Positions 1-64,000 of a stretch of 64,000 bases of DNA are shown in pieces. The DNA lies in contig NZ_CP072334.1 in the NCBI RefSeq assembly GCF_018127805.1, forward strand, positions 496,001 to 560,000, given 5' to 3'. Every line of letters begins with the position of its first letter. Within the stretch, counting starts at the first letter, position 1. The DNA is from Prevotella sp. oral taxon 475. GTDB lineage: Bacteria > Bacteroidota > Bacteroidia > Bacteroidales > Bacteroidaceae. The position numbers and the translations under genes are program-made. Under the pieces are notes generated by a model. It was given only the letters and a program-made list of their open reading frames with translations, searched no databases and was not told the DNA's origin.

Positions 1-785
1 AACCCGAAACGGAGACCTACAAGTATGAAAAACCCGCCGGCACACTGCGGCTGATGACCTACAACAGCTACTACTGCAAGAGCAACACAGGCGCACCCGC
101 CTTTACCGACGAGAATACGCGAGCCTTTGGCGAGGTGATTAAGGCCCTGAATCCCGACGTTATCGCCATTCAAGAGCTCGACAGTGCCAGCCGTGAGCGT
201 TTCAAGCGTTATCTTCTGCAAGACATCCAGCGAGTGGCGGGCAGCGACTACGAGATTGTTTTCGGTTCGGCAGCCAAGTACGACGGTGGTAAAATCGGCT
301 GTGGTGTGATGTATAAAAAGAGCTTGCAGCCCAAGTCCATCCGTCAGGTAGAACTTCCTGGCAAAGAGGCGCGCAAGCTGGTTATCATCTCTTTCCCGCA
401 GTTCACCTTCGTTGGCACGCACCTCGACTTAGAGGCGCGCCATCGGCAGAGCAGCATCGACCTGCTGCAACACGAGCTGCCGGCCTATGACACGACTCCC
501 ATCTTCTTTGCAGGCGACCTCAACGATAGTCCCACATGGAAGCCGGAAGACTCTGCTTTCCCCAAGATACAAACGCTTTTCAACATCATCAGTGCCACGA
601 CGGGCAGTCTTCCCGGTCAGCCCAACGTCACGATCGACTACGTATTGGTGGACAAAAAGCACGCCTCGCAGGTGGAAGTGAAGCAGACCAGCGTCGTATC
701 GAAACTTCAGATCGATGGCACAACGAAAGACATCTCCACCGTTTCCGACCATTATCCCGTCTTTGTAGATGTCAAGTTGAAGTAG
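1..785 (+). CDS. Endonuclease/exonuclease/phosphatase family protein, 5' end cut off by the window
   Basis: The reading frame is open from base 3 to the stop at 783-785, so the gene starts left of the window. The ATG at base 54 (LRLMTYN) lies inside the first conserved strand and is not the start. EEP-fold landmarks appear in order: LRLMTYN (Asn), IAIQELDS (metal-binding Glu), GTHLDLEARHRQ, FFAGDLND (Asp and Asn), TIDYVLVD and the C-terminal SDHYPVFVDV (Asp-His). These make a metal-dependent phosphodiesterase or phosphatase active site. The family includes DNases, sphingomyelinases and sugar or lipid phosphatases, and the substrate cannot be told here. Members of this length in Bacteroidetes are usually secreted, but the signal peptide would lie outside the window. 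A second EEP protein is at 59285. Confidence 0.85.
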   Translation, partial: PETETYKYEKPAGTLRLMTYNSYYCKSNTGAPAFTDENTRAFGEVIKALNPDVIAIQELDSASRERFKRYLLQDIQRVAGSDYEIVFGSAAKYDGGKIGCGVMYKKSLQPKSIRQVELPGKEARKLVIISFPQFTFVGTHLDLEARHRQSSIDLLQHELPAYDTTPIFFAGDLNDSPTWKPEDSAFPKIQTLFNIISATTGSLPGQPNVTIDYVLVDKKHASQVEVKQTSVVSKLQIDGTTKDISTVSDHYPVFVDVKLK

Positions 786-815
786 TTGTACGTCGACAAG
801 TTGACACCTCATTTT

Positions 816-900
816 TCAAAAGATAAGCTTTTGACCTTCAAAACATGGTCTTTTGACTGTCAAAACACGGTCTTTTGACCTTCAAAAGATAAGCTTTTGC
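816..900. repeat. Array of four 22-bp repeats, CAAAA...CTTTTG theme
   Basis: The motif CTTTTG recurs at 828, 850, 872 and 894, exactly 22 bp apart. Each unit is dyad-like: CAAAA on the left, CTTTTG on the right. The first and last units (from 817 and 883) contain CAAAAGATAAGCTTTTG. The two inner units carry CAAAACAYGGTCTTTTG instead. The array lies between the EEP gene and the glycosidase fusion. The ends resemble the AAAAGCTAAG arrays at 46678, 52565 and 56907. Confidence 0.85.
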
Positions 901-965
901 AAGGCGATGTTTTATTGATAGCGTAAGTATCGTTCAATCAGCAATTTACAAATATATTTCTCACG

Positions 966-3900
966 ATGATTCGACACACGGTTTTTCGTCTTCTCTTCCT
1001 CGTTTTGTGCTGCGCATTCGGTGCCCCTGCACATGCCGATCGCTTCGATGGCGTGCGGCAGTTGTTGGCCCGTCGGTTCCCATCGCTGCGCGATAAAGTG
1101 ACGTTCGGCGAGCTGTCTAGCTCAGGAAAAGAAGCCTTCTCGATGAAGACGCAGAACGGGCGTCTTCTCATCCGGGCCAATTCGGCCTCTGCCGCAGCCG
1201 TGGGGCTCAATCATTATCTCAACCACTTCTGCCACGCCAGTCTGTCTCACAATGCCGACAATCTGCCCGCCACGTTGCGCATCGTGCCCATACAGGGTGA
1301 AGTGCGAGTGGAAACGGCGTTCCGCTATCGCTATGCACTCAACTATTGCACCTATAATTACACCTATTCTTTTTACAACTGGGCCGACTTCGAACGAGAA
1401 ATCGACTGGATGGCCCTTAACGGCATCAACCTGATGTTGGCCCCGATGGGGATGGAAAAAGTGTGGGCCGAGACGCTGCGGCAGCTTGGATTCAGTGAGA
1501 AAGACATAGCGCGATTCATCCCCGGGCCCGGTTATACGGCGTGGTGGCTCATGGGCAACCTCGAAGGATGGGGCGGACCGATGAGTCAACCCTTGATAGA
1601 GGCGCGCTATCGGTTGCAGAAAAAGATGCTGGCTCGCATGCGTTCGTTGGGCATCGAGCCCGTTGTGCAGGGCTTTCCGGGGCTTGTGCCCACGTTTTTC
1701 AAGGAAAAATATCCGCGGGCCAGGCTCATTCCGCAGGGCAAGTGGGGCAGTTTCGACCGTCCGTCGGTGCTATTGCCCGGCGATACGCTCTATCATCGGG
1801 TAGCAAAAGCCTATTATGAAAGCCTCATCAAGTGCTACGGTCGCCACTTCGAGTTCCTTGGCGGCGACCTCTTTCACGAAGGCGGCAACACCACCGGCGT
1901 CGATGTAGCACGCACGGCGGCAGAGGTTCAACGCACCATGCTCTCCTATTTTCCCCGCGCCAAATGGGTATTGCAAGGCTGGAACAAAAATCCCTCGCCG
2001 CAGTTGCTCTCAGGACTCGACAAGCAACACGTGCTCTTGGTGAACCTCAGCGGCGAGATTGCCGCCTCGTGGGAAAGCTCGGGTGAGTTTGGCGGTACAC
2101 CTTGGTTGTGGGGAAGCGTGAATCACTTTGGCGGAAAAACCGATATGGGCGGTCAGTTGCCCGTCCTCATTGGCGAGCCACACCGTGCTTGGGCGCAGAC
2201 AAAAGGGCATGCGATGCAGGGAATCGGCATTCTGCCCGAAGGAATCACGAGCAATCCCGTGGTCTACGACCTGGCTCTGAAAACCGCCTGGTACCCTTCT
2301 TCTCCTGATTTGGACACGATGCTGCGAGCTTACATCGGCTATCGCTACGGGCACAGCAGCGAAACGCTCTTCCAGGCCTGGCGCATCTTGGCCCGTTCGG
2401 TCTATGGCGAGTTCAAAATCAAGGGCGAAGGCACGTTCGAGTCGATCTTTTGTGCCCGTCCCGGGCTACAGGTCACCAGCGTATCCACCTGGGGTCCCAA
2501 GCAAATGCAGTACAACCCGGCGGAGTTGAACAAGGCTTTGGGGCTCTTCCGCAAGGCAGCCGACGAATATATGGGCAGCGAAACCTATCGATACGACCTC
2601 GTAGACCTGGCCCGACAGGTAATGGCCAATCATGCTCGCAGCGTGTATGCCGCGGCCATGCAGGCCTATCGCGAGAAGAACCGAGACGTCTTGCTGCAGA
2701 AGGGCGAACAGTTTATCGCCTTGTTGCAGCTGCAAGACAGCTTGTTGCAAACCAATCGACACTTCCTTCTGGGGTCTTGGCTCAAGCAGGCCTCTCATTA
2801 TGGCGTTACATCTGCCGACCGTCAGCAGGCTTTGCATAATGCCAAGATGCTCATCACCTACTGGGGGCCCGACGACCCCTCGACGCGTGTGCATGATTAT
2901 GCCAACAAGGAGTGGGCCGGACTGCTGAAAACCTATTATCTACCGCGCTGGCGGGTGTTCTTCGATGCGCTCTATCAAACGGTGGAAACGGGCAACGTGC
3001 CCACTATCGACTTCTTTGCGATGGAGAAAAAATGGACGCAGGAAGAACAAAATGCTCCCACCGAGCCTGCGGGAGATGCTCTTGCTATGGTGGATAAGGT
3101 GCTTGCCTCTGTTGTTCGGCCCTATCAGAACGCGGCTCTCGACATCTCGCTCCGGGTGAACGATCTGCTCAGCCGGATGACTCTCGACGAAAAACTGGCC
3201 CAGATGCGGCATATCCACTTCAAACACTATAACACCGAGGGGCATGTCGACCTGCAAAAGCTGCGCAACAACCATACCGGCGGGATGAGTTTCGGCTGTT
3301 TCGAGGCTTTCCCCTACAGTTCTTCGCAATATCTGCGTGCTGCCACCACCATTCAACGCGAAGCCATCGACAGTTCGCGGTTGGGTATTCCCGTCATTCC
3401 CGTTATCGAAGGCATACACGGTGTGGTGCAAGACGGCTGCACCATCTTCCCCCAAGCCATTGCACAGGCAGCCACCTTCCATCCGCAATTGGTGTTCGGC
3501 ATGGCCCGTCACATTGCTGCGGAGATGCGCGCCATCGGTGCCCGGCAGGTGTTAGCTCCCGACTTGGACATCGCTCGTGAGCTGCGGTGGGGCAGAGTGG
3601 AAGAAACCTTCGGCGAAGATCCTTACCTCATCTCGCAAATGGCTTGTAGTTATGCGCAAGGCATACAGAGCCAGGGCGGAATTCCTACGCTCAAACACTT
3701 CGTGGGGCATGGAACGCCGCAGGGCGGACTGAACTTGGCCTCGGTGAAAGGTGGTCGGCGAGAACTGATGGATCTCTATGCGCGACCCTTCGAATACGTG
3801 ATTCGGAGAACGAAACCCGGGTCGGTGATGAACTGTTACAGTTCGTACGACAACGAAGCCATCACCGCCTCGCCCTATTTCTTGCGAACGTTGCTGCGAG

Positions 3901-5630
3901 ACAGTTTGAAATTTCGCGGCTATATCTATTCAGACTGGGGCTCTGTACCCATGCTTCGCTACTTCCATCATACTGCCGAGAGCGAAGAAGAGGCTGCCAG
4001 GCAGGCCATTCAGGCCGGGGTAGACTTGGAAGCGGGGAGCGATTATTACCGAACGGCCCGCTCGCAGATCGCCGCCGGTAGACTGAGCGAGGCTCTTATC
4101 GACAGTGCTGCGGCGCATGTGCTCACGGCTAAGTTTGCTGCTGGGCTTTTCGACGAGGCGCTCGACGACACTTTGCATTGGCGGAAGAACATTCACACGC
4201 CCGAAGCCATTGCCACGGCGAAGCAGTTGGCCGACGAGAGCATCGTGATGTTGGAGAACCGAAATGGGCTGTTGCCCTTAGACGTGGCCCGTCTGCGGTC
4301 GATTGCCGTCGTTGGGCCCAATGCGGCGCAGGTGCAGTTTGGAGATTACTCGTGGACGGCCGACAATCGGCACGGCATCACGCCGCTCGAGGGCATCCGC
4401 CGATGGGTGGGCCAGCGCGTGAAGGTGAACTATGCACGGGGCTGCGACTACTATTCGCAAAATGCCGACTCGATTTCTGCCGCTGTGAGAGCTGCCGCTG
4501 CCAGCGATCTCACTGTCGTGGTGGTGGGAACACAGAGCATGCTGCTGGCCAGAGCCTCGCAACCCTCTACCAGCGGCGAGGGTTATGACCTCTCTGAACT
4601 CACGCTGCCTGGCGTTCAGCAACAACTCATCGACAGCATAGCCGCCACTGGGAAACCTTTCGTGGTGGTATTGGTAACGGGAAGACCGCTCATCGTAGAG
4701 CCTTTCCGGCATGTGGCCGGTGCATTGCTGGTGCAATGGTATGGCGGCGAACAGGCCGGAGCGGCCTTGGCAGAGGTTCTCTTCGGGCAGATAGCCCCCT
4801 CGGGTCGGCTGCCGGTCTCGTTTCCCAAGAGTGTAGGTCAGTTGCCGGTGTTCTACAACTATCTGCCCACCGACAAAGGCTATTATAATAAGAAAGGAAC
4901 GCGTGAGGTTCCGGGGCGCGATTACGTCTTTTCCGATCCTTATGCGGCTTATCCCTTCGGTCATGGCTTGACCTATACCACCTTTTCTTATCGCCGCCCG
5001 TCGTTGTCGGATCGGCATGTCACCGAGAAAGACACGGTGGAGGTGTGCTTCTTCGTGAAGAACACAGGTCGGCGCGCTGGGAAAGAGGTGGTGCAGCTCT
5101 ATGTACGCGATATGAAAAGTTCGGTAGCCACGCCCGTGAAGCAGCTCTTCGGCTTCGAGAAAATCAGTCTGCAACCAGGAGAAGAGCGGCAGCTGAGGTT
5201 CCGTCTTCCCGTGTGCGACCTCTATCTGCACAACCAACGCATGGAGCGAGTGGTAGAACCGGGCGACTTCGAATTGCAAATCGGAGCCTCGTCGGCCGAC
5301 ATCCGTCTGCGAGATACGTTGCGCGTGTTGGGTAAGGAGACCTCGGATGCCGAACGAACGGCAGCTGTCAACACAACAAACGTGACGAAACCGACGGGGC
5401 GGATGCTGCAGATCCGCGGTTGTGTGCGCAATGTTCAGGCTTTCCCAATGGCCCATGTGCGCGTTCAGGCGGGGTCGAATGTGACTTATACCCAACAGAA
5501 CGGCGAATATCGTATTGCGGCTGCAGTGGGCCAGCGTTTGCAATTTGTCTTGAAAGGCTATCGAACGGAGACGCTGACCGTGCGCGAGGGGGGCATCTTC
5601 GACGTGGAACTCACCGCCGAAACGCCTTGA
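966..5630 (+). CDS. GH89 alpha-N-acetylglucosaminidase fused to a GH3 glycosidase, with FnIII-like and CarboxypepD_reg-like C-terminus
   Basis: This is a 1554-residue secreted protein with a signal peptide (MIRHTVFRLLFLVLCC, then APAHA). Residues about 25-710 match the alpha-N-acetylglucosaminidase (NAGLU) family: the FNWADFEREIDWMALNGIN-type region, GGDLFHEGG with candidate catalytic Glu305, and GILPEGIT with candidate catalytic Glu425. From about residue 725 (DLLSRMTLDEKLAQM) a complete GH3 enzyme follows: VIEGIHGVVQDG, LKHFVGHG, and SDWGS with nucleophile Asp990, then the GH3 C-terminal domain and a fibronectin-III-like domain near 1355-1450. Residues from about 1478 look like a carboxypeptidase-regulatory-like beta sandwich. 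Each catalytic domain is near the full length of a free-standing enzyme, so this is a genuine fusion. It probably removes alpha-GlcNAc and then a beta-linked sugar from mucin- or glycosaminoglycan-type glycans; the substrate is inferred. The esterase at 5672 follows after 41 bp and is probably in the same operon. Confidence 0.9.
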   Translation: MIRHTVFRLLFLVLCCAFGAPAHADRFDGVRQLLARRFPSLRDKVTFGELSSSGKEAFSMKTQNGRLLIRANSASAAAVGLNHYLNHFCHASLSHNADNLPATLRIVPIQGEVRVETAFRYRYALNYCTYNYTYSFYNWADFEREIDWMALNGINLMLAPMGMEKVWAETLRQLGFSEKDIARFIPGPGYTAWWLMGNLEGWGGPMSQPLIEARYRLQKKMLARMRSLGIEPVVQGFPGLVPTFFKEKYPRARLIPQGKWGSFDRPSVLLPGDTLYHRVAKAYYESLIKCYGRHFEFLGGDLFHEGGNTTGVDVARTAAEVQRTMLSYFPRAKWVLQGWNKNPSPQLLSGLDKQHVLLVNLSGEIAASWESSGEFGGTPWLWGSVNHFGGKTDMGGQLPVLIGEPHRAWAQTKGHAMQGIGILPEGITSNPVVYDLALKTAWYPSSPDLDTMLRAYIGYRYGHSSETLFQAWRILARSVYGEFKIKGEGTFESIFCARPGLQVTSVSTWGPKQMQYNPAELNKALGLFRKAADEYMGSETYRYDLVDLARQVMANHARSVYAAAMQAYREKNRDVLLQKGEQFIALLQLQDSLLQTNRHFLLGSWLKQASHYGVTSADRQQALHNAKMLITYWGPDDPSTRVHDYANKEWAGLLKTYYLPRWRVFFDALYQTVETGNVPTIDFFAMEKKWTQEEQNAPTEPAGDALAMVDKVLASVVRPYQNAALDISLRVNDLLSRMTLDEKLAQMRHIHFKHYNTEGHVDLQKLRNNHTGGMSFGCFEAFPYSSSQYLRAATTIQREAIDSSRLGIPVIPVIEGIHGVVQDGCTIFPQAIAQAATFHPQLVFGMARHIAAEMRAIGARQVLAPDLDIARELRWGRVEETFGEDPYLISQMACSYAQGIQSQGGIPTLKHFVGHGTPQGGLNLASVKGGRRELMDLYARPFEYVIRRTKPGSVMNCYSSYDNEAITASPYFLRTLLRDSLKFRGYIYSDWGSVPMLRYFHHTAESEEEAARQAIQAGVDLEAGSDYYRTARSQIAAGRLSEALIDSAAAHVLTAKFAAGLFDEALDDTLHWRKNIHTPEAIATAKQLADESIVMLENRNGLLPLDVARLRSIAVVGPNAAQVQFGDYSWTADNRHGITPLEGIRRWVGQRVKVNYARGCDYYSQNADSISAAVRAAAASDLTVVVVGTQSMLLARASQPSTSGEGYDLSELTLPGVQQQLIDSIAATGKPFVVVLVTGRPLIVEPFRHVAGALLVQWYGGEQAGAALAEVLFGQIAPSGRLPVSFPKSVGQLPVFYNYLPTDKGYYNKKGTREVPGRDYVFSDPYAAYPFGHGLTYTTFSYRRPSLSDRHVTEKDTVEVCFFVKNTGRRAGKEVVQLYVRDMKSSVATPVKQLFGFEKISLQPGEERQLRFRLPVCDLYLHNQRMERVVEPGDFELQIGASSADIRLRDTLRVLGKETSDAERTAAVNTTNVTKPTGRMLQIRGCVRNVQAFPMAHVRVQAGSNVTYTQQNGEYRIAAAVGQRLQFVLKGYRTETLTVREGGIFDVELTAETP

Positions 5631-5671
5631 TGCTTCTTTGCTGAACCCAACCCAACGGAACGCTACGAACG

Positions 5672-7069
5672 ATGAACAAGAGACTTTTTATTCTATGTTG
5701 GCTCTTTGCCTGTGGGCTGTCTGCTGCGGCCCAGGGGCAAAGAGCCTTTCGCCTTTTCTATGCTGATAGCGGAAAGATGCGTCTCATGGCGACTCTTCCT
5801 GCGTATCCCACGGGTCGGGCCGTGCTCTATTGTCCCGGAACGGCCCGACCAGGAGAAACTGAGAACGTATGCAACGAGCGGGCTGATTTCTTCGCTCGCC
5901 TCGGCATGGCCTGCTTCCAACTCTTCTATCGTAGGCCCGATGCTACGGCAGAGGCTTTTGTCGATGATGCCCAACAGGCTATGCGGCTCATCCGAGACAG
6001 TGCGCAGGCATGGCATCTCAACCCCGACGATATAGGAATGATGGGCGATGGTGCCGGCGGATTTGTGGTGGCGCGGCTCTGCACAGAGAGTCGGTGGGCA
6101 GAACGCCCCGATTTTGCCATCCTGCTTTCGCCCATTCTCTCGATGGATGCTCGCGATCGGGCGCGTCGTGCTGCTCTCAATCCTTTCTGCGACCGAGGAT
6201 TCGACCCCGCTACGCCGCTCAACAATCGACTCCCATTTACGCTTCGGCCTCACCTTACGCCGCCCGCACTCCTCCTCGCCACGATCGACTCTCCGTTTCT
6301 CTCGCCCGTCAACAACGCGCTGGCCTACTATGCTGCGATGCAGAAAGTGGGCAACCGCTGCGCTCTCCACGTCTATGGGCAGGGTTCTGTCAGGCTTTGG
6401 CCTGCCAACGACAACCCGCTGAGCCGCGAAATGCAGCAGACGCTCTCCTCATGGCTTGCCTCGCTGCCCTCGCCACAGCCTGGTGCGGTGCGCGTGGCTT
6501 GCATCGGCAACAGCATCACCGAGGGGATGGGCATCCCGCTGAGCAGCGTCTACGGCTATCCCGCCCGTCTGCAACAGCTCTTGGGGCCGAGATTCTATGT
6601 GCGCAACTTCGGTGTGAGTTCGCGAACGATGCTCAACCTCGGCGATCGACCTTATATGCGTGAGCTGGCTTGGCGCGATGCGCGCGATTTTCGGCCTGAT
6701 GTGGTCATCGTGAAACTGGGTACGAACGATAGTAAGGAGGAGAATTGGCGATATGGAACTCACTTCGAGGCCGATCTCCAGGCGATGGTCGACACGTTGA
6801 AGTCGCTGCCCTCGCATCCGCGAATCGTTCTGGCCACGCCTATTCCTGCTTTCAAACCCACTTGGACCATTAACGACAGTGTGCTCGTTCATGCCATTAC
6901 GCCCGTCATGCGCCGGGTGGCCAAGCGGCGAGGCTGCCTTTTCCTCGACTTGCATCGTCTTTCTGGGCTTACCGAGGGCGATATGCAGGTAGACGGTATT
7001 CATCCCACGGCTTCCGGTGCCGATAAGATCGCACAGGTTGTAGCCTCTTTTATCGTTGACAATTGGTAA
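5672..7069 (+). CDS. Two-domain secreted esterase: alpha/beta-hydrolase-like domain plus SGNH/GDSL hydrolase
   Basis: This 465-residue protein has a signal peptide (LFILCWLFACGLSAAAQ). The first half, to about residue 260, has the layout of a BD-FAE/dienelactone-hydrolase-like fold: AVLYCPGTA, FYRRPDATAEAFVDDA and DIGMMGDGAGG. In active relatives the last motif reads GFSAGG; here Gly127 stands where the nucleophile Ser should be, so this domain may be inactive. The second half is a clear SGNH hydrolase: GNSITEG with Ser281, FGVSS, GTND at 350-353 and DGIHP with Asp441 and His444. SGNH enzymes of this type often remove acetyl groups from glycans. It follows the GH89-GH3 gene by 41 bp, so a deacetylase helping that glycosidase is a reasonable inference. 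Compare the hydrolase at 45664, which keeps its Ser. Confidence 0.85.
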   Translation: MNKRLFILCWLFACGLSAAAQGQRAFRLFYADSGKMRLMATLPAYPTGRAVLYCPGTARPGETENVCNERADFFARLGMACFQLFYRRPDATAEAFVDDAQQAMRLIRDSAQAWHLNPDDIGMMGDGAGGFVVARLCTESRWAERPDFAILLSPILSMDARDRARRAALNPFCDRGFDPATPLNNRLPFTLRPHLTPPALLLATIDSPFLSPVNNALAYYAAMQKVGNRCALHVYGQGSVRLWPANDNPLSREMQQTLSSWLASLPSPQPGAVRVACIGNSITEGMGIPLSSVYGYPARLQQLLGPRFYVRNFGVSSRTMLNLGDRPYMRELAWRDARDFRPDVVIVKLGTNDSKEENWRYGTHFEADLQAMVDTLKSLPSHPRIVLATPIPAFKPTWTINDSVLVHAITPVMRRVAKRRGCLFLDLHRLSGLTEGDMQVDGIHPTASGADKIAQVVASFIVDNW

Positions 7070-7080
7070 TGGACTGTTGG

Positions 7081-7307
7081 AGGTTACTGAACTGTTCAGT
7101 AACGCCACGGAGGCAAAAATGTGGCTACTGAACTGTTCAAAACCACCGCGGAGACAAAAATGATGCTTCTGAACTGTTCAGAACGGCCGCGGAGACAAAA
7201 ATAGTGCTACTGAACTGTTCAAAACCATCGCGGAGAGAAAAATGGTGCTTCTGAACTGTTCAGTAACGCCGCGGAGGCAAAAATGGTGCTACTGAACTGT
7301 TCAGTGG
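7081..7307. repeat. Six 41-bp tandem repeats with ACTGAAC/GTTCAGT palindromes
   Basis: The motif ACTGAACTGTTCA (or TCTGAACTGTTCA) begins at 7086, 7127, 7168, 7209, 7250 and 7291: six units at exactly 41 bp. The core ACTGAACTGTTCAGT is a perfect dyad around one base in the first unit and near-perfect in the others. The rest of each unit is a GC-rich stretch (CCGCGGAGRCAAAAAT). The array fills the gap between the esterase stop and the DJ-1 promoter. Variation between units is mostly outside the core. Confidence 0.93.
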
Positions 7308-7331
7308 CACCTTTTTTTCAGAATAAAACTC

Positions 7332-7339
7332 TACCTTTG
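7332..7339 (+). promoter_or_regulatory. -7 box TACCTTTG upstream of the DJ-1 family gene
   Basis: TACCTTTG fits the Bacteroidetes -7 consensus TAnnTTTG. It lies just after the 41-bp array and 121 bp before the ATG at 7461. A second copy of the surrounding 17 bp (CTTTGCAGAAGATGGAC) is at 7401-7417, nearer the gene but without the TA of the box. Confidence 0.6.
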
Positions 7340-7460
7340 CAGAAGATGGACTGCATTCGGCTATATCCAAGTCTGCTTATATGGCACTCGTTTGCACCAT
7401 CTTTGCAGAAGATGGACAGCACTCGGTCAGTCCACCGTCAATCTAAAAACTTACAGAGAA

Positions 7461-8030
7461 ATGGCAAAGGTATATCAATTCATGGCCGACGGATTCGAAG
7501 ACATTGAGGCGTTGGCTCCCGTAGACATCCTGCGCAGAGGCGGGGTAGAAGTGAACATGGTCAGTGTAACGGGACGCAGGATCGTAGAGTCGGCTCACGG
7601 CGTGGGCGTGCAAGCTGATTGGCTTTTGGAAGAAGCCCGTTTGGACGATGCCGACCTGCTGCTCTTGCCTGGCGGAATGCCCGGAGCCGCTCATCTCAAC
7701 GAGCATGCCGGCGTGCGCGAAGCGCTGCTTCGACAGGCCCACGAGGGTAAGCGCATCGCAGCGATCTGCGCTGCTCCGATGGTGTTAGGCAGTTTGGGAT
7801 TGCTCAAAGGCAGGCGAGCTACGTGTTATCCAGGCTTCGAATCTTATCTCGATGGTGCAGAGTACACCGCCGAACTTGTCACCGTCGACCGCAATATCGT
7901 CACCGCCGAGGGACCGGCCGCCGTTCTACCTTACGCCTATCGATTGCTCGCACTCTTTGTAGGCGAAGAAAAAACACGCGAGATAGAAGACGGCATGCGA
8001 TTCACACACCTCATGGAAGGCTGCCGGTGA
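7461..8030 (+). CDS. DJ-1/PfpI family protein (YajL-like)
   Basis: This 189-residue protein belongs to the DJ-1/ThiJ/PfpI superfamily. The family signature is clear: MAKVYQFMADGFEDIEALA at the N-terminus with the conserved Glu, DADLLLLPGGMPGA, and AAICAAPMVLG holding the reactive Cys103 at the nucleophile elbow. Members act in protein or nucleotide deglycation, oxidative-stress defence or chaperoning; the exact reaction is not fixed by sequence. I chose the ATG at 7461 because the family starts at this point; the longer frame upstream (from 7392) runs through the duplicated promoter segment. ispD starts 33 bp downstream on the same strand, so the two are probably co-transcribed. Confidence 0.9.
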   Translation: MAKVYQFMADGFEDIEALAPVDILRRGGVEVNMVSVTGRRIVESAHGVGVQADWLLEEARLDDADLLLLPGGMPGAAHLNEHAGVREALLRQAHEGKRIAAICAAPMVLGSLGLLKGRRATCYPGFESYLDGAEYTAELVTVDRNIVTAEGPAAVLPYAYRLLALFVGEEKTREIEDGMRFTHLMEGCR

Positions 8031-8063
8031 GCAAAGGCCTATGCATAAAAATAAAAAGGAGAG

Positions 8064-8744
8064 ATGGACTACGCAATCATTGTAGCAGGCGGAAAGGGCC
8101 TGCGGATGGGAGCAGACGTGCCGAAGCAGTTCTTGCCCTTAGGCGGACTGCCGGTGTTGATGCGAACGATAGAATGTTTCCGGCAGTACAGCTCGGCGTT
8201 GCAGCTCGTGCTGGTTCTGCCTGCAGAGCAACAGATGTATTGGCAACAACTATGTTGCGAGCATCGATTCGAGGTGCCCTGCCAACTGGTTGAGGGCGGA
8301 CCAACGCGATTCCACTCTGTGAAGAACGCCTTGGCGGCCATTCCTCCGTCGGAAACCGGCTTTGTTGCGGTGCACGATGGCGTCCGACCGTTCCCCTCGC
8401 TCCAAGTCATTCGTCGCTGCTTCGACGTCGTCCGCGAAGCAAAGGCCGTCGTCCCAGTGACAGAGGTTGTGGAGACATTGCGCCGCATCGAGGCCGACGG
8501 AACCAGTACCACCGTCCCACGCGAATTCTATCGGAGTGTGCAGACGCCGCAGACGTTCCATCTTCCGTTGCTTCGCCGCGCCTACGAGCAGCTCTATCGT
8601 CCCTCCTTCACCGATGATGCCTCGGTGGTAGAATCGCTCGGCCATCGCATCACGCTCGTGGAAGGAAACCGCGAAAACATCAAAATCACCACCCCCCTCG
8701 ACCTCAAGGTGGGGGAAGAAATTCTGAAAGAGTTGACACGCTAA
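8064..8744 (+). CDS. ispD: 2-C-methyl-D-erythritol 4-phosphate cytidylyltransferase
   Basis: IspD transfers CMP from CTP to methylerythritol phosphate, the third step of the MEP isoprenoid pathway, in the cytoplasm. The 226-residue length is normal. The nucleotide-binding start IIVAGGKGLRMG is present, with the Lys of PKQFLPL, the family motif VAVHDGVRPFPS, and a C-terminal TDDASVVESLGHRITLVEGNRENIK-type region (TDDAS, GNRENIKIT). Its presence shows the MEP route is used, which bears on the DXS-like gene at 40283. It sits between the DJ-1 gene (33 bp upstream) and recG (92 bp downstream), all on the same strand. Confidence 0.95.
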   Translation: MDYAIIVAGGKGLRMGADVPKQFLPLGGLPVLMRTIECFRQYSSALQLVLVLPAEQQMYWQQLCCEHRFEVPCQLVEGGPTRFHSVKNALAAIPPSETGFVAVHDGVRPFPSLQVIRRCFDVVREAKAVVPVTEVVETLRRIEADGTSTTVPREFYRSVQTPQTFHLPLLRRAYEQLYRPSFTDDASVVESLGHRITLVEGNRENIKITTPLDLKVGEEILKELTR

Positions 8745-8836
8745 CAAATGGACGAATTGAAAGGGGTATCTCCTTGTCAACTCATCCACTTATGAGCTAA
8801 AACAGTAGATCTCTTGTTAACTCGTTCGCTAAGACA

Positions 8837-10927
8837 ATGCTCGACCAAGATATTACCTATCTTCCCGGTGTCGGACCTCACCGCAAAGAGATATTGAGCA
8901 AAGAGCTCAACATCCACACCTTTGGCGACCTCCTCGAATACTATCCCTACAAATACGTCGATCGCAGTCGCCTCTACCGCATCGCCGATTTGCAAGGAAC
9001 GCAGCCCTTCGTCCAGATAAAAGGGCAGATCCTGAGCTTTGAAGAGTTCGTCATGGGCGTACGTAAGAAGCGGATTGTGGCCCACTTCACCGATGGCACC
9101 GGCATCGTAGATCTCGTCTGGTTTCAGTCTACCAAATACGTCGCCACCACCTACAAAGTCAATACCGACTACATCGTTTTCGGCAAGCCCAGCCTCTATG
9201 GCGGTAGATATCAGTTCGCTCACCCCGACATCGATCCCGCCGACACCCTGCAACTCTCCGATATGGGCCTGCAACCCTACTACGGCACGACCGAACGCAT
9301 GAAAAAAGCCGGGATCCTCTCGCGCACCCTCGAACGTCTCACCAAAAGTCTTCTCCAACGCCTCCCTGCGCCCCTCCCCGAAACCCTTCCCCCCTTCATC
9401 ACCGCCCCGCTCCATCTCATCTCCCGCAACGACGCCTGTCATCAGATCCATTACCCCCGCAGCACCGCCCAACTCCAACAGGCCCAGCTCCGCCTCAAGT
9501 TCGAAGAGCTCTTTTACGTCCAGCTCAATATCCTGCGCTACGCCAGCCATCACCGTCGTCAATATCGCGGCTACCGATTCACAAAAATCGGCCCCCATTT
9601 CCACCATTTCTACACCCACAATTTACCGTTCGAGCTCACCGGAGCCCAGAAACGCGTCATGCACGAGATACGCCGCGACATGGACAGCGGTCATCAGATG
9701 AACCGGCTCCTGCAAGGCGATGTTGGTTCAGGCAAAACCCTCGTCGCCCTCATGTCGATGCTCATTGCCGTAGACAACGGATTTCAGGCCTGCCTGATGG
9801 CCCCCACCGAAATCCTCGCCGAGCAGCATCTTGTCACCATCCGCCAGATGCTCGCCGGCAGCAGCGTGCGTGCCGAGCTGCTCACCGGAATTGTTAAAGG
9901 CAAACAGCGGCAGACCTTGCTCTCCGACCTCGTTGCTGGAGAGATACACATTCTCGTCGGCACCCACGCCCTGATTGAAGACAGCGTTCAGTTCTCCCGT
10001 CTCGGACTGGCTGTCATCGACGAACAACACCGTTTCGGCGTCAAGCAGCGCGCCAAACTCTGGGAGAAAAGTTCCACCCCTCCGCACGTACTTGTGATGA
10101 CCGCCACGCCCATTCCTCGAACGCTGGCCATGACCCTCTACGGCGACCTCGACGTCAGCATCATCGATGAGCTTCCGCCCGGTCGCAAACCCATCCAAAC
10201 CCTTCACAAATACGATCACCAGACCACCAGCCTCTACGCCGGCATTCGGCAACAAATTGCCCAAGGCAGACAAGTCTACATCGTCTATCCCCTCATCAAA
10301 GAAAGTGAGAAAAGCGATCTCAAAAACCTCGAAGAAGGCTACGAAGCCCTCAAAACCATCTTCCCTGGCATGCGAATGAGCAAAATACACGGAAAAATGA
10401 AAGCCAAAGAGAAAGAAGCCGAGATGCAACGTTTCGTCGCCGGCGAAACCCAGATCCTCGTCGCCACGACCGTTATCGAAGTCGGCGTCAACGTCCCCAA
10501 CGCCTCCGTGATGGTCATCCTCGACGCCCAACGCTTCGGCCTCTCCCAGCTGCACCAGCTCCGCGGTCGCGTCGGTCGTGGGGCCGACCAAAGTTATTGC
10601 ATCCTCGTCACCGGTCGTCAGCTCTCCGCCGAAACCCGAAAGCGCATCGACATCATGTGCGAGACCAACGACGGATTCCGCATCGCTGAAGCCGATCTCA
10701 AACTCCGCGGTCCCGGCGATCTCGAAGGAACCCAACAAAGCGGAATCGCCTTCGACCTCAAAATCGCCGACATCGCCCGCGACGGCCACCTCGTGCAGCT
10801 TGCCCGCGACGAAGCCCGCAAAGTGGTAGAAGCCGATCCCGACTGCAACCGCCCCGAAAACGCCATCCTTTGGAACCGGCTCAAACAGCTCCGACGCGAC
10901 CACATCGACTGGGCCGCCATCAGCTGA
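8837..10927 (+). CDS. recG: ATP-dependent DNA helicase RecG
   Basis: This 696-residue protein has normal RecG length. RecG reverses stalled replication forks and branch-migrates Holliday junctions. The N-terminal wedge/OB domain starts with the family motif ITYLPGVGPHRKEIL and contains GIVDLVWF. The helicase core shows Walker A GDVGSGKT (Lys300), the DEQH box (395-398, then RFGVKQR), MTATPIPRTLAM, and late motifs VATTVIEVGVNVPNA and QLRGRVGRG. The RecG-type C-terminus (LRGPGDLEGTQQSG) is intact. Codon use resembles the neighbours and no lesion is visible. Confidence 0.97.
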   Translation: MLDQDITYLPGVGPHRKEILSKELNIHTFGDLLEYYPYKYVDRSRLYRIADLQGTQPFVQIKGQILSFEEFVMGVRKKRIVAHFTDGTGIVDLVWFQSTKYVATTYKVNTDYIVFGKPSLYGGRYQFAHPDIDPADTLQLSDMGLQPYYGTTERMKKAGILSRTLERLTKSLLQRLPAPLPETLPPFITAPLHLISRNDACHQIHYPRSTAQLQQAQLRLKFEELFYVQLNILRYASHHRRQYRGYRFTKIGPHFHHFYTHNLPFELTGAQKRVMHEIRRDMDSGHQMNRLLQGDVGSGKTLVALMSMLIAVDNGFQACLMAPTEILAEQHLVTIRQMLAGSSVRAELLTGIVKGKQRQTLLSDLVAGEIHILVGTHALIEDSVQFSRLGLAVIDEQHRFGVKQRAKLWEKSSTPPHVLVMTATPIPRTLAMTLYGDLDVSIIDELPPGRKPIQTLHKYDHQTTSLYAGIRQQIAQGRQVYIVYPLIKESEKSDLKNLEEGYEALKTIFPGMRMSKIHGKMKAKEKEAEMQRFVAGETQILVATTVIEVGVNVPNASVMVILDAQRFGLSQLHQLRGRVGRGADQSYCILVTGRQLSAETRKRIDIMCETNDGFRIAEADLKLRGPGDLEGTQQSGIAFDLKIADIARDGHLVQLARDEARKVVEADPDCNRPENAILWNRLKQLRRDHIDWAAIS

Positions 10928-10978
10928 CAACATCCTCCCAAAAACATCGGCATTCCTTGCCTCTTTTCACATTTTTGC

Positions 10979-10986
10979 TACCTTTG
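10979..10986 (+). promoter_or_regulatory. -7 box TACCTTTG for the lipoprotein gene
   Basis: TACCTTTG matches TAnnTTTG and lies 47 bp before the ATG at 11033, in the short gap after recG. A T-rich stretch (ATTTTTGC) sits immediately upstream. Confidence 0.65.
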
Positions 10987-11032
10987 CAAAGACCCTCTAA
11001 AGACAAAACGCCATTAACAATCGAAAACAGAA

Positions 11033-11569
11033 ATGAAAAAGCCTATACACCTCATCTGCATCCTGTTCTTCACATTCACCTTCTCCTCGTGCGAGAATAG
11101 AGAAAAGCAAGCCGACAAACTCGCCGAGCAATTCATGCTCAAAAATCTAAACGACCCCAGCTCCTACCAGCTCGTAGAGCGCGGGCCCATCGATTCGCTC
11201 TATTCTCAGTATCGTTTCACCGATGAAGCACAGCATCTCGTCGACCGAATGAAGCAAATTGCCGATTCGGCCGCCCGCTACTCTGCCTCCGTCTCCACCG
11301 TACCCAAGGCCCAGCGGCTCATCGCCGACGGTCAGCGGTTGCTCCGCCGCTACCGCGAAAAACAAAAGACGTTCCCATCCCGCTTCCTCGGCTTCGCCTA
11401 TACCGTTCGGTTTCGCGCCCGCAACGACAAGGGAGCCATCGTGCGCAGCTATGTTGTCTTCCGGCTCAGTCCCGATGCAGATAAAATCACCATCGAAGAC
11501 GGCGACCTCAACATCGTCTCCCTTTTCTCCTCCGAAGTTCTCAGCAAAAATCTCTCACGCACACCTTAA
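11033..11569 (+). CDS. Small lipoprotein of unknown function
   Basis: This is a 178-residue protein. The signal peptide ends in a lipobox (FTFSSC), so Cys20 is expected to be lipidated and the protein anchored in a membrane. The mature part starts with a charged helical stretch (ENREKQADKLAEQF), has a long central helix rich in Lys, Arg and Gln (about 75-120), and ends with a beta-rich segment (FAYTVRFRARNDKG, SYVVFRLSPDADKITIEDGD). This layout recurs in small Bacteroidetes lipoproteins, but I do not recognise a named family. It has its own -7 box and is followed by a strong terminator, so it is probably a single-gene unit. Confidence 0.75.
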   Translation: MKKPIHLICILFFTFTFSSCENREKQADKLAEQFMLKNLNDPSSYQLVERGPIDSLYSQYRFTDEAQHLVDRMKQIADSAARYSASVSTVPKAQRLIADGQRLLRRYREKQKTFPSRFLGFAYTVRFRARNDKGAIVRSYVVFRLSPDADKITIEDGDLNIVSLFSSEVLSKNLSRTP

Positions 11570-11609
11570 TCTCTCTGCACTGCTCTGTTCACTTTAGAGC
11601 AGATCCTCG

Positions 11610-11664
11610 AAAACGGCGATTTTTAGAGTCAACCATTAGATGGATCTCTAAAAATCGCCGTTTT
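11610..11664 (+). terminator. Strong hairpin after the lipoprotein gene
   Basis: Perfect 19-bp arms (11610-11628 and 11646-11664) enclose a 17-base loop. The outer ends are AAAA and TTTT, so it could terminate transcription in either direction. Confidence 0.8.
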
Positions 11665-11780
11665 GTATCTCATGCGTAGAAAAACCTAAAAAGAATCATT
11701 GATGTTTGAATGCTTTTGGATGGAAAAGATAGAAATTCCATCAGATAAAAGGCCTAAATAGACAAACAAAGCTCCAGATC

Positions 11781-11930
11781 CAACGGATTTCGGGCTATTC
11801 TGCCGGAAATGTTAAGGGCTACAACGGATTTTTAACGCCTCCGTTGGGAATGTTAAGGGCGACATCGGATTTTTAACGCTGCCGTCGGAAATGTTAAGGG
11901 CGACATCGGCGCCTTAACATTTACGCTATA
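11781..11930. repeat. 41-bp repeat array, CAACGGATTTTTAACG / GTTAAGGG theme
   Basis: GTTAAGGG starts at 11811, 11852 and 11893, and CAACGGATT starts at 11781 and 11822: both show a 41-bp step. About three and a half units can be traced. Dyad symmetry is weaker than in other arrays (CAACGGA pairs with TCCGTTG in one unit). It abuts the 42-bp array starting at 11927. Confidence 0.82.
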
Positions 11931-12110
11931 GCGAGGCGGAAAATCCTTTGGATTTAGAGCATTGAAAGTATAGCAAGATCAAAAATCTATCGGATTTAGC
12001 GATAGAACGTTATAGCGAAATGGAAAATCCTTTGGATTTGGAGTATTGAAAGGGTAGCGAAATAGAAAATCTATCGGACTTGACGATAGAACGATGTAAC
12101 GAAGTAAACA
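11927..12110. repeat. 42-bp repeat array, TATAGCGA / AAATCC...GGATTT theme
   Basis: TATAGCGA-like motifs start at 11927, 11969, 12011, 12053 and 12095, all 42 bp apart. Each unit contains AAATCC-TTT-GGATTT or a relaxed form of it. Alternate units resemble each other more than their direct neighbours do, suggesting a higher-order 84-bp pattern. No gene is credible in 11570-12237; it holds the two arrays and two hairpins. Confidence 0.82.
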
Positions 12111-12140
12111 GTCAGACGGATTTTGTAGATAAAGATAAAT

Positions 12141-12175
12141 GCGAGGCATAAAAATCAATGATTTTTATGCCTCGC
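12141..12175 (-). terminator. Hairpin downstream of the secreted protein gene
   Basis: Perfect 15-bp arms (12141-12155 and 12161-12175) plus a closing C-G pair leave a 3-base loop. It lies 63 bp past the stop of the minus-strand gene at 12238. There is no clean T-run, so termination strength is uncertain. Confidence 0.6.
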
Positions 12176-12237
12176 GTAAAAAACAGCACGCTATTGGTAG
12201 GAAAAACAGGGCTGTCGAGGAATAGCGTAGGTGGAAT

Positions 12238-13191
12238 TTAGAAGAGTTGGAGGATCTTTTTCACCGTGCCCCTTCCATCTCTAACGATATGGAGTCCGCG
12301 ACCGGGCTGCGGAAGGCGGATGCCGCCGAGGTCATAATATTCCGTCGGTACGGAAGAGGTGGTTTCGTTGGCAGAAATATGAGTAGCGACGGAAGTCCAT
12401 ATCAAGTCATACTCGTTGGACTGCGGGTCGCCTTTGAGTAGCTGACTGACATGGGTAATCAGTCCCTCGGCATTGCGTGTAAAGGTACGCTCTTCGCTTT
12501 TTTCTTCTTGCACAGGGGCTGGCTGGCTATACACCTTTTCATAACAAGTAGTATAGAGGTGCCGGCAGGGGGTGCCGTAGGCTCCGGCCAGCAGACTGCC
12601 AACGGGTAAGAGGGCTTCGAAGCTTATCTGGTTGGAGATCGATGAGAAGAAGGAACGGATAGCGTTGTTGTCGTTAGCAGTGTCGTATTCGTAGCGTTCT
12701 TCGCTGAGGAGATGTCCGTCCTGGGTGGTTTTCACGGCTGTGATGTCGCCGTTGTGCCAGGTGATGTCTACGAGGGTGACACTGCTGCTTTGGCTGTTGG
12801 TGCGCTTGATGCCGACGAGCTGTCGCTGTGTGTCATAGGTGTACTCGAAGAGGTAGTTGTCGGCATTTCCGTTGATATTGACGAGGTCTTTCACGATGAG
12901 CCCGTTTTTTAGGGTGGAAGTCCAGGTGTCTTGTAGGGTAGGGGTGTTGGAAGACATGCTTTTCATCACGATCTGTGTGGCGGTGTAGGTAAAGGTGGAG
13001 GTAGTGGTTTCTTCCTGAGCCGTTCCTGCATCATCGACCTGGGTGTAGGAGCGGATTTTGCCGTCGGGCTGATAAGTGATGTTGGTTTCGTCGGCTCCGT
13101 ATTTGATTTGAATGAGTCTTTTCTCGGTTTGTGCCATGGCGACTGATCCCGAGAGGACGATGCCAAAGGCGAGGGTGTAAATTTTCTTCAT
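12238..13191 (-). CDS. Secreted protein of unknown function with Prevotella-type C-terminal motif
   Basis: This is a 317-residue protein with a signal peptide (MKKIYTLAFGIVLSGSVAMAQ). The body is beta-rich with repeated short strands (IQIKYGADETNITYQPDGK, FEYTYDTQRQLVGIKR) reminiscent of YD/RHS-like hairpins, but I do not recognise a named domain. The end, YYDLGGIRLPQPGRGLHIV followed by a basic tail, resembles the C-terminal motif of many secreted Prevotella and Bacteroides proteins. I chose the ATG at 13191 over the longer frame (to 13323) because the signal peptide begins there; the upstream part overlaps the enolase terminator. It may be co-transcribed with eno at low level. Confidence 0.75.
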   Translation of the reverse strand: MKKIYTLAFGIVLSGSVAMAQTEKRLIQIKYGADETNITYQPDGKIRSYTQVDDAGTAQEETTTSTFTYTATQIVMKSMSSNTPTLQDTWTSTLKNGLIVKDLVNINGNADNYLFEYTYDTQRQLVGIKRTNSQSSSVTLVDITWHNGDITAVKTTQDGHLLSEERYEYDTANDNNAIRSFFSSISNQISFEALLPVGSLLAGAYGTPCRHLYTTCYEKVYSQPAPVQEEKSEERTFTRNAEGLITHVSQLLKGDPQSNEYDLIWTSVATHISANETTSSVPTEYYDLGGIRLPQPGRGLHIVRDGRGTVKKILQLF

Positions 13192-13239
13192 TGAGATGTT
13201 TTTTTCTTTGATTTTTTTATTTCTCGAATGGATAAAGGA

Positions 13240-13270
13240 GGAGAGGCCCTCGGGTTTGAGTGGCCTCTCC
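13240..13270 (-). terminator. Hairpin after eno
   Basis: Nine-base arms GGAGAGGCC and GGCCTCTCC (13240-13248 and 13262-13270) enclose a 13-base loop in the gap between eno and the next minus-strand gene. The following T-run is weak. Confidence 0.55.
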
Positions 13271-13339
13271 TGATGAGGGATTGCGCTTTCTTCGATTTCG
13301 GCTCGGAGGCCGACTGTCGACAAGATGGCGCGAGCGGTT

Positions 13340-14713
<1,374 letters not shown>

Positions 14714-14870
14714 TTATTTTGCAAAGGCGGAAGGTTTTTGATGGGAAAATAGATGCACGCGAAGGGAGGATCACAAGACGGTGTTCTGTGTACTCTGTTT
14801 TTGTCTTTTTATGTGTGGTAAATGGGTTGATGGAATCTCTCAATTGTCAACGAAAATGAGGACTGTGCAC

Positions 14871-15017
14871 AGTTATGACCATCGCTACGTACAGCTACGA
14901 CCACCTCCGCATGTAGCTACGGTCACCTCCGTGTACAGTTATGATCACCTCCGCACGTAGCTACGGTCACCTCTGTGTACAGTTATGATCATCTCCGCAC
15001 GTAGCTATGACAATCGC
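14871..15017. repeat. Seven 22-bp repeats alternating GTAGCTAC and ACAGTTATGA cores
   Basis: Units start at 14871, 14893, 14915, 14937, 14959, 14981 and 15003, exactly 22 bp apart. The cores drift between AGTTATGA and AGCTACGG; GTAGCTAC is a perfect 8-bp palindrome. The linkers are nnCACCTCCGYRYGTA. From 14915 to 14981 the two core types alternate. The array lies between eno and the efflux operon terminator. Confidence 0.92.
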
Positions 15018-15081
15018 CGCTATGCGCAGTCATTATCTCAAGTGATAATTGAAAATCGGTTGCAAGGAAAGACTGTAGTAA

Positions 15082-15124
15082 AAAAGAGAATTGATAGCGC
15101 ACACCGAGCAATCAGTTCTCTTTT
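15082..15124 (-). terminator. Terminator of the efflux operon
   Basis: Arms AAAAGAGAATTGAT (15082-15095) and ATCAGTTCTCTTTT (15111-15124) pair with one mismatch. On the minus strand the stem is followed by a T-run. It lies 49 bp past the stop of the last permease gene. Confidence 0.75.
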
Positions 15125-15172
15125 ATTCTGCATGAACCTAATGAGCAAAACAACGATCATCGTCACTCATAT

Positions 15173-16264
15173 TTATCCATTCTTCTTATAACTCCATACG
15201 GCCCAGGATGCCATTGCGGTTCCCATGACGGTAAGAATGGAGAGGGGAAGGAAGAGGCCTGAAAGGTGAGTGCCGCGGATGAAGATGGAGCGAGCGGCAT
15301 CAATGTAGTGCCGGATAGGGTCGACATAGGTGAGCATCTGCGCCCAATGAGGCATGCTACGAACAGGAGTGAAAAGTCCACTGAGCAGCATCAGACACAC
15401 CATCACGAACCACATCACGAGCATGGCTTGTTGTAGGGACTGGCTGTAGTTGGAGACGATGAGTCCGATGCTGCTGAATACTACGGCCAGCAATATAGCA
15501 AAGAGGTAGAGTAGGGTGATGTTGCCCACTGGCGTGATGTCGTAGACAAGCCAGGCAAGAAAAAGACAGAGAGTGAAGTCAATGAGAGCGATGCACCAAT
15601 AAGGTAAGAGCTTGGCCAGGATGAACCGACTTTTCCGAACAGGAGTGACGTTGATTTGTTCGATAGTTCCCGTTTCTTTTTCTCCAACGATGTTCAACGC
15701 AGGCAGGAAGCCGCACATCATGACCATTACCATAGCCATGAGTGCCGGAATCATATTCACTTTGTAGCTCTCGTGACGGTTGTACAGTCGGTGAGTGGTG
15801 ATTTTTTGTAAGGTGGGTGGCGGTAGAGGATCGTTAGCAAGTTGGGTGGTGGCGATGATGTTGGTGAGATAAGCTGCGCCGATGTTTCCCTTGGTGCCGT
15901 TCACCGCATTGGCAGCGATGAGCAGAGGGGCCGCTTTGCGGTTGACGAGATGACGGGCGAAGTGCGGTGGAATGACGAGGATGAGGTCGGTCTTGCCCTG
16001 TTCCATGCTCAGCAACGCGTGCGGATAGGAGGACGACAGACCGCGGAATCGGAAATGAGGGGAAACTTCAAGGCGTTGAATCAGTTGGCGCGAGAGGGTG
16101 GAGTGGTCGTTGTCTACGACGCAGACACCGATGTCGCGCACTTCCATACTCGTGATCCAAGGGGCCACGCACATGATGATGACAGGGAACAATAGGATGA
16201 GACGCATCACGAAGGTGTTGCGGCGTATCTGTATCCATTCTTTTTGTAAGAGATATTTGAACAT
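15173..16264 (-). CDS. ABC-2 type permease subunit (YhhJ/YbhR-like)
   Basis: This is a 363-residue inner-membrane permease of the ABC-2 family. One membrane segment lies near the N-terminus (MRLILLFPVIIMCVAPWI), then a large periplasmic domain, then about five C-terminal segments (MIPALMAMVMVMMCGFLP, LLYLFAILLAVVFSSIGLIV, MLVMWFVMVCLMLLSGLF). The motif EKETGTIEQINVTPVRKSRF is the cytoplasmic coupling signature of this group. I chose the ATG at 16264 (MFKYLLQKEW), since the frame upstream overlaps the intergenic gap. It is last in the TolC-HlyD-ATPase-permease-permease operon and probably pairs with the permease at 16318 to export a drug or lipophilic compound. Confidence 0.88.
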   Translation of the reverse strand: MFKYLLQKEWIQIRRNTFVMRLILLFPVIIMCVAPWITSMEVRDIGVCVVDNDHSTLSRQLIQRLEVSPHFRFRGLSSSYPHALLSMEQGKTDLILVIPPHFARHLVNRKAAPLLIAANAVNGTKGNIGAAYLTNIIATTQLANDPLPPPTLQKITTHRLYNRHESYKVNMIPALMAMVMVMMCGFLPALNIVGEKETGTIEQINVTPVRKSRFILAKLLPYWCIALIDFTLCLFLAWLVYDITPVGNITLLYLFAILLAVVFSSIGLIVSNYSQSLQQAMLVMWFVMVCLMLLSGLFTPVRSMPHWAQMLTYVDPIRHYIDAARSIFIRGTHLSGLFLPLSILTVMGTAMASWAVWSYKKNG

Positions 16265-16317
16265 ATTGTTGAGGAAGGGAGGAAAGAGAATGTAAGGAGG
16301 GAAAAGGAGTAAGAGAA

Positions 16318-17421
16318 TCACTCCAGTCGGGTTTTGAATCTTTTCAATGCGATCATCAGGATCAGAACGCTCATGATTGAGAGGATGCCGACTTCTTTCG
16401 CTACCATCTGCAACGGCACACCCATCACCATCAGTTTGCGAATGGCGGAGATGAACCAACGGGCCGGAATCACAGTCGACACCCATTGCAACGGCGCAGG
16501 CATGCTTTCGATGGGATAAATCATGCCCGAGAGCAACAAACTGGGCAAGAGCATCAGCATGCCCGAGATAAGAAGAGCCTGCAATTGTGTGCGGGCCACC
16601 ACGCTGATGAGCAATCCCAAGGAGAGAGCCAAGAGGATGTAAAGCAGGCAGAGAGAAAGGATGGCGAGGAGATTCCCTGCAACAGGCACTTGCAGCACAA
16701 CGTTGGAGATGACGAGAATGAAGCCCAGAATAAGGATGGACAGCAGCAGATAGGGAACAGCTTTGGCTATCAGCATCATGAAAGGGCGAACGGGTGAGAC
16801 GAGCAACACTTCCATCGTGCCGCGTTCTTTCTCGCGGACGATGCTCACCGAGGTCATCATTGCACAGATGAGTAACAGCAGAGTGCCCATGATACCGGGA
16901 ACAAAGTTGTAGGCACTTTTCATCTGCGGGTTGTAAAGCAGGCGAGTAACGACGGAGGGAGTCTGTTCGGGAGGAAATGTTGAAGCCTCTTCTGCCAGTT
17001 CAGCCGACACAATCTGTGTAGCATAAGCTCCTTGTTGGGTTGCCTGATTGGGGTCGGCACCGTCGAGAATCAGCTGTACCTGCGCGCCCTTCTCATAACG
17101 ACTGCTGCCCAAGCGAGGAGCGAACACCACGGCGAGGTCGGCTTCCTGATTGCGGATCAGTCGCTCGGCCGCCGCCGCGGTGGGCACACGATGGGTGAGG
17201 AGAAAGTATTCTGAAGCGTCGAGTCGAGCCAGTATGCGTTGTGCCACGTCGTCTGCCGTACTTGTTACAGCCACCACGCGCACATCTTTTACGTCGGTAG
17301 AGAGGGCGAAACCGAAGAGCAGCATCATTACCAGGGGCATACCGAAGAGGATCAGCATCGTTCGGCGGTCGCGCAAGATATGTTTCAGTTCTTTTCCAAC
17401 AAATGCAACAAATAGCTTCAT
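16318..17421 (-). CDS. ABC-2 type permease subunit (YbhS/YbhR-like)
   Basis: This 367-residue permease is paralogous to the next gene in the operon. It starts MKLFVAFVGKELKHILRDRR, has an N-terminal membrane segment (MLILFGMPLVMMLLFGFAL), a periplasmic domain and five C-terminal segments beginning FVPGIMGTLLLLICAMM. The coupling motif is EKERGTMEVLLVSPVRPF. Two different permeases with one double ATPase is the arrangement of the E. coli YbhFSR and RbbA/YhhJ systems. It lies 44 bp after the ATPase gene and 53 bp before the second permease. Confidence 0.88.
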   Translation of the reverse strand: MKLFVAFVGKELKHILRDRRTMLILFGMPLVMMLLFGFALSTDVKDVRVVAVTSTADDVAQRILARLDASEYFLLTHRVPTAAAAERLIRNQEADLAVVFAPRLGSSRYEKGAQVQLILDGADPNQATQQGAYATQIVSAELAEEASTFPPEQTPSVVTRLLYNPQMKSAYNFVPGIMGTLLLLICAMMTSVSIVREKERGTMEVLLVSPVRPFMMLIAKAVPYLLLSILILGFILVISNVVLQVPVAGNLLAILSLCLLYILLALSLGLLISVVARTQLQALLISGMLMLLPSLLLSGMIYPIESMPAPLQWVSTVIPARWFISAIRKLMVMGVPLQMVAKEVGILSIMSVLILMIALKRFKTRLE

Positions 17422-17465
17422 GTCTTTTTTTTCTTTTTGTTTTGAGAACCAATCGGGATAGACTA

Positions 17466-18914
17466 CTATTCTCCTCGTTCGGCCTTCCGGGCCAAAAGCG
17501 TGAACACCTCTCCCAAATCACCTTTCGCGAACTGTCTCTTCAGTTCGTCCGGCGTGCCCAATGCCCGTATCTTTCCATCCACCATGATAGAGATTCGGTC
17601 GCAATATTCGGCCTCGTCCATATAGTGTGTCGTAACGAAGACAGTGATGCCGTTGGCCGCCGCCTCGTAGATGAGTTGCCAAAACTGCCATCGTGTAGTG
17701 GCATCGACGCCGCCTGTGGGTTCGTCGAGGAAGACCACCTCGGGCGAATGGAGAATACTCACCATGAAAGCCAACCGTTGTTTGTAGCCCAACGGTAAGG
17801 TCTGCACGCGGCGATCGGCATAAGAGGTGATGTCAAGGCGGTGCAACAAGCGTTGGGTTTTCTGTCGGATGTCTTCGGCCTTCATGCCGTAGATGCCGCC
17901 GAAGAGGCGGATATTCTCGCGCACAGTAAGGTCGGCGTAGAGCGAAAACTTCTGACTCATATATCCAATGCGCTTTTTGATCTCCTCGTGTTGCGTGTAA
18001 ACGTCGAGACTGGCCACTGTTGCCGTGCCCCCAGTGGGCCTACTCAGACCCGAGAGAATGCGCATGGCAGTGGTCTTTCCGGCTCCGTTGGCACCGAGAA
18101 AGCCGAAGACTTCGCCACGACGCACACTGAACGAGATGTCGTCTACGGCTCGAAACATCCCGAAACTCTTCACCAAATGCGACACCGTGATGACCTCATC
18201 AGCCGTCGAACATCCCTCTGTTGTCTCCTGCCGCAGCTCTTTGGCCTCCTCGGGGCATACCATTGGCACCGCCCCCGCAAAAGAAGCACTTGTTGGTAGG
18301 GGCATTTCCACCCGCAGGTCGCACCGTTTGATCTCGTCTTCGTAGGGAGTAGCCACCAGGGTAGTGATGCCTCGGTGTTTGAGTTGGGAAAGCATCTCCC
18401 AGAATTCGGTGCGCGAAACGGGGTCGACCCCTGTGGTGGGCTCGTCCAGCAGTAACACCTCCGGGCGATGAATCAGGGCGCAACTCAAGGCCAGTTTCTG
18501 CTTCATACCACCCGAGAGAGCCCCGGCACGGCGGTGTTGGAAGCGTTCTATCTGTCCGTAAATCTCTTTTACGTCGTCGTATCCCTGGGCGATGGTGGTG
18601 CCGAAGAGAGTGGCAAAGAAGCTTAGGTTTTCTTTTACGGTGAGATCGGGATAGAGACTGAACTGTCCAGGCATATATCCCACGCGGCGGCGGATGATCT
18701 TGGCCTGGCGAACCACGTCAAGGCCGTCGACTGTGGCCGTGCCTTGGTCTGGCAGAAGCAGTGTGGCCAGGATGCGGAACAGGGTAGACTTGCCCGTCCC
18801 GTCCGGCCCGACGAGGGCGCAGAGAGAGCCCTGCGGAACGGCGAACGAGAGGTGGTTCAAGGCGCAGACCTGTCCGTAGCTTTTGGAAAGCCCTGTCACT
18901 TCGATGGCGTTCAT
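17466..18914 (-). CDS. ABC transporter with two ATP-binding domains in one chain (YbhF-like)
   Basis: This 482-residue protein carries two nucleotide-binding domains. Domain 1 (about 1-235) has Walker A GPDGTGKST, signature LSGGMKQKLALS and Walker B LLLDEPTTGVDP. Domain 2 (about 255-475) has GANGAGKTT, VVFLDEPTGGVDA, and the signature region LPLGYKQRLAF instead of the usual LSGGQ, as in YbhF-type second domains. It powers the two permeases downstream. The start at 18914 (MNAIEVTGLSKSYG) overlaps the HlyD stop as ATGA, so translation is probably coupled. The much longer open frame upstream is only the shadow of the hlyD gene. Confidence 0.92.
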   Translation of the reverse strand: MNAIEVTGLSKSYGQVCALNHLSFAVPQGSLCALVGPDGTGKSTLFRILATLLLPDQGTATVDGLDVVRQAKIIRRRVGYMPGQFSLYPDLTVKENLSFFATLFGTTIAQGYDDVKEIYGQIERFQHRRAGALSGGMKQKLALSCALIHRPEVLLLDEPTTGVDPVSRTEFWEMLSQLKHRGITTLVATPYEDEIKRCDLRVEMPLPTSASFAGAVPMVCPEEAKELRQETTEGCSTADEVITVSHLVKSFGMFRAVDDISFSVRRGEVFGFLGANGAGKTTAMRILSGLSRPTGGTATVASLDVYTQHEEIKKRIGYMSQKFSLYADLTVRENIRLFGGIYGMKAEDIRQKTQRLLHRLDITSYADRRVQTLPLGYKQRLAFMVSILHSPEVVFLDEPTGGVDATTRWQFWQLIYEAAANGITVFVTTHYMDEAEYCDRISIMVDGKIRALGTPDELKRQFAKGDLGEVFTLLARKAERGE

Positions 18915-19807
18915 AGCTTCAGCTCTCCGTATAGGCCTATCTTCAAAAGTCCGTCGTTGTGTACGAAGACCTTGATGGCATAGACCTGATTGGCGCGTTC
19001 GTCGTCGGTGAGGATGGTTTTGGGCGTGAACTCGGCCCGATGGCTCACCCACACCACGCGTCCGGCGTAGCTTCTGCGTGCGCCGTCGCCGTAATCGGCA
19101 AATACCTTTACCTTTTGTCCCAGTCGCACTTGTGCGAGGTGGCGCGAGGTGATGTAAGCCCGGAGGAACATCTTTCTTGTGTCGGCCACTTTGAAGAGCG
19201 GTCTGCCGACGGTGGCCAATTCGCCCTGTTCGGCGTATTTCTCGAGCACCGTACCCGTGATGGGCGATGAGATGCGACATCGGCGCAACTGATCCGTCAC
19301 CTGCCGGCGTTGCATCTCGGCCCCGTTAGCCTCGCTCTCCAAGCTTCGCCGGCCCATCTCTAAGGTAGAGATTTGCGCCTCGAGCTGCCTACTCAGCACC
19401 GAAACGGCATTCTCGGCATCGTCCATCTGCTTGCGGGTGGCAGCTCCGTCGGCCAGCAGAGCAGCCGTTCGGGCTCGTTCGTGCTGCGCTTTGGCTAACT
19501 GTTGACGTGTGGCGGCGATCTGAACATCGAGGTGGGGTTGTCGCCGAACAATACTTTCTCGCGTGGCTCCTATCTGTTGGGCCTTGAGTTGTAGTTGAAC
19601 GGTATCTACGAGGCCCACCTGCTGACCGGCCACTACGCTGCGTCCTTCGTCGACATCGAGGGCGACGAGCCGACCGTTGGCTTCTGCCGAGACGGTCACC
19701 TCCGTGGCTTCGAAGATGCCGGTGGCATCGAATGCCGGCTGATGGGGGCCGCATGACACGAAGGCAAGGGCCAGAGCGACAGCGTTCATCATTCTTTGTT
19801 TCATCAT
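18911..19807 (-). CDS. HlyD/YbhG-family periplasmic adaptor, predicted lipoprotein
   Basis: This 298-residue membrane-fusion protein links the inner-membrane ABC pump to TolC. A lipobox (LAFVSC, Cys19) suggests membrane anchoring by lipid. The biotinyl-lipoyl-like halves are GIFEATEVTVSAEANGRLVA and ITGTVLEKYAEQGELATVG; between them lies a coiled-coil hairpin rich in Gln, Arg and Glu (about 75-170). The C-terminus has the beta-barrel region (TRKMFLRAYITSRHLAQVRL). It is cotranscribed with the ATPase (4-bp overlap). The gap to tolC upstream holds a 41-bp repeat array instead of a tight junction, which is odd within an operon. Confidence 0.9.
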   Translation of the reverse strand: MMKQRMMNAVALALAFVSCGPHQPAFDATGIFEATEVTVSAEANGRLVALDVDEGRSVVAGQQVGLVDTVQLQLKAQQIGATRESIVRRQPHLDVQIAATRQQLAKAQHERARTAALLADGAATRKQMDDAENAVSVLSRQLEAQISTLEMGRRSLESEANGAEMQRRQVTDQLRRCRISSPITGTVLEKYAEQGELATVGRPLFKVADTRKMFLRAYITSRHLAQVRLGQKVKVFADYGDGARRSYAGRVVWVSHRAEFTPKTILTDDERANQVYAIKVFVHNDGLLKIGLYGELKL

Positions 19808-19832
19808 CTATTGGTTTTATGGTTTTCGAAGC

Positions 19833-20014
19833 TTCCCAAGATTGGGAAGGCTTGTTTTCTTCTTTTTCGAGATTTCCCAAAGTTGGGAATAGCTGTTTGG
19901 GCTATTTCCAGGACTTCCCCATGTTGGGACGAGCTGTTTTTCTTCTTTTCGGGGTTTCCCAACGTTGGGAAAGGTTGTTTTTGTTATTTCCGAAGCGTCC
20001 CAAAGTTGGGACGT
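19833..20014. repeat. Five 41-bp repeats with TTCCCAA-NN-TTGGGAA cores, inside the efflux operon
   Basis: Cores start at 19833, 19874, 19915, 19956 and 19997, exactly 41 bp apart. Each core is an inverted repeat, for example TTCCCAAGATTGGGAA, and the linkers are T-rich on the plus strand. The array lies between tolC and hlyD, which face the same way, so it is probably transcribed. A second array of the same core family is at 34901. Confidence 0.95.
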
Positions 20015-20016
20015 TC

Positions 20017-21294
20017 TCATCGGCTCATTTCCAGCTCATACTGAGCCTGCAACCATTCAATTTCGTGTGTAGAACGGGCGATGCGGGCCGTGTTCTCGCG
20101 GGTAATCTCTTGGAGCAGACGATGGATGTCGATGGTGCCGTGAAGCAGTTGCGCCTCGGCAGCCCGTCTCACCCGTGTTCGAAGGGCGAGAATCTCATCG
20201 TCGGTCTGCATCCATCTTCTTCGGGCCTCGATGCGTTCGCGGTACTGAGTCTGCTCCAGTTGGTTGTTGAAGAAGAAGATCTGCCGTGCATTCTCGGCCT
20301 CGGCGCGTTGCACCTCTATTCGGCGCAGGTTGTTGCGCAAGGTATATGCACTGCCGATGCTCCACGAAAGGCGCACGCCCAGCAGAGCATTGAACGAGGG
20401 TCGGCGGCGCGTCATGTCATCGAAGAGGTTGAAACCGGGTCGCCCGTAGTAGCCCTGGGCAAACAGACCCAGTGTGGGCAGGAGCTGCGAGCGCAGACTT
20501 CGTTCTTGGGCATCGGCCAAACGCAACCGACGATCGATGAGAGCGAGCTCGGGACGAACAGTCTTGCCAGCGTCTTCCTCGATAGGAAGCGGCGGCTTTT
20601 CCAAACTGTCTATCTGCGCCACGCCGCAAAACAGAGCGAGCATCTTGCCCGTTGCGCGACGAAGGGAGAGGAGTTCGTCGCCCGTCTGAACAGCTCCGAG
20701 TCGTTCAACCCTTACCTGGTCTACGTCGCTCTGCATGGCCACGCCGCGCCGCAACATACGTTCGAGCCGATCTTCGTTGCTTTGGAGCAGTTGTTGCAGG
20801 TCGAGATTGAGGCGTATTCGCTCGTCCACCAGCAGCAAGGCGAAGAACAAATCTCTCACCCGCAACTGCACCTGGTAGAGGCCCACTTCGTTTTGTGCCG
20901 CCTCGACACTGGCCTCCCTCCGGGCCACATCGGCTCCTCGGGCCATCCGTTGTCCGTCCCACAACGTCTGGGTGACCTCCATTTGTAGGCGATACTGTTC
21001 CTTTGGCATCCCTTGAATACTGTAACCGCTCATCGAGAGCAACGTCTTCATCTGTTCGGGAAACTGCGCTGCGCGGTTTTGAATCGAGCCCTGTGCAGAC
21101 AGTTGCACCTGTGGCAGCCAGCCCTTCTTCACGTTGGCCACGGTATATTCGGCCCCACGGCGAATCAAGTCGTAGCGTTGGATGAGCGGATAATTCAGTC
21201 GTGCCATCTCTAAGCATTGGTTCAGCGAGGTCTGCGCCTTGCTTTCCGCCGCCCAGCCTGTCAGCAAAAGAAATATCAGAAAGAAGTCTCTCAT
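20017..21294 (-). CDS. TolC-family outer membrane efflux protein
   Basis: This 425-residue outer-membrane factor forms the exit duct of the pump. It has a signal peptide (MRDFFLIFLLLTGWAAESKA) and starts the mature part with LNQCLEMARLNYPLIQRYD, the usual first helix of the family. Two long helical halves follow (about 95-190 and 290-420) with duplicated structure, and LSWSIGSAYTLRNNLRRI marks the second barrel strand region. The ATG at 21294 is preferred over the TTG two codons upstream. It is first in the efflux operon, with a -7 box 26 bp upstream, and is divergent from the AraC gene. Confidence 0.9.
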   Translation of the reverse strand: MRDFFLIFLLLTGWAAESKAQTSLNQCLEMARLNYPLIQRYDLIRRGAEYTVANVKKGWLPQVQLSAQGSIQNRAAQFPEQMKTLLSMSGYSIQGMPKEQYRLQMEVTQTLWDGQRMARGADVARREASVEAAQNEVGLYQVQLRVRDLFFALLLVDERIRLNLDLQQLLQSNEDRLERMLRRGVAMQSDVDQVRVERLGAVQTGDELLSLRRATGKMLALFCGVAQIDSLEKPPLPIEEDAGKTVRPELALIDRRLRLADAQERSLRSQLLPTLGLFAQGYYGRPGFNLFDDMTRRRPSFNALLGVRLSWSIGSAYTLRNNLRRIEVQRAEAENARQIFFFNNQLEQTQYRERIEARRRWMQTDDEILALRTRVRRAAEAQLLHGTIDIHRLLQEITRENTARIARSTHEIEWLQAQYELEMSR

Positions 21295-21319
21295 TGTCAA
21301 TCGATTTTGTTTGATAAGG

Positions 21320-21327
21320 CAAAGGTA
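21320..21327 (-). promoter_or_regulatory. -7 box TACCTTTG for the efflux operon
   Basis: On the minus strand this reads TACCTTTG, 26 bp before the tolC ATG. It shares a 151-bp divergent gap with the AraC gene, a likely place for AraC-type operators. Confidence 0.65.
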
Positions 21328-21425
21328 GGCCGAAGATGTTGCAGGAGCATTATCTTTTGTGGCTGTAAAATGTTCTTTTGGTGCACAATTTCTCGCTTCC
21401 TCCGGCTCGATCTCCCCCTTTTCGT

Positions 21426-21433
21426 TATCTTTG
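21426..21433 (+). promoter_or_regulatory. -7 box TATCTTTG for the AraC-type regulator
   Basis: TATCTTTG matches TAnnTTTG. It is only 12 bp before the ATG at 21446, implying a very short leader. Confidence 0.6.
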
Positions 21434-21445
21434 CATCAAAAAATA

Positions 21446-22354
21446 ATGAGTATGACGGGCAGAGAAAAGGTGGAGACGCTCACCATCGAAGAGATCAGAA
21501 GCAGACTAAGCCACGAGGTAGACGAAGAAAGTCTGCCTGTCTTGATCGACGGACTGGCTGTCTTAGGCAAGGGTCGAAACCTCTTTGGCATAGCGGTGAA
21601 GACGAAAAGTCCGTATCGATTGCCGGGACTTCGCTTCGGATTGCTCACCCGAGGCTCGGTAGACCTGACGCTCAACCTTATCACCCGTCACGTCGAAGCC
21701 CCCTCGCTGGCGTTCTTCGGCGACGGTTCTATCCTTCAGCTCGAAGAGGTGGCCTCCGAAAGCGAGGTGCAGGGCATGATGGTTGAACCCAGTCTGCTTC
21801 AGCAAATCTTTCCCCACCAACCGCCCTCTGTCTTCAACGGTCAGCTGCAAGACTTCTTCGTGCCCGTAGAAACCGACCGACGCGAGCAGATAGAGTGCCT
21901 CTTTCGCGCCCTTTCTCTCACGGTGAACGAAGCCGTTTACAACCGCGAGGTGGCACAGCATCTCATCGCCGCCCTGGTGCATGCCTACAGCGAGGCCTAC
22001 GAGGTGCAAGCCGACAAACCGCAAAATGCTTGTACGCGCGAGCGGGAACTCTTCAATCGGTTCATCCACTTGGTCAACGAGCATGGCAAACGCCAACACA
22101 CCCTCGACTTTTATGCCGACCGTCTCTGTATCACTCAGCGTTATTTGAGCAGGGTGGTGCAACAGGTGAGCGACGTACATGCCAAGGAATGGATCGACCG
22201 AGCCCTGATCACCGAGGCGAAAGTGATGTTGAAACACAGCAGTAGGCCCGTTGCTGCCATTGCCGAAGAACTGCATTTTGCCAATCCCAGCTTTTTCAAT
22301 AAGTTTTTCAAGCGGCTTGTCGGTGTTACGCCCAACGCCTTTCGGAATGGTTGA
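21446..22354 (+). CDS. AraC-family transcriptional regulator
   Basis: This 302-residue protein has an N-terminal sensing domain of cupin type (about 20-160) and a C-terminal AraC double helix-turn-helix (about 205-300). The DNA-binding part shows LDFYADRLCITQRYLSRVVQ, KEWIDRALITEAKVML and the family end motif ELHFANPSFFNKFFKR followed by VGVTPNAFR. It is divergent from the tolC-led efflux operon across 151 bp and probably controls it in response to a ligand; this is inferred from position. I chose the ATG at 21446 because the -7 box lies just upstream and the longer frame has no conserved start. A strong terminator follows. Confidence 0.88.
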   Translation: MSMTGREKVETLTIEEIRSRLSHEVDEESLPVLIDGLAVLGKGRNLFGIAVKTKSPYRLPGLRFGLLTRGSVDLTLNLITRHVEAPSLAFFGDGSILQLEEVASESEVQGMMVEPSLLQQIFPHQPPSVFNGQLQDFFVPVETDRREQIECLFRALSLTVNEAVYNREVAQHLIAALVHAYSEAYEVQADKPQNACTRERELFNRFIHLVNEHGKRQHTLDFYADRLCITQRYLSRVVQQVSDVHAKEWIDRALITEAKVMLKHSSRPVAAIAEELHFANPSFFNKFFKRLVGVTPNAFRNG

Positions 22355-22388
22355 AAACCTCTGTTCCGTTTCCGGAAACAAGAACATC

Positions 22389-22433
22389 AAGAAGCCACCC
22401 CACAAAATACGACATGTTGTGGGGTGGCTTCTT
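22389..22433 (+). terminator. Strong terminator between araC-type gene and glutaminyl cyclase gene
   Basis: Perfect 17-bp arms (22389-22405 and 22417-22433), GC-rich in the middle, with an 11-base loop and a short T-rich tail. It lies between convergent genes and may serve both. Confidence 0.85.
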
Positions 22434-22511
22434 TTCTGCGTTATCAGAGAGGAACCTTTCTGATTTCTTCAAGTAGGAGAGGCACTCTCGCTGTGAAGAG
22501 GGAGAGCGAGT

Positions 22512-23528
22512 TTATTTTTCGGTGAAGAGTGTCTGTATCACCGTCTGTCCAACAGCCTTCAGTGTGTGGCGATCGATGTGCTCAAGGTTATCGTCGAGCG
22601 TGTGCCAGGTGGGCCCGAAGGAGCTCTGAGTGCAGTCGGGATAAAAGGCAATCAGGTCGATTGTGGGGATGTTGGCGATGCGATTGAGGGGAACATGATC
22701 GTCGGTTATCATTCCACCGTCGGCCTTGGGAAAGTAACTGCCGAAGCCTGCAGCACGAGCGGCCCGCCACACCTTCTTGACAATCTCGGGAGCAAACTGC
22801 ATCGAGAACCCTTCGCGGTAGAATCGGGCTCCTTGTCCACCCACCATGTCGAGCAGAATGCCGTAGCGCGCTTCGTAGCCTGCGGGCAGATGGGCGGCAA
22901 AATATTGCGCCCCTAAGGCCCAGGTATCTTCGCTATCCTGGCTATTAGCCCACTGTGGCGTGCCCCAGTCTTCGGCATCAAGACACACAAAGTCTACGCC
23001 GATCGTCAATCCGCCCGAGAGATGCAACTGTCGGGCGATCTCCAGCATCACGGCCACACCGCTGGCACCATCGTTGGCCCCGTCGATGGGTTTGCGCCAG
23101 TGAGTGCTATCGGGATCGTTGTCGGCCCAAGGGCGTGTGTCCCAGTGGGCGCAGAGCAGGATTCGGGTAGTGGCGGCAGGCCGATAGCGGGCAATGATGT
23201 TGCGACTGTTCAGCATCGTGCCGTCGTAGCCACGCAGACGGGCATGCTGACTGCTGACTTCGCAGCCATACTCGCTGAACTTTCGCGCTATCCAATCGCC
23301 GCAACGGTCGTGCGCCGACGTGTTCATCGCCCGCGGACCGAAAGCGCATTGCGCTCCGACGAAGGCATAAGCCGAATCGGCATCAAAGCTGGGGCCTACG
23401 GGATGGAGCCGTTCGGCGGCGGCTTCGGCCTCTTCGGCAGACCGATCGGCAGGCGACAGCCATCCCATGGCAAAGGCTACGACAAGGGCAAGGAGAATCA
23501 TGAGGAAGAGAAGGATGAGTTTTTTCAT
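22512..23528 (-). CDS. M28-family zinc enzyme, probably glutaminyl-peptide cyclotransferase
   Basis: This 338-residue protein has an N-terminal hydrophobic anchor (MKKLILLFLMILLALVVAFA). The M28 fold shows AHWDTRPWAD (His128, Asp130), DGANDGASG (Asp153), DAEDWG (Glu186) and a C-terminal GPTWHTLDD His. The pattern fits the type II glutaminyl cyclases of Bacteroidetes, in which only one zinc is kept, rather than two-zinc aminopeptidases. Such enzymes convert N-terminal Gln to pyroglutamate on proteins crossing the inner membrane and are needed in Porphyromonas and relatives because signal peptidase often leaves Gln at +1. Several secreted proteins here have AQ or Q after the signal peptide, which fits. 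Cyclase over peptidase is an inference. Confidence 0.82.
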   Translation of the reverse strand: MKKLILLFLMILLALVVAFAMGWLSPADRSAEEAEAAAERLHPVGPSFDADSAYAFVGAQCAFGPRAMNTSAHDRCGDWIARKFSEYGCEVSSQHARLRGYDGTMLNSRNIIARYRPAATTRILLCAHWDTRPWADNDPDSTHWRKPIDGANDGASGVAVMLEIARQLHLSGGLTIGVDFVCLDAEDWGTPQWANSQDSEDTWALGAQYFAAHLPAGYEARYGILLDMVGGQGARFYREGFSMQFAPEIVKKVWRAARAAGFGSYFPKADGGMITDDHVPLNRIANIPTIDLIAFYPDCTQSSFGPTWHTLDDNLEHIDRHTLKAVGQTVIQTLFTEK

Positions 23529-23567
23529 TTTCTTGGGTGAATGTTGTGTGATGAGCGGGAGGAAGAA

Positions 23568-25403
23568 TCAGGCGGTGGTGCAGGCTGCTTGTTCCTGCAC
23601 TTGGCGCATCACGCGCAGCCAATTGCCGCCCCAGATGCGCTCGATGTCGGCCTCGCTGTATCGGCGGCGCAGCAGTTGAAGGGTGAAGTTGATGAGTTCG
23701 GAGGCATCGGCCAGGCCTCGCACGCCGCCATCGCCGTCGAAATCGGTCCCCAACCCCACGTGTTCGATTCCCATCACATGGATGGCGTGCTCGAGATGGG
23801 CCATGGCATCAAGGATACAGGCCTCGCCCTGCGTGCGAAGGAAGCCATGGTAGAGTGTGATATGTGCCACCCCACCTTTCGAAGCCAGCGCGCGCAGCTG
23901 GTCGTCGGTGAGATTGCGTGGAACGTCGCACAGAGCTTTGCAGTTGCTGTGACTGCAAACGATGGGCAACCGGCTGATGTCGAGGGCATCGTAAAAACTT
24001 TTTTCGCCGCCATGACTCAGGTCTACCATGATGCCGCAACGATTCATTTCGGCGATAACCTCAGCCCCGAAGCGGCTCACACCGTTGTGTGTGTGGTTGC
24101 CGCGAGCACTGTCGCAGAGATCGTTATCGCCGTTGTGGCAGAGCGTGATGTAGGTGATGCCGCGGCGGGCGAAGTGAGAAACATTGGCCAGGTCGTGTTC
24201 CAGGGCCAGTCCGTTCTCGATTCCCAGAACGATACTCTTCCGTCCCGCGCGTTTGTTGGCCGCAAGTTGTTCGGGCGTTCGAGCCAAAGCCACATAGGCA
24301 GCGTTGGCTTTCACGATGTCTTCTATCTTGTCGAAAATAAGATCGGCATAGGCTTTGGGACCGGCCACGTCGAAAGCTACCTTCTCGCAGAAGGACTCTC
24401 CGGCTTTGGGTTGCGGCAGATAGGCCACCATCGTGGTGGCATCCAGGCGTCCTTCGGTCATCTTGTGGAGGTCGACCAGCAAGCGTGGGTCGCGGCGGTC
24501 GAAGTGAACGTCGAGCGGAAAGAACATCGGCGTGTCGCAATGGGTGTCGAGCGTGAGAATGCGACTGTGCAACTGCTTGGCGCGGGCAAAGAGGCGGGCC
24601 TGCTCTACCAGCCATGTGAAGAGCGGAAGACCCTGCTGGCCCATCCACTCCGGGTGCCACTGAACGCCGAGAAGAGGCTTGCACTCGGTACTCTCCATGG
24701 CCTCGGGCACGCCGTCTGCCGAGGCTGCGGTGAACCGAAACCGATCGCCCGTGCGGCAGACGGCCTGGTGGTGGAAGGAGTTGACAAAGAGCCGGTCGGT
24801 CCCGTAGAGGTCGTGTAGGAGCGATGTAGGGTCGAGATGCACCGTGTGGGTGGCGTGATGGCGCGGCGCATCCTGTGAATGTCGCACCAAAGAGGTCGGC
24901 TCTGTGGGGAGAATCCCACGAAGAAGGGTGGCCGAGAGTTGGCTGCGTGCGTCCTGGGTGAGTGTCTCTTCGATGTCCTGAGCCACCTCTCCGCCCAATG
25001 CCATGGCCAGTGTTTGCATGCCACGGCAGATACCCAACATCGGGATCTGCCGGTGATAGGCCAATCGGGTGAGGAGAAGTTCGGGCAAATCGCGCTCCGA
25101 ATTGATGCCGTGCAGTTTGGGAGAAGGTTCTGCTCCGCCCCAAAGCGGATTATAATCGGCTCCGCCCGTGAGCACCAATGCATCGAGAGATTCGAGCGTG
25201 CGGAGAAGAACAGCCGTGTCGGCAATGGGTGGAAGGAGCACGGGTGTGCCCCCGGCATCCACAATTTGGCGGTAATACCGGTCGAGAAGCAAGGCCCGAC
25301 CGTCGTCGTAGTTGGCCGTCAGACCGATCAACGGCCGATTGTCGGCCGGCGGATAAGCGGCGTAAATTTGGTCGAGATGCGACTGTAAATCGAATTCGTT
25401 CAT
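23568..25403 (-). CDS. Fusion of a class I glutamine-amidotransferase-like hydrolase (C26) and membrane dipeptidase (M19)
   Basis: This 611-residue protein joins two hydrolases. Residues about 20-270 are a PuuD-like gamma-glutamyl hydrolase: TGGADYNP, MLGICRGMQ with nucleophile Cys126, and GVQWHPEWM with His250 and Glu252. Residues about 282-605 are an M19 renal-dipeptidase-type zinc enzyme: LDTHCDTP (His288, Asp290), VLGIENGLAL, DLSHGGEKS, CSHSNC and GLGTDFDGDGG. Each part looks complete. There is no signal peptide, so it probably acts in the cytoplasm. Together they could split gamma-glutamyl bonds and then the resulting dipeptide, for instance in glutathione, gamma-glutamyl peptide or muropeptide breakdown; the substrate is not known from sequence. 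The glutaminyl cyclase gene follows 39 bp downstream. Confidence 0.88.
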   Translation of the reverse strand: MNEFDLQSHLDQIYAAYPPADNRPLIGLTANYDDGRALLLDRYYRQIVDAGGTPVLLPPIADTAVLLRTLESLDALVLTGGADYNPLWGGAEPSPKLHGINSERDLPELLLTRLAYHRQIPMLGICRGMQTLAMALGGEVAQDIEETLTQDARSQLSATLLRGILPTEPTSLVRHSQDAPRHHATHTVHLDPTSLLHDLYGTDRLFVNSFHHQAVCRTGDRFRFTAASADGVPEAMESTECKPLLGVQWHPEWMGQQGLPLFTWLVEQARLFARAKQLHSRILTLDTHCDTPMFFPLDVHFDRRDPRLLVDLHKMTEGRLDATTMVAYLPQPKAGESFCEKVAFDVAGPKAYADLIFDKIEDIVKANAAYVALARTPEQLAANKRAGRKSIVLGIENGLALEHDLANVSHFARRGITYITLCHNGDNDLCDSARGNHTHNGVSRFGAEVIAEMNRCGIMVDLSHGGEKSFYDALDISRLPIVCSHSNCKALCDVPRNLTDDQLRALASKGGVAHITLYHGFLRTQGEACILDAMAHLEHAIHVMGIEHVGLGTDFDGDGGVRGLADASELINFTLQLLRRRYSEADIERIWGGNWLRVMRQVQEQAACTTA

Positions 25404-25526
25404 TTCTTATGGATCGTTTGGAGTAAGACACCCCGATGGGGCTTTCCGGATTTCGGGGCAGGAAAGGCAGGCTCTTTTTCTTGTCTTTCCATCTTCTTGA
25501 GAATCATGCGGTTACAAAGTCGTCTG

Positions 25527-25608
25527 CAAAAGCTAAGAAAACGCCTTACAAAAGCTAAGAAAACGCAATGCAAAAGCTAAGAGATGGCGGGGCAAAAGCT
25601 AAGAGATG
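25527..25608. repeat. Four 22-bp repeats, CAAAAGCTAAG theme
   Basis: CAAAAGCTAAG (ACAAAAGCTAAG in the second) starts at 25527, 25549, 25571 and 25593, exactly 22 bp apart. The first two units continue AAAACG and the last two AGATG. It fills the gap between the dipeptidase fusion and the Lrp gene; no gene is credible there. Confidence 0.92.
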
Positions 25609-25723
25609 AAGATGCGGAAGAGGTGGATGCAGGAGAGGAAGGCTCTCTTTCCGCCTCTCAGGAGGAGCGTTTTCGGCATTCGTTCTTTCTAAAAGAGCCT
25701 CTCGCCAACGGGGTGAACAGATG

Positions 25724-26194
25724 TCAGGAGTTGGCGTCCGGGTCGACGAGAATCTCTCGTTTGATGCTTTGTTCCAACGAGATGAGCGTCTCGGTGGAGA
25801 CTACGCCCGGGATGGTTTGAAGCTGATTGTTGAGCAAGTCCATCAGTTGTTCGTTGTCTTTGGCGTACAATTTGATGAGCATCGTGTACGAACCGGTGGT
25901 GAAATGGCACTCCACGATTTCGGGAATCTTCTCCAGTCGGGTCACCACATCTTTATACATGCTTCCGCGTTCAAGGTTCAGACCGATGTAGGTGCAAGTG
26001 CTGTAACCCAAACTCTTGGGGTTTACGTCGAATCGGCTCCCCGTGATCACGCCATTTTCGATGAGATGCTGCACGCGCTGATGGATGGCGGCCCGCGAAA
26101 CGCCGCATTCGGCTGCTACATCTTTAAACGGGATGCGTGCGTTTTGCGACAAGATGTTCAAGATTTTCTTGTCAAGACTGTCTATTTTATCCAT
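25724..26194 (-). CDS. Lrp/AsnC-family transcriptional regulator
   Basis: This 156-residue protein is of typical Lrp length. The N-terminal helix-turn-helix reads LDKKILNILSQNARIPFKDV and AECGVSRAAIHQRVQHL; the C-terminal RAM ligand-binding domain runs from about residue 65 (STCTYIGLNLERG) with VECHFTTGSYTMLIKLYA and LNNQLQTIPGVVSTETLI. Such regulators sense amino acids and form octamers that wrap DNA. It has its own -7 box. Its target cannot be told; the adjacent peptidase fusion is a candidate. Confidence 0.93.
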   Translation of the reverse strand: MDKIDSLDKKILNILSQNARIPFKDVAAECGVSRAAIHQRVQHLIENGVITGSRFDVNPKSLGYSTCTYIGLNLERGSMYKDVVTRLEKIPEIVECHFTTGSYTMLIKLYAKDNEQLMDLLNNQLQTIPGVVSTETLISLEQSIKREILVDPDANS

Positions 26195-26249
26195 GTTTTG
26201 TCTTTTTAGAATTTACCTTTTCTATATCGTAAGGTTTACAATTTGAAAG

Positions 26250-26257
26250 CAAAAGTA
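26250..26257 (-). promoter_or_regulatory. -7 box TACTTTTG for the Lrp gene
   Basis: On the minus strand this reads TACTTTTG, 56 bp before the Lrp ATG. The rest of 26258-26400 is AT-rich and shows nothing else that I can support. Confidence 0.6.
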
Positions 26258-26402
26258 GGTATTAAAAATGATACGAACAACAAAAAGATAGGAAAATCGC
26301 TCTTTCTTCTGACAATAAGGCATCAAAGAGATAGAAAAATGCGGTGGGTCATGGATCGTTGTTTCGCAAACAAACTCCGGTTTTCTTCTTCGAAAAAGGC
26401 AG

Positions 26403-26462
26403 AAAAAAGCGATGGCGTTGCACCCTTTCTTTCATCAAAAGATGGGGGAAACAACGCCATCG
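26403..26462 (-). terminator. Terminator of the FKBP cluster
   Basis: Arms CGATGGCGTTG (26410-26420) and CAACGCCATCG (26452-26462) are perfect. On the minus strand the stem is followed by CTTTTTTCT. It lies about 100 bp past the last FKBP stop. A second weaker GCGGG/CCCGC hairpin lies at about 26473-26515. Confidence 0.72.
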
Positions 26463-26560
26463 GGGCTGTGTCGCGGGCTTTTCTGGCTTCTCGTTAGTGA
26501 AGAAACCCGCTTTGTTTTAAGGTTGGTGGCTTGTCTTCATAGGGAAGATGCCCGCAGATC

Positions 26561-27532
26561 TTATTTCTTTTTGCGGGGCGAAGCTTTCTTCACAACCTTG
26601 TTTGCAGGGGCTTTCGTCTCGGGTGCGTTCTGCACTTCGGGCATGGAAGGCTTGAAGCTGATCAGTTCGACGGTGAAAATCAGTGTTGAGAAAGGCTTGA
26701 TTTGTCCGGTCTGATGCTGTCCGTAGGCCAGTTCCTGCGGGATGTAGAGTTCCCATTTGCTGCCGACAGGCATCAATTGTAGCGCCTCTGTCCAGCCCTG
26801 TATCACCTTATCGCAACGGAAAGAAGACGTGTCGGGGTTGCGTTTGTAGCTGCTGTCGAAGATGGTTCCATCGATAAGCTTGCCTTCATACTTCACAACG
26901 GCTTCGTCGGTGGCCTTCGGTTTCTCGCCCGTTCCGGCTACCAACACTTTGTATTGCAGTCCGCTGGGCAGTGTCACCACGCCTTCTTTCTTGGCATTGT
27001 CGGCCAACCACTGCACGTTCGCGTTCTTATAAGCCGTTACAACAGCTTCTTTCACTTCCTGGCGACGATTCTCGAAGAACTTCTGTGCAGCCGAATCGGT
27101 GTAGACGCTGTTGTCTTTTTGCAGGGCGGCAATAAAACCCCGATTGAAGAATTCGGCCGAAATGGAGTCTTTCGTACCCTCTAAACCATCCTGTACCGAG
27201 GGTAGGATGCGCTGTTGCGCCATGCCGGCAATCTGCATTCCGGCCATGTAGGCAACGAAAGCGGGATCTTGCTGGCTCTCCATCGCCTTTTGATAGCCGC
27301 GCACAAACGATTCGAGATAGGCCGTATCCACCTTGTACTGCTGCTGAATGAAAGGAATCAGCCCTTGTGTGGCGGTCTTTCCGGCGGCATAGCTCATCGA
27401 GTCGGACGAGGTTTTCAACACTGTGGCAGCGGGTTGCACTGCCTGTTTGGTCTCTTTCTTCTTTCCTGCCATGGCAGAAAATAAAGAAGCACTCGCCATG
27501 AAGACGAGTGCTAAGGTCATTGTCTTTTTCAT
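26561..27532 (-). CDS. FKBP-type peptidyl-prolyl isomerase, exported, basic C-terminal tail
   Basis: This 323-residue protein has a signal peptide (MTLALVFMASASLFSAMA) and the FkpA/Mip layout: a helical dimerisation half (about 35-200, with SMSYAAGKTATQGLIPFIQQ) and a C-terminal FKBP domain (TLPSGLQYKVLVAGTG, YEGKLIDGTIFDSSY, ELAYGQHQTGQIKPFSTLIF). It catalyses proline cis-trans isomerisation and assists periplasmic folding. The last residues are Lys- and Ala-rich (KAPANKVVKKASPRKKK). Its ATG overlaps the stop of the preceding paralogue by one base (TAATG), so translation is coupled. I used the ATG at 27532, not the longer frame that overlaps the neighbour. Confidence 0.9.
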   Translation of the reverse strand: MKKTMTLALVFMASASLFSAMAGKKKETKQAVQPAATVLKTSSDSMSYAAGKTATQGLIPFIQQQYKVDTAYLESFVRGYQKAMESQQDPAFVAYMAGMQIAGMAQQRILPSVQDGLEGTKDSISAEFFNRGFIAALQKDNSVYTDSAAQKFFENRRQEVKEAVVTAYKNANVQWLADNAKKEGVVTLPSGLQYKVLVAGTGEKPKATDEAVVKYEGKLIDGTIFDSSYKRNPDTSSFRCDKVIQGWTEALQLMPVGSKWELYIPQELAYGQHQTGQIKPFSTLIFTVELISFKPSMPEVQNAPETKAPANKVVKKASPRKKK

Positions 27533-28404
27533 TATTTTTCGATAGAAACAAGTTCGATCTTGAAAATCAGAGCCGAGAAGGGCTTGATCTGTGCCTGTTC
27601 GCGTTCGCCATAGGCGAGTTCTTGCGGGATGTACACTTCCCATACACTGCCAACGGGCATGTGGGTGAGCACTTCAGTCCAGCCTTTGATCACTTGATTG
27701 GCTCTCAGCGTTACGGGTTCGCCACGGGTATAAGAGCTGTCAAAGACTTTTCCGTCGATGGTTTTGCCCTCGTAGTGCACTTTTACGTTAGAGGTGTCGG
27801 TGGGGATAGCACCGCTTCCCTCCTTGATCACTTTGTATTGAACGCCGCCTTTGAGGGTTTTCACGCCCGGTTTGGTTTTGTTGGCTGCCAGGAACTTTTC
27901 TCCGGCTACCTTGTTGGGGCCGTATTCTTTCTCCATGTTCTTGGCTTTGATTTGCTGCATCTTGGTTTGTGCCACTTCCATAGCCTTTTCCATAGGCATC
28001 AAAGCTTTCTTTCCGGTGGTGCCGGCAATGAAACCAGCCATGAAATTCTTCAAAGAGATGGTCTTAGTGGAGTCTTCTCCGAAGAGTTCATGATTGATAC
28101 CCTTTACCATTTGGTTGGAAATCTGCTGTCCGATTTGGATTCCGGCATAGTAGGCAGCCTTCTTTTTGTCGTCGCCGGCATTGGCTCCGTCGTTCAAACC
28201 TTTCACAAAGTCGGCCATATAGGCGGTGTCTACGCCCATACGCGAAACCATGTATTCTTTGAGACCTTGGGTTTGAGAAAGTCCCATGGCGTAACTCATC
28301 GAGTCTACATCACTCTTGAGGTCGGCCTTAGGAGTGGAGTTGCCGCAAGAATAAAGCGTTGCAGCAACGATAGCCATAGCGGCTACGATTGTCATTTTCT
28401 TCAT
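27532..28404 (-). CDS. FKBP-type peptidyl-prolyl isomerase lipoprotein
   Basis: This 290-residue lipoprotein (lipobox TLYSC, Cys20) has the same design as its downstream paralogue: DSMSYAMGLSQTQGL opens a helical dimerisation half, and from about residue 180 the FKBP domain follows (GGVQYKVIKEGSG, YEGKTIDGKVFDSSY, GWTEVLTHMPVGSVWEVYIP, ELAYGERE). It is expected to work in the cell envelope on outer-membrane or exported clients. It lies 42 bp after the third paralogue and overlaps the next gene by one base, so the three are almost certainly one operon. Confidence 0.92.
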   Translation of the reverse strand: MKKMTIVAAMAIVAATLYSCGNSTPKADLKSDVDSMSYAMGLSQTQGLKEYMVSRMGVDTAYMADFVKGLNDGANAGDDKKKAAYYAGIQIGQQISNQMVKGINHELFGEDSTKTISLKNFMAGFIAGTTGKKALMPMEKAMEVAQTKMQQIKAKNMEKEYGPNKVAGEKFLAANKTKPGVKTLKGGVQYKVIKEGSGAIPTDTSNVKVHYEGKTIDGKVFDSSYTRGEPVTLRANQVIKGWTEVLTHMPVGSVWEVYIPQELAYGEREQAQIKPFSALIFKIELVSIEK

Positions 28405-28446
28405 TTGTATATTTGTTTTGTTGAATGGACACGTTTGATGGAGGAA

Positions 28447-29052
28447 CTACAGCACTTCGATGAGCTCTACATCGAACACCAAAGCGGCAAAGGGCGGAAT
28501 GGAACTGCCTGCGCCGCGTTCGCCATAACCTAAGTGGTAGGGGATGAAGAAGCGATACTTGGCCCCTTCTTTCATCAGTTGCAGGCCCTCGGTCCAACCG
28601 GCGATGACTCCGTTTAGCGGGAAGGTGGCGGGTGCACCACGCTGAATGGAACTGTCGAACATCGTTCCGTCTACGAGCATGCCTTCGTAATGGCATTTCA
28701 CTTGGTCGGTGGCTTTGGGGCTTTTTCCGTTTCCCTCTTTGAGAATCTGATATTGCAAGCCGCTGGGAAGGGTAACGATGCCTTCTTTCTTGGCATTCTC
28801 TGCCAGATAGTTTTCGCCTTGTTCTTTGGCCACTTTGCCTTTCTCGGCGGCAGCAGAACGTTGTTTTTCTTCTTGCTTTTGGAAGAAGTCTTGCACGATT
28901 TGTTGTGCTTCGCGTTCGTCCAACTCGAGCTTCGAACCTGCCAATACGTCTTTGATGGCGCGTGCAAAGCAGTCGATGTTCAGGTTGTCTGCACCCATCT
29001 GTGAGAGTTGTCGCCCGATACCGAGCCCTAAAGCATAGCTCACTTTATCCAT
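28447..29052 (-). CDS. FKBP-type peptidyl-prolyl isomerase without signal peptide (FklB-like)
   Basis: This 201-residue protein has the FklB layout: a short helical part starting MDKVSYALGLGIGRQLSQMG, a Lys/Glu-rich linker helix (about 75-105), and a C-terminal FKBP domain (TLPSGLQYQILKEGNG, YEGMLVDGTMFDSS, YHLGYGERGAGSSIPPF). No signal peptide is seen, so it is probably cytoplasmic, unlike the two exported paralogues behind it. It is first in the three-gene operon, with a -7 box 44 bp upstream. Confidence 0.92.
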   Translation of the reverse strand: MDKVSYALGLGIGRQLSQMGADNLNIDCFARAIKDVLAGSKLELDEREAQQIVQDFFQKQEEKQRSAAAEKGKVAKEQGENYLAENAKKEGIVTLPSGLQYQILKEGNGKSPKATDQVKCHYEGMLVDGTMFDSSIQRGAPATFPLNGVIAGWTEGLQLMKEGAKYRFFIPYHLGYGERGAGSSIPPFAALVFDVELIEVL

Positions 29053-29095
29053 AAATCTTCGTTTATTGTTTGTTTCTGATGTTTGTTTGCTGGCA

Positions 29096-29103
29096 CAAAG
29101 TTA
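29096..29103 (-). promoter_or_regulatory. -7 box TAACTTTG for the FKBP operon
   Basis: On the minus strand this reads TAACTTTG, 44 bp before the ATG at 29052. It is divergent from the sirtuin promoter at 29147. Confidence 0.6.
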
Positions 29104-29146
29104 CAACTATTTACCCTATTTGGTCTACGTTTTAAGGAAAAAACGC

Positions 29147-29154
29147 TATTTTTG
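29147..29154 (+). promoter_or_regulatory. -7 box TATTTTTG for the sirtuin gene
   Basis: TATTTTTG matches TAnnTTTG and lies 33 bp before the ATG at 29188. Confidence 0.55.
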
Positions 29155-29187
29155 GGCAAAGCAAAACATAGAGTGATGACTGCAAAG

Positions 29188-29907
29188 ATGAAGAAAATCG
29201 TATTCCTTACGGGAGCGGGGATGTCGGTAGAGAGCGGATTCAAGACGTTCAGAGGGGCTGATGGACTGTGGGAGAACTTCCCCGTTCAGCAGGTGGCAAC
29301 GCATGAAGGATGGCTGGCCGACCCTACTTTGGTGACGAACTTTTATAATGACTTGCGCCAAAAGCTGTTCCTCTCGCAGCCCAACGAGGGGCACCGACTC
29401 ATTGCGCAGCTGGAGAGTCGCTTTCGGGTGACGGTAGTAACGCAGAACGTTGACAATCTGCACGAACGGGCTGGCTCGTCGAGGGTGATTCATCTGCATG
29501 GCGAATTGGCGAAGGTTTGTTCTTCGGCCGACCCTTACAATCCGCGTTTCCGCCGACAGCTTACGTCCGAAACGGCTCGTGTGGTACCTGGAACGTTGGC
29601 AGAGGACGGGTCGCTGCTGCGTCCTTTCATTGTGTTCTTTGGCGAGGCGGTGCCGATGATCGAACCGGCCATCGAGGAAACCATCGAGGCTGATGTGTTT
29701 GTCGTCGTGGGTACGTCGTTGAATGTCTATCCGGCAGCAGGGCTTCTCCATCATGTTCCACCCCAGGTGCCGGTCTTTATCATCGACCCCGACCCCATCA
29801 GCACTCGCCATCGCCGGCCGATGACGCAATTACAGATGGGGGCTTCGCAGGGCATGCGCGAACTGACGGATCGGTTTTTCGCACTCGAAAATGGACCGAG
29901 CCTTTAG
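29188..29907 (+). CDS. cobB: Sir2-family NAD-dependent protein deacylase lacking the zinc cysteines
   Basis: This 239-residue sirtuin removes acyl groups from lysines using NAD. Family motifs are present: VFLTGAGMSVESGFKTFR, TQNVDNLHERAG and HLHGEL with the catalytic His, FIVFFGEAVP and VVVGTSLNVYPA. The zinc-binding region that normally holds two CxxC pairs contains one Cys only (KVCSSADPYNPRF), so the usual structural zinc cannot be bound. Bacteroidetes sirtuins of this type are often zinc-free, as far as I recall. The ATG at 29188 (MKKIVFLTGAG) fits the family; another at 29176 is possible. The gene is convergent with capA and their stops overlap by 4 bp. Confidence 0.88.
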   Translation: MKKIVFLTGAGMSVESGFKTFRGADGLWENFPVQQVATHEGWLADPTLVTNFYNDLRQKLFLSQPNEGHRLIAQLESRFRVTVVTQNVDNLHERAGSSRVIHLHGELAKVCSSADPYNPRFRRQLTSETARVVPGTLAEDGSLLRPFIVFFGEAVPMIEPAIEETIEADVFVVVGTSLNVYPAAGLLHHVPPQVPVFIIDPDPISTRHRRPMTQLQMGASQGMRELTDRFFALENGPSL

Positions 29908-30872
29908 GTCCCTATCAGCCAGGGAACGCAGTGGCGGATTTCAATGGGAAGGGTTTCTATGGTAGCCGAACGGTTGGTGAGTCGCAGCCGAACGAGACAG
30001 GCGCGGGTGTTGAGAGGGCGAGACTGGTCGAAGATGAAGTTGCCGATGCTGTAGTAGATACGGCTTCCACGATAGTCTTCGATGGTTTGCAGCGTGTGGC
30101 TGTGATGGCCAACGAGGAGATCGGTTCCGGCTTCCACCAATTGGTGGGCCAGTTGCCGTTGTGCGGCGGTGGGTTGGAGTTCATGTTCGCGCCCCCAATG
30201 CAGGCACACGATGAGATAGGCTTGTGGATGCTCCATCCGCAGACGACGAACGCGAGTCAGGAGCGAGTCTTCCGGTTCTTGACTTACGCAAGGTCGATGG
30301 GGCAGATAAGCGTAGTTTTCGAGTGGTAGGCGCAACGAGGCGATCAGATAGACGGGGCGCGGATGAGCGGAGAGCTTCACCGGGGCAGCAGCTTCTGCCA
30401 TCGTCTGGCCCGCTCCCACGGGCGTCATCCCGGCCTGAGAGATGTTGTGGCGCGTGTCTTGCAGGGCTTGCCGACCTTGATCGATGCTGTGATTGTTGGC
30501 CAGGTTGAGGTGGGTGAATCCGTATCGGCGTAGCACCGAGAGCCACTCGGGCTCGGCCCGAAAGACGAATCGCTTGAACACGGGTTCTCGGATGCGGGTG
30601 GCGGGGCACTCGAGGTTGCCTATCACGAGATTCGACGTGGCCAGAACATGTTGCACGCCGAGACTAAAGAGACTCTCTACGCCTCCTCGGGCGATGGGCC
30701 GACGCACGCCTCGGTCGAGCAGAATATCGCCCGTGAAGGTGATGGTGAGGGTATCGCTCTTGATTGAGGAGGAAGGACCGGAGAGAGTAGGAGGTGAAGA
30801 GAGTAAAGAGAAAAGGAAGTGGAGGAGCAAAGGAGTGAAAAGGAGTGAAGGAGTGAAAAGGAGTGAAGACAT
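29904..30872 (-). CDS. CapA/PgsA-family metallophosphoesterase-like protein
   Basis: This 322-residue protein belongs to the CapA family, related to calcineurin-like phosphoesterases and named after the capsule poly-gamma-glutamate factor. Seen motifs are ITFTGDILLDRGV, LVIGNLECP, LNLANNHSIDQG, VCLHWGREHE and LLVGHHSHTLQ, then IYYSIGNFIFDQ. An N-terminal membrane segment begins with two in-frame copies of SLLFTP, encoded by an 18-bp DNA repeat (30831-30868). No other poly-glutamate gene is nearby, so a role in cell-envelope metabolism is only inferred. It converges on the sirtuin gene with a 4-bp overlap. Confidence 0.87.
   Translation of the reverse strand: MSSLLFTPSLLFTPLLLHFLFSLLSSPPTLSGPSSSIKSDTLTITFTGDILLDRGVRRPIARGGVESLFSLGVQHVLATSNLVIGNLECPATRIREPVFKRFVFRAEPEWLSVLRRYGFTHLNLANNHSIDQGRQALQDTRHNISQAGMTPVGAGQTMAEAAAPVKLSAHPRPVYLIASLRLPLENYAYLPHRPCVSQEPEDSLLTRVRRLRMEHPQAYLIVCLHWGREHELQPTAAQRQLAHQLVEAGTDLLVGHHSHTLQTIEDYRGSRIYYSIGNFIFDQSRPLNTRACLVRLRLTNRSATIETLPIEIRHCVPWLIGT
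30831..30868. repeat. Two copies of an 18-bp repeat inside the capA signal peptide
   Basis: GGAGTGAAAAGGAGTGAA occurs twice in tandem, built from 10- and 8-base half-units. Read on the minus strand it encodes SLLFTP twice. Gain or loss of whole units keeps frame; loss of one half-unit would not. Confidence 0.75.
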
Positions 30873-30920
30873 TACCTTATAATAATAGTATGGAAAAATA
30901 AAACTTTTATGGTTTCCTCG

Positions 30921-31225
30921 TTCTGCAGCTGCAGAAGCATCGTTTGGGGGTGTTCTGCCTTTCTGTAGGTGCAGAAAGGCATTCTGCCGGCGGTTCTATC
31001 GTTCTGCAGGTGTAGAAACATATTCCACTTCCGGTTCTATGTGTCTCTCCGGGGGAAAGTGCATTTCGTTGCCGGTTCTACGTTTCCCTCCCGGGGGAAG
31101 TGCATTCTGTTGCTGGTTCTACGTTTCCCTTCCGGTAGAAAAAGCATTCCATTGCTGATTCTACGTTTCCCTCCCGGGGGAAAGTGCATTCCGTTGCCGG
31201 TTCTGCATTTCCCCCCGGGGGGAAG
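30921..31225. repeat. About seven 41-42-bp repeats, TTCTGCAG...CTGCAGAA to TTTCCC...GGGGGAAA cores
   Basis: The first cores are TTCTGCAGCTGCAGAA (30921), TTCTGTAGGTGCAGAA (30961) and TTCTGCAGGTGTAGAA (31002). The later cores change to TTTCCCTCCCGGGGGAA-type. The linker GGTTCTA starts at 31033, 31074, 31115, 31157 and 31199: two steps of 41, then two of 42. A change of core with the spacing kept is clearest here. The array lies between capA and the DUF3160 gene. Confidence 0.88.
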
Positions 31226-31252
31226 CTTTTGGATGTTCTGCCAAGCGGCGGG

Positions 31253-33688
31253 TTAGCATCCCGAACTATAGAAAATTTCTTCGTTGTCGGCAGGCTGTTG
31301 CTCCAATGGCACGAGGATGTCGTTCATCCAACGAGGCAGGCCCAGGAGGGGCTTTTGGTGCAGGCGTTCTTGCCATTCTTCGTCGGTGAGGCGGGGTTCG
31401 TCGATCGATTGTTCGAACTCGCGATAGGAGAGCACAGCCCCGCGCATGAGGTAGAACTCGCCGCCGATGGGCACGACGACGTAGAGCTGATGGGCCGGAC
31501 CGGTGGCTTCGTAGAGGATAGAAGGATGGGGGTTGTTGGGAGCGTTGGCGGTGTAGACGTCGGCCACGATGGCCACCGATTTGTCGGCACCGGAGATGTC
31601 GTCCCAACCGGAGAGATATTCTTCGTCGTTGCGGGCCAGGTCGAGCGAGATGTTCTCGCACTGCGAACCGATGATCTCGATAGATTTGTATTCTTCGTCG
31701 TCTAACAGACCGGTGCCGGCGAGTTCTTTCCGACTGACGTTCAGCAGAAACTCGGCCATCTCCCGCACACGTTCGGTGGTTCGACGGGCCTTATCGGTCA
31801 TCAGGTCAAAGCGGCGCAGCAGACTGTCGAGGTGTTCGGTCAGGGCCACGGCTCGGCTCCAGAAGGCCACGTTGGGTTCGACGTAACCTTTAACTACCGG
31901 TTCCGGCGGACCGCCCGAGCCGCACTCGGCCCCCATCGGCTGTTTGGCATAGAGGATGGCGTCGTGCTTCAGCTCGGCCCATGAAGCCAGGGCCGTGTTC
32001 AGGTTTTTCTTCTCCCACGCAGATGTCTGCATAAAATAAGGGGCACGGAGCACGGGGCGGTTCATCTCCCGCAGGGCGTCGATCCAGCGCGTGGCCAGGG
32101 TTTGCTGCCAGTCGATTTGTCCCATGCGCACCCGCATGCTGTCGAGCGTAGGGCGGAATCCCTCCCAACGGCGGTCTTCCTCTCGTTCGTCAAGGAGGAT
32201 TCGCTCGGCGGCGGGGCAGCCCAGGGCGGCAAAGACGTCGAGCCCGGCGGGAACAGCTCGATGGGCAGGGTCGTTGCGGGAGTCGACCATCTCGTTGAGC
32301 ACTTCAGCGTCGGGCATGTAACGTTGCGGCATGAGGTTGATTTTGTGCCGACTTGTGGCCTCGAATTTCGGTCGGATGCGCGTCTGCCGTTCCGAGAGTT
32401 GCTCCACCTGTGTGCGCAGGTCGGCCATCAACGTAGAGTTGGAGAGCATCCATTCGATCTCGCCCCCCGGTAGCAGACCCTGCAGGATGGTGTACACCTG
32501 CGGGATGGTGATGTTGTCGGGCTCGCCGAAGAGATACGTCATCGGCTCGAAGAGCTGGTTATAGAGGCGTTGCATCTTCTCGTTCCGACCGATCGTCCAG
32601 GCCAGCAAAGCCGCCCGTTTGAGCTGATCGGGCTTGTCGGTGCCGAAGGGAACGGTCTGCAACCACATCATCGTGCGGAAGTAGCGTTGGATACGCGCTG
32701 AACGGGTGTAGTGGCCGCGCGGACGGAAAAGCGAATAGGGAAACAGCACAGGACCGGGATAGCCCAGAAATTCCGACAGCGTGTTCTCGGCTCTGTTCAC
32801 CCTGGCCACCTCCTCCTCCACGATGCGGCGGTAGGCGGGGCGCGTTCCGGCAGGCACTCGACCCGTTTCCAACGTCAAGGCTATGGCGAAATAGGCCTGA
32901 GCGTATTCGGCGGCGCGGCGGGTTTCGGCTCCGAGCCGCGGACGGGTCAGGAGTTCGGTCATGCGGTTGAACATACCCTGACAGAAGAGCGTGGTGAGTG
33001 AGTCGAGCCGTCGTTCCTCGACGTCGCGCAAGACGTTGTCGAAGTAGAAGTGGAAGAGTTGCAGGTAGAGATCGGTCGTGACGAAGCTGGGGAAGTCGGT
33101 GTAGTCGTTTTTCTCGTAGATGTGGAAGAGTTGCAGCTTTGTGTCGGGTACGATGGCAAAGCCGTTGCGGGCGAGGGCGGATTGAAGTCGCGGGTCGAAC
33201 TCTTCGAGTTGGAAAGGATTGAGTAACAGATCGAGGTTCACAATGTGCCCTTTTGCCGGCTGAGCCTTTTCTCGAAGGAGGCGAGCTTCCTGTTGGCGGA
33301 TGCGGTCGACGAAGGCCTGCTCTGCCGGGAGCAGCTTGAGAGGCGGCTGACCGTAATCCTCTTTCGGATCGTCGGTGAGTGTTGCGCCCGTTTGTGGGTT
33401 GTCCATCCGTTCCCAGGTAATCGAGTCATACCATGACGTCTGTGCATAGATGCTGCGCAGGTCGGCCTCTTTAAAGATATAGCCCTTGCGTGCTGCAAAA
33501 CCATTACGCAGCACTCGCAGTTCGGCCAACGAGAGCCGAGACAGGTCCATTTTTGTATCGATGTGCTTGTAAAACTGCTCAATGTCGAGCTTTCCCTTGC
33601 CCGGTAGAATCACCTGCTTGGGCTTCTCCTGTGCCCACAGACTCATGCCCGCAGCCATTGCGAGCGTAAACAGCATTCCTTTTTTCAT
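31253..33688 (-). CDS. Secreted YARHG-DUF3160 protein of unknown function
   Basis: This 811-residue protein has a signal peptide (MKKGMLFTLAMAAGMSLWAQ) leaving Gln at +2, a possible glutaminyl cyclase substrate. Residues about 55-95 contain a YARHG-like domain (LRNGFAARKGYIFKEADLR, then QTSWYDS). From about 130 to the end the DUF3160 region follows: YEKNDYTDFPSFVTTDLYLQ, FGEPDNITIPQVYTIL, ALREMNRPVLRAPYFMQTSA, LKHDAILYAKQPMGAECG and VVPIGGEFYLMRGAVLSYREF. The function of DUF3160 is unknown to me; one Glu- and Asp-rich helical core suggests a scaffold or enzyme acting outside the cytoplasm. I chose the ATG at 33688; earlier starts add a non-conserved leader. Confidence 0.85.
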   Translation of the reverse strand: MKKGMLFTLAMAAGMSLWAQEKPKQVILPGKGKLDIEQFYKHIDTKMDLSRLSLAELRVLRNGFAARKGYIFKEADLRSIYAQTSWYDSITWERMDNPQTGATLTDDPKEDYGQPPLKLLPAEQAFVDRIRQQEARLLREKAQPAKGHIVNLDLLLNPFQLEEFDPRLQSALARNGFAIVPDTKLQLFHIYEKNDYTDFPSFVTTDLYLQLFHFYFDNVLRDVEERRLDSLTTLFCQGMFNRMTELLTRPRLGAETRRAAEYAQAYFAIALTLETGRVPAGTRPAYRRIVEEEVARVNRAENTLSEFLGYPGPVLFPYSLFRPRGHYTRSARIQRYFRTMMWLQTVPFGTDKPDQLKRAALLAWTIGRNEKMQRLYNQLFEPMTYLFGEPDNITIPQVYTILQGLLPGGEIEWMLSNSTLMADLRTQVEQLSERQTRIRPKFEATSRHKINLMPQRYMPDAEVLNEMVDSRNDPAHRAVPAGLDVFAALGCPAAERILLDEREEDRRWEGFRPTLDSMRVRMGQIDWQQTLATRWIDALREMNRPVLRAPYFMQTSAWEKKNLNTALASWAELKHDAILYAKQPMGAECGSGGPPEPVVKGYVEPNVAFWSRAVALTEHLDSLLRRFDLMTDKARRTTERVREMAEFLLNVSRKELAGTGLLDDEEYKSIEIIGSQCENISLDLARNDEEYLSGWDDISGADKSVAIVADVYTANAPNNPHPSILYEATGPAHQLYVVVPIGGEFYLMRGAVLSYREFEQSIDEPRLTDEEWQERLHQKPLLGLPRWMNDILVPLEQQPADNEEIFYSSGC

Positions 33689-33765
33689 AAATAGAGAATT
33701 GATCATTGAATGTTGATGGATAAGTGGAACTCTGCCCAGTAGGTATGCGTGCGCCTGTTCCTTCC

Positions 33766-34275
33766 TCATTCGTCTTCCGACTCAAAGACTCTCAGAGCCT
33801 CTTCCCGTCCCACTTTCACCACTAAGAAGCGGACGAATCCCAGTCCAAAGCCCTGCCAGCGATATTCGGCCACAACGTATAGGCCGTCTCGCGTGGTTTC
33901 CAGGCTGCGCACCCGCCCGGCTACGAAGCGGAAGTCTTGCAAAATGCCGCCCAACTTCGAACCGAGCCAAAGTGGTCGCACCCGCCCCTTGTAGTTTTTG
34001 AAGATAAATAGGCGACGACCTCTCTGCCGATAGAATCGCGTTTGATTCACCACCCCCACCAGGGCGTCCACTCGTCCGTCGCCGTCTACATCGCCCGTGC
34101 AGAATCGATAGACGGGATGCGGCAGCGACCAGCGGTGAAGCATGGAGTCCGTGGAGAGTGTGAGGAAGTAGAGGCTGTCGGTCTGCTTTTCCAAACCAAA
34201 CGTTTGCGTCCGCCCTGCTGTCATCCAGCCCAGGAGCAGAGCAAGAAGACCCATCCGCTTCGCCACTCTCCGCAT
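33766..34275 (-). CDS. Small secreted protein with FG-GAP/EF-hand-like motif
   Basis: This 169-residue protein starts MRRVAKRMGLLALLLGWM, a signal-type sequence. The middle reads GDVDGDGRVDALVGVV, an Asp-rich calcium-binding-type loop as in FG-GAP repeats. The rest is beta-rich and basic (RQRGRRLFIFKNYKGRV). I do not recognise the family. It has a -7 box 8 bp upstream of the ATG (CAAATATA on plus, TATATTTG on minus), which would make a near-leaderless mRNA. The DUF3160 gene follows after 77 bp and may be co-transcribed. Confidence 0.6.
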   Translation of the reverse strand: MRRVAKRMGLLALLLGWMTAGRTQTFGLEKQTDSLYFLTLSTDSMLHRWSLPHPVYRFCTGDVDGDGRVDALVGVVNQTRFYRQRGRRLFIFKNYKGRVRPLWLGSKLGGILQDFRFVAGRVRSLETTRDGLYVVAEYRWQGFGLGFVRFLVVKVGREEALRVFESEDE

Positions 34276-34283
34276 GCTGCTTG

Positions 34284-34291
34284 CAAATATA
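34284..34291 (-). promoter_or_regulatory. -7 box TATATTTG for the small secreted protein
   Basis: On the minus strand this reads TATATTTG, 8 bp before the ATG at 34275. The same bases lie next to the decayed reading frame on the plus strand. Confidence 0.5.
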
Positions 34292-34404
34292 GTATCTTTT
34301 CCGCACATTCCGGCAGGCACCCGCAACTCGATGCGCTGCCTGTCGGCGGTATCTATATCGTGAACGGTAAGAAATTTGTGAAACTCCAATCCACACAGCC
34401 ATGA
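34288..34404 (+). pseudogene. Remnant 3' end of a secreted-protein gene
   Basis: The plus-strand frame ending at 34404 reads HPQLDALPVGGIYIVNGKK then FVKL. This closely matches the C-terminal motif of many Prevotella secreted proteins (RGIYIVNGKKVVK type). Upstream of about 34288 the frame has no recognisable protein and runs antisense to the gene at 33766, so only the tail survives. Its TGA overlaps the ATG of the small ORF at 34401 (ATGA), suggesting that the two were once neighbours in an operon. The match is to a motif I know, not to a search result. Confidence 0.55.
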
Positions 34405-34601
34405 TGAAAAAAGCTTATTACACCCCGCAGATACAACTTGTAGACATCAAAGATTTGTACGACGTGTTGGGCGGACTGCCCATCCCCATCTCGCGCCATG
34501 GTGCGGCCGGCGACGGCGGCGATGCCAAGGCCGGCGATTTCTTCGACGAGGAGGAAGAAGAGCCCTTCGAGCAGCAACCTTGGCAAAATGCCGGATATTA
34601 G
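34401..34601 (+). CDS. Small acidic-tailed protein, 66 residues, possible peptide precursor
   Basis: The sequence starts MMKKAYYTPQIQLVDIKDLY, has a Gly/Pro-rich middle (VLGGLPIPISRHGAAGDGGD) and an acidic end (FFDEEEEEPFEQQPW). This resembles a family of short Bacteroidetes proteins that begin MKKxYxxPxIxxVxxxxxxLL and end in a Glu-rich tail. Some have been considered peptide precursors, but no modifying enzyme is encoded next to it. No signal peptide is seen. Coding is supported by the family-like N-terminus only. The start overlaps the stop of the decayed frame before it. Confidence 0.6.
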   Translation: MMKKAYYTPQIQLVDIKDLYDVLGGLPIPISRHGAAGDGGDAKAGDFFDEEEEEPFEQQPWQNAGY

Positions 34602-34668
34602 GTGCGTCTTGATGACTCCTGCCGATTGCACACCTGGTGGAAATTGATGGAGATGATCGCCCGTTGTG

Positions 34669-34776
34669 CGGGAGAGCATCACAACAGATGCGGGAGATCA
34701 TCGCACGATAGACGGGAGATGACCTCCCGAACCTCCGGAAGTCATCTCCCGCATCACCAAAGGTCATCTCCCGTCA
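34669..34776. repeat. 22-bp repeat array with units in both orientations, CGGGAGATGATC theme
   Basis: CGGGAGA starts at 34669, 34691 and 34713 (22-bp steps). The complementary form GTCATCTCCCG starts at 34741 and 34763, again 22 bp apart. The two half-arrays face each other and can fold into a long hairpin around 34726. It lies just after the small ORF. Confidence 0.85.
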
Positions 34777-34900
34777 AGACAGATACCACTTGATGGAAAA
34801 ACAAACACGAGTTTGGGAATGCCTCGTTGAGGGCTCCCGAACTCGCTTTTTTGATCTCCCTTTTTCGGGTAAAAGCTCTGGATGGTTTCGCGAAATCCTC

Positions 34901-35081
34901 GTCCCAACTTTGGGAAACCTCGAAAACGCCGAAAACTGGGCTTCCCAACTTTGGGAAGGGCAGAAGAGAAGAAAAAGAAACGGTCCCAAGGTTGGGAAGG
35001 GCAGAAAACAAGAAAAACAGAGTTTCCCAATTTTGGGAAACATGGAAAATGCAGAGAATAGGCCTTCCCAAAGTCGGGACG
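34901..35081. repeat. Five 41-bp repeats with TTCCCAA-NN-TTGGGAA cores before nadK
   Basis: Cores start at 34901, 34942, 34983, 35024 and 35065, exactly 41 bp apart. The cores match those at 19833; the linkers here are A-rich on the plus strand (GGCAGAAAACAAGAAAAACAG), so the array is the same family in the opposite orientation. The bases between 34602 and 35133 hold this array, the 22-bp array and the nadK promoter, and no gene. Confidence 0.95.
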
Positions 35082-35103
35082 CGTATTTCTCGCAGATTTT
35101 ACC

Positions 35104-35111
35104 TAAATTTG
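35104..35111 (+). promoter_or_regulatory. -7 box TAAATTTG for nadK
   Basis: TAAATTTG matches TAnnTTTG and lies 22 bp before the nadK ATG, just after the 41-bp array. Confidence 0.65.
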
Positions 35112-35133
35112 CAGTCGTTATCAACCACCAAGA

Positions 35134-36024
35134 ATGACGAACGATGCACTGGAGTTTGCCCTTTTCGGCAACACCTATCAAGAGAAAAACGAACAGGCCA
35201 TTCGACAGACGCTGTGCTGCCTGGCGAGCCACGGCGCGCGGGTGCACATCGACCGTCCCTTCTACCGCTGGCTGGTGCAGGAGGGATTGATGGAGCATGA
35301 GGCCGATACCTTCGATGGCGACCGCTTCTCGGCTCATTTCGCCCTCTCCTTGGGCGGAGACGGCACTTTTCTCAAAGCCGCCGGGCGGGTGGGGGCCAAG
35401 CCTATTCCCATTGTGGGCATCAATATGGGGCGACTGGGTTTCTTGGCCGACGTGATGCCCGACGAGGTGGAGGGTGCGCTCGGCGAGATTTTTGCCGGAC
35501 AATTCTCCTTAGAGGCGCATGCTGTGATCGAGGTGGAGGTGGATGGCGAGACCTTCGACGGCAATCCTTTTGCTGTGAACGACGTGGCAGTGCTCAAACG
35601 AGACAATGCGGCCATGATTTCGATTCACGCCAACATCAACGGCGAGGAACTGGTGACCTATCAGGCCGACGGACTGATCGTGGCCACGCCGGCGGGGTCT
35701 ACAGCCTATAACCTGTCGAACGGTGGCCCTATCATTGTGCCTGGCACCCACAGCTTCATCCTCACGCCGGTGGCTCCGCATAGTCTCAATGTACGTCCCA
35801 TCGTGGTGAGCGATGATGTCTGCATCGAACTGCGGGTGGAGAGTAGGTCGCACTGCTACCTTGTGGCTGTAGACGGTCGGAGCCGACCTCTGACCGAGGG
35901 CACCACCATTCGCTTGCGCAAAGCTCCCTATGCCGTGCAACTGGTGCGCCGGCAGGGACAGAGCTATTTCGCCACGCTGAGAAATAAAATGATGTGGGGG
36001 GCCGACCGCCGAACACCGTTCTAA
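35134..36024 (+). CDS. nadK: NAD kinase
   Basis: NAD kinase phosphorylates NAD to NADP in the cytoplasm and is usually essential. The 296-residue length is normal. Motifs: ALSLGGDGTFLKAA with catalytic Asp76 of GGDGT, GINMGRLGFLAD, FAVNDVAVLKRD, YQADGLIVATPAGSTAYNLS and LTPVAPHSLNVRPIVV. Downstream after 98 bp lies the chromate-transporter half on the same strand. Confidence 0.96.
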   Translation: MTNDALEFALFGNTYQEKNEQAIRQTLCCLASHGARVHIDRPFYRWLVQEGLMEHEADTFDGDRFSAHFALSLGGDGTFLKAAGRVGAKPIPIVGINMGRLGFLADVMPDEVEGALGEIFAGQFSLEAHAVIEVEVDGETFDGNPFAVNDVAVLKRDNAAMISIHANINGEELVTYQADGLIVATPAGSTAYNLSNGGPIIVPGTHSFILTPVAPHSLNVRPIVVSDDVCIELRVESRSHCYLVAVDGRSRPLTEGTTIRLRKAPYAVQLVRRQGQSYFATLRNKMMWGADRRTPF

Positions 36025-36122
36025 ACTCTCGCAGTCGCACTTTTCGCCCATAGAAACGAGGAGGCTCAACGAGAGGTAGGACATCGATCGGAGACTCCGA
36101 CCCGTAAAGAACAATTGCAACG

Positions 36123-36701
36123 ATGGTTTTCTTAGAACTTTTTTATACCTTCTTCATCATCGGACTCTTTGGGTTCGGCGGCGGCTATGGCATGCTCTCG
36201 CTCATTCAAACCCAAACGGTGGTGCAGCACCATTGGCTCAGTTCGGCCGAATTTACCAATATCGTAGCCATCTCGCAAATGACGCCCGGTCCTATCGGTA
36301 TCAACGCCGCCACTTATTGCGGCTATGTGGCCGTGCAGAACGCAGGGATGGGTACACCTCTGGCCGTGCTGGGCAGCGTCGTGGCTACGCTGGCCTTGGT
36401 GCTGCCGTCGTTCATCCTGATGGTGCTCATCAGTAAGATGTTTATGAAATACATGGACACGAAGCCCGTGCAGAGCATCTTCGCCGGGCTCCGACCCGCT
36501 GTCGTAGGACTGCTTGCCGCTGCAGCCTTGCTGTTGATGACGACCGACAACTTTGGTTCGCCCTCGCACAGTCCGTGGCAGTTTGGTGTGAGCCTCTTTC
36601 TCTTTGTCGCCACTTTTGTGGGTACGAAGTTCCTCCACATCCATCCCATCCGGATGATGGGCTATGCTGCCATCGCCGGTCTGCTCCTGCTGTATGAGTG
36701 A
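36123..36701 (+). CDS. Chromate transporter family protein, single short half
   Basis: This 192-residue membrane protein is a short-chain CHR family member. Seen are FFIIGLFGFGGGYGMLSLIQ, the SQMTPGPIGINAATYCGY motif and several hydrophobic segments (VLGSVVATLALVLPSFILMV, AVVGLLAAAALLLM, YAAIAGLLLLYE). Short CHR proteins usually occur as adjacent pairs that form one transporter; here the neighbours are nadK and an opposing lysozyme gene, so no partner is next to it. The substrate could be chromate or another anion. A terminator follows within 60 bp. Confidence 0.88.
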   Translation: MVFLELFYTFFIIGLFGFGGGYGMLSLIQTQTVVQHHWLSSAEFTNIVAISQMTPGPIGINAATYCGYVAVQNAGMGTPLAVLGSVVATLALVLPSFILMVLISKMFMKYMDTKPVQSIFAGLRPAVVGLLAAAALLLMTTDNFGSPSHSPWQFGVSLFLFVATFVGTKFLHIHPIRMMGYAAIAGLLLLYE

Positions 36702-36753
36702 TGGATGAGGAGAGGGTAGGAGCGTTATATCTTTCTGATGAAATAAAAAATAA

Positions 36754-36782
36754 GAGGCCTTTCTCGAAGAGAGAAAGGCCTC
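36754..36782 (+). terminator. Terminator after the chromate transporter gene
   Basis: Perfect 12-bp arms (36754-36765 and 36771-36782) with a 5-base loop and A-rich flank upstream. It lies between two convergent genes and could serve both. Confidence 0.8.
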
Positions 36783-36835
36783 GTTTAGGGTTGTTGTCAA
36801 ATGCAAAGATAGGAATTATTCGTTGCAAAATGGCA

Positions 36836-38053
36836 CTAAAGTGTTTGAAGAAATCGGTCGAAAACGTCTTGATAGCCGTTGAAAACACTGATGTCTACCT
36901 CGCCGTGGATGCCTCGCACGCGTCCGTCGGGGCAGAGCTGCCAGTAGAGCAGGTGCACGTCGGGCTTGTATTCGCCATAACGAGCGATCCAAATATCATA
37001 ATTGCGCTTGAGGTCGGGAGCCAAGGGTAGATAGCGATTGACGAATTGCTGACTGATGTAGAGCACCGGTCGTCGCCCGGTCTGTCTACGAACAATGGAG
37101 AGCCAGGTGCGAACACGAGCAAAGAGCTCGGCTGCACCGCCGATGCGATGAATTTGTTGAGGAGTGGGTTCGACATCGAGCACCGGTGGGAGGTCGCCTC
37201 GACGGAAATAGGAGCGGCGCAGAAAATGACGGGCTTGCGCTGCAGCCGGAGTGTGAATGGAGAAGAAATGATAGGAGCCTACACGAAAACCGTGAGCGCG
37301 AGCTGCGCGATAGTCGGCGCGATAGAAAGGATTGAGGAGTGTGGTGCCCTCGGTCGACTTGATATAAAGAAAGGAAATGGGATAGTCTACCCGTCCGTGG
37401 ATGGCTTTCCGGCTGGCGTTGCCCAGATGCGTGATGCGAAGTTGGGACCAATGGATGGGATATCGACGACCGCCGACGAGATGCTGATACTTGGAGATAT
37501 CGATGCCGTAGATGCGTTCGGTGGTGTAGGTGAGTCGTTCGCCGAGGAAACGCCCGTTGCGAAACTCTCCCACACGTAGTTTGTGCTGTGGCGTAAAGGC
37601 GAAACCGTGGCCATTGAGAGCGTCTCTTTCCCATCGCCCCTCGCTGTAGCTGCCGTCTGGTGCGAGTAGCGAGCCATGTCCGCAGGCGCGCATCTCTCGG
37701 TCGAAGCAACCGCGATAGAGGCCCGCGGCATCCTCGCGACTCCCGCTCACCAGCGTATCAGCATTCCAAGTGCCTGCGATTTGCCGACCTTGTGCATCGG
37801 TGCAGAGGCCTGGTCCTTGCCGCCGACCATGGTTCCAATGTCCGGCATATATCACACTGTCTTTCACCAACAGCACGCCGTAGCCATGATAGCGGCCGTG
37901 TTGCAGCGCACCTTGATAGAGCGTGTCGCCGCGTTGCAAGAGAGCCTGACCGGTTTGTCCTTCATCGAGGGTACGCACGCGGAGTTGGCACGAGGCCAAG
38001 AGACTCATACCGAGAAAGAGGAGGAAGACAAAGGGGAGACGAATTCTTTTCAT
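36836..38053 (-). CDS. GH25-family lysozyme lipoprotein with N-terminal MORN repeats
   Basis: This 405-residue lipoprotein (lipobox LLASC, Cys22) has four or more MORN-type repeats at about 45-185 (YQGALQHGRYHGYGVLL, YAGHWNHGRRQGPGLC, YRGCFDREMRACGHG, YSEGRWERDALNGHG). The GH25 lysozyme domain follows: YGIDISKYQ with catalytic-region Asp, FLYIKSTEGT, VLDVEPTPQ, and DIWIARYGE. GH25 enzymes cut the MurNAc-GlcNAc bond of peptidoglycan. MORN repeats often bind lipid or act as scaffold. The start overlaps the stop of the upstream membrane protein by 4 bp (ATGA), so they are translationally coupled. Confidence 0.88.
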   Translation of the reverse strand: MKRIRLPFVFLLFLGMSLLASCQLRVRTLDEGQTGQALLQRGDTLYQGALQHGRYHGYGVLLVKDSVIYAGHWNHGRRQGPGLCTDAQGRQIAGTWNADTLVSGSREDAAGLYRGCFDREMRACGHGSLLAPDGSYSEGRWERDALNGHGFAFTPQHKLRVGEFRNGRFLGERLTYTTERIYGIDISKYQHLVGGRRYPIHWSQLRITHLGNASRKAIHGRVDYPISFLYIKSTEGTTLLNPFYRADYRAARAHGFRVGSYHFFSIHTPAAAQARHFLRRSYFRRGDLPPVLDVEPTPQQIHRIGGAAELFARVRTWLSIVRRQTGRRPVLYISQQFVNRYLPLAPDLKRNYDIWIARYGEYKPDVHLLYWQLCPDGRVRGIHGEVDISVFNGYQDVFDRFLQTL

Positions 38054-39066
38054 AGTTTGTCTGAAAGAACAGGATGAGAGATGAAACGACCATCGGAAAT
38101 CCATCCCACAAAACCACCTGTAGGCGTAAAAACAGGCGACCCGCCGGGGAAGAGCACTTCACCGGAAGGGCAAATACTGTCACGGCGAAAGTGAACGGGA
38201 ATGACAACGGCCTGTACGGGAGCCTTTTTGGCGGAACTTGCGAGGGGATGAGAGGGGAGGAAAAGTAGTCCGGGATAAGAGGCCACGAGCTTTTCGCCCT
38301 TGGTGGCGACCGCCCATGGCAGCGGCGAGAGCGGTTGAACGCCAGGAGGAGTCTGCTCGTCGGCAGTTTGCAACAGCACCCATCCCTGTTGTGTATCTGT
38401 CGCTCTCGGTTTCATGACAAAGTTCCCGCCAGCCGTCATCACCTTATATATATAGTGCACACGGTGTACAGGAGGAACGTCGGGCGAGAAACGACGCAGC
38501 TGTAGAAGTAGAGCCGCCGTGCGGGCAACAGATCCTCGCTGCTGAAGAGCTCGCTCGGCGATGTCCGTGTAGCCCTCGTCCTGCACGCTGTGCACCCGCA
38601 GATATTCTTCCATTTCGGTCAACTGCTTCTTCATCCGGCGATGTTCGGCCTCTAAATTCTGTATCGTCCGCAGTCGCACCTGTCGCCATCCTTTGCCCGA
38701 AAGTGTATCATGCCAACTGCCCGAGGGAGCCTCCGTCAGCAATGTGCCATGGCAAGAGGGAATGAGAGGATAGCGGTTCACCCACCAACCCACCTTTCGG
38801 TGCGGGCGCATCAATGTGGAATCGGGCGCAAGAGCAGGCAAGACGAGAGAGGAATCCGGGCCAATGCCAGCGAAGAACACCTGCTGTCCACTCGTCGGCG
38901 TGAGCGTTTCGTAGCGAATGCACTCCACAAGGGCCACGCTCCGCTCCATTTCCTCGCGCGAATAAAAGAAATGCCACCAGCCATACATCGCCGCAGCTGC
39001 AAGCAGTAGGCAGACTGCCGCGACCCATCTCACACCCTTTCCTCTCCAGTTTCTTTTCTGTTTCAT
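38050..39066 (-). CDS. Membrane-anchored protein of unknown function, coupled to the lysozyme gene
   Basis: This is a 338-residue protein with one N-terminal membrane segment (VRWVAAVCLLLAAAAMYGWW) and a large periplasmic part. Residues about 140-165 (TIQNLEAEHRRMKKQLTEME) look like a coiled coil. The end carries FPGGSPVFTPTGGFVGWIS, which faintly recalls the Gly-Ser-Pro turn of trypsin-like folds, but no catalytic triad is visible. I do not recognise the family. The 4-bp overlap with the MORN-GH25 gene suggests a joint task at the cell wall, perhaps as regulator or anchor of the lysozyme. Confidence 0.7.
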   Translation of the reverse strand: MKQKRNWRGKGVRWVAAVCLLLAAAAMYGWWHFFYSREEMERSVALVECIRYETLTPTSGQQVFFAGIGPDSSLVLPALAPDSTLMRPHRKVGWWVNRYPLIPSCHGTLLTEAPSGSWHDTLSGKGWRQVRLRTIQNLEAEHRRMKKQLTEMEEYLRVHSVQDEGYTDIAERALQQRGSVARTAALLLQLRRFSPDVPPVHRVHYIYKVMTAGGNFVMKPRATDTQQGWVLLQTADEQTPPGVQPLSPLPWAVATKGEKLVASYPGLLFLPSHPLASSAKKAPVQAVVIPVHFRRDSICPSGEVLFPGGSPVFTPTGGFVGWISDGRFISHPVLSDKL

Positions 39067-39152
39067 TTTCGAATAGCTTGTTCGCAGTCATCCTCTTCCG
39101 GTCTCTCTTCTGTGAATGGAAATCCGGCAGAAGTACGTTTTGTCTTGGGGTG

Positions 39153-39160
39153 CAAAGGTA
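39153..39160 (-). promoter_or_regulatory. -7 box TACCTTTG for the membrane protein-lysozyme operon
   Basis: On the minus strand this reads TACCTTTG, 87 bp before the ATG at 39066. Confidence 0.6.
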
Positions 39161-39294
39161 AGGCAAATCATCCGGATGCGGCAGGTTTCCTCCGACTAAT
39201 TTGTAGGTCCTCAACCCGCTCTGATAGAAAGGTCTACGGCTGTGCCGCATGCCAGTTTCCATCCCTTTTCCTTGGCTTTCTTGCATAAAAGCCG

Positions 39295-39302
39295 TACTTT
39301 TG
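39295..39302 (+). promoter_or_regulatory. -7 box TACTTTTG with upstream TTG for fabI
   Basis: TACTTTTG matches TAnnTTTG, with TTG at 39272-39274 about 20 bases upstream, close to the Bacteroidetes -33/-7 spacing. It is 24 bp before the ATG. Confidence 0.7.
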
Positions 39303-39326
39303 CAGCGAATTTTTTAGCAAAGAAAT

Positions 39327-40184
39327 ATGTCATACAATTTATTGAAAGGCAAGCGCGGCGTGATCTTTGGTGCGCTGAACGACTTGTCCATCGCATGGAA
39401 AGTGGCTGAACGTTGCGCCGAAGAAGGGGCTAACATCGTGCTGAGCAACACCGAAATGGCTCTGCGCATGGGTGAACTTGATGCGCTATCCAAGAAAATC
39501 AACGCACCGATTGTTGCTGCCGACGCCACTAACTACGACGATTTGGAGAACGTTTTCGTTAAAGCGCAAGAGCTTTTGGGCGGAAAGATCGACTTCGTGC
39601 TCCACTCCATCGGTATGAGTCCTAACGTTCGCAAACGTCGAACCTATGATGATCTCGACTACAACTGGCTCAACAAGACGCTCGACATCTCTGCCATCTC
39701 GTTCCATAAGATGCTTCAGGCTGCCAAGAAGGTAGATGCCATTGCCGAATATGGTTCGGTAGTAGCCCTCACCTATATCGCTTCGCATCGCACTTTCTTC
39801 GGTTACAACGACATGGCCGATGCAAAGAGTCTGTTGGAGAGCATCGCCCGCAGCTTCGGTTACATCTATGGACGCGAGAAAAATGTGCGAATCAACACCA
39901 TTTCGCAGTCGCCCACACCCACAACAGCAGGAAAAGGCATCAAGGATATCGACAATATGATGGATTTCTCCGATAAGATGTCGCCTTTGGGAAATGCTTC
40001 TGCCTTGGAGTGTGCCGACTATTGCGTGACGCTTTTCAGCGATCTCACTCGTAAAGTAACCATGCAGACGCTCTTCCATGATGGCGGTTTCTCGAACATG
40101 GGCATGAGTTTGCGTGCCATGAACCAGTATAGCAAAGACCTCGCACCCTACGAAGACGAAAACGGAAAGGTGATTTACGGATAA
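39327..40184 (+). CDS. fabI: Enoyl-[acyl-carrier-protein] reductase (NADH)
   Basis: FabI reduces enoyl-ACP in the last step of each fatty acid elongation round. The 285-residue protein is an SDR of normal length: MSYNLLKGKRGVIFGALNDL (nucleotide binding), VLHSIGMSP, and the Tyr-x6-Lys pair in YNDMADAKSL. The helix INTISQSPTPTTAGKGI and GFSNMGMSLR follow as in FabI. It is the target class of triclosan. A terminator lies 38 bp downstream. Confidence 0.96.
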   Translation: MSYNLLKGKRGVIFGALNDLSIAWKVAERCAEEGANIVLSNTEMALRMGELDALSKKINAPIVAADATNYDDLENVFVKAQELLGGKIDFVLHSIGMSPNVRKRRTYDDLDYNWLNKTLDISAISFHKMLQAAKKVDAIAEYGSVVALTYIASHRTFFGYNDMADAKSLLESIARSFGYIYGREKNVRINTISQSPTPTTAGKGIKDIDNMMDFSDKMSPLGNASALECADYCVTLFSDLTRKVTMQTLFHDGGFSNMGMSLRAMNQYSKDLAPYEDENGKVIYG

Positions 40185-40221
40185 AAAGACTGATCCCTGC
40201 CCCTCTTTTAGGAGAGATATG

Positions 40222-40266
40222 AAAAAGCAGGTGTCGAGAAATGCATTTCTGGGCACCTGCTTTTTT
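40222..40266 (+). terminator. Rho-independent terminator after fabI
   Basis: Arms AAAAAGCAGGTG (40222-40233) and CACCTGCTTTTT (40254-40265) are perfect and end in a T-run. The A-rich outer arm allows use from the opposite strand too. Confidence 0.88.
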
Positions 40267-40282
40267 CGTGCACTCCTCTGTG

Positions 40283-42064
40283 TTATTGTGTATGTCGCAC
40301 CGAACTGTTATTCAGCAATTGCTTTACCTTTGCCACGATTTGCTCGTCTAAGAGTTCGTTGTCGTGCAAAAGTTGCTCAACGTTATAGCGGTCGTAGAGA
40401 GCCTTTTTGATGCCCAGGCAGAGCACCTTCATATCTGTGGGCCCGTAGAAGCGGGCGATGCGTTCGCCGAACCCTCCATCGATGCAGCCGTCTTCCAGTG
40501 TCACCACCAACCGATGCTCGGCTTTGAGACGCTCGAGCAGAGCCTCGTCGACGCCTGTCAGATAGCGTGGATTGATCAGTGTGGCCTCAATGCCCTCGTC
40601 GGCCAAAGCCTTTGTCACCGTCTCTCCTTTCTGAAAGAAGTTGCCCACGGCAATGATCGCCACCTCCGAGCCCCATCTTTGCACCTTGAAACGGTTGAGT
40701 TGCGAATAGTCTTCCTCGTAAGTCTCGTTGCTATGCACGGTCTCTCCCGCCGGAACACGGATGGCAACGGCATACTGTTCCTGCCGGATGGCCCATCGTT
40801 CCATGGCGATGAGCTCTTCGAAAGTGGTGGGAGCCAGATAGACGAGGTTAGGGATATGACTGAACATGGGGATATCGAAGAAGCAGATATGCGTGAAGTC
40901 GTTCATCCCGAAGACCGATGCACCCAGCACGTTGATGACCGCCGGATTACCGTTCACGCAGAGGTCTTGAGCCAGTTGGTCGTAGGTGCGCTGCAAAAAG
41001 GTGGCAAACGTGCTGAACACCGGTCGTGCTCCGCGTTTCGCCATGCCCGAGGCCAGTGCCACAGCTTCCTCTTCAGCAATGCCCACATCGATGTATTGGC
41101 GGCCCATCTGCCGACGTTGTTCGGGTCCGAAGCCCAATGCCATGGGTACGCCCGCCGAGATAGCCACGAGTGTCGGGTCGGTTTTCATCTCCTCCATGAG
41201 GAAGTTTCCCAGCAGGAAAGGCGTGTATTCGCCTCCGCCCTTTTCTTTTGTCTGTCCCGTGGCCAGGTCGAACGGTGCGCAGTAGTGCCAGTGTTCCTTG
41301 TCGTTCACGGCCGGTTCGTAGCCGTGTCCCTTCTCCGTCTGGATGTGCACCACGGTGGGGCGCGGCGTGTCTTTTACCTGGCGGAACAGCTCCACCAGAG
41401 CCTTCACGTCGTTGCCCTGTTCAAGATAGTGGTAATCGAAACCGAAAGCGCGAAAGAGATTCAGTTCCGCTTGTCCTCGGGTGTTACGCAACAGTTTGAG
41501 ATTCGCATAGATGCCGCCGTGGTTTTCGGCAATACTCATCTCGTTATCGTTCACGACGACGATGATGTTCGTACCGATTTCGGCCGCCGTATCCAAGCCT
41601 TCGAAAGCCTCGCCGCCGCTCAAACTCCCGTCGCCGATAAAGGCAATGACATTCTCCTTTCCGCCCAAGACGTCGCGTCCTTTCTGCAAACCTGTGGCCA
41701 GGGCAATGGAAGTAGAGGTGTGCCCCACCTCGAAATTGTCGTAAACGGGCGACTCCAGAGGCGAACTATAGCCTGAAATGGCATCCAGAGCCTCGTCGTC
41801 GAGAAATCCCTTGGCGCGTCCTGTGAGCACCTTGTGTGGGTAACTCTGGTGCGAAACATCGAAAACGAGCTTATCTTCGGGCGTATCGAACACATAGTGC
41901 AGGGCCACAATGGCCTCTGTCGCACCGAGATTCGGCCCCACATGTCCGCCATGATGACTCACGCGATGCAACACTGCGGCCCGTACTTCTTCAGCCACTC
42001 CCTTTAATTCTTCTACATTCAGTGCCCGCAAATCTTTGGGCGAATCGATTTTTTCAAGATACAT
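40283..42064 (-). CDS. dxs: 1-deoxy-D-xylulose-5-phosphate synthase-like thiamine enzyme
   Basis: This 593-residue ThDP enzyme has the DXS domain order: LVFDVSHQSYPHKVLTGR, the cofactor motif GDGSLSGGEAF...NDNEMSI, IDVGIAEEEAVALASGMA (catalytic-region Glu), and the C-terminal transketolase domain from about 470. It is shorter than the usual DXS of about 620-640. The conserved DRAG motif of DXS (DRAGxVGxDGxTHxG) is replaced by LGASVFGMNDFTHICFFD, and IAEQHA reads IAEEEA. DXS makes the first intermediate of the MEP pathway, which is active here as shown by ispD. It is either a diverged DXS or a DXS-like paralogue with another substrate. It is convergent with fabI. Confidence 0.75.
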   Translation of the reverse strand: MYLEKIDSPKDLRALNVEELKGVAEEVRAAVLHRVSHHGGHVGPNLGATEAIVALHYVFDTPEDKLVFDVSHQSYPHKVLTGRAKGFLDDEALDAISGYSSPLESPVYDNFEVGHTSTSIALATGLQKGRDVLGGKENVIAFIGDGSLSGGEAFEGLDTAAEIGTNIIVVVNDNEMSIAENHGGIYANLKLLRNTRGQAELNLFRAFGFDYHYLEQGNDVKALVELFRQVKDTPRPTVVHIQTEKGHGYEPAVNDKEHWHYCAPFDLATGQTKEKGGGEYTPFLLGNFLMEEMKTDPTLVAISAGVPMALGFGPEQRRQMGRQYIDVGIAEEEAVALASGMAKRGARPVFSTFATFLQRTYDQLAQDLCVNGNPAVINVLGASVFGMNDFTHICFFDIPMFSHIPNLVYLAPTTFEELIAMERWAIRQEQYAVAIRVPAGETVHSNETYEEDYSQLNRFKVQRWGSEVAIIAVGNFFQKGETVTKALADEGIEATLINPRYLTGVDEALLERLKAEHRLVVTLEDGCIDGGFGERIARFYGPTDMKVLCLGIKKALYDRYNVEQLLHDNELLDEQIVAKVKQLLNNSSVRHTQ

Positions 42065-42113
42065 CTTTCTGCCTTTCTTTATTATATATCATGTGTCAAT
42101 CCTGACGTTGCCA

Positions 42114-42121
42114 CAAAGGTA
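42114..42121 (-). promoter_or_regulatory. -7 box TACCTTTG for the DXS-like gene
   Basis: On the minus strand this reads TACCTTTG, 50 bp before the ATG at 42064. Confidence 0.65.
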
Positions 42122-42220
42122 CGCCGTAAATAGCGAACAAAACCTCTCACCGCAGCCGTTTTTATACATTTTTATAGGGCGGCATTCATTTTGAAGAACG
42201 TTATTCTGACAGCGTAAGCA

Positions 42221-42250
42221 CGCTTCGTTTGTCGACCTTATTCTACCAAC
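42221..42250. repeat. Dispersed degenerate repeat, copy 1
   Basis: This 30-bp stretch matches 56715-56744 at 25 of 30 positions (both start CGCTTCG and end CTACCAAC). The surrounding bases at both sites also contain short complementary motifs (GTTGG/CCAAC). No gene is credible in 42122-42640 apart from the promoter. Confidence 0.5.
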
Positions 42251-42340
42251 CGACCTACTCTTACAAGTTGTTGGTTAACGCCAACTCACGTGCTCTTCCT
42301 CTGCCCGCTCCTTCCTCTTTCCCTCCTTCCTAATCCATCT

Positions 42341-42416
42341 CTTAGCTTTTAGGGTGTAAAAGCTAAGAGATGGACTTGCATTTTCTTAGCTTTTGCACGT
42401 CATTTTCTTAGCTTTT
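42341..42416. repeat. 22-bp array, CTTAGCTTTTG theme with one inverted unit
   Basis: CTTAGCTTTT starts at 42341, 42385 and 42407; the position between (42358-42367) holds the inverse AAAAGCTAAG. The spacings are 44 and 22 bp. The first and the inverted unit form a hairpin. This is the reverse-oriented form of the arrays at 25527 and 46678. Confidence 0.85.
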
Positions 42417-42532
42417 GCCATCCCGTGTCTTAACGTCTTTATACTCAACGCCTTCCGTAGGCAGAGAGAAAGGAGGGAGAGGGCTACGGCCAACTTTCCC
42501 CTTTTTGCAGGAAAAGATTGTGAATTTTATCG

Positions 42533-42540
42533 TAACTTTG
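42533..42540 (+). promoter_or_regulatory. -7 box TAACTTTG for the oxidoreductase operon
   Basis: TAACTTTG matches TAnnTTTG and is 100 bp before the ATG at 42641. A ribosome-binding-like GGAG lies at 42623-42626, 14 bases before that ATG. Confidence 0.6.
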
Positions 42541-42640
42541 CATAGAAATTCTTGTATTCAAGGGGCCACGGTCTTGTTTTTCACAAGAGAGAAAAGAGCC
42601 GCCTCTTCCTACTGACAATCGAAGGAGATTTCCATTGATA

Positions 42641-44167
42641 ATGAAGAGTTGTATCATCATAGGCAGCGGACTGGGCGGACTGTCGTGCGGTGTGATCCTC
42701 GCACGCAACGGTTACCGAGTGACGGTGCTTGAACAAGGCACACAGGCGGGCGGATGTCTTCAATGTTTCCACCGCGGCGGGGCGAAGTTCGAAACGGGAA
42801 TGCACTTCATCGGTAGTGCCGATGAGGGGCAGACGTTATACCGTCTCATGCGTTATCTCGGTCTGGGAGACATCCCTCTCACCCGGCTCGATAAGAGTGG
42901 ATACGACCATATTTGGCTGGGCGGACACGAATTCAAACTGGCCAACGGGCGAGAGGCCTTTGTCGAGACCCTCGCCGCCCACTTTCCCAAGGAGAAAGAC
43001 GGCCTGTACCGTTACTTTTCGCTGGTAGAACAGGTGGCTAACGCCTCTTCGCTCCACTCGCTGCGCCATGCCGAGAACGATGCTGTGCTGAACACCGAGT
43101 TTCAGATACGCAGCATAGACGAGGTGATCGACAGTGTGATTGCCGACCCGATGCTACGCCGCGTGCTCGTGGGCAACCTTCCTTTATATGCCGCCGAGCG
43201 AGGGAAAACACCTTTTTCTACCCATGCTTTCATCACCGATTTCTACAATCGCAGTGCATTTCGCATTGCCGGGGGCAGCGATGTCATCACACGTTCGTTG
43301 GTAAAGACCATCGAGGGTCTGGGCGGAGCTGTGCTCACGCGTCGCAAGGCGGTGCAGGTGGTGTGCGATGAGAGTCGTGCTACGGGCGTGATCACAGCCG
43401 ATGGAGAATGCCATCCGGCCGACCTTGTGATCTCGGCGGTGCATCCCAATCGCCTGCTCGAGATGCTCAAGGGCAACCATCTCTTACGCCCGGCCTACTG
43501 CCGACGTCTCTTGGCCGTGCCGAACACTGTGGGTGGTTTTGCCGTCTACATGAAGTTCAAACCCGAAAGCATGCCCTACAGCAATCACAACTTCTACGGT
43601 TATGCTTCTGACACGCCTTGGGGGTGCGAGCATTACAGAGAAGAGGAGTGGCCCAAGGGCTATCTTTACATGCACATGTGCCCCGAAAAAGCTGCGGGAG
43701 AAGGGCGTGACGACGTGCCGAAGTGGGCCCAGTGCGGCGAATTGCTCAGTTATATGCAGTTTGAAGACGTGGCACGTTGGTCGGGAACGGCTATCGGTCG
43801 CCGCGGAGCCGACTACGAAGCGTTCAAGCAAGACCGGGCCGAACGGCTCATCTCCTTAGCCGAACGGCAGCATCCGGGCCTGCGTAGCTGTATTGAAAAC
43901 TACTGGACGTCTACCCCGCTAACCTATTTCGACTACACCGGAACCGAGCGCGGGGGGATGTATGGCGTAGCAAAAGACATCACAAAAGGGGCTGCCTGCC
44001 ACGTGCAATACAAAACTCGCATTCCCAATCTCCTGCTCACGGGGCAGAATATCAACTCGCACGGTATGCTGGGAGTGCTGGTTGGATCGGTGGTTACGTG
44101 CAGCGAACTGCTCACTTCCGAAGAGATTTACCGACAAATCAGGGAAAACGAGGGAGAGAAAGCATAA
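42641..44167 (+). CDS. CrtI/RetSat-family FAD-dependent oxidoreductase 1
   Basis: This 508-residue flavoprotein has a dinucleotide fold at the N-terminus (CIIIGSGLGGLSCGVILARN) and is closest in layout to phytoene desaturases, carotenoid isomerases and retinol saturases: ARNGYRVTVLEQGTQAGGCL, FETGMHFIGSAD and the C-terminal NLLLTGQNINSHGMLGV. It should act on a polyene or long isoprenoid or acyl chain. I chose the ATG at 42641 with GGAG upstream; an in-frame TTG two codons earlier is less likely. The paralogue follows after 1 bp, and the two may form one complex or act in sequence. Identity of the substrate is not known. Confidence 0.85.
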   Translation: MKSCIIIGSGLGGLSCGVILARNGYRVTVLEQGTQAGGCLQCFHRGGAKFETGMHFIGSADEGQTLYRLMRYLGLGDIPLTRLDKSGYDHIWLGGHEFKLANGREAFVETLAAHFPKEKDGLYRYFSLVEQVANASSLHSLRHAENDAVLNTEFQIRSIDEVIDSVIADPMLRRVLVGNLPLYAAERGKTPFSTHAFITDFYNRSAFRIAGGSDVITRSLVKTIEGLGGAVLTRRKAVQVVCDESRATGVITADGECHPADLVISAVHPNRLLEMLKGNHLLRPAYCRRLLAVPNTVGGFAVYMKFKPESMPYSNHNFYGYASDTPWGCEHYREEEWPKGYLYMHMCPEKAAGEGRDDVPKWAQCGELLSYMQFEDVARWSGTAIGRRGADYEAFKQDRAERLISLAERQHPGLRSCIENYWTSTPLTYFDYTGTERGGMYGVAKDITKGAACHVQYKTRIPNLLLTGQNINSHGMLGVLVGSVVTCSELLTSEEIYRQIRENEGEKA

Positions 44168-44168
44168 C

Positions 44169-45659
44169 ATGAAAGAAGAGATACTCATCATCGGAGGCGG
44201 CTTAGGCGGACTCATGACCGGAGCATTGCTCGCCAAAGAGGGCTTCGTCGTTACCGTTTTGGAGAAGAACGGCACTGTCGGCGGTGGTCTGCAAACCTTC
44301 CATCGTCACGGCATTGCCTTCGAAACGGGCATGCATATCTTAGGCGGCTTTCGCCCGGGAGGCAGTCTTCGCCGCATCTGTACTTATTTAGGCGTGATGG
44401 ATAGCTTGCAGTTGCGCCCCGTAGATGCCGACTGTATGGATCAAATCACCTATGCCTCGGATGGTGCAACCTATCGAATCGCCGCCGGGCGAGAAGGCTT
44501 CGTCGAGAGTTTGGCTGCCTATTTCCCCACAGAAAAAGAGAATCTGCGCCGATATGTCGACCGGATGTATGCCCTTACCCAAGAACTCGACCTCTTTTAT
44601 CTGCGTTCTTCAGAGGAATCCTTCCATCCATACAGCGACGAATTCACCATGCCGGCCGATCGCTTCATCGCTCGTTACATCGCCCACCCTAAGCTACGCG
44701 ACATCCTGGCTTATATGAATCCGATGTATGGAGGCGTTGCCGGACATACGCCGGCTTACGTTCACGCGCTCATCAATGTGCTTTATATCAACGGAACCGA
44801 CCGTTTTGTAGGCGGTTCGCAGCAATTGGCCACCGCTCTTTGCCGGGTCATCGAGAGCGAAGGCGGACAGGTGATACCCCTGGCACAGGCCGAACGCATC
44901 GAGACGACCGACCGAATGGTGAGTTGTGTGCACACAAAGGACGGGCGAAAGTTCTCTGCCCGTTATTACATCTCTGCCGTTCACCCCGACGAGATGTTGC
45001 GCATTGCCGACACATCGGCCTTTCCCAAGGCTTACGCAAACCGTCTTCGGTCGATCCCCAGCACCTATTCCACCTTCAGTCTGTTCGTCGAACTGCATCC
45101 CAAAGCCTTTCCTTACATCAACCACACCTGTTATTATCAGCAGGATTACGACAAGATTTGGAACCTGGCTCACTATGATGAGCAGACCTTTCCTTATGGA
45201 TTCATGTACATGACGCCGCCAACGCCCCAGCAAACGCCATGGGCCAGTCATCTTATCGTGAACTGCCTGATGCCCTTCGAGGCCGTTTCGCCGTGGGAAG
45301 ACAGTTATATCGGGCGGCGCGACGACAGTTATCGGGCCTGGAAAAAGCGGCAAGAGGAACGCATCATCGACCGGATGGAAGAGCTGCACCCCCACTTTCG
45401 GCAGGCCGTCAAGCAGGTTTGGTCGGGCAGTCCGCTCACCATTCGCGACTATTATCATACCACTCGCGGAGCCATCTACGGCTATTCCAAAGACTGCAAC
45501 AATCTTTTGCTCTCGCAGGTGCCCGTTGTCACCAAGGTGCGCAACCTTTTTCTCACCGGTCAGTGCGTGGGTTTGCACGGCATTTGCGGCGTTCCGCTTT
45601 CGGCCATTACCACCGCCGAGGCCATTGTAGGGCGCAATGTCATCATCAGAAAGCTATAA
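44169..45659 (+). CDS. CrtI/RetSat-family FAD-dependent oxidoreductase 2
   Basis: This 496-residue paralogue of the preceding gene has the same motifs: ILIIGGGLGGLMTGALLAKE, FHRHGIAFETGMHILGGF and NLFLTGQCVGLHGICGVPLS. It starts one base after the stop of gene 1 (TAACATG), so they are tightly coupled. The mid-domain differs between the two, which suggests different partial reactions. The hydrolase at 45664 starts 4 bp downstream. The longer frame upstream of 44169 overlaps gene 1 and is not used. Confidence 0.85.
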   Translation: MKEEILIIGGGLGGLMTGALLAKEGFVVTVLEKNGTVGGGLQTFHRHGIAFETGMHILGGFRPGGSLRRICTYLGVMDSLQLRPVDADCMDQITYASDGATYRIAAGREGFVESLAAYFPTEKENLRRYVDRMYALTQELDLFYLRSSEESFHPYSDEFTMPADRFIARYIAHPKLRDILAYMNPMYGGVAGHTPAYVHALINVLYINGTDRFVGGSQQLATALCRVIESEGGQVIPLAQAERIETTDRMVSCVHTKDGRKFSARYYISAVHPDEMLRIADTSAFPKAYANRLRSIPSTYSTFSLFVELHPKAFPYINHTCYYQQDYDKIWNLAHYDEQTFPYGFMYMTPPTPQQTPWASHLIVNCLMPFEAVSPWEDSYIGRRDDSYRAWKKRQEERIIDRMEELHPHFRQAVKQVWSGSPLTIRDYYHTTRGAIYGYSKDCNNLLLSQVPVVTKVRNLFLTGQCVGLHGICGVPLSAITTAEAIVGRNVIIRKL

Positions 45660-45663
45660 ACGG

Positions 45664-46551
45664 ATGAAACGAAACTTACTCCTGCTGTTGCTCTTGACCG
45701 CCCTCCATGCCACAGCCCAGATACAAATATGGAAGGGAACATGCGAAAAAGCTCCGCAAGTGACCCTCACCCCCTATCTGCCCGAGGGCAAAACTGTGAG
45801 CCGAACGGCCGTCATTGTATGTCCGGGCGGCAGCTATCACTGGCTCGACATGCAGACCGAAGGCATCGAAGTGGCCCAATGGCTCAACCGAAACGGCATC
45901 GCCGCCTTCGTGCTTCGCTATCGTGTGGCGGGCGTTTGGGCCTATATCTCCCACTATCGCCTGCTGTTCAGAGGGCACAGACAGCCCGATATGCTGCGCG
46001 ATGTGCAACGTTCCATCCAATTGGTGCGCCAGAACGCTGCCCAATGGGGCATCGATGCTGAAAAGATAGGTGTGATGGGCTTCTCTGCCGGCGGACATTT
46101 GGCGATGGCATCGGCCGTGTTCAGCGGCACCAACTTCCTCGCTCCGCTGGGCATCAGACCGCAAGTGACGCTTCGTCCCAACTTCGTTGTGCCTCTCTAC
46201 CCTGTGGTGACGCTTGCCGACAAGCGTTGGGTGCACAAGCGTTCGCGAAAGGGCATCCTGGGCGAATGGGGCAAATACAACCGCCGAATGCGCGATTCGC
46301 TCTCACTCGAACGGCATATCCCGGCAGGATGTCCGCCCGTTTTCCTGGTCAACTGCCAAGACGACCCCATCGTTAAATACGGAAATAGTCTGCTGCTCGA
46401 CTCTGCTCTCACTGCCAAAGGCATCACCCACCGGTATCTTCTCTACAAAACCGGCGGCCACGGCTTCGGAGCCAGCGACACAAAAGGCACGCCCGAGTGT
46501 CGGCAATGGCGGCAAGCGTTTCTCGATTGGCTCAAAGAAACGGGCTTTTAG
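45664..46551 (+). CDS. Exported alpha/beta hydrolase (BD-FAE-like esterase)
   Basis: This 295-residue protein has a signal peptide (RNLLLLLLLTALHATAQ). The fold is that of acetyl-esterases of the BD-FAE or axe1 type: AVIVCPGGSYHWLDMQTEG, AFVLRYRVAG, MGFSAGGHLAMASAV with nucleophile Ser in GFSAGG, an Asp in NCQDDPIV and a final His in KTGGHGFG. It is expected to cut an ester in the envelope, perhaps from the product made by the adjoining oxidoreductases. It overlaps neither neighbour but begins 4 bp after the paralogue, in the same operon. Compare the Ser-to-Gly homologue at 5672. Confidence 0.87.
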   Translation: MKRNLLLLLLLTALHATAQIQIWKGTCEKAPQVTLTPYLPEGKTVSRTAVIVCPGGSYHWLDMQTEGIEVAQWLNRNGIAAFVLRYRVAGVWAYISHYRLLFRGHRQPDMLRDVQRSIQLVRQNAAQWGIDAEKIGVMGFSAGGHLAMASAVFSGTNFLAPLGIRPQVTLRPNFVVPLYPVVTLADKRWVHKRSRKGILGEWGKYNRRMRDSLSLERHIPAGCPPVFLVNCQDDPIVKYGNSLLLDSALTAKGITHRYLLYKTGGHGFGASDTKGTPECRQWRQAFLDWLKETGF

Positions 46552-46677
46552 CTGAGCCGGAAGAGTTGGTTATCAGAGCCTCCGCGTCCGAAGGGCAGGG
46601 CTTTGTGCCGGGCTTTTTTATTCGTTTTGGGTCGAGTTGATAACTCGTTGAGCAACAATCGTTTATCGATCGCATGG

Positions 46678-46762
46678 CAAAAGCTAAGCTTTTGTACGCC
46701 GAAAGCTAAGAAAACGATGCCCAAAAGCTAAGAAAACGCAAGGCAAAAGCTAAGCTTTTAGA
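46678..46762. repeat. Four 22-bp repeats with palindromic first and last units
   Basis: Units start at 46678, 46700, 46722 and 46744, all 22 bp apart. The first unit, CAAAAGCTAAGCTTTTG, is a palindrome around one base; the last is CAAAAGCTAAGCTTTTA. The inner units are CGAAAGCTAAG and CAAAAGCTAAG followed by AAAACG. It separates the oxidoreductase-hydrolase operon from the ligase-acyltransferase-exporter operon. No TAnnTTTG box was found before 46830. Confidence 0.93.
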
Positions 46763-46829
46763 AATCGATGCCTTCAGGGCCTGAAAATAGAAACAAAAAA
46801 AGCAATCATCTCACGTAAAGAAAACATCG

Positions 46830-48158
46830 ATGATGAACAACGATATAGAATTTCAATCGCCCCTGGAAATCAAACGTTTCCAGGAAGAGCTGCTGCAAAA
46901 ACAGCTGCGTTATCTGCAAGAACACTCGCGCTACTATCGCCGGATGTTCGAAGAGCAGAGCATCGACATCGGTAGAATCAGCTGTATCGAACACCTGGCC
47001 GCCCTTCCTTTTACAGAAAAGAAAGACTTACAGCTCTTTAACGACGACTTTCTTTGTGTGCCCAAGCACCGCATCATCGACTATATCACCACCTCGGGAA
47101 CGCTGGGAGATCCCGTGACCTTTGGCTGCACAGATGCCGACCTGGAACGTTTGGCTTTCAATGAGGCCAAGTCGTTTGCCTGTGCAGGTCTCACTCCAGA
47201 CAGCATCGTGCAACTGATGACCACCCTCGACAAGCGGTTTATGGCCGGCATGGCCTACTTTCTGGGGCTCCGCCGCTTAGGTGCCGGCGTGATCAGGGTG
47301 GGCAATGGCATCCCCGAACTGCAATGGGACACGATCCGTCGCATGCGTCCCGATACGCTGATGTGTGTCCCCTCGTTCATCCTTCGCCTCATCGAGTATG
47401 CCGAAGAGCATGACATCGACTACCGCCACTCGTCGGTTCGCCGCATCATCGGTATCGGCGAGGGGCTCCGACGGCAAGATTTCTCACTCAATCTTCTGGG
47501 GCAGCGCATCCGGGAAAAATGGCCTGAGGTGCAGCTTTTTGCCACTTACTCGAGCACAGAGATGGGAGCCACCTTCTCAGAATGCGGCTTCGGACAGGGC
47601 GGACATGTACATCCGGAGCTGATTATCGTGGAAATCATCGGCGAAGACAATCTTCCCGTATCGCCGGGACAGGCCGGAGAGGTGGTCGTCACTACCCTCG
47701 GGGTGGAGGCAATGCCGCTGTTGCGATTCCGAACAGGCGACATCGCCGCCATGCGCACCGAGCAATGCCCGTGCGGACGATGGGCCTATAGGCTCACTCC
47801 GCTCGTGGGACGCAAGAATAACATGATTAAACTGAAGGGTACAACGCTCTATCCGCCGGCCATTAACGATGTGCTCGACAACACGCCTTACGTGGAATGC
47901 TACGTGGTAGTGGTGCGTTCGTCGGTCGCCGGCACGGATGAGGTGATTGTAAAAGTGGCCCTTAAAACGCCCTGTGCGGACGAAAAGAGCCGAGAAGAAC
48001 TCATCAAGACGCTGAAAGACAGCTTCCGCTCGCGCATCCGCGTGGCTCCCATCGTGGAATTGCTGCCCGTAGAGGAGGTGAGACGTATCAATTTCCCGGC
48101 CAAAAGTAGAAAACCGGTGAAGTTTATCGACGAAAGAAACAATGCCGAAATGCAATGA
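46830..48158 (+). CDS. AMP-forming ligase of the phenylacetate-CoA ligase/F390 synthetase type
   Basis: This 442-residue adenylate-forming enzyme activates a carboxylate with ATP. Seen are TTSGTLGDPVTFG (phosphate-binding loop), TYSSTEMGATFSECG, LRFRTGDIAAM and GRKNNMIKLKGTTLYPPAI, and a basic C-terminus (FPAKSRKPVKF) for the second half-reaction. The family makes aryl- or acyl-CoA or loads carrier proteins. ATG at 46830 or 46833 is equally likely. The acyltransferase start overlaps its stop by up to 17 bp, so this gene begins an operon with acyltransferase and exporter. Confidence 0.87.
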   Translation: MMNNDIEFQSPLEIKRFQEELLQKQLRYLQEHSRYYRRMFEEQSIDIGRISCIEHLAALPFTEKKDLQLFNDDFLCVPKHRIIDYITTSGTLGDPVTFGCTDADLERLAFNEAKSFACAGLTPDSIVQLMTTLDKRFMAGMAYFLGLRRLGAGVIRVGNGIPELQWDTIRRMRPDTLMCVPSFILRLIEYAEEHDIDYRHSSVRRIIGIGEGLRRQDFSLNLLGQRIREKWPEVQLFATYSSTEMGATFSECGFGQGGHVHPELIIVEIIGEDNLPVSPGQAGEVVVTTLGVEAMPLLRFRTGDIAAMRTEQCPCGRWAYRLTPLVGRKNNMIKLKGTTLYPPAINDVLDNTPYVECYVVVVRSSVAGTDEVIVKVALKTPCADEKSREELIKTLKDSFRSRIRVAPIVELLPVEEVRRINFPAKSRKPVKFIDERNNAEMQ

Positions 48159-49305
48159 TTGCCTTATGAACGACCTGTTGACAGAGACCGAATTCGACGA
48201 CATCCGCCCTTATCGGGATGCCGAAGTGGCGGAAGCTATGCAGCGAATAGCCGATAGTAGATGGCTCCCACAGTTGGCTGCGTTCGTCTTTCCCGACTTG
48301 AACGTAGAAGAGGTGGCCCGTCTATTGCGACAAATCGACACCACCAGGGCCTTCCAACGCCGGGTGATGTATCACTTCAACGAGCAGGTGATGAGGCGCA
48401 GCATCGAGCATTTCAGCTGCAACGGTCTGCAACGACTCGACCCCTTGCATCCCTATCTCTTTGTGAGCAACCACCGAGACATCGTTCTCGATGCCTCGCT
48501 TCTTCAGAATGCATTGGTGGATCATGGCTTCGAGACAAGTGAAATTACCTTCGGGGCCAATCTCATGTGCGATCCTTTGGTGATCGATATTGGTCGGAGC
48601 AACAAGATGTTTCGGGTGGAACGCGGTGGAGATGCTCGTGAATTTTATCGCAGTTCGCTACATCTCTCGCGCTATATCCGACATGTCATCACTCAAAAGC
48701 GAGCGTCTGTGTGGATCGCACAACGTAATGGACGCACGAAAGACGGCATCGACCAAACCGAACAGGGGCTCATCAAGATGTTTATGCAGTCTGCCGATGA
48801 CGAGAAAGTGGCTTCCCTGGCGGCGTTGAACATTGTTCCGGTGGCCGTGAGCTATGAGTGGGAACCGTGCGATCTGCTGAAAGCCGCCGAGATGGCTCGC
48901 TCTCGGCATGGCAAATATGTGAAACAGCCGGGCGAAGACATCCATAGCATCCTCACAGGCATCAACCAACAGAAGGGGAAAGTTCACTTCGAGGTATGCC
49001 CTCCGCTGACATCCGAGGAGCTTTCGCCTCTCTCTGCCCTCCCGTTGAACGAGGCTACGCGACGCATTGCCGAACTGATCGACCGCCGTATCATCGAGGC
49101 CTACCGACTGATGCCTACTCATCGACTGGCCTACAGCATGCTTCACCCGGAGGAAAAGCCGGATTGGGTGGCTGATGAAGGGCTCAAAGAGATGTTGATA
49201 CGTAGGATGCAGACGCTCGAAGAGGCCGAAATGCGCGACATCTTCTTGCAGATCTACGCTCACCCGGTTGTTTCTAAACTCAAGTTTTCATATCCCTTGT
49301 CATGA
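48142..49305 (+). CDS. Lysophospholipid-acyltransferase-like protein
   Basis: This 387-residue protein carries NHRDIVLD at about residue 112, a variant of the glycerolipid acyltransferase HxxxxD box with one extra residue (HX5D), followed by GANLMCDPLVIDIGRSNKMFRV and VWIAQRNGRTKDG in place of the FPEGxRS element. It should transfer an acyl chain from a thioester to an alcohol or amine. I list the ATG at 48142; one at 48166 is also possible and leaves a 7-bp gap after the ligase. It probably acts on the ligase product. The exporter starts on its last codon (ATGA). Confidence 0.82.
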   Translation: MPKCNDCLMNDLLTETEFDDIRPYRDAEVAEAMQRIADSRWLPQLAAFVFPDLNVEEVARLLRQIDTTRAFQRRVMYHFNEQVMRRSIEHFSCNGLQRLDPLHPYLFVSNHRDIVLDASLLQNALVDHGFETSEITFGANLMCDPLVIDIGRSNKMFRVERGGDAREFYRSSLHLSRYIRHVITQKRASVWIAQRNGRTKDGIDQTEQGLIKMFMQSADDEKVASLAALNIVPVAVSYEWEPCDLLKAAEMARSRHGKYVKQPGEDIHSILTGINQQKGKVHFEVCPPLTSEELSPLSALPLNEATRRIAELIDRRIIEAYRLMPTHRLAYSMLHPEEKPDWVADEGLKEMLIRRMQTLEEAEMRDIFLQIYAHPVVSKLKFSYPLS

Positions 49306-52300
49306 CAACTCGACTTCTTCTGCGCCTGTACGACTTCCTTCAGTCGCACCGATTCTTGCGTCTGGCTCTTCTTACAGCGGTGATGGTCGCTGCCGTTGCT
49401 TCGGCTTTGCAGTTGCGTTTCAAAGAAGATATCAGCGATTTTCTGCCCAACGATCCCACCTATCGCCGCTCGATGGATCTCTATCGGCAAACCAACGTCG
49501 CCGATAGAATCTTCGTTGTCTTTCGAATGAAGGACACTTCGCAGGTGGATGTCGACCGAATCGTGCAAGCTGTAACCCTCTTCGAGCAGCAGGCAAAGGC
49601 CAAACGTTGGACCATCACGGCCCGGATGGACTATGAAAGGATGCTCCGTGTGGCGGATTTTGTATACCGCAACGCGCCGTTGCTGATGAACGAGGAAGAC
49701 TATGCTCGCATGTCGCGACGGATGAACGCTGATAGCATCGCCGCTGCAGTGAGACATGACAAGGAGATGTTGCTCTTTCCGACGGGCGATTGGCTGTCTC
49801 GAAATATTCAAAAAGATCCGCTCGGCTTGTTCACTCCTATCCTCGAGCGACTGCAAACCTCGGGGCGTGCGATGCGATATGAACTGAATGACGGTTGCAT
49901 CTTTGCTCCGGGAGGTCGTTTTGCCATAGCAATGGTTGACTCGCCGTTCGGTTCCAGCGAGACCGATCGGAACAATCAGCTTATCGAAGAGATAGATGCT
50001 GCCGCACGAAAGGTGGAAGCGCAGTTGCAGAACGTGCAGATCACCACCACCGGAGCACCCGTCATCGCCGTAGAAAATGCCCGACAAATCAAGACCGACA
50101 GTCTGTGGGCAGTAGGCATTGCGGCAGTTTTGATCTTGGGTTTGCTGGTCTATACCCTGCGGCGAGTGCGTTATCTCTCGCTCATTGCCCTCTCTTTGGC
50201 CTTCGGTTGGGTGGTGGCGATGGGTGGAATAGCCCTTGTCAGCCGTGAGGTTTCTATCATTGTGTTGGGCATTGCTTCTGTGATTATTGGCATTGCCGTG
50301 AACTATCCCCTGCATTTTGTTACCCATCTGGGACACTGTCCCTCGCCGCGCACCACGCTGGAAGAGATTGCCGAGCCACTCGTTGTAGGCAATATCACCA
50401 CCGTTGGAGCCTTTTGTGCGCTCATTCCGCTGGATTCTACCGCCCTGCGCGACCTGGGTTTGTTTGCCGCTTTCATGCTTGTGGGCACTATTTGCTTTGT
50501 GGTGGTGTTTCTGCCTCATCTTTGTGGGCGGGCGAAAGACAAACCTTTGGCGACGTGCGACAAGGATTCGCCATTGGAAGAGGCCGAACAACCAACCGAC
50601 GACACGCCGTTCACCCCCTCCTATCCCCGCAACAGATACCTGGCCGCGGGGCTTGTGGTGGCTACCATCGTGCTGGGTTACTTCAGTTGGTCGACCCAAT
50701 TCGACACCGACATGCAGAAAATCAATTACCTCAAGGATGCACAGAAAAGTCTTTTGTTGGAATTGGGGCACATGCGAAACGAACTTCCCGGCACCACACA
50801 GGTGTATTTCGCTGCCACGGGGCAGACGGTTGAAGAGGCACTTGAGCGCAGTGCGCAGGCCTTTCCCTCGCTGCTTATTGCAGGAAAGGCCGAACAACAG
50901 CGGCGAATCGACCGCTGGAACGACTTCGTTGTTCGTTATCGACCCTTGCTCAAAGAGCGTTTGGCTGCGGAGGCCTTTGCCAATGGATTTTCGAAAGAGG
51001 CCTTTGCCGACTTCAACGCTGTGCTCGACACCCGCTATCGGCCTCAAGTCGTGAGCTATTTCGCACCGCTCACCGCCAATTCTTTGGGCAATCGCATCGT
51101 GGGAAACACCGTTGTCAACATCCTTAACGTGCCTTCTGCGCAGGCAGACAGCTTGATGGCAGCCTACAACAACGCGGCTAATGGCGATGGGCAATGGGCT
51201 TTTGATGTACAAAGCATGAACTCGGCCATTGCAACGACGCTGTCTCAGCACTTCAACTACATCGGATGGGTGTGCGGAGCCATTGTGTTTGTTTTCCTTT
51301 GGCTGTCTTTTCGCCGGATAGAACTTACTCTTATCGCCTTCCTACCCATGGTTGTGTCGTGGATTTGGATTCTCGGAACGATGCATTTACTGGATATGCG
51401 CTTCAATTTGGTGAACATCATTCTGGCCACCTTTATCTTCGGACAAGGCGACGACTATAGTATCTTCATCACCGAAGGTCTGATTTACGAGCAGAAACAC
51501 CGTCGGCGTATGCTCGCTTCTTACAAACGCAGCATCTTTTTATCGGCTGCCATCATGTTTATCGGTATGGGTTCGCTCGTCGTAGCTCGGCATCCCGCGT
51601 TGCACTCTCTGGGCGAAATCACCATCGTAGGCATGGCATCGGTGGTGGTGCTCACCTATCTCATCCCCCCGATGCTCTTCGGTTGGCTTTATACCAATAG
51701 CGATGGCATGGCTCGACCTTTGCCTATCACCCTCGTTCGTCTGCTGAGCACAGCTTGGGCAGCGGCAGTCTATCTTCTACAGGTGTTCTATGGCTGTTTG
51801 CTGGGCATGTGGCTGTTTGTGCTACATCGGAAGACGGTGCATCGAATGGGCATTTTTCATCGCCAGAAATACCACTTTTTCCGTTTCGACATTCAGCATC
51901 TGCCAGGCGTAAAGACTGAGATATGTTATGATGGGGAAGAAAACTTCGACCGTCCGGCAGTGATCATCTGCAATCATCAGTCTATTCTCGACCCGGTATG
52001 CCTGATGGCACTTTCGCCCCACATCCTTATCTCTATCGGGAGTCGAGTGTGGCACCACCCCTTGGTGGCCCGTGTGCTGCGGTTTGCCGATTTTATTCCC
52101 ACCGAAAACGGTTCGGAAGCCATTCTCTCGCTTTGTAGGAAGCATGTGAAAAACGGGTATAGCATCGCCATCTTTCCTGAAGGCGAACGGGTGACGACGA
52201 GTTCGATCAGTCGATTTCATAACGGAGCTTTCGCTTTGGCAAAAGAGTTGAACGTCGATATTCTGCCCGTTTATCTCTACGGACTGCGCAAACTGATGCC

Positions 52301-52463
52301 TTGCCATTCGCCGGTTTGCTATCGTGGAAAGCTAATCATCCGCGTGGGAAAACGCATTACGCAGGCCGAACTGCAACAGATGGGCAACACGACGCTGGAG
52401 GTGAAACGGGCCGTTTATCGCCGTTACGTAGACGAATACAATGCGTTCCCGGCCGAAAGATAG
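49302..52463 (+). CDS. MMPL/RND-type exporter fused to a C-terminal acyltransferase
   Basis: This 1053-residue protein has an RND/MMPL permease (about 1-820) and a PlsC-type acyltransferase (about 860-1045). The permease has an N-terminal membrane segment, a periplasmic domain, a bundle of hydrophobic segments (WAVGIAAVLILGLLVYTL, LIALSLAFGWVVAMGGIALV, IIVLGIASVIIGIAVNYPLH), a second periplasmic domain, and more segments from about residue 660. The acyltransferase shows CNHQSILDPV (HX4D), SRVWHHPL, FPEGER and LPVYLYGL. Such exporter-acyltransferase proteins occur in Bacteroidetes lipid and pigment gene sets, as far as I recall. It likely acylates and moves a lipid-linked product across the inner membrane. 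It is last of the operon; a repeat-derived hairpin follows. Confidence 0.9.
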   Translation: MTTRLLLRLYDFLQSHRFLRLALLTAVMVAAVASALQLRFKEDISDFLPNDPTYRRSMDLYRQTNVADRIFVVFRMKDTSQVDVDRIVQAVTLFEQQAKAKRWTITARMDYERMLRVADFVYRNAPLLMNEEDYARMSRRMNADSIAAAVRHDKEMLLFPTGDWLSRNIQKDPLGLFTPILERLQTSGRAMRYELNDGCIFAPGGRFAIAMVDSPFGSSETDRNNQLIEEIDAAARKVEAQLQNVQITTTGAPVIAVENARQIKTDSLWAVGIAAVLILGLLVYTLRRVRYLSLIALSLAFGWVVAMGGIALVSREVSIIVLGIASVIIGIAVNYPLHFVTHLGHCPSPRTTLEEIAEPLVVGNITTVGAFCALIPLDSTALRDLGLFAAFMLVGTICFVVVFLPHLCGRAKDKPLATCDKDSPLEEAEQPTDDTPFTPSYPRNRYLAAGLVVATIVLGYFSWSTQFDTDMQKINYLKDAQKSLLLELGHMRNELPGTTQVYFAATGQTVEEALERSAQAFPSLLIAGKAEQQRRIDRWNDFVVRYRPLLKERLAAEAFANGFSKEAFADFNAVLDTRYRPQVVSYFAPLTANSLGNRIVGNTVVNILNVPSAQADSLMAAYNNAANGDGQWAFDVQSMNSAIATTLSQHFNYIGWVCGAIVFVFLWLSFRRIELTLIAFLPMVVSWIWILGTMHLLDMRFNLVNIILATFIFGQGDDYSIFITEGLIYEQKHRRRMLASYKRSIFLSAAIMFIGMGSLVVARHPALHSLGEITIVGMASVVVLTYLIPPMLFGWLYTNSDGMARPLPITLVRLLSTAWAAAVYLLQVFYGCLLGMWLFVLHRKTVHRMGIFHRQKYHFFRFDIQHLPGVKTEICYDGEENFDRPAVIICNHQSILDPVCLMALSPHILISIGSRVWHHPLVARVLRFADFIPTENGSEAILSLCRKHVKNGYSIAIFPEGERVTTSSISRFHNGAFALAKELNVDILPVYLYGLRKLMPCHSPVCYRGKLIIRVGKRITQAELQQMGNTTLEVKRAVYRRYVDEYNAFPAER

Positions 52464-52563
52464 CGCATTTTTCCTCTCAAAGTCCGTCGTTTTCTCCTTC
52501 TTTGGCTCCTGTTTGTGTGCTGTTTGTAAGTTGTTTTATATCAATGGCTTAGAAAGCGATTTC

Positions 52564-52650
52564 TAAAAGCTAAGAAAACGCAGGGTAAAAGCTAAGAAAA
52601 TGGAATGAAAAAGCTAAGCTTTCGCCTAGCGAAAGCTTAGCTTTTGAGAA
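52564..52650. repeat. 22-bp array, AAAAGCTAAG theme, closing in a 17-bp hairpin
   Basis: AAAAGCTAAG starts at 52565, 52587 and 52609, exactly 22 bp apart. The last unit runs into its own inverse, giving perfect 17-bp arms. It is the final array after the lipid gene cluster and lies before metG. Confidence 0.92.
52609..52645 (+). terminator. Repeat-derived hairpin after the exporter gene
   Basis: Perfect 17-bp arms (52609-52625 and 52629-52645) with a 3-base loop, made from one 22-bp repeat unit and its inverse, and ending in TTTT. It could terminate the lipid operon and, in reverse, the opposite strand. Confidence 0.78.
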
Positions 52651-52736
52651 ATAGGGTCTTACGGCTGTGCAGCCGCTTGGTAGACGATGGACGTTTTGCT
52701 TGTGGTCGTCGGGCTGCAGATGACTGGCGGGACGGA

Positions 52737-54782
52737 CTATCCCACTTGGCTGCCCGGTTTCACTTTCCGTAGCAACGAGGTGACGCTGAGGTCGCCATTG
52801 AAGTCTTCGGCCGAAAGAATCATCCCCTGACTCTCGATGCCCATCAGCTTGCGAGGTGCGAGATTGGCGATGAAAAGCACATCCTTTCCTATGAGTTCTT
52901 CGGGCTCGTAGAACTTCGCAATGCCGCTAACGATAGTTCGATCGGTGCCGCTGCCATCGTCGAGGGTGAACTTCAGCAGTTTGTTGGCTTTCTTCACCTT
53001 TTCGCAGGCCTTGATATGGCCCACGCGGAGGTCGAGTTTCTCAAAGTCGGAAAAGTCGATGACGGGTTTGATCTCTTTGGCTCTGTAGGCCGCTTCCTCG
53101 TTGGCGCGTTTCGTAGCCTCTAACTTCTGCCGTTGCGCTTCGATGGTTTCGTCTTCGATTTTCTCGAAAAGCAGTTCGGGTTCTGCCAGTTGGTAGCCGG
53201 GTTTGAGTATCTCAGTGTTGCTCAGTTCGTCCCAGTTGAAACGGTCGAGGTTTAGCATTCGTCGCAGTTTGGCACTGCTAAAAGGCAAGAAAGGCTCGAA
53301 GGCGATGGAGAGATGGGCCACCAATTGCAGCGAGATATACAAGATTGTTTCTACGCGTTTGGGGTCGGTTTTCCATACTTTCCAGGGTTCGCACTCGGTG
53401 ATATATCGATTTCCGATGCGCGCAAGGTTCATGGCTTCTTTCTGTGCATCGCGGAATTTGAACACGTCGAGCAGACTTTCCACCTTTGTTTTCACTTCTT
53501 TCAATTCGTTCAAGGCCTGTCTGTCCGCTTCAAGAAGTTCTCCGCAGGCAGGCACAATGCCGTTGAAATATTTCTTTGTGAGCTGAAGTGCGCGGTTAAC
53601 GAAGTTTCCATACACCGCCACCAGTTCGTTATTGTTGCGCTCTTGAAAGTCTTTCCACGTAAAATTGTTATCTTTCGTCTCGGGTGCGTTGGCTGTCAGC
53701 ACATAGCGAAGCACGTCTTGCTTACCGGGAAAGTCAACTAAATACTCGTGAAGCCACACGGCCCAGTTCTTGGAAGTAGAGATTTTGTCGTCTTCTAAGT
53801 TCAAAAACTCGTTGGCAGGAACGTTTTCCGGCAAGATATAACCACCGTGTGCTTTGAGCATTACGGGAAAAACGATGCAATGAAAGACGATGTTGTCTTT
53901 ACCGATGAAGTGAATCAAGCGCGTATCGGGAGCCTTCCACCACTGCTCCCAGCTATCGGGCAGGAGCTCTTTGGTATTGGAAATGTAGCCGATAGGGGCG
54001 TCGAACCACACGTAGAGTACCTTTCCGTCGGCTCCTTCCACCGGAACGGGGATGCCCCAGTCGAGATCTCGCGTCATAGCTCGAGGCTGAAGGTCGAGGT
54101 CGAGCCAGCTTTTGCACTGCCCATAGACGTTGGAACGCCACTCCTGATGCCCCTCTAAGATCCATGTTTTGAGCCACTCCTGATACTCGTTGAGCGGCAA
54201 ATACCAGTTCTTGGTCTTCTTCAGAACTGGCGAAGAACCGCTGATGGTAGACCGTGGATGGAGCAATTCGGTGGGAGAGAGGTCTCTTCCGCATTTCTCG
54301 CACTGGTCTCCATACGCCCCTTCATTGTGGCAATGCGGGCATTCGCCTGTGATATAGCGATCGGCGAGGAACTGTTTGGCCTCCTCGTCGTAGTATTGTT
54401 CGGTTTCTTTTTCCAGCAGTTTCCCCTCTTCATAGAGCTTGCGGAAGAAGTCGCTGGCCAGCTGATGGTGTGTCTTCGAGGTGGTTCGGCTATAGATATC
54501 GAAAGAGATACCGAAGTCTTCGAAGCTCTTTTTAATCATCGAATGGTAGCGATCCACAATATCTTGCGGTGTAACGCCCTCTTTGCGGGCTCTGATGGTG
54601 ATGGGAACGCCATGTTCGTCGGAGCCGCCGATAAAGATCACGTCTTGGTTTTTCAACCTCAGATAACGCACATAGATATCTGCGGGCACGTATACGCCGG
54701 CCAAATGTCCGATGTGCACACCGCCATTGGCATAGGGAAGAGCTGCAGTAACGGTGGTGCGCTGATAGTTTTTCTGTTCCAT
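52737..54782 (-). CDS. metG: Methionyl-tRNA synthetase with C-terminal tRNA-binding domain
   Basis: This 681-residue enzyme charges tRNA-Met. The catalytic HIGH motif is [16 protein letters not shown], zinc ligands lie in CPHCHNEG and QCEKCG, and the KMSKS-type loop reads [12 protein letters not shown]. The C-terminal part from about residue 575 ([17 protein letters not shown]) is the tRNA-binding OB-fold domain that promotes dimerisation, and it ends in the usual GMILSAED motif. The ATG at 54782 ([17 protein letters not shown]) fits the family start. A -7 box lies 30 bp upstream. Confidence 0.97.
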
Positions 54783-54811
54783 CGATCTTTCTTTTAATGA
54801 AATTTTGCCTG

Positions 54812-54819
54812 CAAAAGTA
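54812..54819 (-). promoter_or_regulatory. -7 box TACTTTTG for metG
   Basis: On the minus strand this reads TACTTTTG, 30 bp before the metG ATG. Confidence 0.65.
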
Positions 54820-54887
54820 CGATTTTTCTGTGGAAAACCGTCATGAAACCGTGCGGGATTGAGGAAGAAAAGTACATCTTTCAAAAC

Positions 54888-54928
54888 AAGAAAAAACCGC
54901 TTGAAGCGCAGCGTAGGGCTTCAAGCGG
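54888..54928 (-). terminator. Terminator of the M20 dipeptidase gene
   Basis: Arms CCGCTTGAAGC (54897-54907) and GCTTCAAGCGG (54918-54928) are perfect; the minus-strand T-run comes from the A-run at 54888-54896. It lies just beyond the stop at 54948. Confidence 0.88.
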
Positions 54929-54947
54929 CTGTCGATGGAGGAGTGTT

Positions 54948-56315
54948 TCAGTTGTCGTTCTCCCGATCGTACTCTAAGTGGAAGCCCACAACTGCCTCTA
55001 TTCCCTTGCGGAACATATTCAAGGGCATGTTTTCGTTGGGTGAGTGGATGGCATTCGACTCCAGACCGAAGCCCATCAGAACCGTCTTTACGCCCAAAAT
55101 CCGCTCGAACGTAGAGATGATAGGGATGCTACCCCCTAAGCGCACGGCCAGCGGACGCTTGCCGAACACCGCCTCAATGCCCCGTTCGGCTGCTTTGTAG
55201 GCGGGCATATCGATGGGGCAGACGTAGCCTTGTCCGCCGTGAAGGAACTTGATATCCACCTTCACCGAGCGGGGAGCAACGCGTTTGAAATAGTCGATCA
55301 CCAGTTGTCCCACCTCCTGATAGTCCTGATTCGGCACCAATCGGCACGACAATTTGGCATAAGCCTTCGAGGCAATGACGGTTTTTGCCCCGTCGCCGGT
55401 ATAGCCTCCCCAGATTCCGCACACGTCGAACGAAGGTCGGAAGCCCGTTCTCTCAATGGTGCTATAGCCCTTTTCGCCGGTCAGTTCGTCCACATCAATC
55501 GCTTGTTTGTAAGCGTCGAGGTCGAGTGGGATAGCGGCCAGCATCTCGCGTTCTTCGGTTGTGGGTTCCTCCACCTTGTCGTAGAAACCGGGAAAGAGGA
55601 TCCGTCCGTCTTCGTTGGTTACATTGGCGATGAGTTGACACAGAACGTTGATGGGGTTGGCGATGGCTCCACCGTAGTGACCCGAGTGCACATCGCGATT
55701 CGGACCGGTTACTTCTATCTGCCAATAGGCGATGCCGCGCAGACCGGTGGTGAGTGTCGGTACATTTTCGGCTATCATACTGGTGTCTGAAACGAGGATA
55801 ACGTCGCACTTTAAGAGTTCTTGATGCTCCTCGATAAAGGCACCCAGACTGGGCGAACCCACTTCTTCCTCACCCTCGAGAATGAATTTGATGTTGTGTT
55901 TGAGCAGCCCTTGCTTGGCTACATATTCAAAAGCCTTGGCCTGAATGAAAGATTGGCCTTTGTCGTCGTCGGCTCCGCGGGCCCAGATATGCCCGTCGCG
56001 CACCTCCGCTTCAAAAGGTTCGCTCTTCCAAAGTTCGAACGGTTCGGCCGGCATCACGTCGTAATGCCCGTAGATGAGCACCGTCTTGGCGTTGGGATCT
56101 ACCATCTTTTCGCCGTAGACCATGGGGTTTCCAGCCGATGGCATCACCTCGGCGCGGTCGGCACCGGCCATCAACAGCAGTTCTTTCCACCGTTCGGCAC
56201 AGCGCAACATGTCGGGTTTGTGTGCCTGTTGGGCACTGACACTGGGGATGCGAATCAGGCTGAAGAGCTCTTGCAGCATCCTTTCCTCGTTTTCTTGGAT
56301 ATACTTTTTGATCAT
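54948..56315 (-). CDS. M20-family dipeptidase (ArgE/DapE/CPG2-like)
   Basis: This 455-residue zinc peptidase has motifs LIYGHYDVMPAEP (first metal His-x-Asp), WARGADDDKGQ (bridging Asp), LEGEEEVGSPS (catalytic Glu and metal Glu), VSDTSM, DVHSGHYGG and LMGFGLESNAIHSPNE. It hydrolyses dipeptides or N-acyl amino acids; in this group cytosolic dipeptidases such as PepV or beta-Ala-Xaa enzymes are the nearest. The ATG at 56315 (MIKKYIQEN) fits the family better than the upstream ATG at 56351. It converges on metG from the same strand side, with its own terminator between. Confidence 0.88.
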   Translation of the reverse strand: MIKKYIQENEERMLQELFSLIRIPSVSAQQAHKPDMLRCAERWKELLLMAGADRAEVMPSAGNPMVYGEKMVDPNAKTVLIYGHYDVMPAEPFELWKSEPFEAEVRDGHIWARGADDDKGQSFIQAKAFEYVAKQGLLKHNIKFILEGEEEVGSPSLGAFIEEHQELLKCDVILVSDTSMIAENVPTLTTGLRGIAYWQIEVTGPNRDVHSGHYGGAIANPINVLCQLIANVTNEDGRILFPGFYDKVEEPTTEEREMLAAIPLDLDAYKQAIDVDELTGEKGYSTIERTGFRPSFDVCGIWGGYTGDGAKTVIASKAYAKLSCRLVPNQDYQEVGQLVIDYFKRVAPRSVKVDIKFLHGGQGYVCPIDMPAYKAAERGIEAVFGKRPLAVRLGGSIPIISTFERILGVKTVLMGFGLESNAIHSPNENMPLNMFRKGIEAVVGFHLEYDRENDN

Positions 56316-56351
56316 AAGTTGGGGTTGATGATTGTTGAGTGATTGAGTCAT

Positions 56352-56900
56352 GGAAGATACCAAATGGGCCCATCGACTGTCTTTGGATGTTCTCCGCGCT
56401 TTTCTCTCCTTTTATATATAGGGGTGATGAGCAGATGAGGGCGGAGATGAAGCGGCTTTTTCGATGGACAGGGTAAAGTTAGTGTTTTTACGGATAGGAT
56501 GTTTGTTTTACAGAAACTTTAACTTTTAAGTCATTCGCAGAGGGCTTCTCGTTGCAGTAGTACCCTTTTTCTCGGGCAGATTTGGTTTCTTTTCTGACTA
56601 AGTTAGGGGATTGGGAGTAGGTTTCGGCCTGTTTCAACCTCTAACTGGGAGAGATTGGATAGACCAAGACCTATGGCCTTGTTTTCTCTCTACGTACCGT
56701 AGACATGGTAGGCGCGCTTCGCTTGCCAACCTTGCTCTACCAACAGGCCAACCGCTATGCGGTTGTTTGCGCAAAGATATTGGAGAGAGAGCTCGAACAA
56801 ACAAGAAAACAGACGCATCGCGTAGCGATTGTTTGCGTAAGGGTATGTAAGGTCTGTCAACAAGCAAAGTAAGTATTTGATTGTCAAGGTGTTATAAAAC
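56352..56900. other. Gene-free stretch with short dispersed repeats
   Basis: I see no credible gene, tRNA or RNA here. At 56715-56744 there is a 30-bp match to 42221-42250. Short inverted and direct motifs (CGGTTGTTTGCGCAA, CGATTGTTTGCGTAA) recur at about 56760 and 56828. An open frame of 77 codons on the minus strand is built from these repeats and has no protein-like pattern. Confidence 0.5.
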
Positions 56901-56906
56901 GAATTT

Positions 56907-56990
56907 CAAAAGCTAAGATAATGGCGTGCAAAAGCTAAGAAAACGCAAGGCAAAAGCTAAGAGATGGGCATGCAAAAGCTTAGCTTTTGA
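56907..56990. repeat. Four 22-bp repeats, CAAAAGCTAAG theme, palindromic last unit
   Basis: CAAAAGCTAAG starts at 56907, 56929 and 56951, and a variant at 56973 reads CAAAAGCTTAGCTTTTG, a palindrome around one base. All steps are 22 bp. A G/A-rich array of the same period follows at once. Confidence 0.93.
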
Positions 56991-56998
56991 GTAGTAAG

Positions 56999-57108
56999 GA
57001 GGGAAGTAGTAAGTAGTAAGGAGGGGAGGAGTAAGTAGTAAGGAGGGGAGGAGTAGGTGGTAAGGGGGGAAGTAGTAAGTAGTAAGGAGGGGAGGAGTAA
57101 AGAGAAAT
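56999..57108. repeat. Five 22-bp purine-rich repeats, GAGGGGAGGAGTAAG theme
   Basis: GAGGGGAGGA-like motifs occur at 56999, 57021, 57043, 57065 and 57087, in 22-bp steps. The units are nearly pure G and A on the plus strand with no dyad core, unlike the other arrays. The array begins within one unit of the CAAAAGCTAAG array. Confidence 0.85.
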
Positions 57109-57178
57109 AGGATTGTTTTTTATGGCGAAATAGCACAAACTCAACTGTAAAAGAGCTTAAAAACTAAGAAAATCTGTG

Positions 57179-57186
57179 TAACTTTG
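57179..57186 (+). promoter_or_regulatory. -7 box TAACTTTG for the purine uptake operon
   Basis: TAACTTTG matches TAnnTTTG, 90 bp before the ATG at 57277. The leader of about 80 bases contains no riboswitch pattern that I can recognise. Confidence 0.65.
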
Positions 57187-57276
57187 CAGGCAATTGCGGG
57201 TGCCGATACACTGACCATCGGTGGTTTCGGTATTCTCATCTCTGACATAAGACAATCAATCATCTGAAAAAACAAC

Positions 57277-57981
57277 ATGAAAAAGCTATTTGCTGTGGCC
57301 CTCGCCTTTGTGGCAGGCCTGTCGGTGCAGGCACAAAACGTGCAGTTGCACTACGACTTCGGTCATCTCAACGACAATCTCTCTACACGTCCTCACCTCA
57401 CAACGACGGTGGAAATGTTCAAACCCGACCGGTGGGGAAACACGTTTTTCTTTGTCGATATGGACTATGCCGATAATGGCGTGGCAGCTGCCTATTGGGA
57501 GATTTCGCGCGAATTGAAGTTTTGGAAAGCTCCCCTGGCCGTGCATGTAGAGTATAACGGCGGACTGGGCAAGGGCGTAGGCTCGTATAAAGATGCTTAT
57601 CTGGCAGGTGCCACTTATAGCTGGGACGAACAAAACTTCAATTCGGGCTTTACGTTCACGCCGATGTACAAGTTCCTTGCGAAGCAAAGACAGAGCCATT
57701 CGTGGCAACTCACCGCTACTTGGTATCTACATTTTGCCAAACATCTCTTCACTTTCAATGGCTTTGTCGACCTTTGGGGAGATCGTCGCTTCGACAACGG
57801 TCGGAACCTCTGCGTCCTGATCACCGAACCGCAGTTCTGGTTCAACCTGAATCACCTCAAAGGTGTGCCCGATGACTTGAAACTGAGCCTGGGAACTGAG
57901 TGGGAAATCAGCAATAACTTTGTCAATCAAAACCATCGCTGGTACTGGCTGCCCACGTTAGCAGCGAAATGGACCTTCTAA
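57277..57981 (+). CDS. DUF5020-family outer membrane protein (Tsx-like channel)
   Basis: This 234-residue protein has a signal peptide ending AGLSVQAQ and many short amphipathic strands ending in aromatic residues, as in a small beta barrel (LTTTVEMFKPDRWGNTFFFV, NGGLGKGVGSYKDAYLAGAT, and a final ...LAAKWTF with a terminal Phe, typical of Bam-assembled barrels). The family is DUF5020, related to nucleoside channel Tsx. The next gene, after 18 bp, is a purine permease, which supports a role as an outer-membrane nucleoside or base channel. Confidence 0.82.
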   Translation: MKKLFAVALAFVAGLSVQAQNVQLHYDFGHLNDNLSTRPHLTTTVEMFKPDRWGNTFFFVDMDYADNGVAAAYWEISRELKFWKAPLAVHVEYNGGLGKGVGSYKDAYLAGATYSWDEQNFNSGFTFTPMYKFLAKQRQSHSWQLTATWYLHFAKHLFTFNGFVDLWGDRRFDNGRNLCVLITEPQFWFNLNHLKGVPDDLKLSLGTEWEISNNFVNQNHRWYWLPTLAAKWTF

Positions 57982-57999
57982 TATTGATCCACTCCATCC

Positions 58000-59298
58000 A
58001 TGTCTTTCTATTCTCTCTTGGGCTTCGACCCCAAAAAACATCAACTCCGCACGGAGTTGACCGCTGGCATCACCACGTTTCTCACCATGAGTTACATCCT
58101 GGCGGTGAACCCCGACATACTGAGTGCTGCCCAAATGGATAAAGGGGCGGTGTTCACGGCTACGGCTTTGGCCTCTGCTTTGGGCACGCTCTTTATCGCT
58201 TTTCTGGCCAAACTGCCCTTTGCACAGGCCCCCGGTATGGGTATCAACGCCTTTTTTGCTTTCACCTTGGTAAAAGCAATGGGCTATTCTTGGGAGGCTG
58301 CACTGGCGGCAGTCTTTGTAGAAGGATTGATTTTCATTCTTCTCACTGCGCTCAACATCCGTGAGCAAATCGTGAAGTGTATCCCCCGGAATCTGCGATT
58401 TGCCATCTCGGGCGGACTGGGCCTTTTTATTGCTTTCATTGGACTGAAGAACGCCGGCCTTATCGTGGCCAATGAGGCTACGTTCGTTACGCTCGGGGCT
58501 TTCACGCCTACGGTTGTGCTGGCTTGTATCGGTATCATCATGAGTGGGGCACTCATCGTTTTGAAAGTGCGCGGTGCGCTATTCTATAGCATTCTGATCT
58601 GTACGATCATCGGAATCCCGATGGGCATCACGCAGATCCCCCAGGGCTTTATGCCCGTTTCGATGCCCCACAGCATCGCACCCACCTTTCTCAAACTCGA
58701 CTTTCGTGCGTTGCTCAATGCCGACATGGTGCTCACCATCTTCGTGTTGGTGTTTATCGACATCTTCAACACCCTGGGAACGCTCATCGGAACGGCTGCC
58801 AAAACCGATATGATGGACGAAAATGGCAACGTGAAGAATATCCGACAGGCGCTGATGGCCGATGCTATCGCTACCTCTACGGGAGCATTGCTCGGTACAT
58901 CCACCGTGACTACCTTCGTAGAGAGTGCTGCGGGCGTGGCCGAGGGTGGGCGAACGGGACTCACTGCCTTGACAACAGCCGCGCTTTTCCTTGTGGCCCT
59001 GTTCCTGGCTCCGGTGTTTCTCGTCATCCCGTCGGCAGCCACTACGGGCGCACTGGTGTTGGTGGGCGTCTTTATGCTGGAGTCGATCAAGAAAATCGAC
59101 CTGCAAGACATCTCGGAAGCTTTGCCTTGCTTCATCACCGTGTTGACGATGGTGCTCACTTACAGCATTGCCGAGGGCATGGCGTTGGGGTTGATCAGCT
59201 ATACATTGGTGAAACTGTTGAGCGGACACTATCGTGATGTCAATCTAACCCTTTTTATCGTCAGCGGATTGCTCATTCTTCGGTATGTTTTTCAATAA
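58000..59298 (+). CDS. NCS2-family purine permease (AzgA-like)
   Basis: This 432-residue inner-membrane protein is an AzgA-type proton symporter for adenine, guanine or hypoxanthine. The AzgA-type signatures are TELTAGITTFLTMSYILAVN, APGMGINAFFAFTLV and MADAIATSTGALLGTSTVTT, with FVESAAGVAEGGRTGLTA after them. About twelve to fourteen hydrophobic segments are seen. It lies 18 bp after the DUF5020 gene and overlaps the EEP gene behind it by 14 bp, so the three are one operon. Confidence 0.93.
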   Translation: MSFYSLLGFDPKKHQLRTELTAGITTFLTMSYILAVNPDILSAAQMDKGAVFTATALASALGTLFIAFLAKLPFAQAPGMGINAFFAFTLVKAMGYSWEAALAAVFVEGLIFILLTALNIREQIVKCIPRNLRFAISGGLGLFIAFIGLKNAGLIVANEATFVTLGAFTPTVVLACIGIIMSGALIVLKVRGALFYSILICTIIGIPMGITQIPQGFMPVSMPHSIAPTFLKLDFRALLNADMVLTIFVLVFIDIFNTLGTLIGTAAKTDMMDENGNVKNIRQALMADAIATSTGALLGTSTVTTFVESAAGVAEGGRTGLTALTTAALFLVALFLAPVFLVIPSAATTGALVLVGVFMLESIKKIDLQDISEALPCFITVLTMVLTYSIAEGMALGLISYTLVKLLSGHYRDVNLTLFIVSGLLILRYVFQ

Positions 59299-60229
59299 CA
59301 TCAAACGCTTGTTGGCAGGGGCGATGCTGTGCATGGCTCTTGCCGCCGAGAGTCAAGGCCTGTTTGTCGGTAGCTACAACATCCGATATAAGAACGACGG
59401 AGACGCTCAAAAAGGCTTTCTTTGGGACAAGAGATGTCAGGTGATTTGCGATCAAGTCAACTTTGAATCGCCCGACGTTTTCGGTGCGCAAGAGGTGTTG
59501 GCAGAGCAATTGCACGATCTCTTGTGCCGTCTTCCACGCTATCGCTATATCGGTGTGGGGCGAGATGATGGTCGGGAGGCAGGCGAGTATGCTGCCATCT
59601 TCTATCGATACGATCAAGTGGAACGGCTCGAAGAGGGGCATTTTTGGCTTTCCCAAACGCCAGATGTGCCTTCGTTGGGATGGGATGCAGCCTGCATTCG
59701 CATTTGCACTTGGGGCAAATTCAGACAGAAAGATACGGGGTGGACGTTCTATTTCTTCAATCTGCACACCGACCATGTGGGCGTAACGGCACGCCGAGAG
59801 GCTGCCAAATTAGTGCTGAAGAAGATCAGAGAGATGGCCGGACCGGGGGTTCCTGTGATTCTTACGGGCGACTTCAATGTGGATCAGACCGACGAGACCT
59901 ATGCGCTCTTTACTCGCTCGGGACTTCTTGACGACTCGTACACGCTGGCCCGACAGCGTTTTGCCGAGAATGGAACGTTTAATAGCTTCGACCCGAGTCT
60001 GAAAACCGACAGTCGTATCGACCATATCTTTGTGTCAAAAGGTTTTCAGGTGCCGGCCTATGCTGTGCTGCCCAACTTCTATTGGACGGAGGACAAGGCT
60101 TCTTCGTTACAGAAAGGGGCTGATGCTCCGCAGCAAATCAACCTCAGTAGGCATACCCTTCGCCCTGCTTCCGACCATTATCCGGTTTTTGTCAGACTGT
60201 TGTGGCAGGGCCAACGCTCAGTGAGATGA
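59285..60229 (+). CDS. Exported endonuclease/exonuclease/phosphatase family protein
   Basis: This 314-residue protein has a signal peptide (RLLAGAMLCMALAAESQG). EEP motifs are FVGSYNIRYKND, DVFGAQEVL (Glu), FFNLHTDHVG, VILTGDFNVD (Asp and Asn), SRIDHIFVS and LRPASDHYPVFV. It is a metal-dependent phosphodiesterase or phosphatase outside the cytoplasm. Its start overlaps the permease gene by 14 bp. A role in freeing bases or nucleosides from nucleic acids or nucleotides before uptake is plausible, but the fold also covers lipid and sugar phosphates. A terminator follows. Confidence 0.88.
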   Translation: MFFNNIKRLLAGAMLCMALAAESQGLFVGSYNIRYKNDGDAQKGFLWDKRCQVICDQVNFESPDVFGAQEVLAEQLHDLLCRLPRYRYIGVGRDDGREAGEYAAIFYRYDQVERLEEGHFWLSQTPDVPSLGWDAACIRICTWGKFRQKDTGWTFYFFNLHTDHVGVTARREAAKLVLKKIREMAGPGVPVILTGDFNVDQTDETYALFTRSGLLDDSYTLARQRFAENGTFNSFDPSLKTDSRIDHIFVSKGFQVPAYAVLPNFYWTEDKASSLQKGADAPQQINLSRHTLRPASDHYPVFVRLLWQGQRSVR

Positions 60230-60233
60230 AACG

Positions 60234-60265
60234 AAAAGATGGAGAAAAGGCTCCATCTTTTTGAT
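60234..60265 (+). terminator. Terminator of the purine uptake operon
   Basis: Arms AAAAGATGGAG (60234-60244) and CTCCATCTTTT (60251-60261) are perfect with a 6-base loop and a T-rich tail. The bases from 60266 to 60510 are AT-rich and show nothing I can support. Confidence 0.88.
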
Positions 60266-60516
60266 TTTTATAAAGGATGTCTTTGGCTTTTGCAGACAGA
60301 CATCAGGCCTTGATGGGTGACATCGATCTTTGTGATGAATTGGCAAGAGAGGTTGACTTGATGGGGCTTACACCTTATTATATATATGAAAAACACTCCA
60401 AGCGGGGATAAAGGAAAACGATTTGCAGGAACGAAGTACAGATTTTTTACCCCTTAAAGGAAAAGAATAAATTAAAAAATATCTAATTTGGTGTTTTTGA
60501 TTCTAAAAAATAAGTC

Positions 60517-60524
60517 TATCTTTG
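60517..60524 (+). promoter_or_regulatory. -7 box TATCTTTG for the namZ operon
   Basis: TATCTTTG matches TAnnTTTG, 27 bp before the ATG at 60552, with TTG at 60497-60499 upstream. Confidence 0.7.
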
Positions 60525-60551
60525 CCCCATAAGCAACTAAAAACCGCCTGC

Positions 60552-61718
60552 ATGAAAAAACTGATAATAATGCTATGGGTGCTCTGTCTTTCTGTTGTAG
60601 GACAGGCAAAAGAGGAGCGCGTGATCAATGGCGACGAGCAAATAGAAGCCTATATCGGCTTGTTGAAGGGCAAACGAGTGATGCTTTTCTCTAATCATAC
60701 GGGTATGATAGGAGATCAACATGTGCTGGATGTGTTGTTGGAACGAGGGATAAAGGTGGTCGGAATCTTCTCGCCCGAACACGGCTTTCGTGGAAATGCA
60801 GACGCAGGAGAACATGTGGGCAACTCTGTCGATGGGAAAACCGGCGTGGTGATACATTCGCTCTATAACGGAAAAGATGGGCGGCCCGATGAGAATTTGC
60901 TGCGAAAGGCAGATGTCTTGGTCGTTGATATACAAGATGTAGGGCTTCGGTTCTATACCTATTATATCTCTATGATGCGCCTGATGGAGGTCTGTGCGCA
61001 GACCAAAACCAAGGTTTTGGTGCTCGACCGGCCCAATCCTAACGGCTTTTATGTAGACGGTCCTGTGCTGGACATGCGGCATCGGTCGGGTGTTGGCGCG
61101 CTTCCTATCCCCGTTGTACACGGTATGACGCTGGGCGAATTGGCACAAATGATGAACGGAGAGGGCTGGTTGGAGGGCGGAAAACATTGTCGCCTGACGG
61201 TGATCCGCTGCCTGAACTATACCCATCAAACGCGCTACGTCCTGCCGATCGCCCCATCTCCCAATCTGCCTAACATGCAATCGATTTATCTCTATCCATC
61301 GGTCTGTCTCTTCGAGGGCACGGATGTGAGTCTCGGTCGTGGAACAACGCAGCCTTTTCAGCAATATGGGCATCCGCAGATGGTGGGCTATTCGCACCAT
61401 TTTACACCACGAAGCATGCCCGGAGCGAAAACGCCGCCACAGCAAGACCAATGCTGTTATGGCGTGGATTTGAGCCACATGAGTCAGGAAGAAATACAAA
61501 GACGCGGGTTCGACCTCTCGTATGTCATCAACGCCTACCGCAACCTCAACATCGGCGAACGCTTCTTTACGCCCTTCTTTGAAAAACTTGTGGGAGTGGA
61601 CTACATCCGACCGATGATTGCAGAAGGGTGTAGTAACGAAGAGATACGCGCCCAATGGCAGGCAGAGGTGGATCAGTTTAAAACTCGCCGCCGACCCTAT
61701 CTACTTTACAAAGAATAA
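60552..61718 (+). CDS. namZ: Exo-beta-N-acetylmuramidase NamZ-like protein (DUF1343)
   Basis: This 388-residue exported protein (signal LIIMLWVLCLSVVGQA) belongs to DUF1343, the family of NamZ, which removes MurNAc from peptidoglycan ends. Motifs: MLFSNHTGMIG, GIFSPEHGFRG, VDIQDVGLRFYTYYI, VLDRPNPNGFYVDG and CLFEGTDVSLGRGTTQPF. I use the ATG at 60552; the longer frame starts in the promoter. An SSS symporter follows after 28 bp and an amidase-like gene next, a layout seen in MurNAc salvage loci of Tannerella, as far as I recall. Confidence 0.9.
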   Translation: MKKLIIMLWVLCLSVVGQAKEERVINGDEQIEAYIGLLKGKRVMLFSNHTGMIGDQHVLDVLLERGIKVVGIFSPEHGFRGNADAGEHVGNSVDGKTGVVIHSLYNGKDGRPDENLLRKADVLVVDIQDVGLRFYTYYISMMRLMEVCAQTKTKVLVLDRPNPNGFYVDGPVLDMRHRSGVGALPIPVVHGMTLGELAQMMNGEGWLEGGKHCRLTVIRCLNYTHQTRYVLPIAPSPNLPNMQSIYLYPSVCLFEGTDVSLGRGTTQPFQQYGHPQMVGYSHHFTPRSMPGAKTPPQQDQCCYGVDLSHMSQEEIQRRGFDLSYVINAYRNLNIGERFFTPFFEKLVGVDYIRPMIAEGCSNEEIRAQWQAEVDQFKTRRRPYLLYKE

Positions 61719-61746
61719 ACTTGTTACATCTTTTATCTCCTTCTAT

Positions 61747-63204
61747 ATGACACCAATAACCATCCTAGCAACCGTGTTAGCCTATTTCGCCGTTTTGTTC
61801 CTTGTTTCGAGCATCGCCCGACGCAATGTGGATAATGCCGCTTTCTTCACTGGTAGTCGCCAAAGCAAGTGGTACATGGTGGCTTTTGCCATGATTGGGG
61901 CCAGCATCTCAGGCGTAACGTACGTTTCTGTACCAGGTATGGTGTCGCAAAGTGGCTTTGGCTACCTGCAATTGGTATTGGGATTTATCGCTGGTCAGCT
62001 TATCGTGGCCTTCGTTCTCACACCGTTGTTCTATCGTTTGCAGCTCACTTCGGTTTACGAATACCTGCGTAACCGTTTTGGACAGCAAGCTTACCACACG
62101 GGAGCATGGTTCTTCTTCATCTCGAAGATGCTTGGAGCGGCCGTTCGTCTTTTCCTCGTATGCTTCACTTTACAGCTTCTGGCTTTCGGTCCATTGGGCA
62201 TCCCCTTCTGGGTTAACGTGGCCTTGTCTGTAGGTTGCGTGTGGTTTTACACCCATAAGGGTGGCGTTAAGTCGGTAATTTGGGCCGACCTGATAAAGAC
62301 CACCTGTCTTATCGTGTCGGTGGCACTGTGCATTTGGTTCATCGCGGACGATTTACAGCTGTCGTTCGGCGGCGTGGTGAGTCACATTAGCCAAAGCGAC
62401 ATGAGCCGCATGTTCTTCTTCGACGACGTTAACAACAAGCAATTCTTCTTCAAACAGTTCTTTGCCGGCATCTTCACCACCATCGCCATGACCGGTTTAG
62501 ACCAAGATATGATGCAGCGCAACCTAAGTTGTCGCAACAGTCGCGAGTCTCAAAAGAACATGGTGATTAGCATTCTGCTGCAATTCATCGTGGTTGCGGC
62601 CTTCCTGATGTTAGGTGTGCTGCTCTACGAAGAGGCTGCACGCCACGGCGTAACGGCTACAGGCGACCAGCTTTTCCCCACCATCGCCACAGGAGGCTTG
62701 CTTCCGGGCGTTGTTGGCGTGCTGTTCATCGTTGGTTTGTCAGCTTCGGCCTATAATGCAGCAGGCTCGGCGCTCACCGCACTCACCACTTCGTTCACCG
62801 TAGACATACTCGGGGCTGGCAAACGCAGCGAAAGCGAAGTTACCCGAATGCGAAAACGGGTGCACATAGGCATGGCCGTAGTGATGGGCTTGTCTATTAT
62901 CGTGTTCAATGTGCTGAACAACACCAGCGTGGTAGATGCCGTTTACACCCTAGCCAGCTACACCTACGGACCTATATTGGGCCTCTTCGCCTTTGGCATA
63001 CTTGTAAAGCGACCTGTGCGCGACCGCTGGATACCCCTTGTGGCCTTGGCTTCGCCCCTGCTCTGTTGGGTGCTCGACCGCCATTCAGAGGCCTGGTTCA
63101 ACGGCTATCATTTCAGTTACGAGTTGTTGATACTCAACGCCCTGTTCACCTTCGTGGGTCTTTGCCTGCTCATCAAGCGAGGCGAGGCCGCTCAAAAAAT
63201 ATAG
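61747..63204 (+). CDS. SSS-family sodium:solute symporter, possible MurNAc transporter
   Basis: This 485-residue protein has about thirteen hydrophobic segments and is a member of the sodium:solute symporter family. Seen are SKWYMVAFAMIGASISGVTY, YLRNRFGQQAYHTG, TTIAMTGLDQDMMQRNLSCR and VGLSASAYNAAGSALTALTT. The substrate cannot be told by sequence, but placing it between NamZ and an amidase-like protein suggests MurNAc or a muropeptide. It begins 28 bp after namZ; the start at 61747 (MTPITILATVLAYF) fits the first membrane segment. Confidence 0.88.
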   Translation: MTPITILATVLAYFAVLFLVSSIARRNVDNAAFFTGSRQSKWYMVAFAMIGASISGVTYVSVPGMVSQSGFGYLQLVLGFIAGQLIVAFVLTPLFYRLQLTSVYEYLRNRFGQQAYHTGAWFFFISKMLGAAVRLFLVCFTLQLLAFGPLGIPFWVNVALSVGCVWFYTHKGGVKSVIWADLIKTTCLIVSVALCIWFIADDLQLSFGGVVSHISQSDMSRMFFFDDVNNKQFFFKQFFAGIFTTIAMTGLDQDMMQRNLSCRNSRESQKNMVISILLQFIVVAAFLMLGVLLYEEAARHGVTATGDQLFPTIATGGLLPGVVGVLFIVGLSASAYNAAGSALTALTTSFTVDILGAGKRSESEVTRMRKRVHIGMAVVMGLSIIVFNVLNNTSVVDAVYTLASYTYGPILGLFAFGILVKRPVRDRWIPLVALASPLLCWVLDRHSEAWFNGYHFSYELLILNALFTFVGLCLLIKRGEAAQKI

Positions 63205-63299
63205 CAAAAGATGGTTAGAAGCAACTGTCAACAGTATTGGTTCTATCAAATCCATCAGCCACATCAGTTCCATCAAGTCACATCAGAAAGGAGATAAAG

Positions 63300-64000
63300 A
63301 TGTTTAGACGCAACATATCAATCGTAGCCCTTTGCCTTGCTGCCCTCTCTACATGGGCGCAGCAGGTAGCTCCAACGACCTTTGCACCCCGCTGCGACCA
63401 GCCGTTGGTAACCAACATGTCGGTTCCCACTACGCCCACACAGGGCCTTTCGGGCAGACACATCGCCGTTTGGCATAGTCATGGCCGATATTATGAGCGC
63501 ACACTAGACCGCTGGGAGTGGCAGCGCGCACGTCTATTGCAAACCGTAGAAGACCTCTACACGCAGAGTTACGTGCTGCCTTTCCTCGTGCCCATGCTCG
63601 AAAATGCAGGCGCAAACGTGCTTGTGCCGCGCGAAAGAGATTGGAATACGAATGAAGTGGTGGTAGACAACGATGCCAACACACTGTCGCCACACACCAT
63701 ATATAAAGAGCGCAACGGCCAACAGGCATGGCAACAGGGACAGGGTGAAGGTTTTGCCTACCGCCATAAGGTGTACACCAACTTTCAAAATCCCTTCCGC
63801 GATGGTACGTTTCGCAGCGTGCAATCGATAAAGAAGGGGCAAGAGAGCCTTGCCGAATGGGTGCCCAACGTGCCAAAGACTGGCGAATATGCCGTTTATG
63901 TATCGTATAAAACCGTGCCTGGAAGCACCTCCACGGCCCATTACACGGTGCATCACCAAGGTGGAGAAAGTCATTTCCGCGTGAACCAACAGATGGGTGG
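63300..64000 (+). CDS. Exported amidase-like protein (golvesin-like domain), cut off by the window
   Basis: The frame opens with ATG at 63300 behind AAAGGAG and stays open to the end of the window (233 codons), so the gene continues outside. A signal peptide (ISIVALCLAALSTWAQ) precedes GRHIAVWHSHGRYYERTLDRW, TVEDLYTQSYVLPFLVPML and NAGANVLVPRERD, the usual start of Bacteroidetes proteins labelled xanthan lyase or N-acetylmuramoyl-L-alanine amidase. From about residue 190 a golvesin/carbohydrate-binding-like segment begins (WVPNVPKTGEYAVYVSY). With NamZ and the symporter upstream an amidase role in peptidoglycan salvage is favoured over xanthan cleavage. The catalytic part is probably mostly outside the window. 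Confidence 0.8.
   Translation, partial: MFRRNISIVALCLAALSTWAQQVAPTTFAPRCDQPLVTNMSVPTTPTQGLSGRHIAVWHSHGRYYERTLDRWEWQRARLLQTVEDLYTQSYVLPFLVPMLENAGANVLVPRERDWNTNEVVVDNDANTLSPHTIYKERNGQQAWQQGQGEGFAYRHKVYTNFQNPFRDGTFRSVQSIKKGQESLAEWVPNVPKTGEYAVYVSYKTVPGSTSTAHYTVHHQGGESHFRVNQQMG

Follow-up and report, generated by a model that had tools for sequence, protein, structure and literature searches.

Several families of short tandem repeats have been described in Porphyromonas gingivalis, namely BrickBuilt (23 nt), MITE464/PgRS (41 nt) and, in strain W83, direct repeats of 22, 23 and 41 nt (PMC4596501). This agrees with what an earlier note on the DNA studied here had said of Porphyromonas, although the best named matches of its NAD kinase (Hoylesella saccharolytica, 65%; H. 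loescheii; Prevotella conceptionensis) place the source in the Prevotella group and not in Porphyromonas. Like the P. gingivalis repeats, the arrays reported here occur in Bacteroidales, are intergenic and multicopy, and consist of degenerate tandem units, with lengths close to those in P. gingivalis. Compared by description, BrickBuilt occurs in 19 copies, many with a leader or tail and IS5-type TIRs, whereas we found many short arrays, on which we noticed no TIR of that kind. The portion of the P. gingivalis account considered here notes no analysis of spacing phase, curvature or chromosomal axis (PMC4596501). Another repeat, PINSR, is 188 bp long, intergenic and present in 177–184 copies in the Prevotella intermedia group, with no TIR reported (PMC4755523). 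Its length is near the 190 bp of an element described below for the genome G084, both being intergenic Prevotella repeats, a likeness in description; an internal 22-bp lattice is not mentioned in the part of the PINSR report consulted (PMC4755523).

Phased A-tract clusters and a genomic 10–11-bp periodicity, with tracts about one helical turn apart, have been proposed as a packaging signal (PMC3940949, PMC4132750). Judged by the main lines of those accounts, the present arrays differ in being discrete and dispersed, in their exact 22-bp phase and in their bias towards the origin. Chromosome architecture sites such as matS and the sites of SlmA and Noc are single conserved palindromes with an origin or terminus bias, and sopC is a 43-bp tandem repeat with a dyad. 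The biased distribution is shared by the arrays described here, which are however multi-theme arrays and not single palindromes. To our knowledge, little is known about chromosome organization in Bacteroidota.

Repeat arrays in the window and their periods

The window is a stretch of 64,000 nt from Prevotella sp. oral taxon 475 (GCF_018127805.1, NZ_CP072334.1, positions 496,001–560,000 of the forward strand), in which fifteen intergenic arrays with steps of 22 or 41–42 bp had been noted. All fifteen are real. TRF (score at least 30) recovered 14 of the 15 sites with periods of 20–22, 41–42, 44 or 82–84, two of them in part: 30921 (later part, 31031–31225) and 42341 (later part, 42384–42432). 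The exception, noted at 34669, is a weak array of CGGGAG N5 CTCCCG N5 at 34691..34778 without a TRF row of period 22, whose half-sites can be read by eye in a single 22-bp register at 34691, 34713, 34735 and 34757. No Rfam match at the gathering threshold was obtained within the window.

An AAAAG theme is common to six of the nine 22-bp sites. TRF and exact AAAAGCTAAG motifs define the arrays at 25527..25608 (+ strand, period 22, motif found four times), 42341..42432 (− strand, one unit inverted), 46678..46760 (+), 52564..52646 (+, last unit inverted) and 56907..56989 (+, last unit palindromic). The array at 815..903 is a variant (CAAAAG ATAAG CTTTTG / CAAAAC ATGGT CTTTTG; TRF 22, 3.9 copies); it matches the HMM of the G084 element (E 0.0034), and its RNA fold z of −5.4/−4.3 is atypical among 22-bp arrays. 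Behind the last AAAAG array lies a purine array (AGTAGTAAGGAGGGGAGGAGTA) at 56990..57100 (+, TRF 22, 5.0 copies), and the array at 14870..15023 shows a higher-order unit of 44 bp (TRF 22 and 44). Among the longer periods, theme T1, a core CTGAACTGTTCAG with a scaffold CGGAGACAAAAATG, is found at 7081..7326 (+, TRF 41, fold z −6.6/−10.5). Theme T2 (TTCCCAANNTTGGGAA) is common to two sites, 19823..20013 (−, TRF 41/82) and 34896..35080 (+, TRF 41), the latter being sense to the NAD kinase gene by orientation scoring. The arrays at 11804..11909 (TRF 41, 2.6 copies) and 11923..12123 (TRF 42 and 84) show a half-unit of about 20 bp and a higher-order unit of 84 bp, respectively. At 30900..31235 eight 42-bp units can be read in register without indels while the palindromic core changes from TTCTGCAGSTGCAGAA to TTTCCCTCCCGGGGGAAA; the part found by TRF folds with z −5.2 on both strands.

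The two periods dominate tandem repeats well beyond the window. TRF (score at least 50), run on 864 kb of the genome that contains the window, gave 184 merged arrays with periods of 22 (78), 41 (34), 21 (8) and 42 (5), every other period being counted at most 10 times. A set of 464 kb gave 105 arrays (47 of period 22, 21 of 41 and 4 of 42), against one TRF row in a single shuffled copy. Among 384 intergenic regions, lags of 22, 44, 41 and 82 occurred in 80, 46, 41 and 35 regions, respectively, with mean counts of 0.0–0.3 at these lags after shuffling. Since the TRF peaks in 864 kb lie at 22 and 41, the supposed helical beat of 21 and 42 bp, which would place repeated sites on one face of the DNA, is unsupported. 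A dyad core, which the earlier note had ascribed to most units, was detected (p≤0.05 against column-permuted units) in about half of the 41/42-bp arrays (19/39) and in only 9 of 88 21–23-bp arrays of this genome.

The 22-bp lattice and its relatives

The main 22-bp lattice can be written as YAAAAG N5 CTTTTR N5, with A/T-tracts every 10–12 bp. In this species it takes the form CAAAAGCTAAG-AAAACG-N5; AAAACG mostly stands as the second half-site, so that the dyad is lost while an A-tract remains. When CAAAAGCTAAG was located with up to 2 mismatches on the same strand, 201 of 202 spacings between 18 and 26 bp were 22 and 127 of 129 between 40 and 48 bp were 44. On both strands 565 of 575 spacings of 6–60 bp were in phase and 10 out, and exact motifs (77 clusters, inverted units counted) had all 229 neighbor offsets in phase. 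Identity over the 12 non-motif positions was 52% in 136 adjacent unit pairs and 57.5% in random pairs. As the spacing is exact and the spacer variable, the maintained property is the geometry. Since neighboring units show no greater similarity than random pairs, they did not arise by recent duplication.

Curvature, a prediction based on a wedge table, exceeded that of shuffles (z>2) in 36 of 61 AAAAG arrays and in 0 of 17 other 22-bp arrays. Compared with column-permuted arrays, z>2 was reached in 19/59 arrays of this genome and z>1 in 50/59. The feature is also present in 15 of 34 41-bp arrays and absent at 42 bp (0/5). Folding was weak: 12 of 78 22-bp arrays (mean −0.36) fell below z −2 for one strand or both, as did 29 of 120 control windows (mean −0.73). 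The arrays favor gaps between opposed genes (42/102, against 29/156 tandem gaps, p=1e-4). Among gaps of at least 150 bp they are equally common in divergent (24/56) and convergent (18/46) ones, which together with the lack of folding led us to reject a role as terminators. A CRISPR array, with near-identical repeats and longer unique spacers, was likewise rejected, the units being degenerate, head-to-tail and 22 bp long with 5-bp variable stretches. Nor does the H6 N5 H'6 N5 dyad extend to unrelated arrays: because only 5 of 36 consensus units that are neither AAAAG nor purine reach p≤0.05, the dyad geometry is not general, whereas the 22-bp step is.

We also searched 99 other genomes of the genus, which the NAD kinase matches suggest to be Prevotella-like. 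The pattern AAAAGN5CTTTTN{3,11}AAAAG had 41–306 matches in eight of them, against 0–2 for reversed-pattern controls there, and the match places listed for three of these (G010, G012, G084) were nearly all of period 22. The lattice is thus patchy across the genus. The exact AAAAGCTAAG theme is nearly absent elsewhere, with a single match in each of 4/99. HU-HIG was rejected as a reader of the lattice since its copy number does not track it (3–15 in ten lattice-rich and 2–22 in ten lattice-poor genomes).

It is possible, if on the unlikely side, that the 22-bp arrays are what is left of MITE-like repeats comparable to PINSR and BrickBuilt, spread by a transposase and devoid of host function, and that their location bias does no more than mirror the places at which insertion is tolerated. 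G084 contains dispersed copies of one element; the 13 that survived a filter for a length of 185–205 bp and end motifs are all 190 bp long without gaps, share 79% mean identity (range 67–89%) and have a predicted curvature of z>2 (13/13). Their ends are imperfectly inverted (TGTAAAnATnnTTC, 10/14 matching). An HMM of this element gave 9 matches at 5 places of our genome (E 3.5e-6 to 0.009) and none in shuffled DNA or in 100 kb of the lattice-bearing G010. The inner shoulder motif of the element is present at the head edge of our arrays in 15 of 90 cases and at the tail edge in 2 of 64, which points to a weak tie between the two. Minisatellites inside MITEs have been reported in P. gingivalis (Klein 2015, PMC4596501). 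However, visual inspection of 13 G084 flank pairs revealed no consistent target duplication; the ends there are blurred, and some conservation extends beyond those assumed. Length and phase are kept in G084 despite the divergence of the copies, and neutral decay should have disrupted a phase from which just 10 of 575 spacings deviate. REP/BIME repeats, which are dispersed, short, palindromic and intergenic, are linked to RAYT transposases. Our genome has two Y1 transposase genes with an AAAAG-type array within about 1.1 kb of each, on one side only; both genes are framed by other GC-rich palindromes and not by 22- or 41-bp units (by eye), and a RAYT/REP origin was rejected.

Hairpins and themes of the 41-bp class

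Of the 41/42-bp arrays, 27 of 33 had a fold z, measured against shuffles, below −2 for one strand or both (mean −4.24), and 24 of 33 folded strongly on both. These arrays are best modeled as hairpin-forming satellites in which a conserved linker carries an interchangeable palindromic core; T1 arrays combine different core palindromes inside one array. Theme T1 was found in 0 of 99 other genus genomes and is seen in this genome only. The class is rare in divergent gaps and includes higher-order units of 82 and 123 bp.

Such units are what unequal exchange would produce, and neutral minisatellites, in which duplication or slippage with a preferred unit of 22 or 41 bp expands random or palindromic seeds, are a further explanation. 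A repeat follows the NAD kinase gene at 16 of 47 loci of relatives (11 of the 47 lacked a scorable gap). Its best lag was 21–23 or 44 in 13 of these 16, counted without a shuffled control, with unrelated unit sequences. Other Bacteroidaceae have 22-bp arrays of unrelated sequence, several of them directly downstream of this gene. The earlier claim that spacing is independent of sequence is supported within the genome and by this locus in relatives. On the other hand, neighboring units of the main 22-bp theme resemble each other no more than strangers do, indels are few, and opposed chromosomal gradients (see below) are not expected from slippage. We consider this explanation improbable for the arrays as a whole; it may apply to part of the 41-bp class and to the Bacteroides arrays.

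The strong folding could also mean that transcribed arrays act as tandem hairpins in termination, stability or translation. Within the T1 core, positions 23/29 are Watson-Crick paired in 76/76 and 24/28 in 75/76 units, where 41 and 39 would be expected if independent, an expectation that serves as a guide only as the units are related. T2, oriented by its A-rich linker, reads in the sense direction in all 8 tandem gaps that were scored. Against this, pairs 25/27 (41/76, 38 expected) and 20/32 (17/76, 21 expected) do not covary, G-T intermediates are missing from the covarying pairs, T1 arrays show no preferred direction (2 sense, 4 antisense) and folding is strong on both strands, while 22-bp arrays do not fold and also occupy divergent gaps. 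An RNA function is therefore very improbable. Operator arrays, with one sequence-specific dimeric regulator for each theme, are hardly credible: inverted half-sites do keep one 22-bp phase, often with a single good half per cell, but the dyad is mostly lost through AAAACG, T1 arrays mix core palindromes, and 122 22-type arrays in 1.26 Mb, or about one per 10 kb, imply hundreds of copies genome-wide.

Opposite gradients along the origin-terminus axis

The two classes show opposite origin-terminus gradients in this genome, the one in which they were established. Across the whole genome, the origin quarter contains 40 of the 83 arrays identified by a 22-bp pattern, and the terminus quarter 8; for the 24 T1 arrays the numbers are 1 and 14. 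In 63 stretches, Spearman correlation with the distance from 1.42 Mb was +0.50 for the 22-bp and −0.53 for the 41-bp class. The axis is given by cumulative skew over the stretches, which peaks at 1.39 Mb, and by the sole two parS-like sites, which lie at 80 and 81 kb and each carry one mismatch. In a model that included gap type and length, with spatial autocorrelation outside it, none of 300 permutations reached the distance effect. The supply of gaps was rejected as the cause, since the effect persists in this model and opposed gaps become slightly more frequent towards the terminus (rho with distance −0.26). T2 alone shows no gradient, with 4/9 arrays located in the terminus quarter (p=0.24). 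For divergent gaps the share with 22-bp arrays is not monotonic (8/32, 14/29, 6/16). A replication-polar motif of the KOPS or Chi kind was rejected, as AAAAGCTAAG shows no strand flip (forward/reverse counts of 135/104 on the left and 44/32 on the right over the 63 stretches). The gradients are a new observation; no description of them or of the 22-bp lattice was found among the literature entries listed.

A single system for both lengths, as the earlier note had assumed, is not supported: the classes are unlike in how they fold, in their gene context, in how widely they are spread and in where they lie on the chromosome, and we therefore regard them as two separate systems. Our preferred explanation, held tentatively and with somewhat less than even confidence, is that of two independent dispersed intergenic array classes, the 22-bp class being an architectural curved lattice and the 41-bp class hairpin satellites. 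The former is a dispersed repeat with an A/T-tract lattice, predicted to be curved and not to form hairpins, and would most likely serve as docking or wrapping site for a putative nucleoid or topology protein. It thins out from origin to terminus and the 41-bp class is enriched around the terminus, so that jointly they set up opposite repeat densities along the axis. The DNA scaffold proposed earlier fits the 22-bp class, by predicted curvature, lack of folding, opposed-gene bias and origin skew, as a possible role. Against an architectural role, 22 bp is no multiple of 10.5, and curvature is shared with the 41-bp class and leaves the other 22-bp themes unexplained (0/17). Selection on spacing, protein binding and an architectural role are what we infer from these data, and the arrays may help to organize the chromosome.

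A bolder version, which we think unlikely, is a two-symbol positional code, with curved lattices of 22 bp as the mark of the origin half and hairpin lattices of 41 bp as that of the terminus half. Architecture proteins that respond to spacing and not to sequence would read both, so that each Bacteroidaceae species could rewrite the units and keep the ruler. A repeat class of constant spacing and drifting sequence, and a pair of classes with mirror-image gradients, would provide baits for pull-down, landmarks for Hi-C and sites that can be deleted, and the 22/23/41-nt repeats of Porphyromonas and PINSR of Prevotella may unite under one testable rule.

Array periods and the phase of the 22-bp lattice

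The genome carrying the window is a single contig of 2,560,308 bp, on which the window spans bases 496001-560000. The top-scoring named matches to its NAD kinase come from Hoylesella saccharolytica, H. loescheii and Prevotella conceptionensis, and on this ground we regard the source as probably a member of the Prevotella group rather than a Porphyromonas. All 15 array sites listed in an earlier note were read in the window, and TRF recovered 14 of them. Across 864 kb of the genome TRF returned 184 merged arrays, most often with periods of 22 bp (78) and 41 bp (34), far more rarely of 21 bp (8) and 42 bp (5); in one shuffled copy (464 kb) a single row was left. Of 384 intergenic regions, 80 showed lag 22 and 41 showed lag 41, with shuffled means at or near 0. 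Unit lengths peak instead of spreading evenly and the spacing is absent from shuffled intergenic DNA, as the earlier note had proposed; its beat of 22 and 41–42 bp holds for 22 and 41 bp, but 42 bp is a minor period.

The commonest 22-bp unit is CAAAAGCTAAG AAAACG N5. Across 864 kb we counted 235 occurrences of the exact 10-mer AAAAGCTAAG, one of them within a gene as called by a simple gene caller. When CAAAAGCTAAG was searched with up to two mismatches, same-strand spacings of 18–26 bp were 22 bp in 201/202 cases and spacings of 40–48 bp were 44 bp in 127/129. With both strands pooled, 565 of 575 spacings of 6–60 bp were in phase and 10 out of phase; for exact motifs, inverted units included, none of the 229 neighbour offsets (77 clusters) departed from the phase. 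Identity at the 12 non-motif positions was 52% in 136 adjacent unit pairs versus 57.5% in random pairs. Since adjacent units are no more alike than random ones, local duplication does not account for the present units. Indels are rare in the lattice and substitutions plentiful, and we infer from this pattern that selection probably acts on the 22-bp spacing.

In the consensus YAAAAG N5 CTTTTR N5, A- or T-tracts follow one another at 11-bp intervals; in the source species the commonest distances between neighbouring tract centres are 10, 12 and 11 bp. Predicted curvature exceeded that of shuffled sequences (z>2) in 36/61 AAAAG arrays and 0/17 other 22-bp arrays, and outside this class in 15/34 41-bp and 0/5 42-bp arrays. 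Against column-permuted arrays retaining the 22-bp period, z was above 2 in 19/59 and above 1 in 50/59. The inverted half-site CTTTTG is mostly swapped for AAAACG in the source species; the tract survives this change whereas the dyad does not, which speaks for curvature rather than dimer symmetry. Folding is not a property of the 22-bp arrays (mean z -0.36; below -2 in 12/78 versus 29/120 control windows), except for the lattice variant at window 815-903. They are present in 42/102 opposed-gene gaps versus 29/156 tandem gaps (gaps of at least 150 bp).

Behind an AAAAG array there is often a purine array (TAAGGAGGGAAGTAG) of the same strand, likewise with 22-bp steps plus shorter inner steps (window 56990-57100; several in stretches L031-L070). 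Elsewhere in the source genome a pair of 22-bp arrays separated by some 10 kb (G000:C1:203595-203648 and 213793-213846) share their units, which face opposite ways, as an inverted duplication would leave them. In the window, a 1554-aa ORF (966-5630) encodes a single chain in which an alpha-N-acetylglucosaminidase (NAGLU) is joined to a glycoside hydrolase family 3 enzyme, and a 611-aa ORF (23568-25403) joins a C26 glutamine-amidotransferase-like peptidase to an M19 dipeptidase.

The 22-bp step in related genomes

The exact 22-bp theme is nearly confined to the source genome, with 287 matches there and one apiece in 4 of 99 other genomes of the genus. A looser lattice pattern, AAAAG N5 CTTTT N{3,11} AAAAG, had at least one match in 66/100 genomes, mostly near the level of the reversed-pattern control. 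It is abundant in eight of the 99 (G039 306, G078 228, G010 144, G053 125, G012 116, G065 102, G084 63 and G004 41; controls 0–2), and the source genome has 18 matches (controls 2). Lattice places in the three of these inspected, G010, G012 and G084, are nearly all of period 22. Among 201 genomes drawn from the family, a stricter version of the pattern gave 17–53 matches in G259, G314, G179 and G215, all of the same genus, and 0–3 in other genera.

In G084 the lattice forms the body of a dispersed element; the 13 copies left after a length and end-motif filter, each 190 bp, align without gaps at a mean identity of 79%. Predicted curvature was above shuffles (z>2) in all 13 copies and likewise above them in both G010 lattices. 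An HMM of the element gave 9 hits at 5 places in the source genome, window 813-934 included, with none in shuffled DNA and none in 100 kb of G010. In the source-genome arrays the shoulder TCARNNNNTTANMAA was seen at 15/90 head edges and 2/64 tail edges. The link between the G084 element and the source-genome arrays is weak but present.

Lag 22 was found in 45/711 intergenic regions of other family members versus 2/333 of other Bacteroidales families and E. coli, as summed from printed lists with an absent lag scored 0 and with a few family MAG loci in the outside group. Directly downstream of the NAD-kinase gene, the one gene on which the comparison was anchored, a repeat was present in 16/47 relatives' loci (11/47 had no scorable gap); the best lag was 21–23 or 44 in 13 of the 16, and the unit sequences look unrelated. 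The earlier claim of a dyad core in most units fits only in part: dyads are enriched in relatives' arrays of 21–23 bp, with a significant one in 18/61, yet they are not general. A step of about 22 bp is also kept by arrays that lack phased A-tracts. In a genome of another genus (G285, L245-L249) three loci (positions 14428, 67844 and 87412 in the joined 100 kb) share a different 22-bp theme, TTGTACAAAAGAATTAATTCTT, palindromic about two axes.

Hairpin arrays of 41 bp

The 41-bp class differs in kind from the 22-bp class. Its arrays fold strongly (mean z -4.24): one strand or both have z below -2 in 27/33, and both do in 24. They reach 17 units, with higher-order units of 82 and 123 bp. Tandem gaps hold 29/39 of them, roughly as gap numbers predict; they are scarce in divergent gaps (3/56 versus 28/156 tandem, p=0.026).

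Units of theme T1 combine a constant linker, CGGAGANNAAAATG, with a palindromic core; the three main cores (TGAA/TTCA, TGAG/CTCA, TGTA/TACA) are mixed inside single arrays. Two core pairs are Watson-Crick in 76/76 and 75/76 units versus 41 and 39 expected if independent, and no G-T or A-C intermediates occur among the 76 units; neighbouring pairs (25/27 and 20/32) show no covariation. T1 was not found among the 99 other genus genomes. Arrays of theme T2 carry the A-rich linker on the sense strand in 8/8 tandem gaps scored (window 34896-35080; others in L031-L070), a hint at an RNA-level role for this theme. Orientation bias is lacking in T1 (2 sense, 4 antisense) and theme T3 (3 and 2).

One 42-bp array unit (window 31110-31151) is a core-type chimera, its left and right arms belonging to different palindrome types. 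Two Y1/RAYT-like transposase genes (G000:C1:43850-45170 and L072:1290-2230) are each framed by their own GC-rich palindromic repeat, and a 66-bp tandem array adjoins the former.

Distribution between origin and terminus

Along 63 stretches, each about 20 kb long, the cumulative GC skew peaked at 1.39 Mb and was minimal at 0.05 Mb; just two parS-like sites were found, at 80 and 81 kb, with one mismatch apiece. With increasing distance from 1.42 Mb, arrays per 20 kb climb for the 22 type (0.87, 1.75, 1.97, 3.00; Spearman +0.50) and drop for the 41 type (1.87, 0.81, 0.59, 0.35; Spearman -0.53). Genome-wide pattern hits point the same way: of 83 arrays found with a stricter 22-bp pattern, the terminus quarter holds 8 and the origin quarter 40; T1 (n=24) has 14 and 1, and T2 (n=9) shows no trend (4 and 2).

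From terminus to origin the 22-bp share rises from 1/22 to 11/19 in convergent gaps and from 7/76 to 21/64 in tandem gaps, and runs 8/32, 14/29 and 6/16 in divergent gaps; the 41-bp share of tandem gaps falls from 21/76 to 6/64. With gap type and length modelled over 371 gaps, the distance effect was matched by 0/300 permutations in either class, these p-values being nominal, with neighbouring stretches non-independent and the data from one genome.

The repeats are of a known kind, the multicopy intergenic repeats of Bacteroidales. New are the phased A-tract lattice, whose spacing is almost free of indels, and the mirrored gradients between origin and terminus, of which the portions of the literature reached by our searches held no earlier description. 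The main rival explanation is a parasitic dispersed element whose location bias would reflect tolerated insertion sites. With at most moderate confidence, we consider a role in chromosome architecture the best reading of these arrays.
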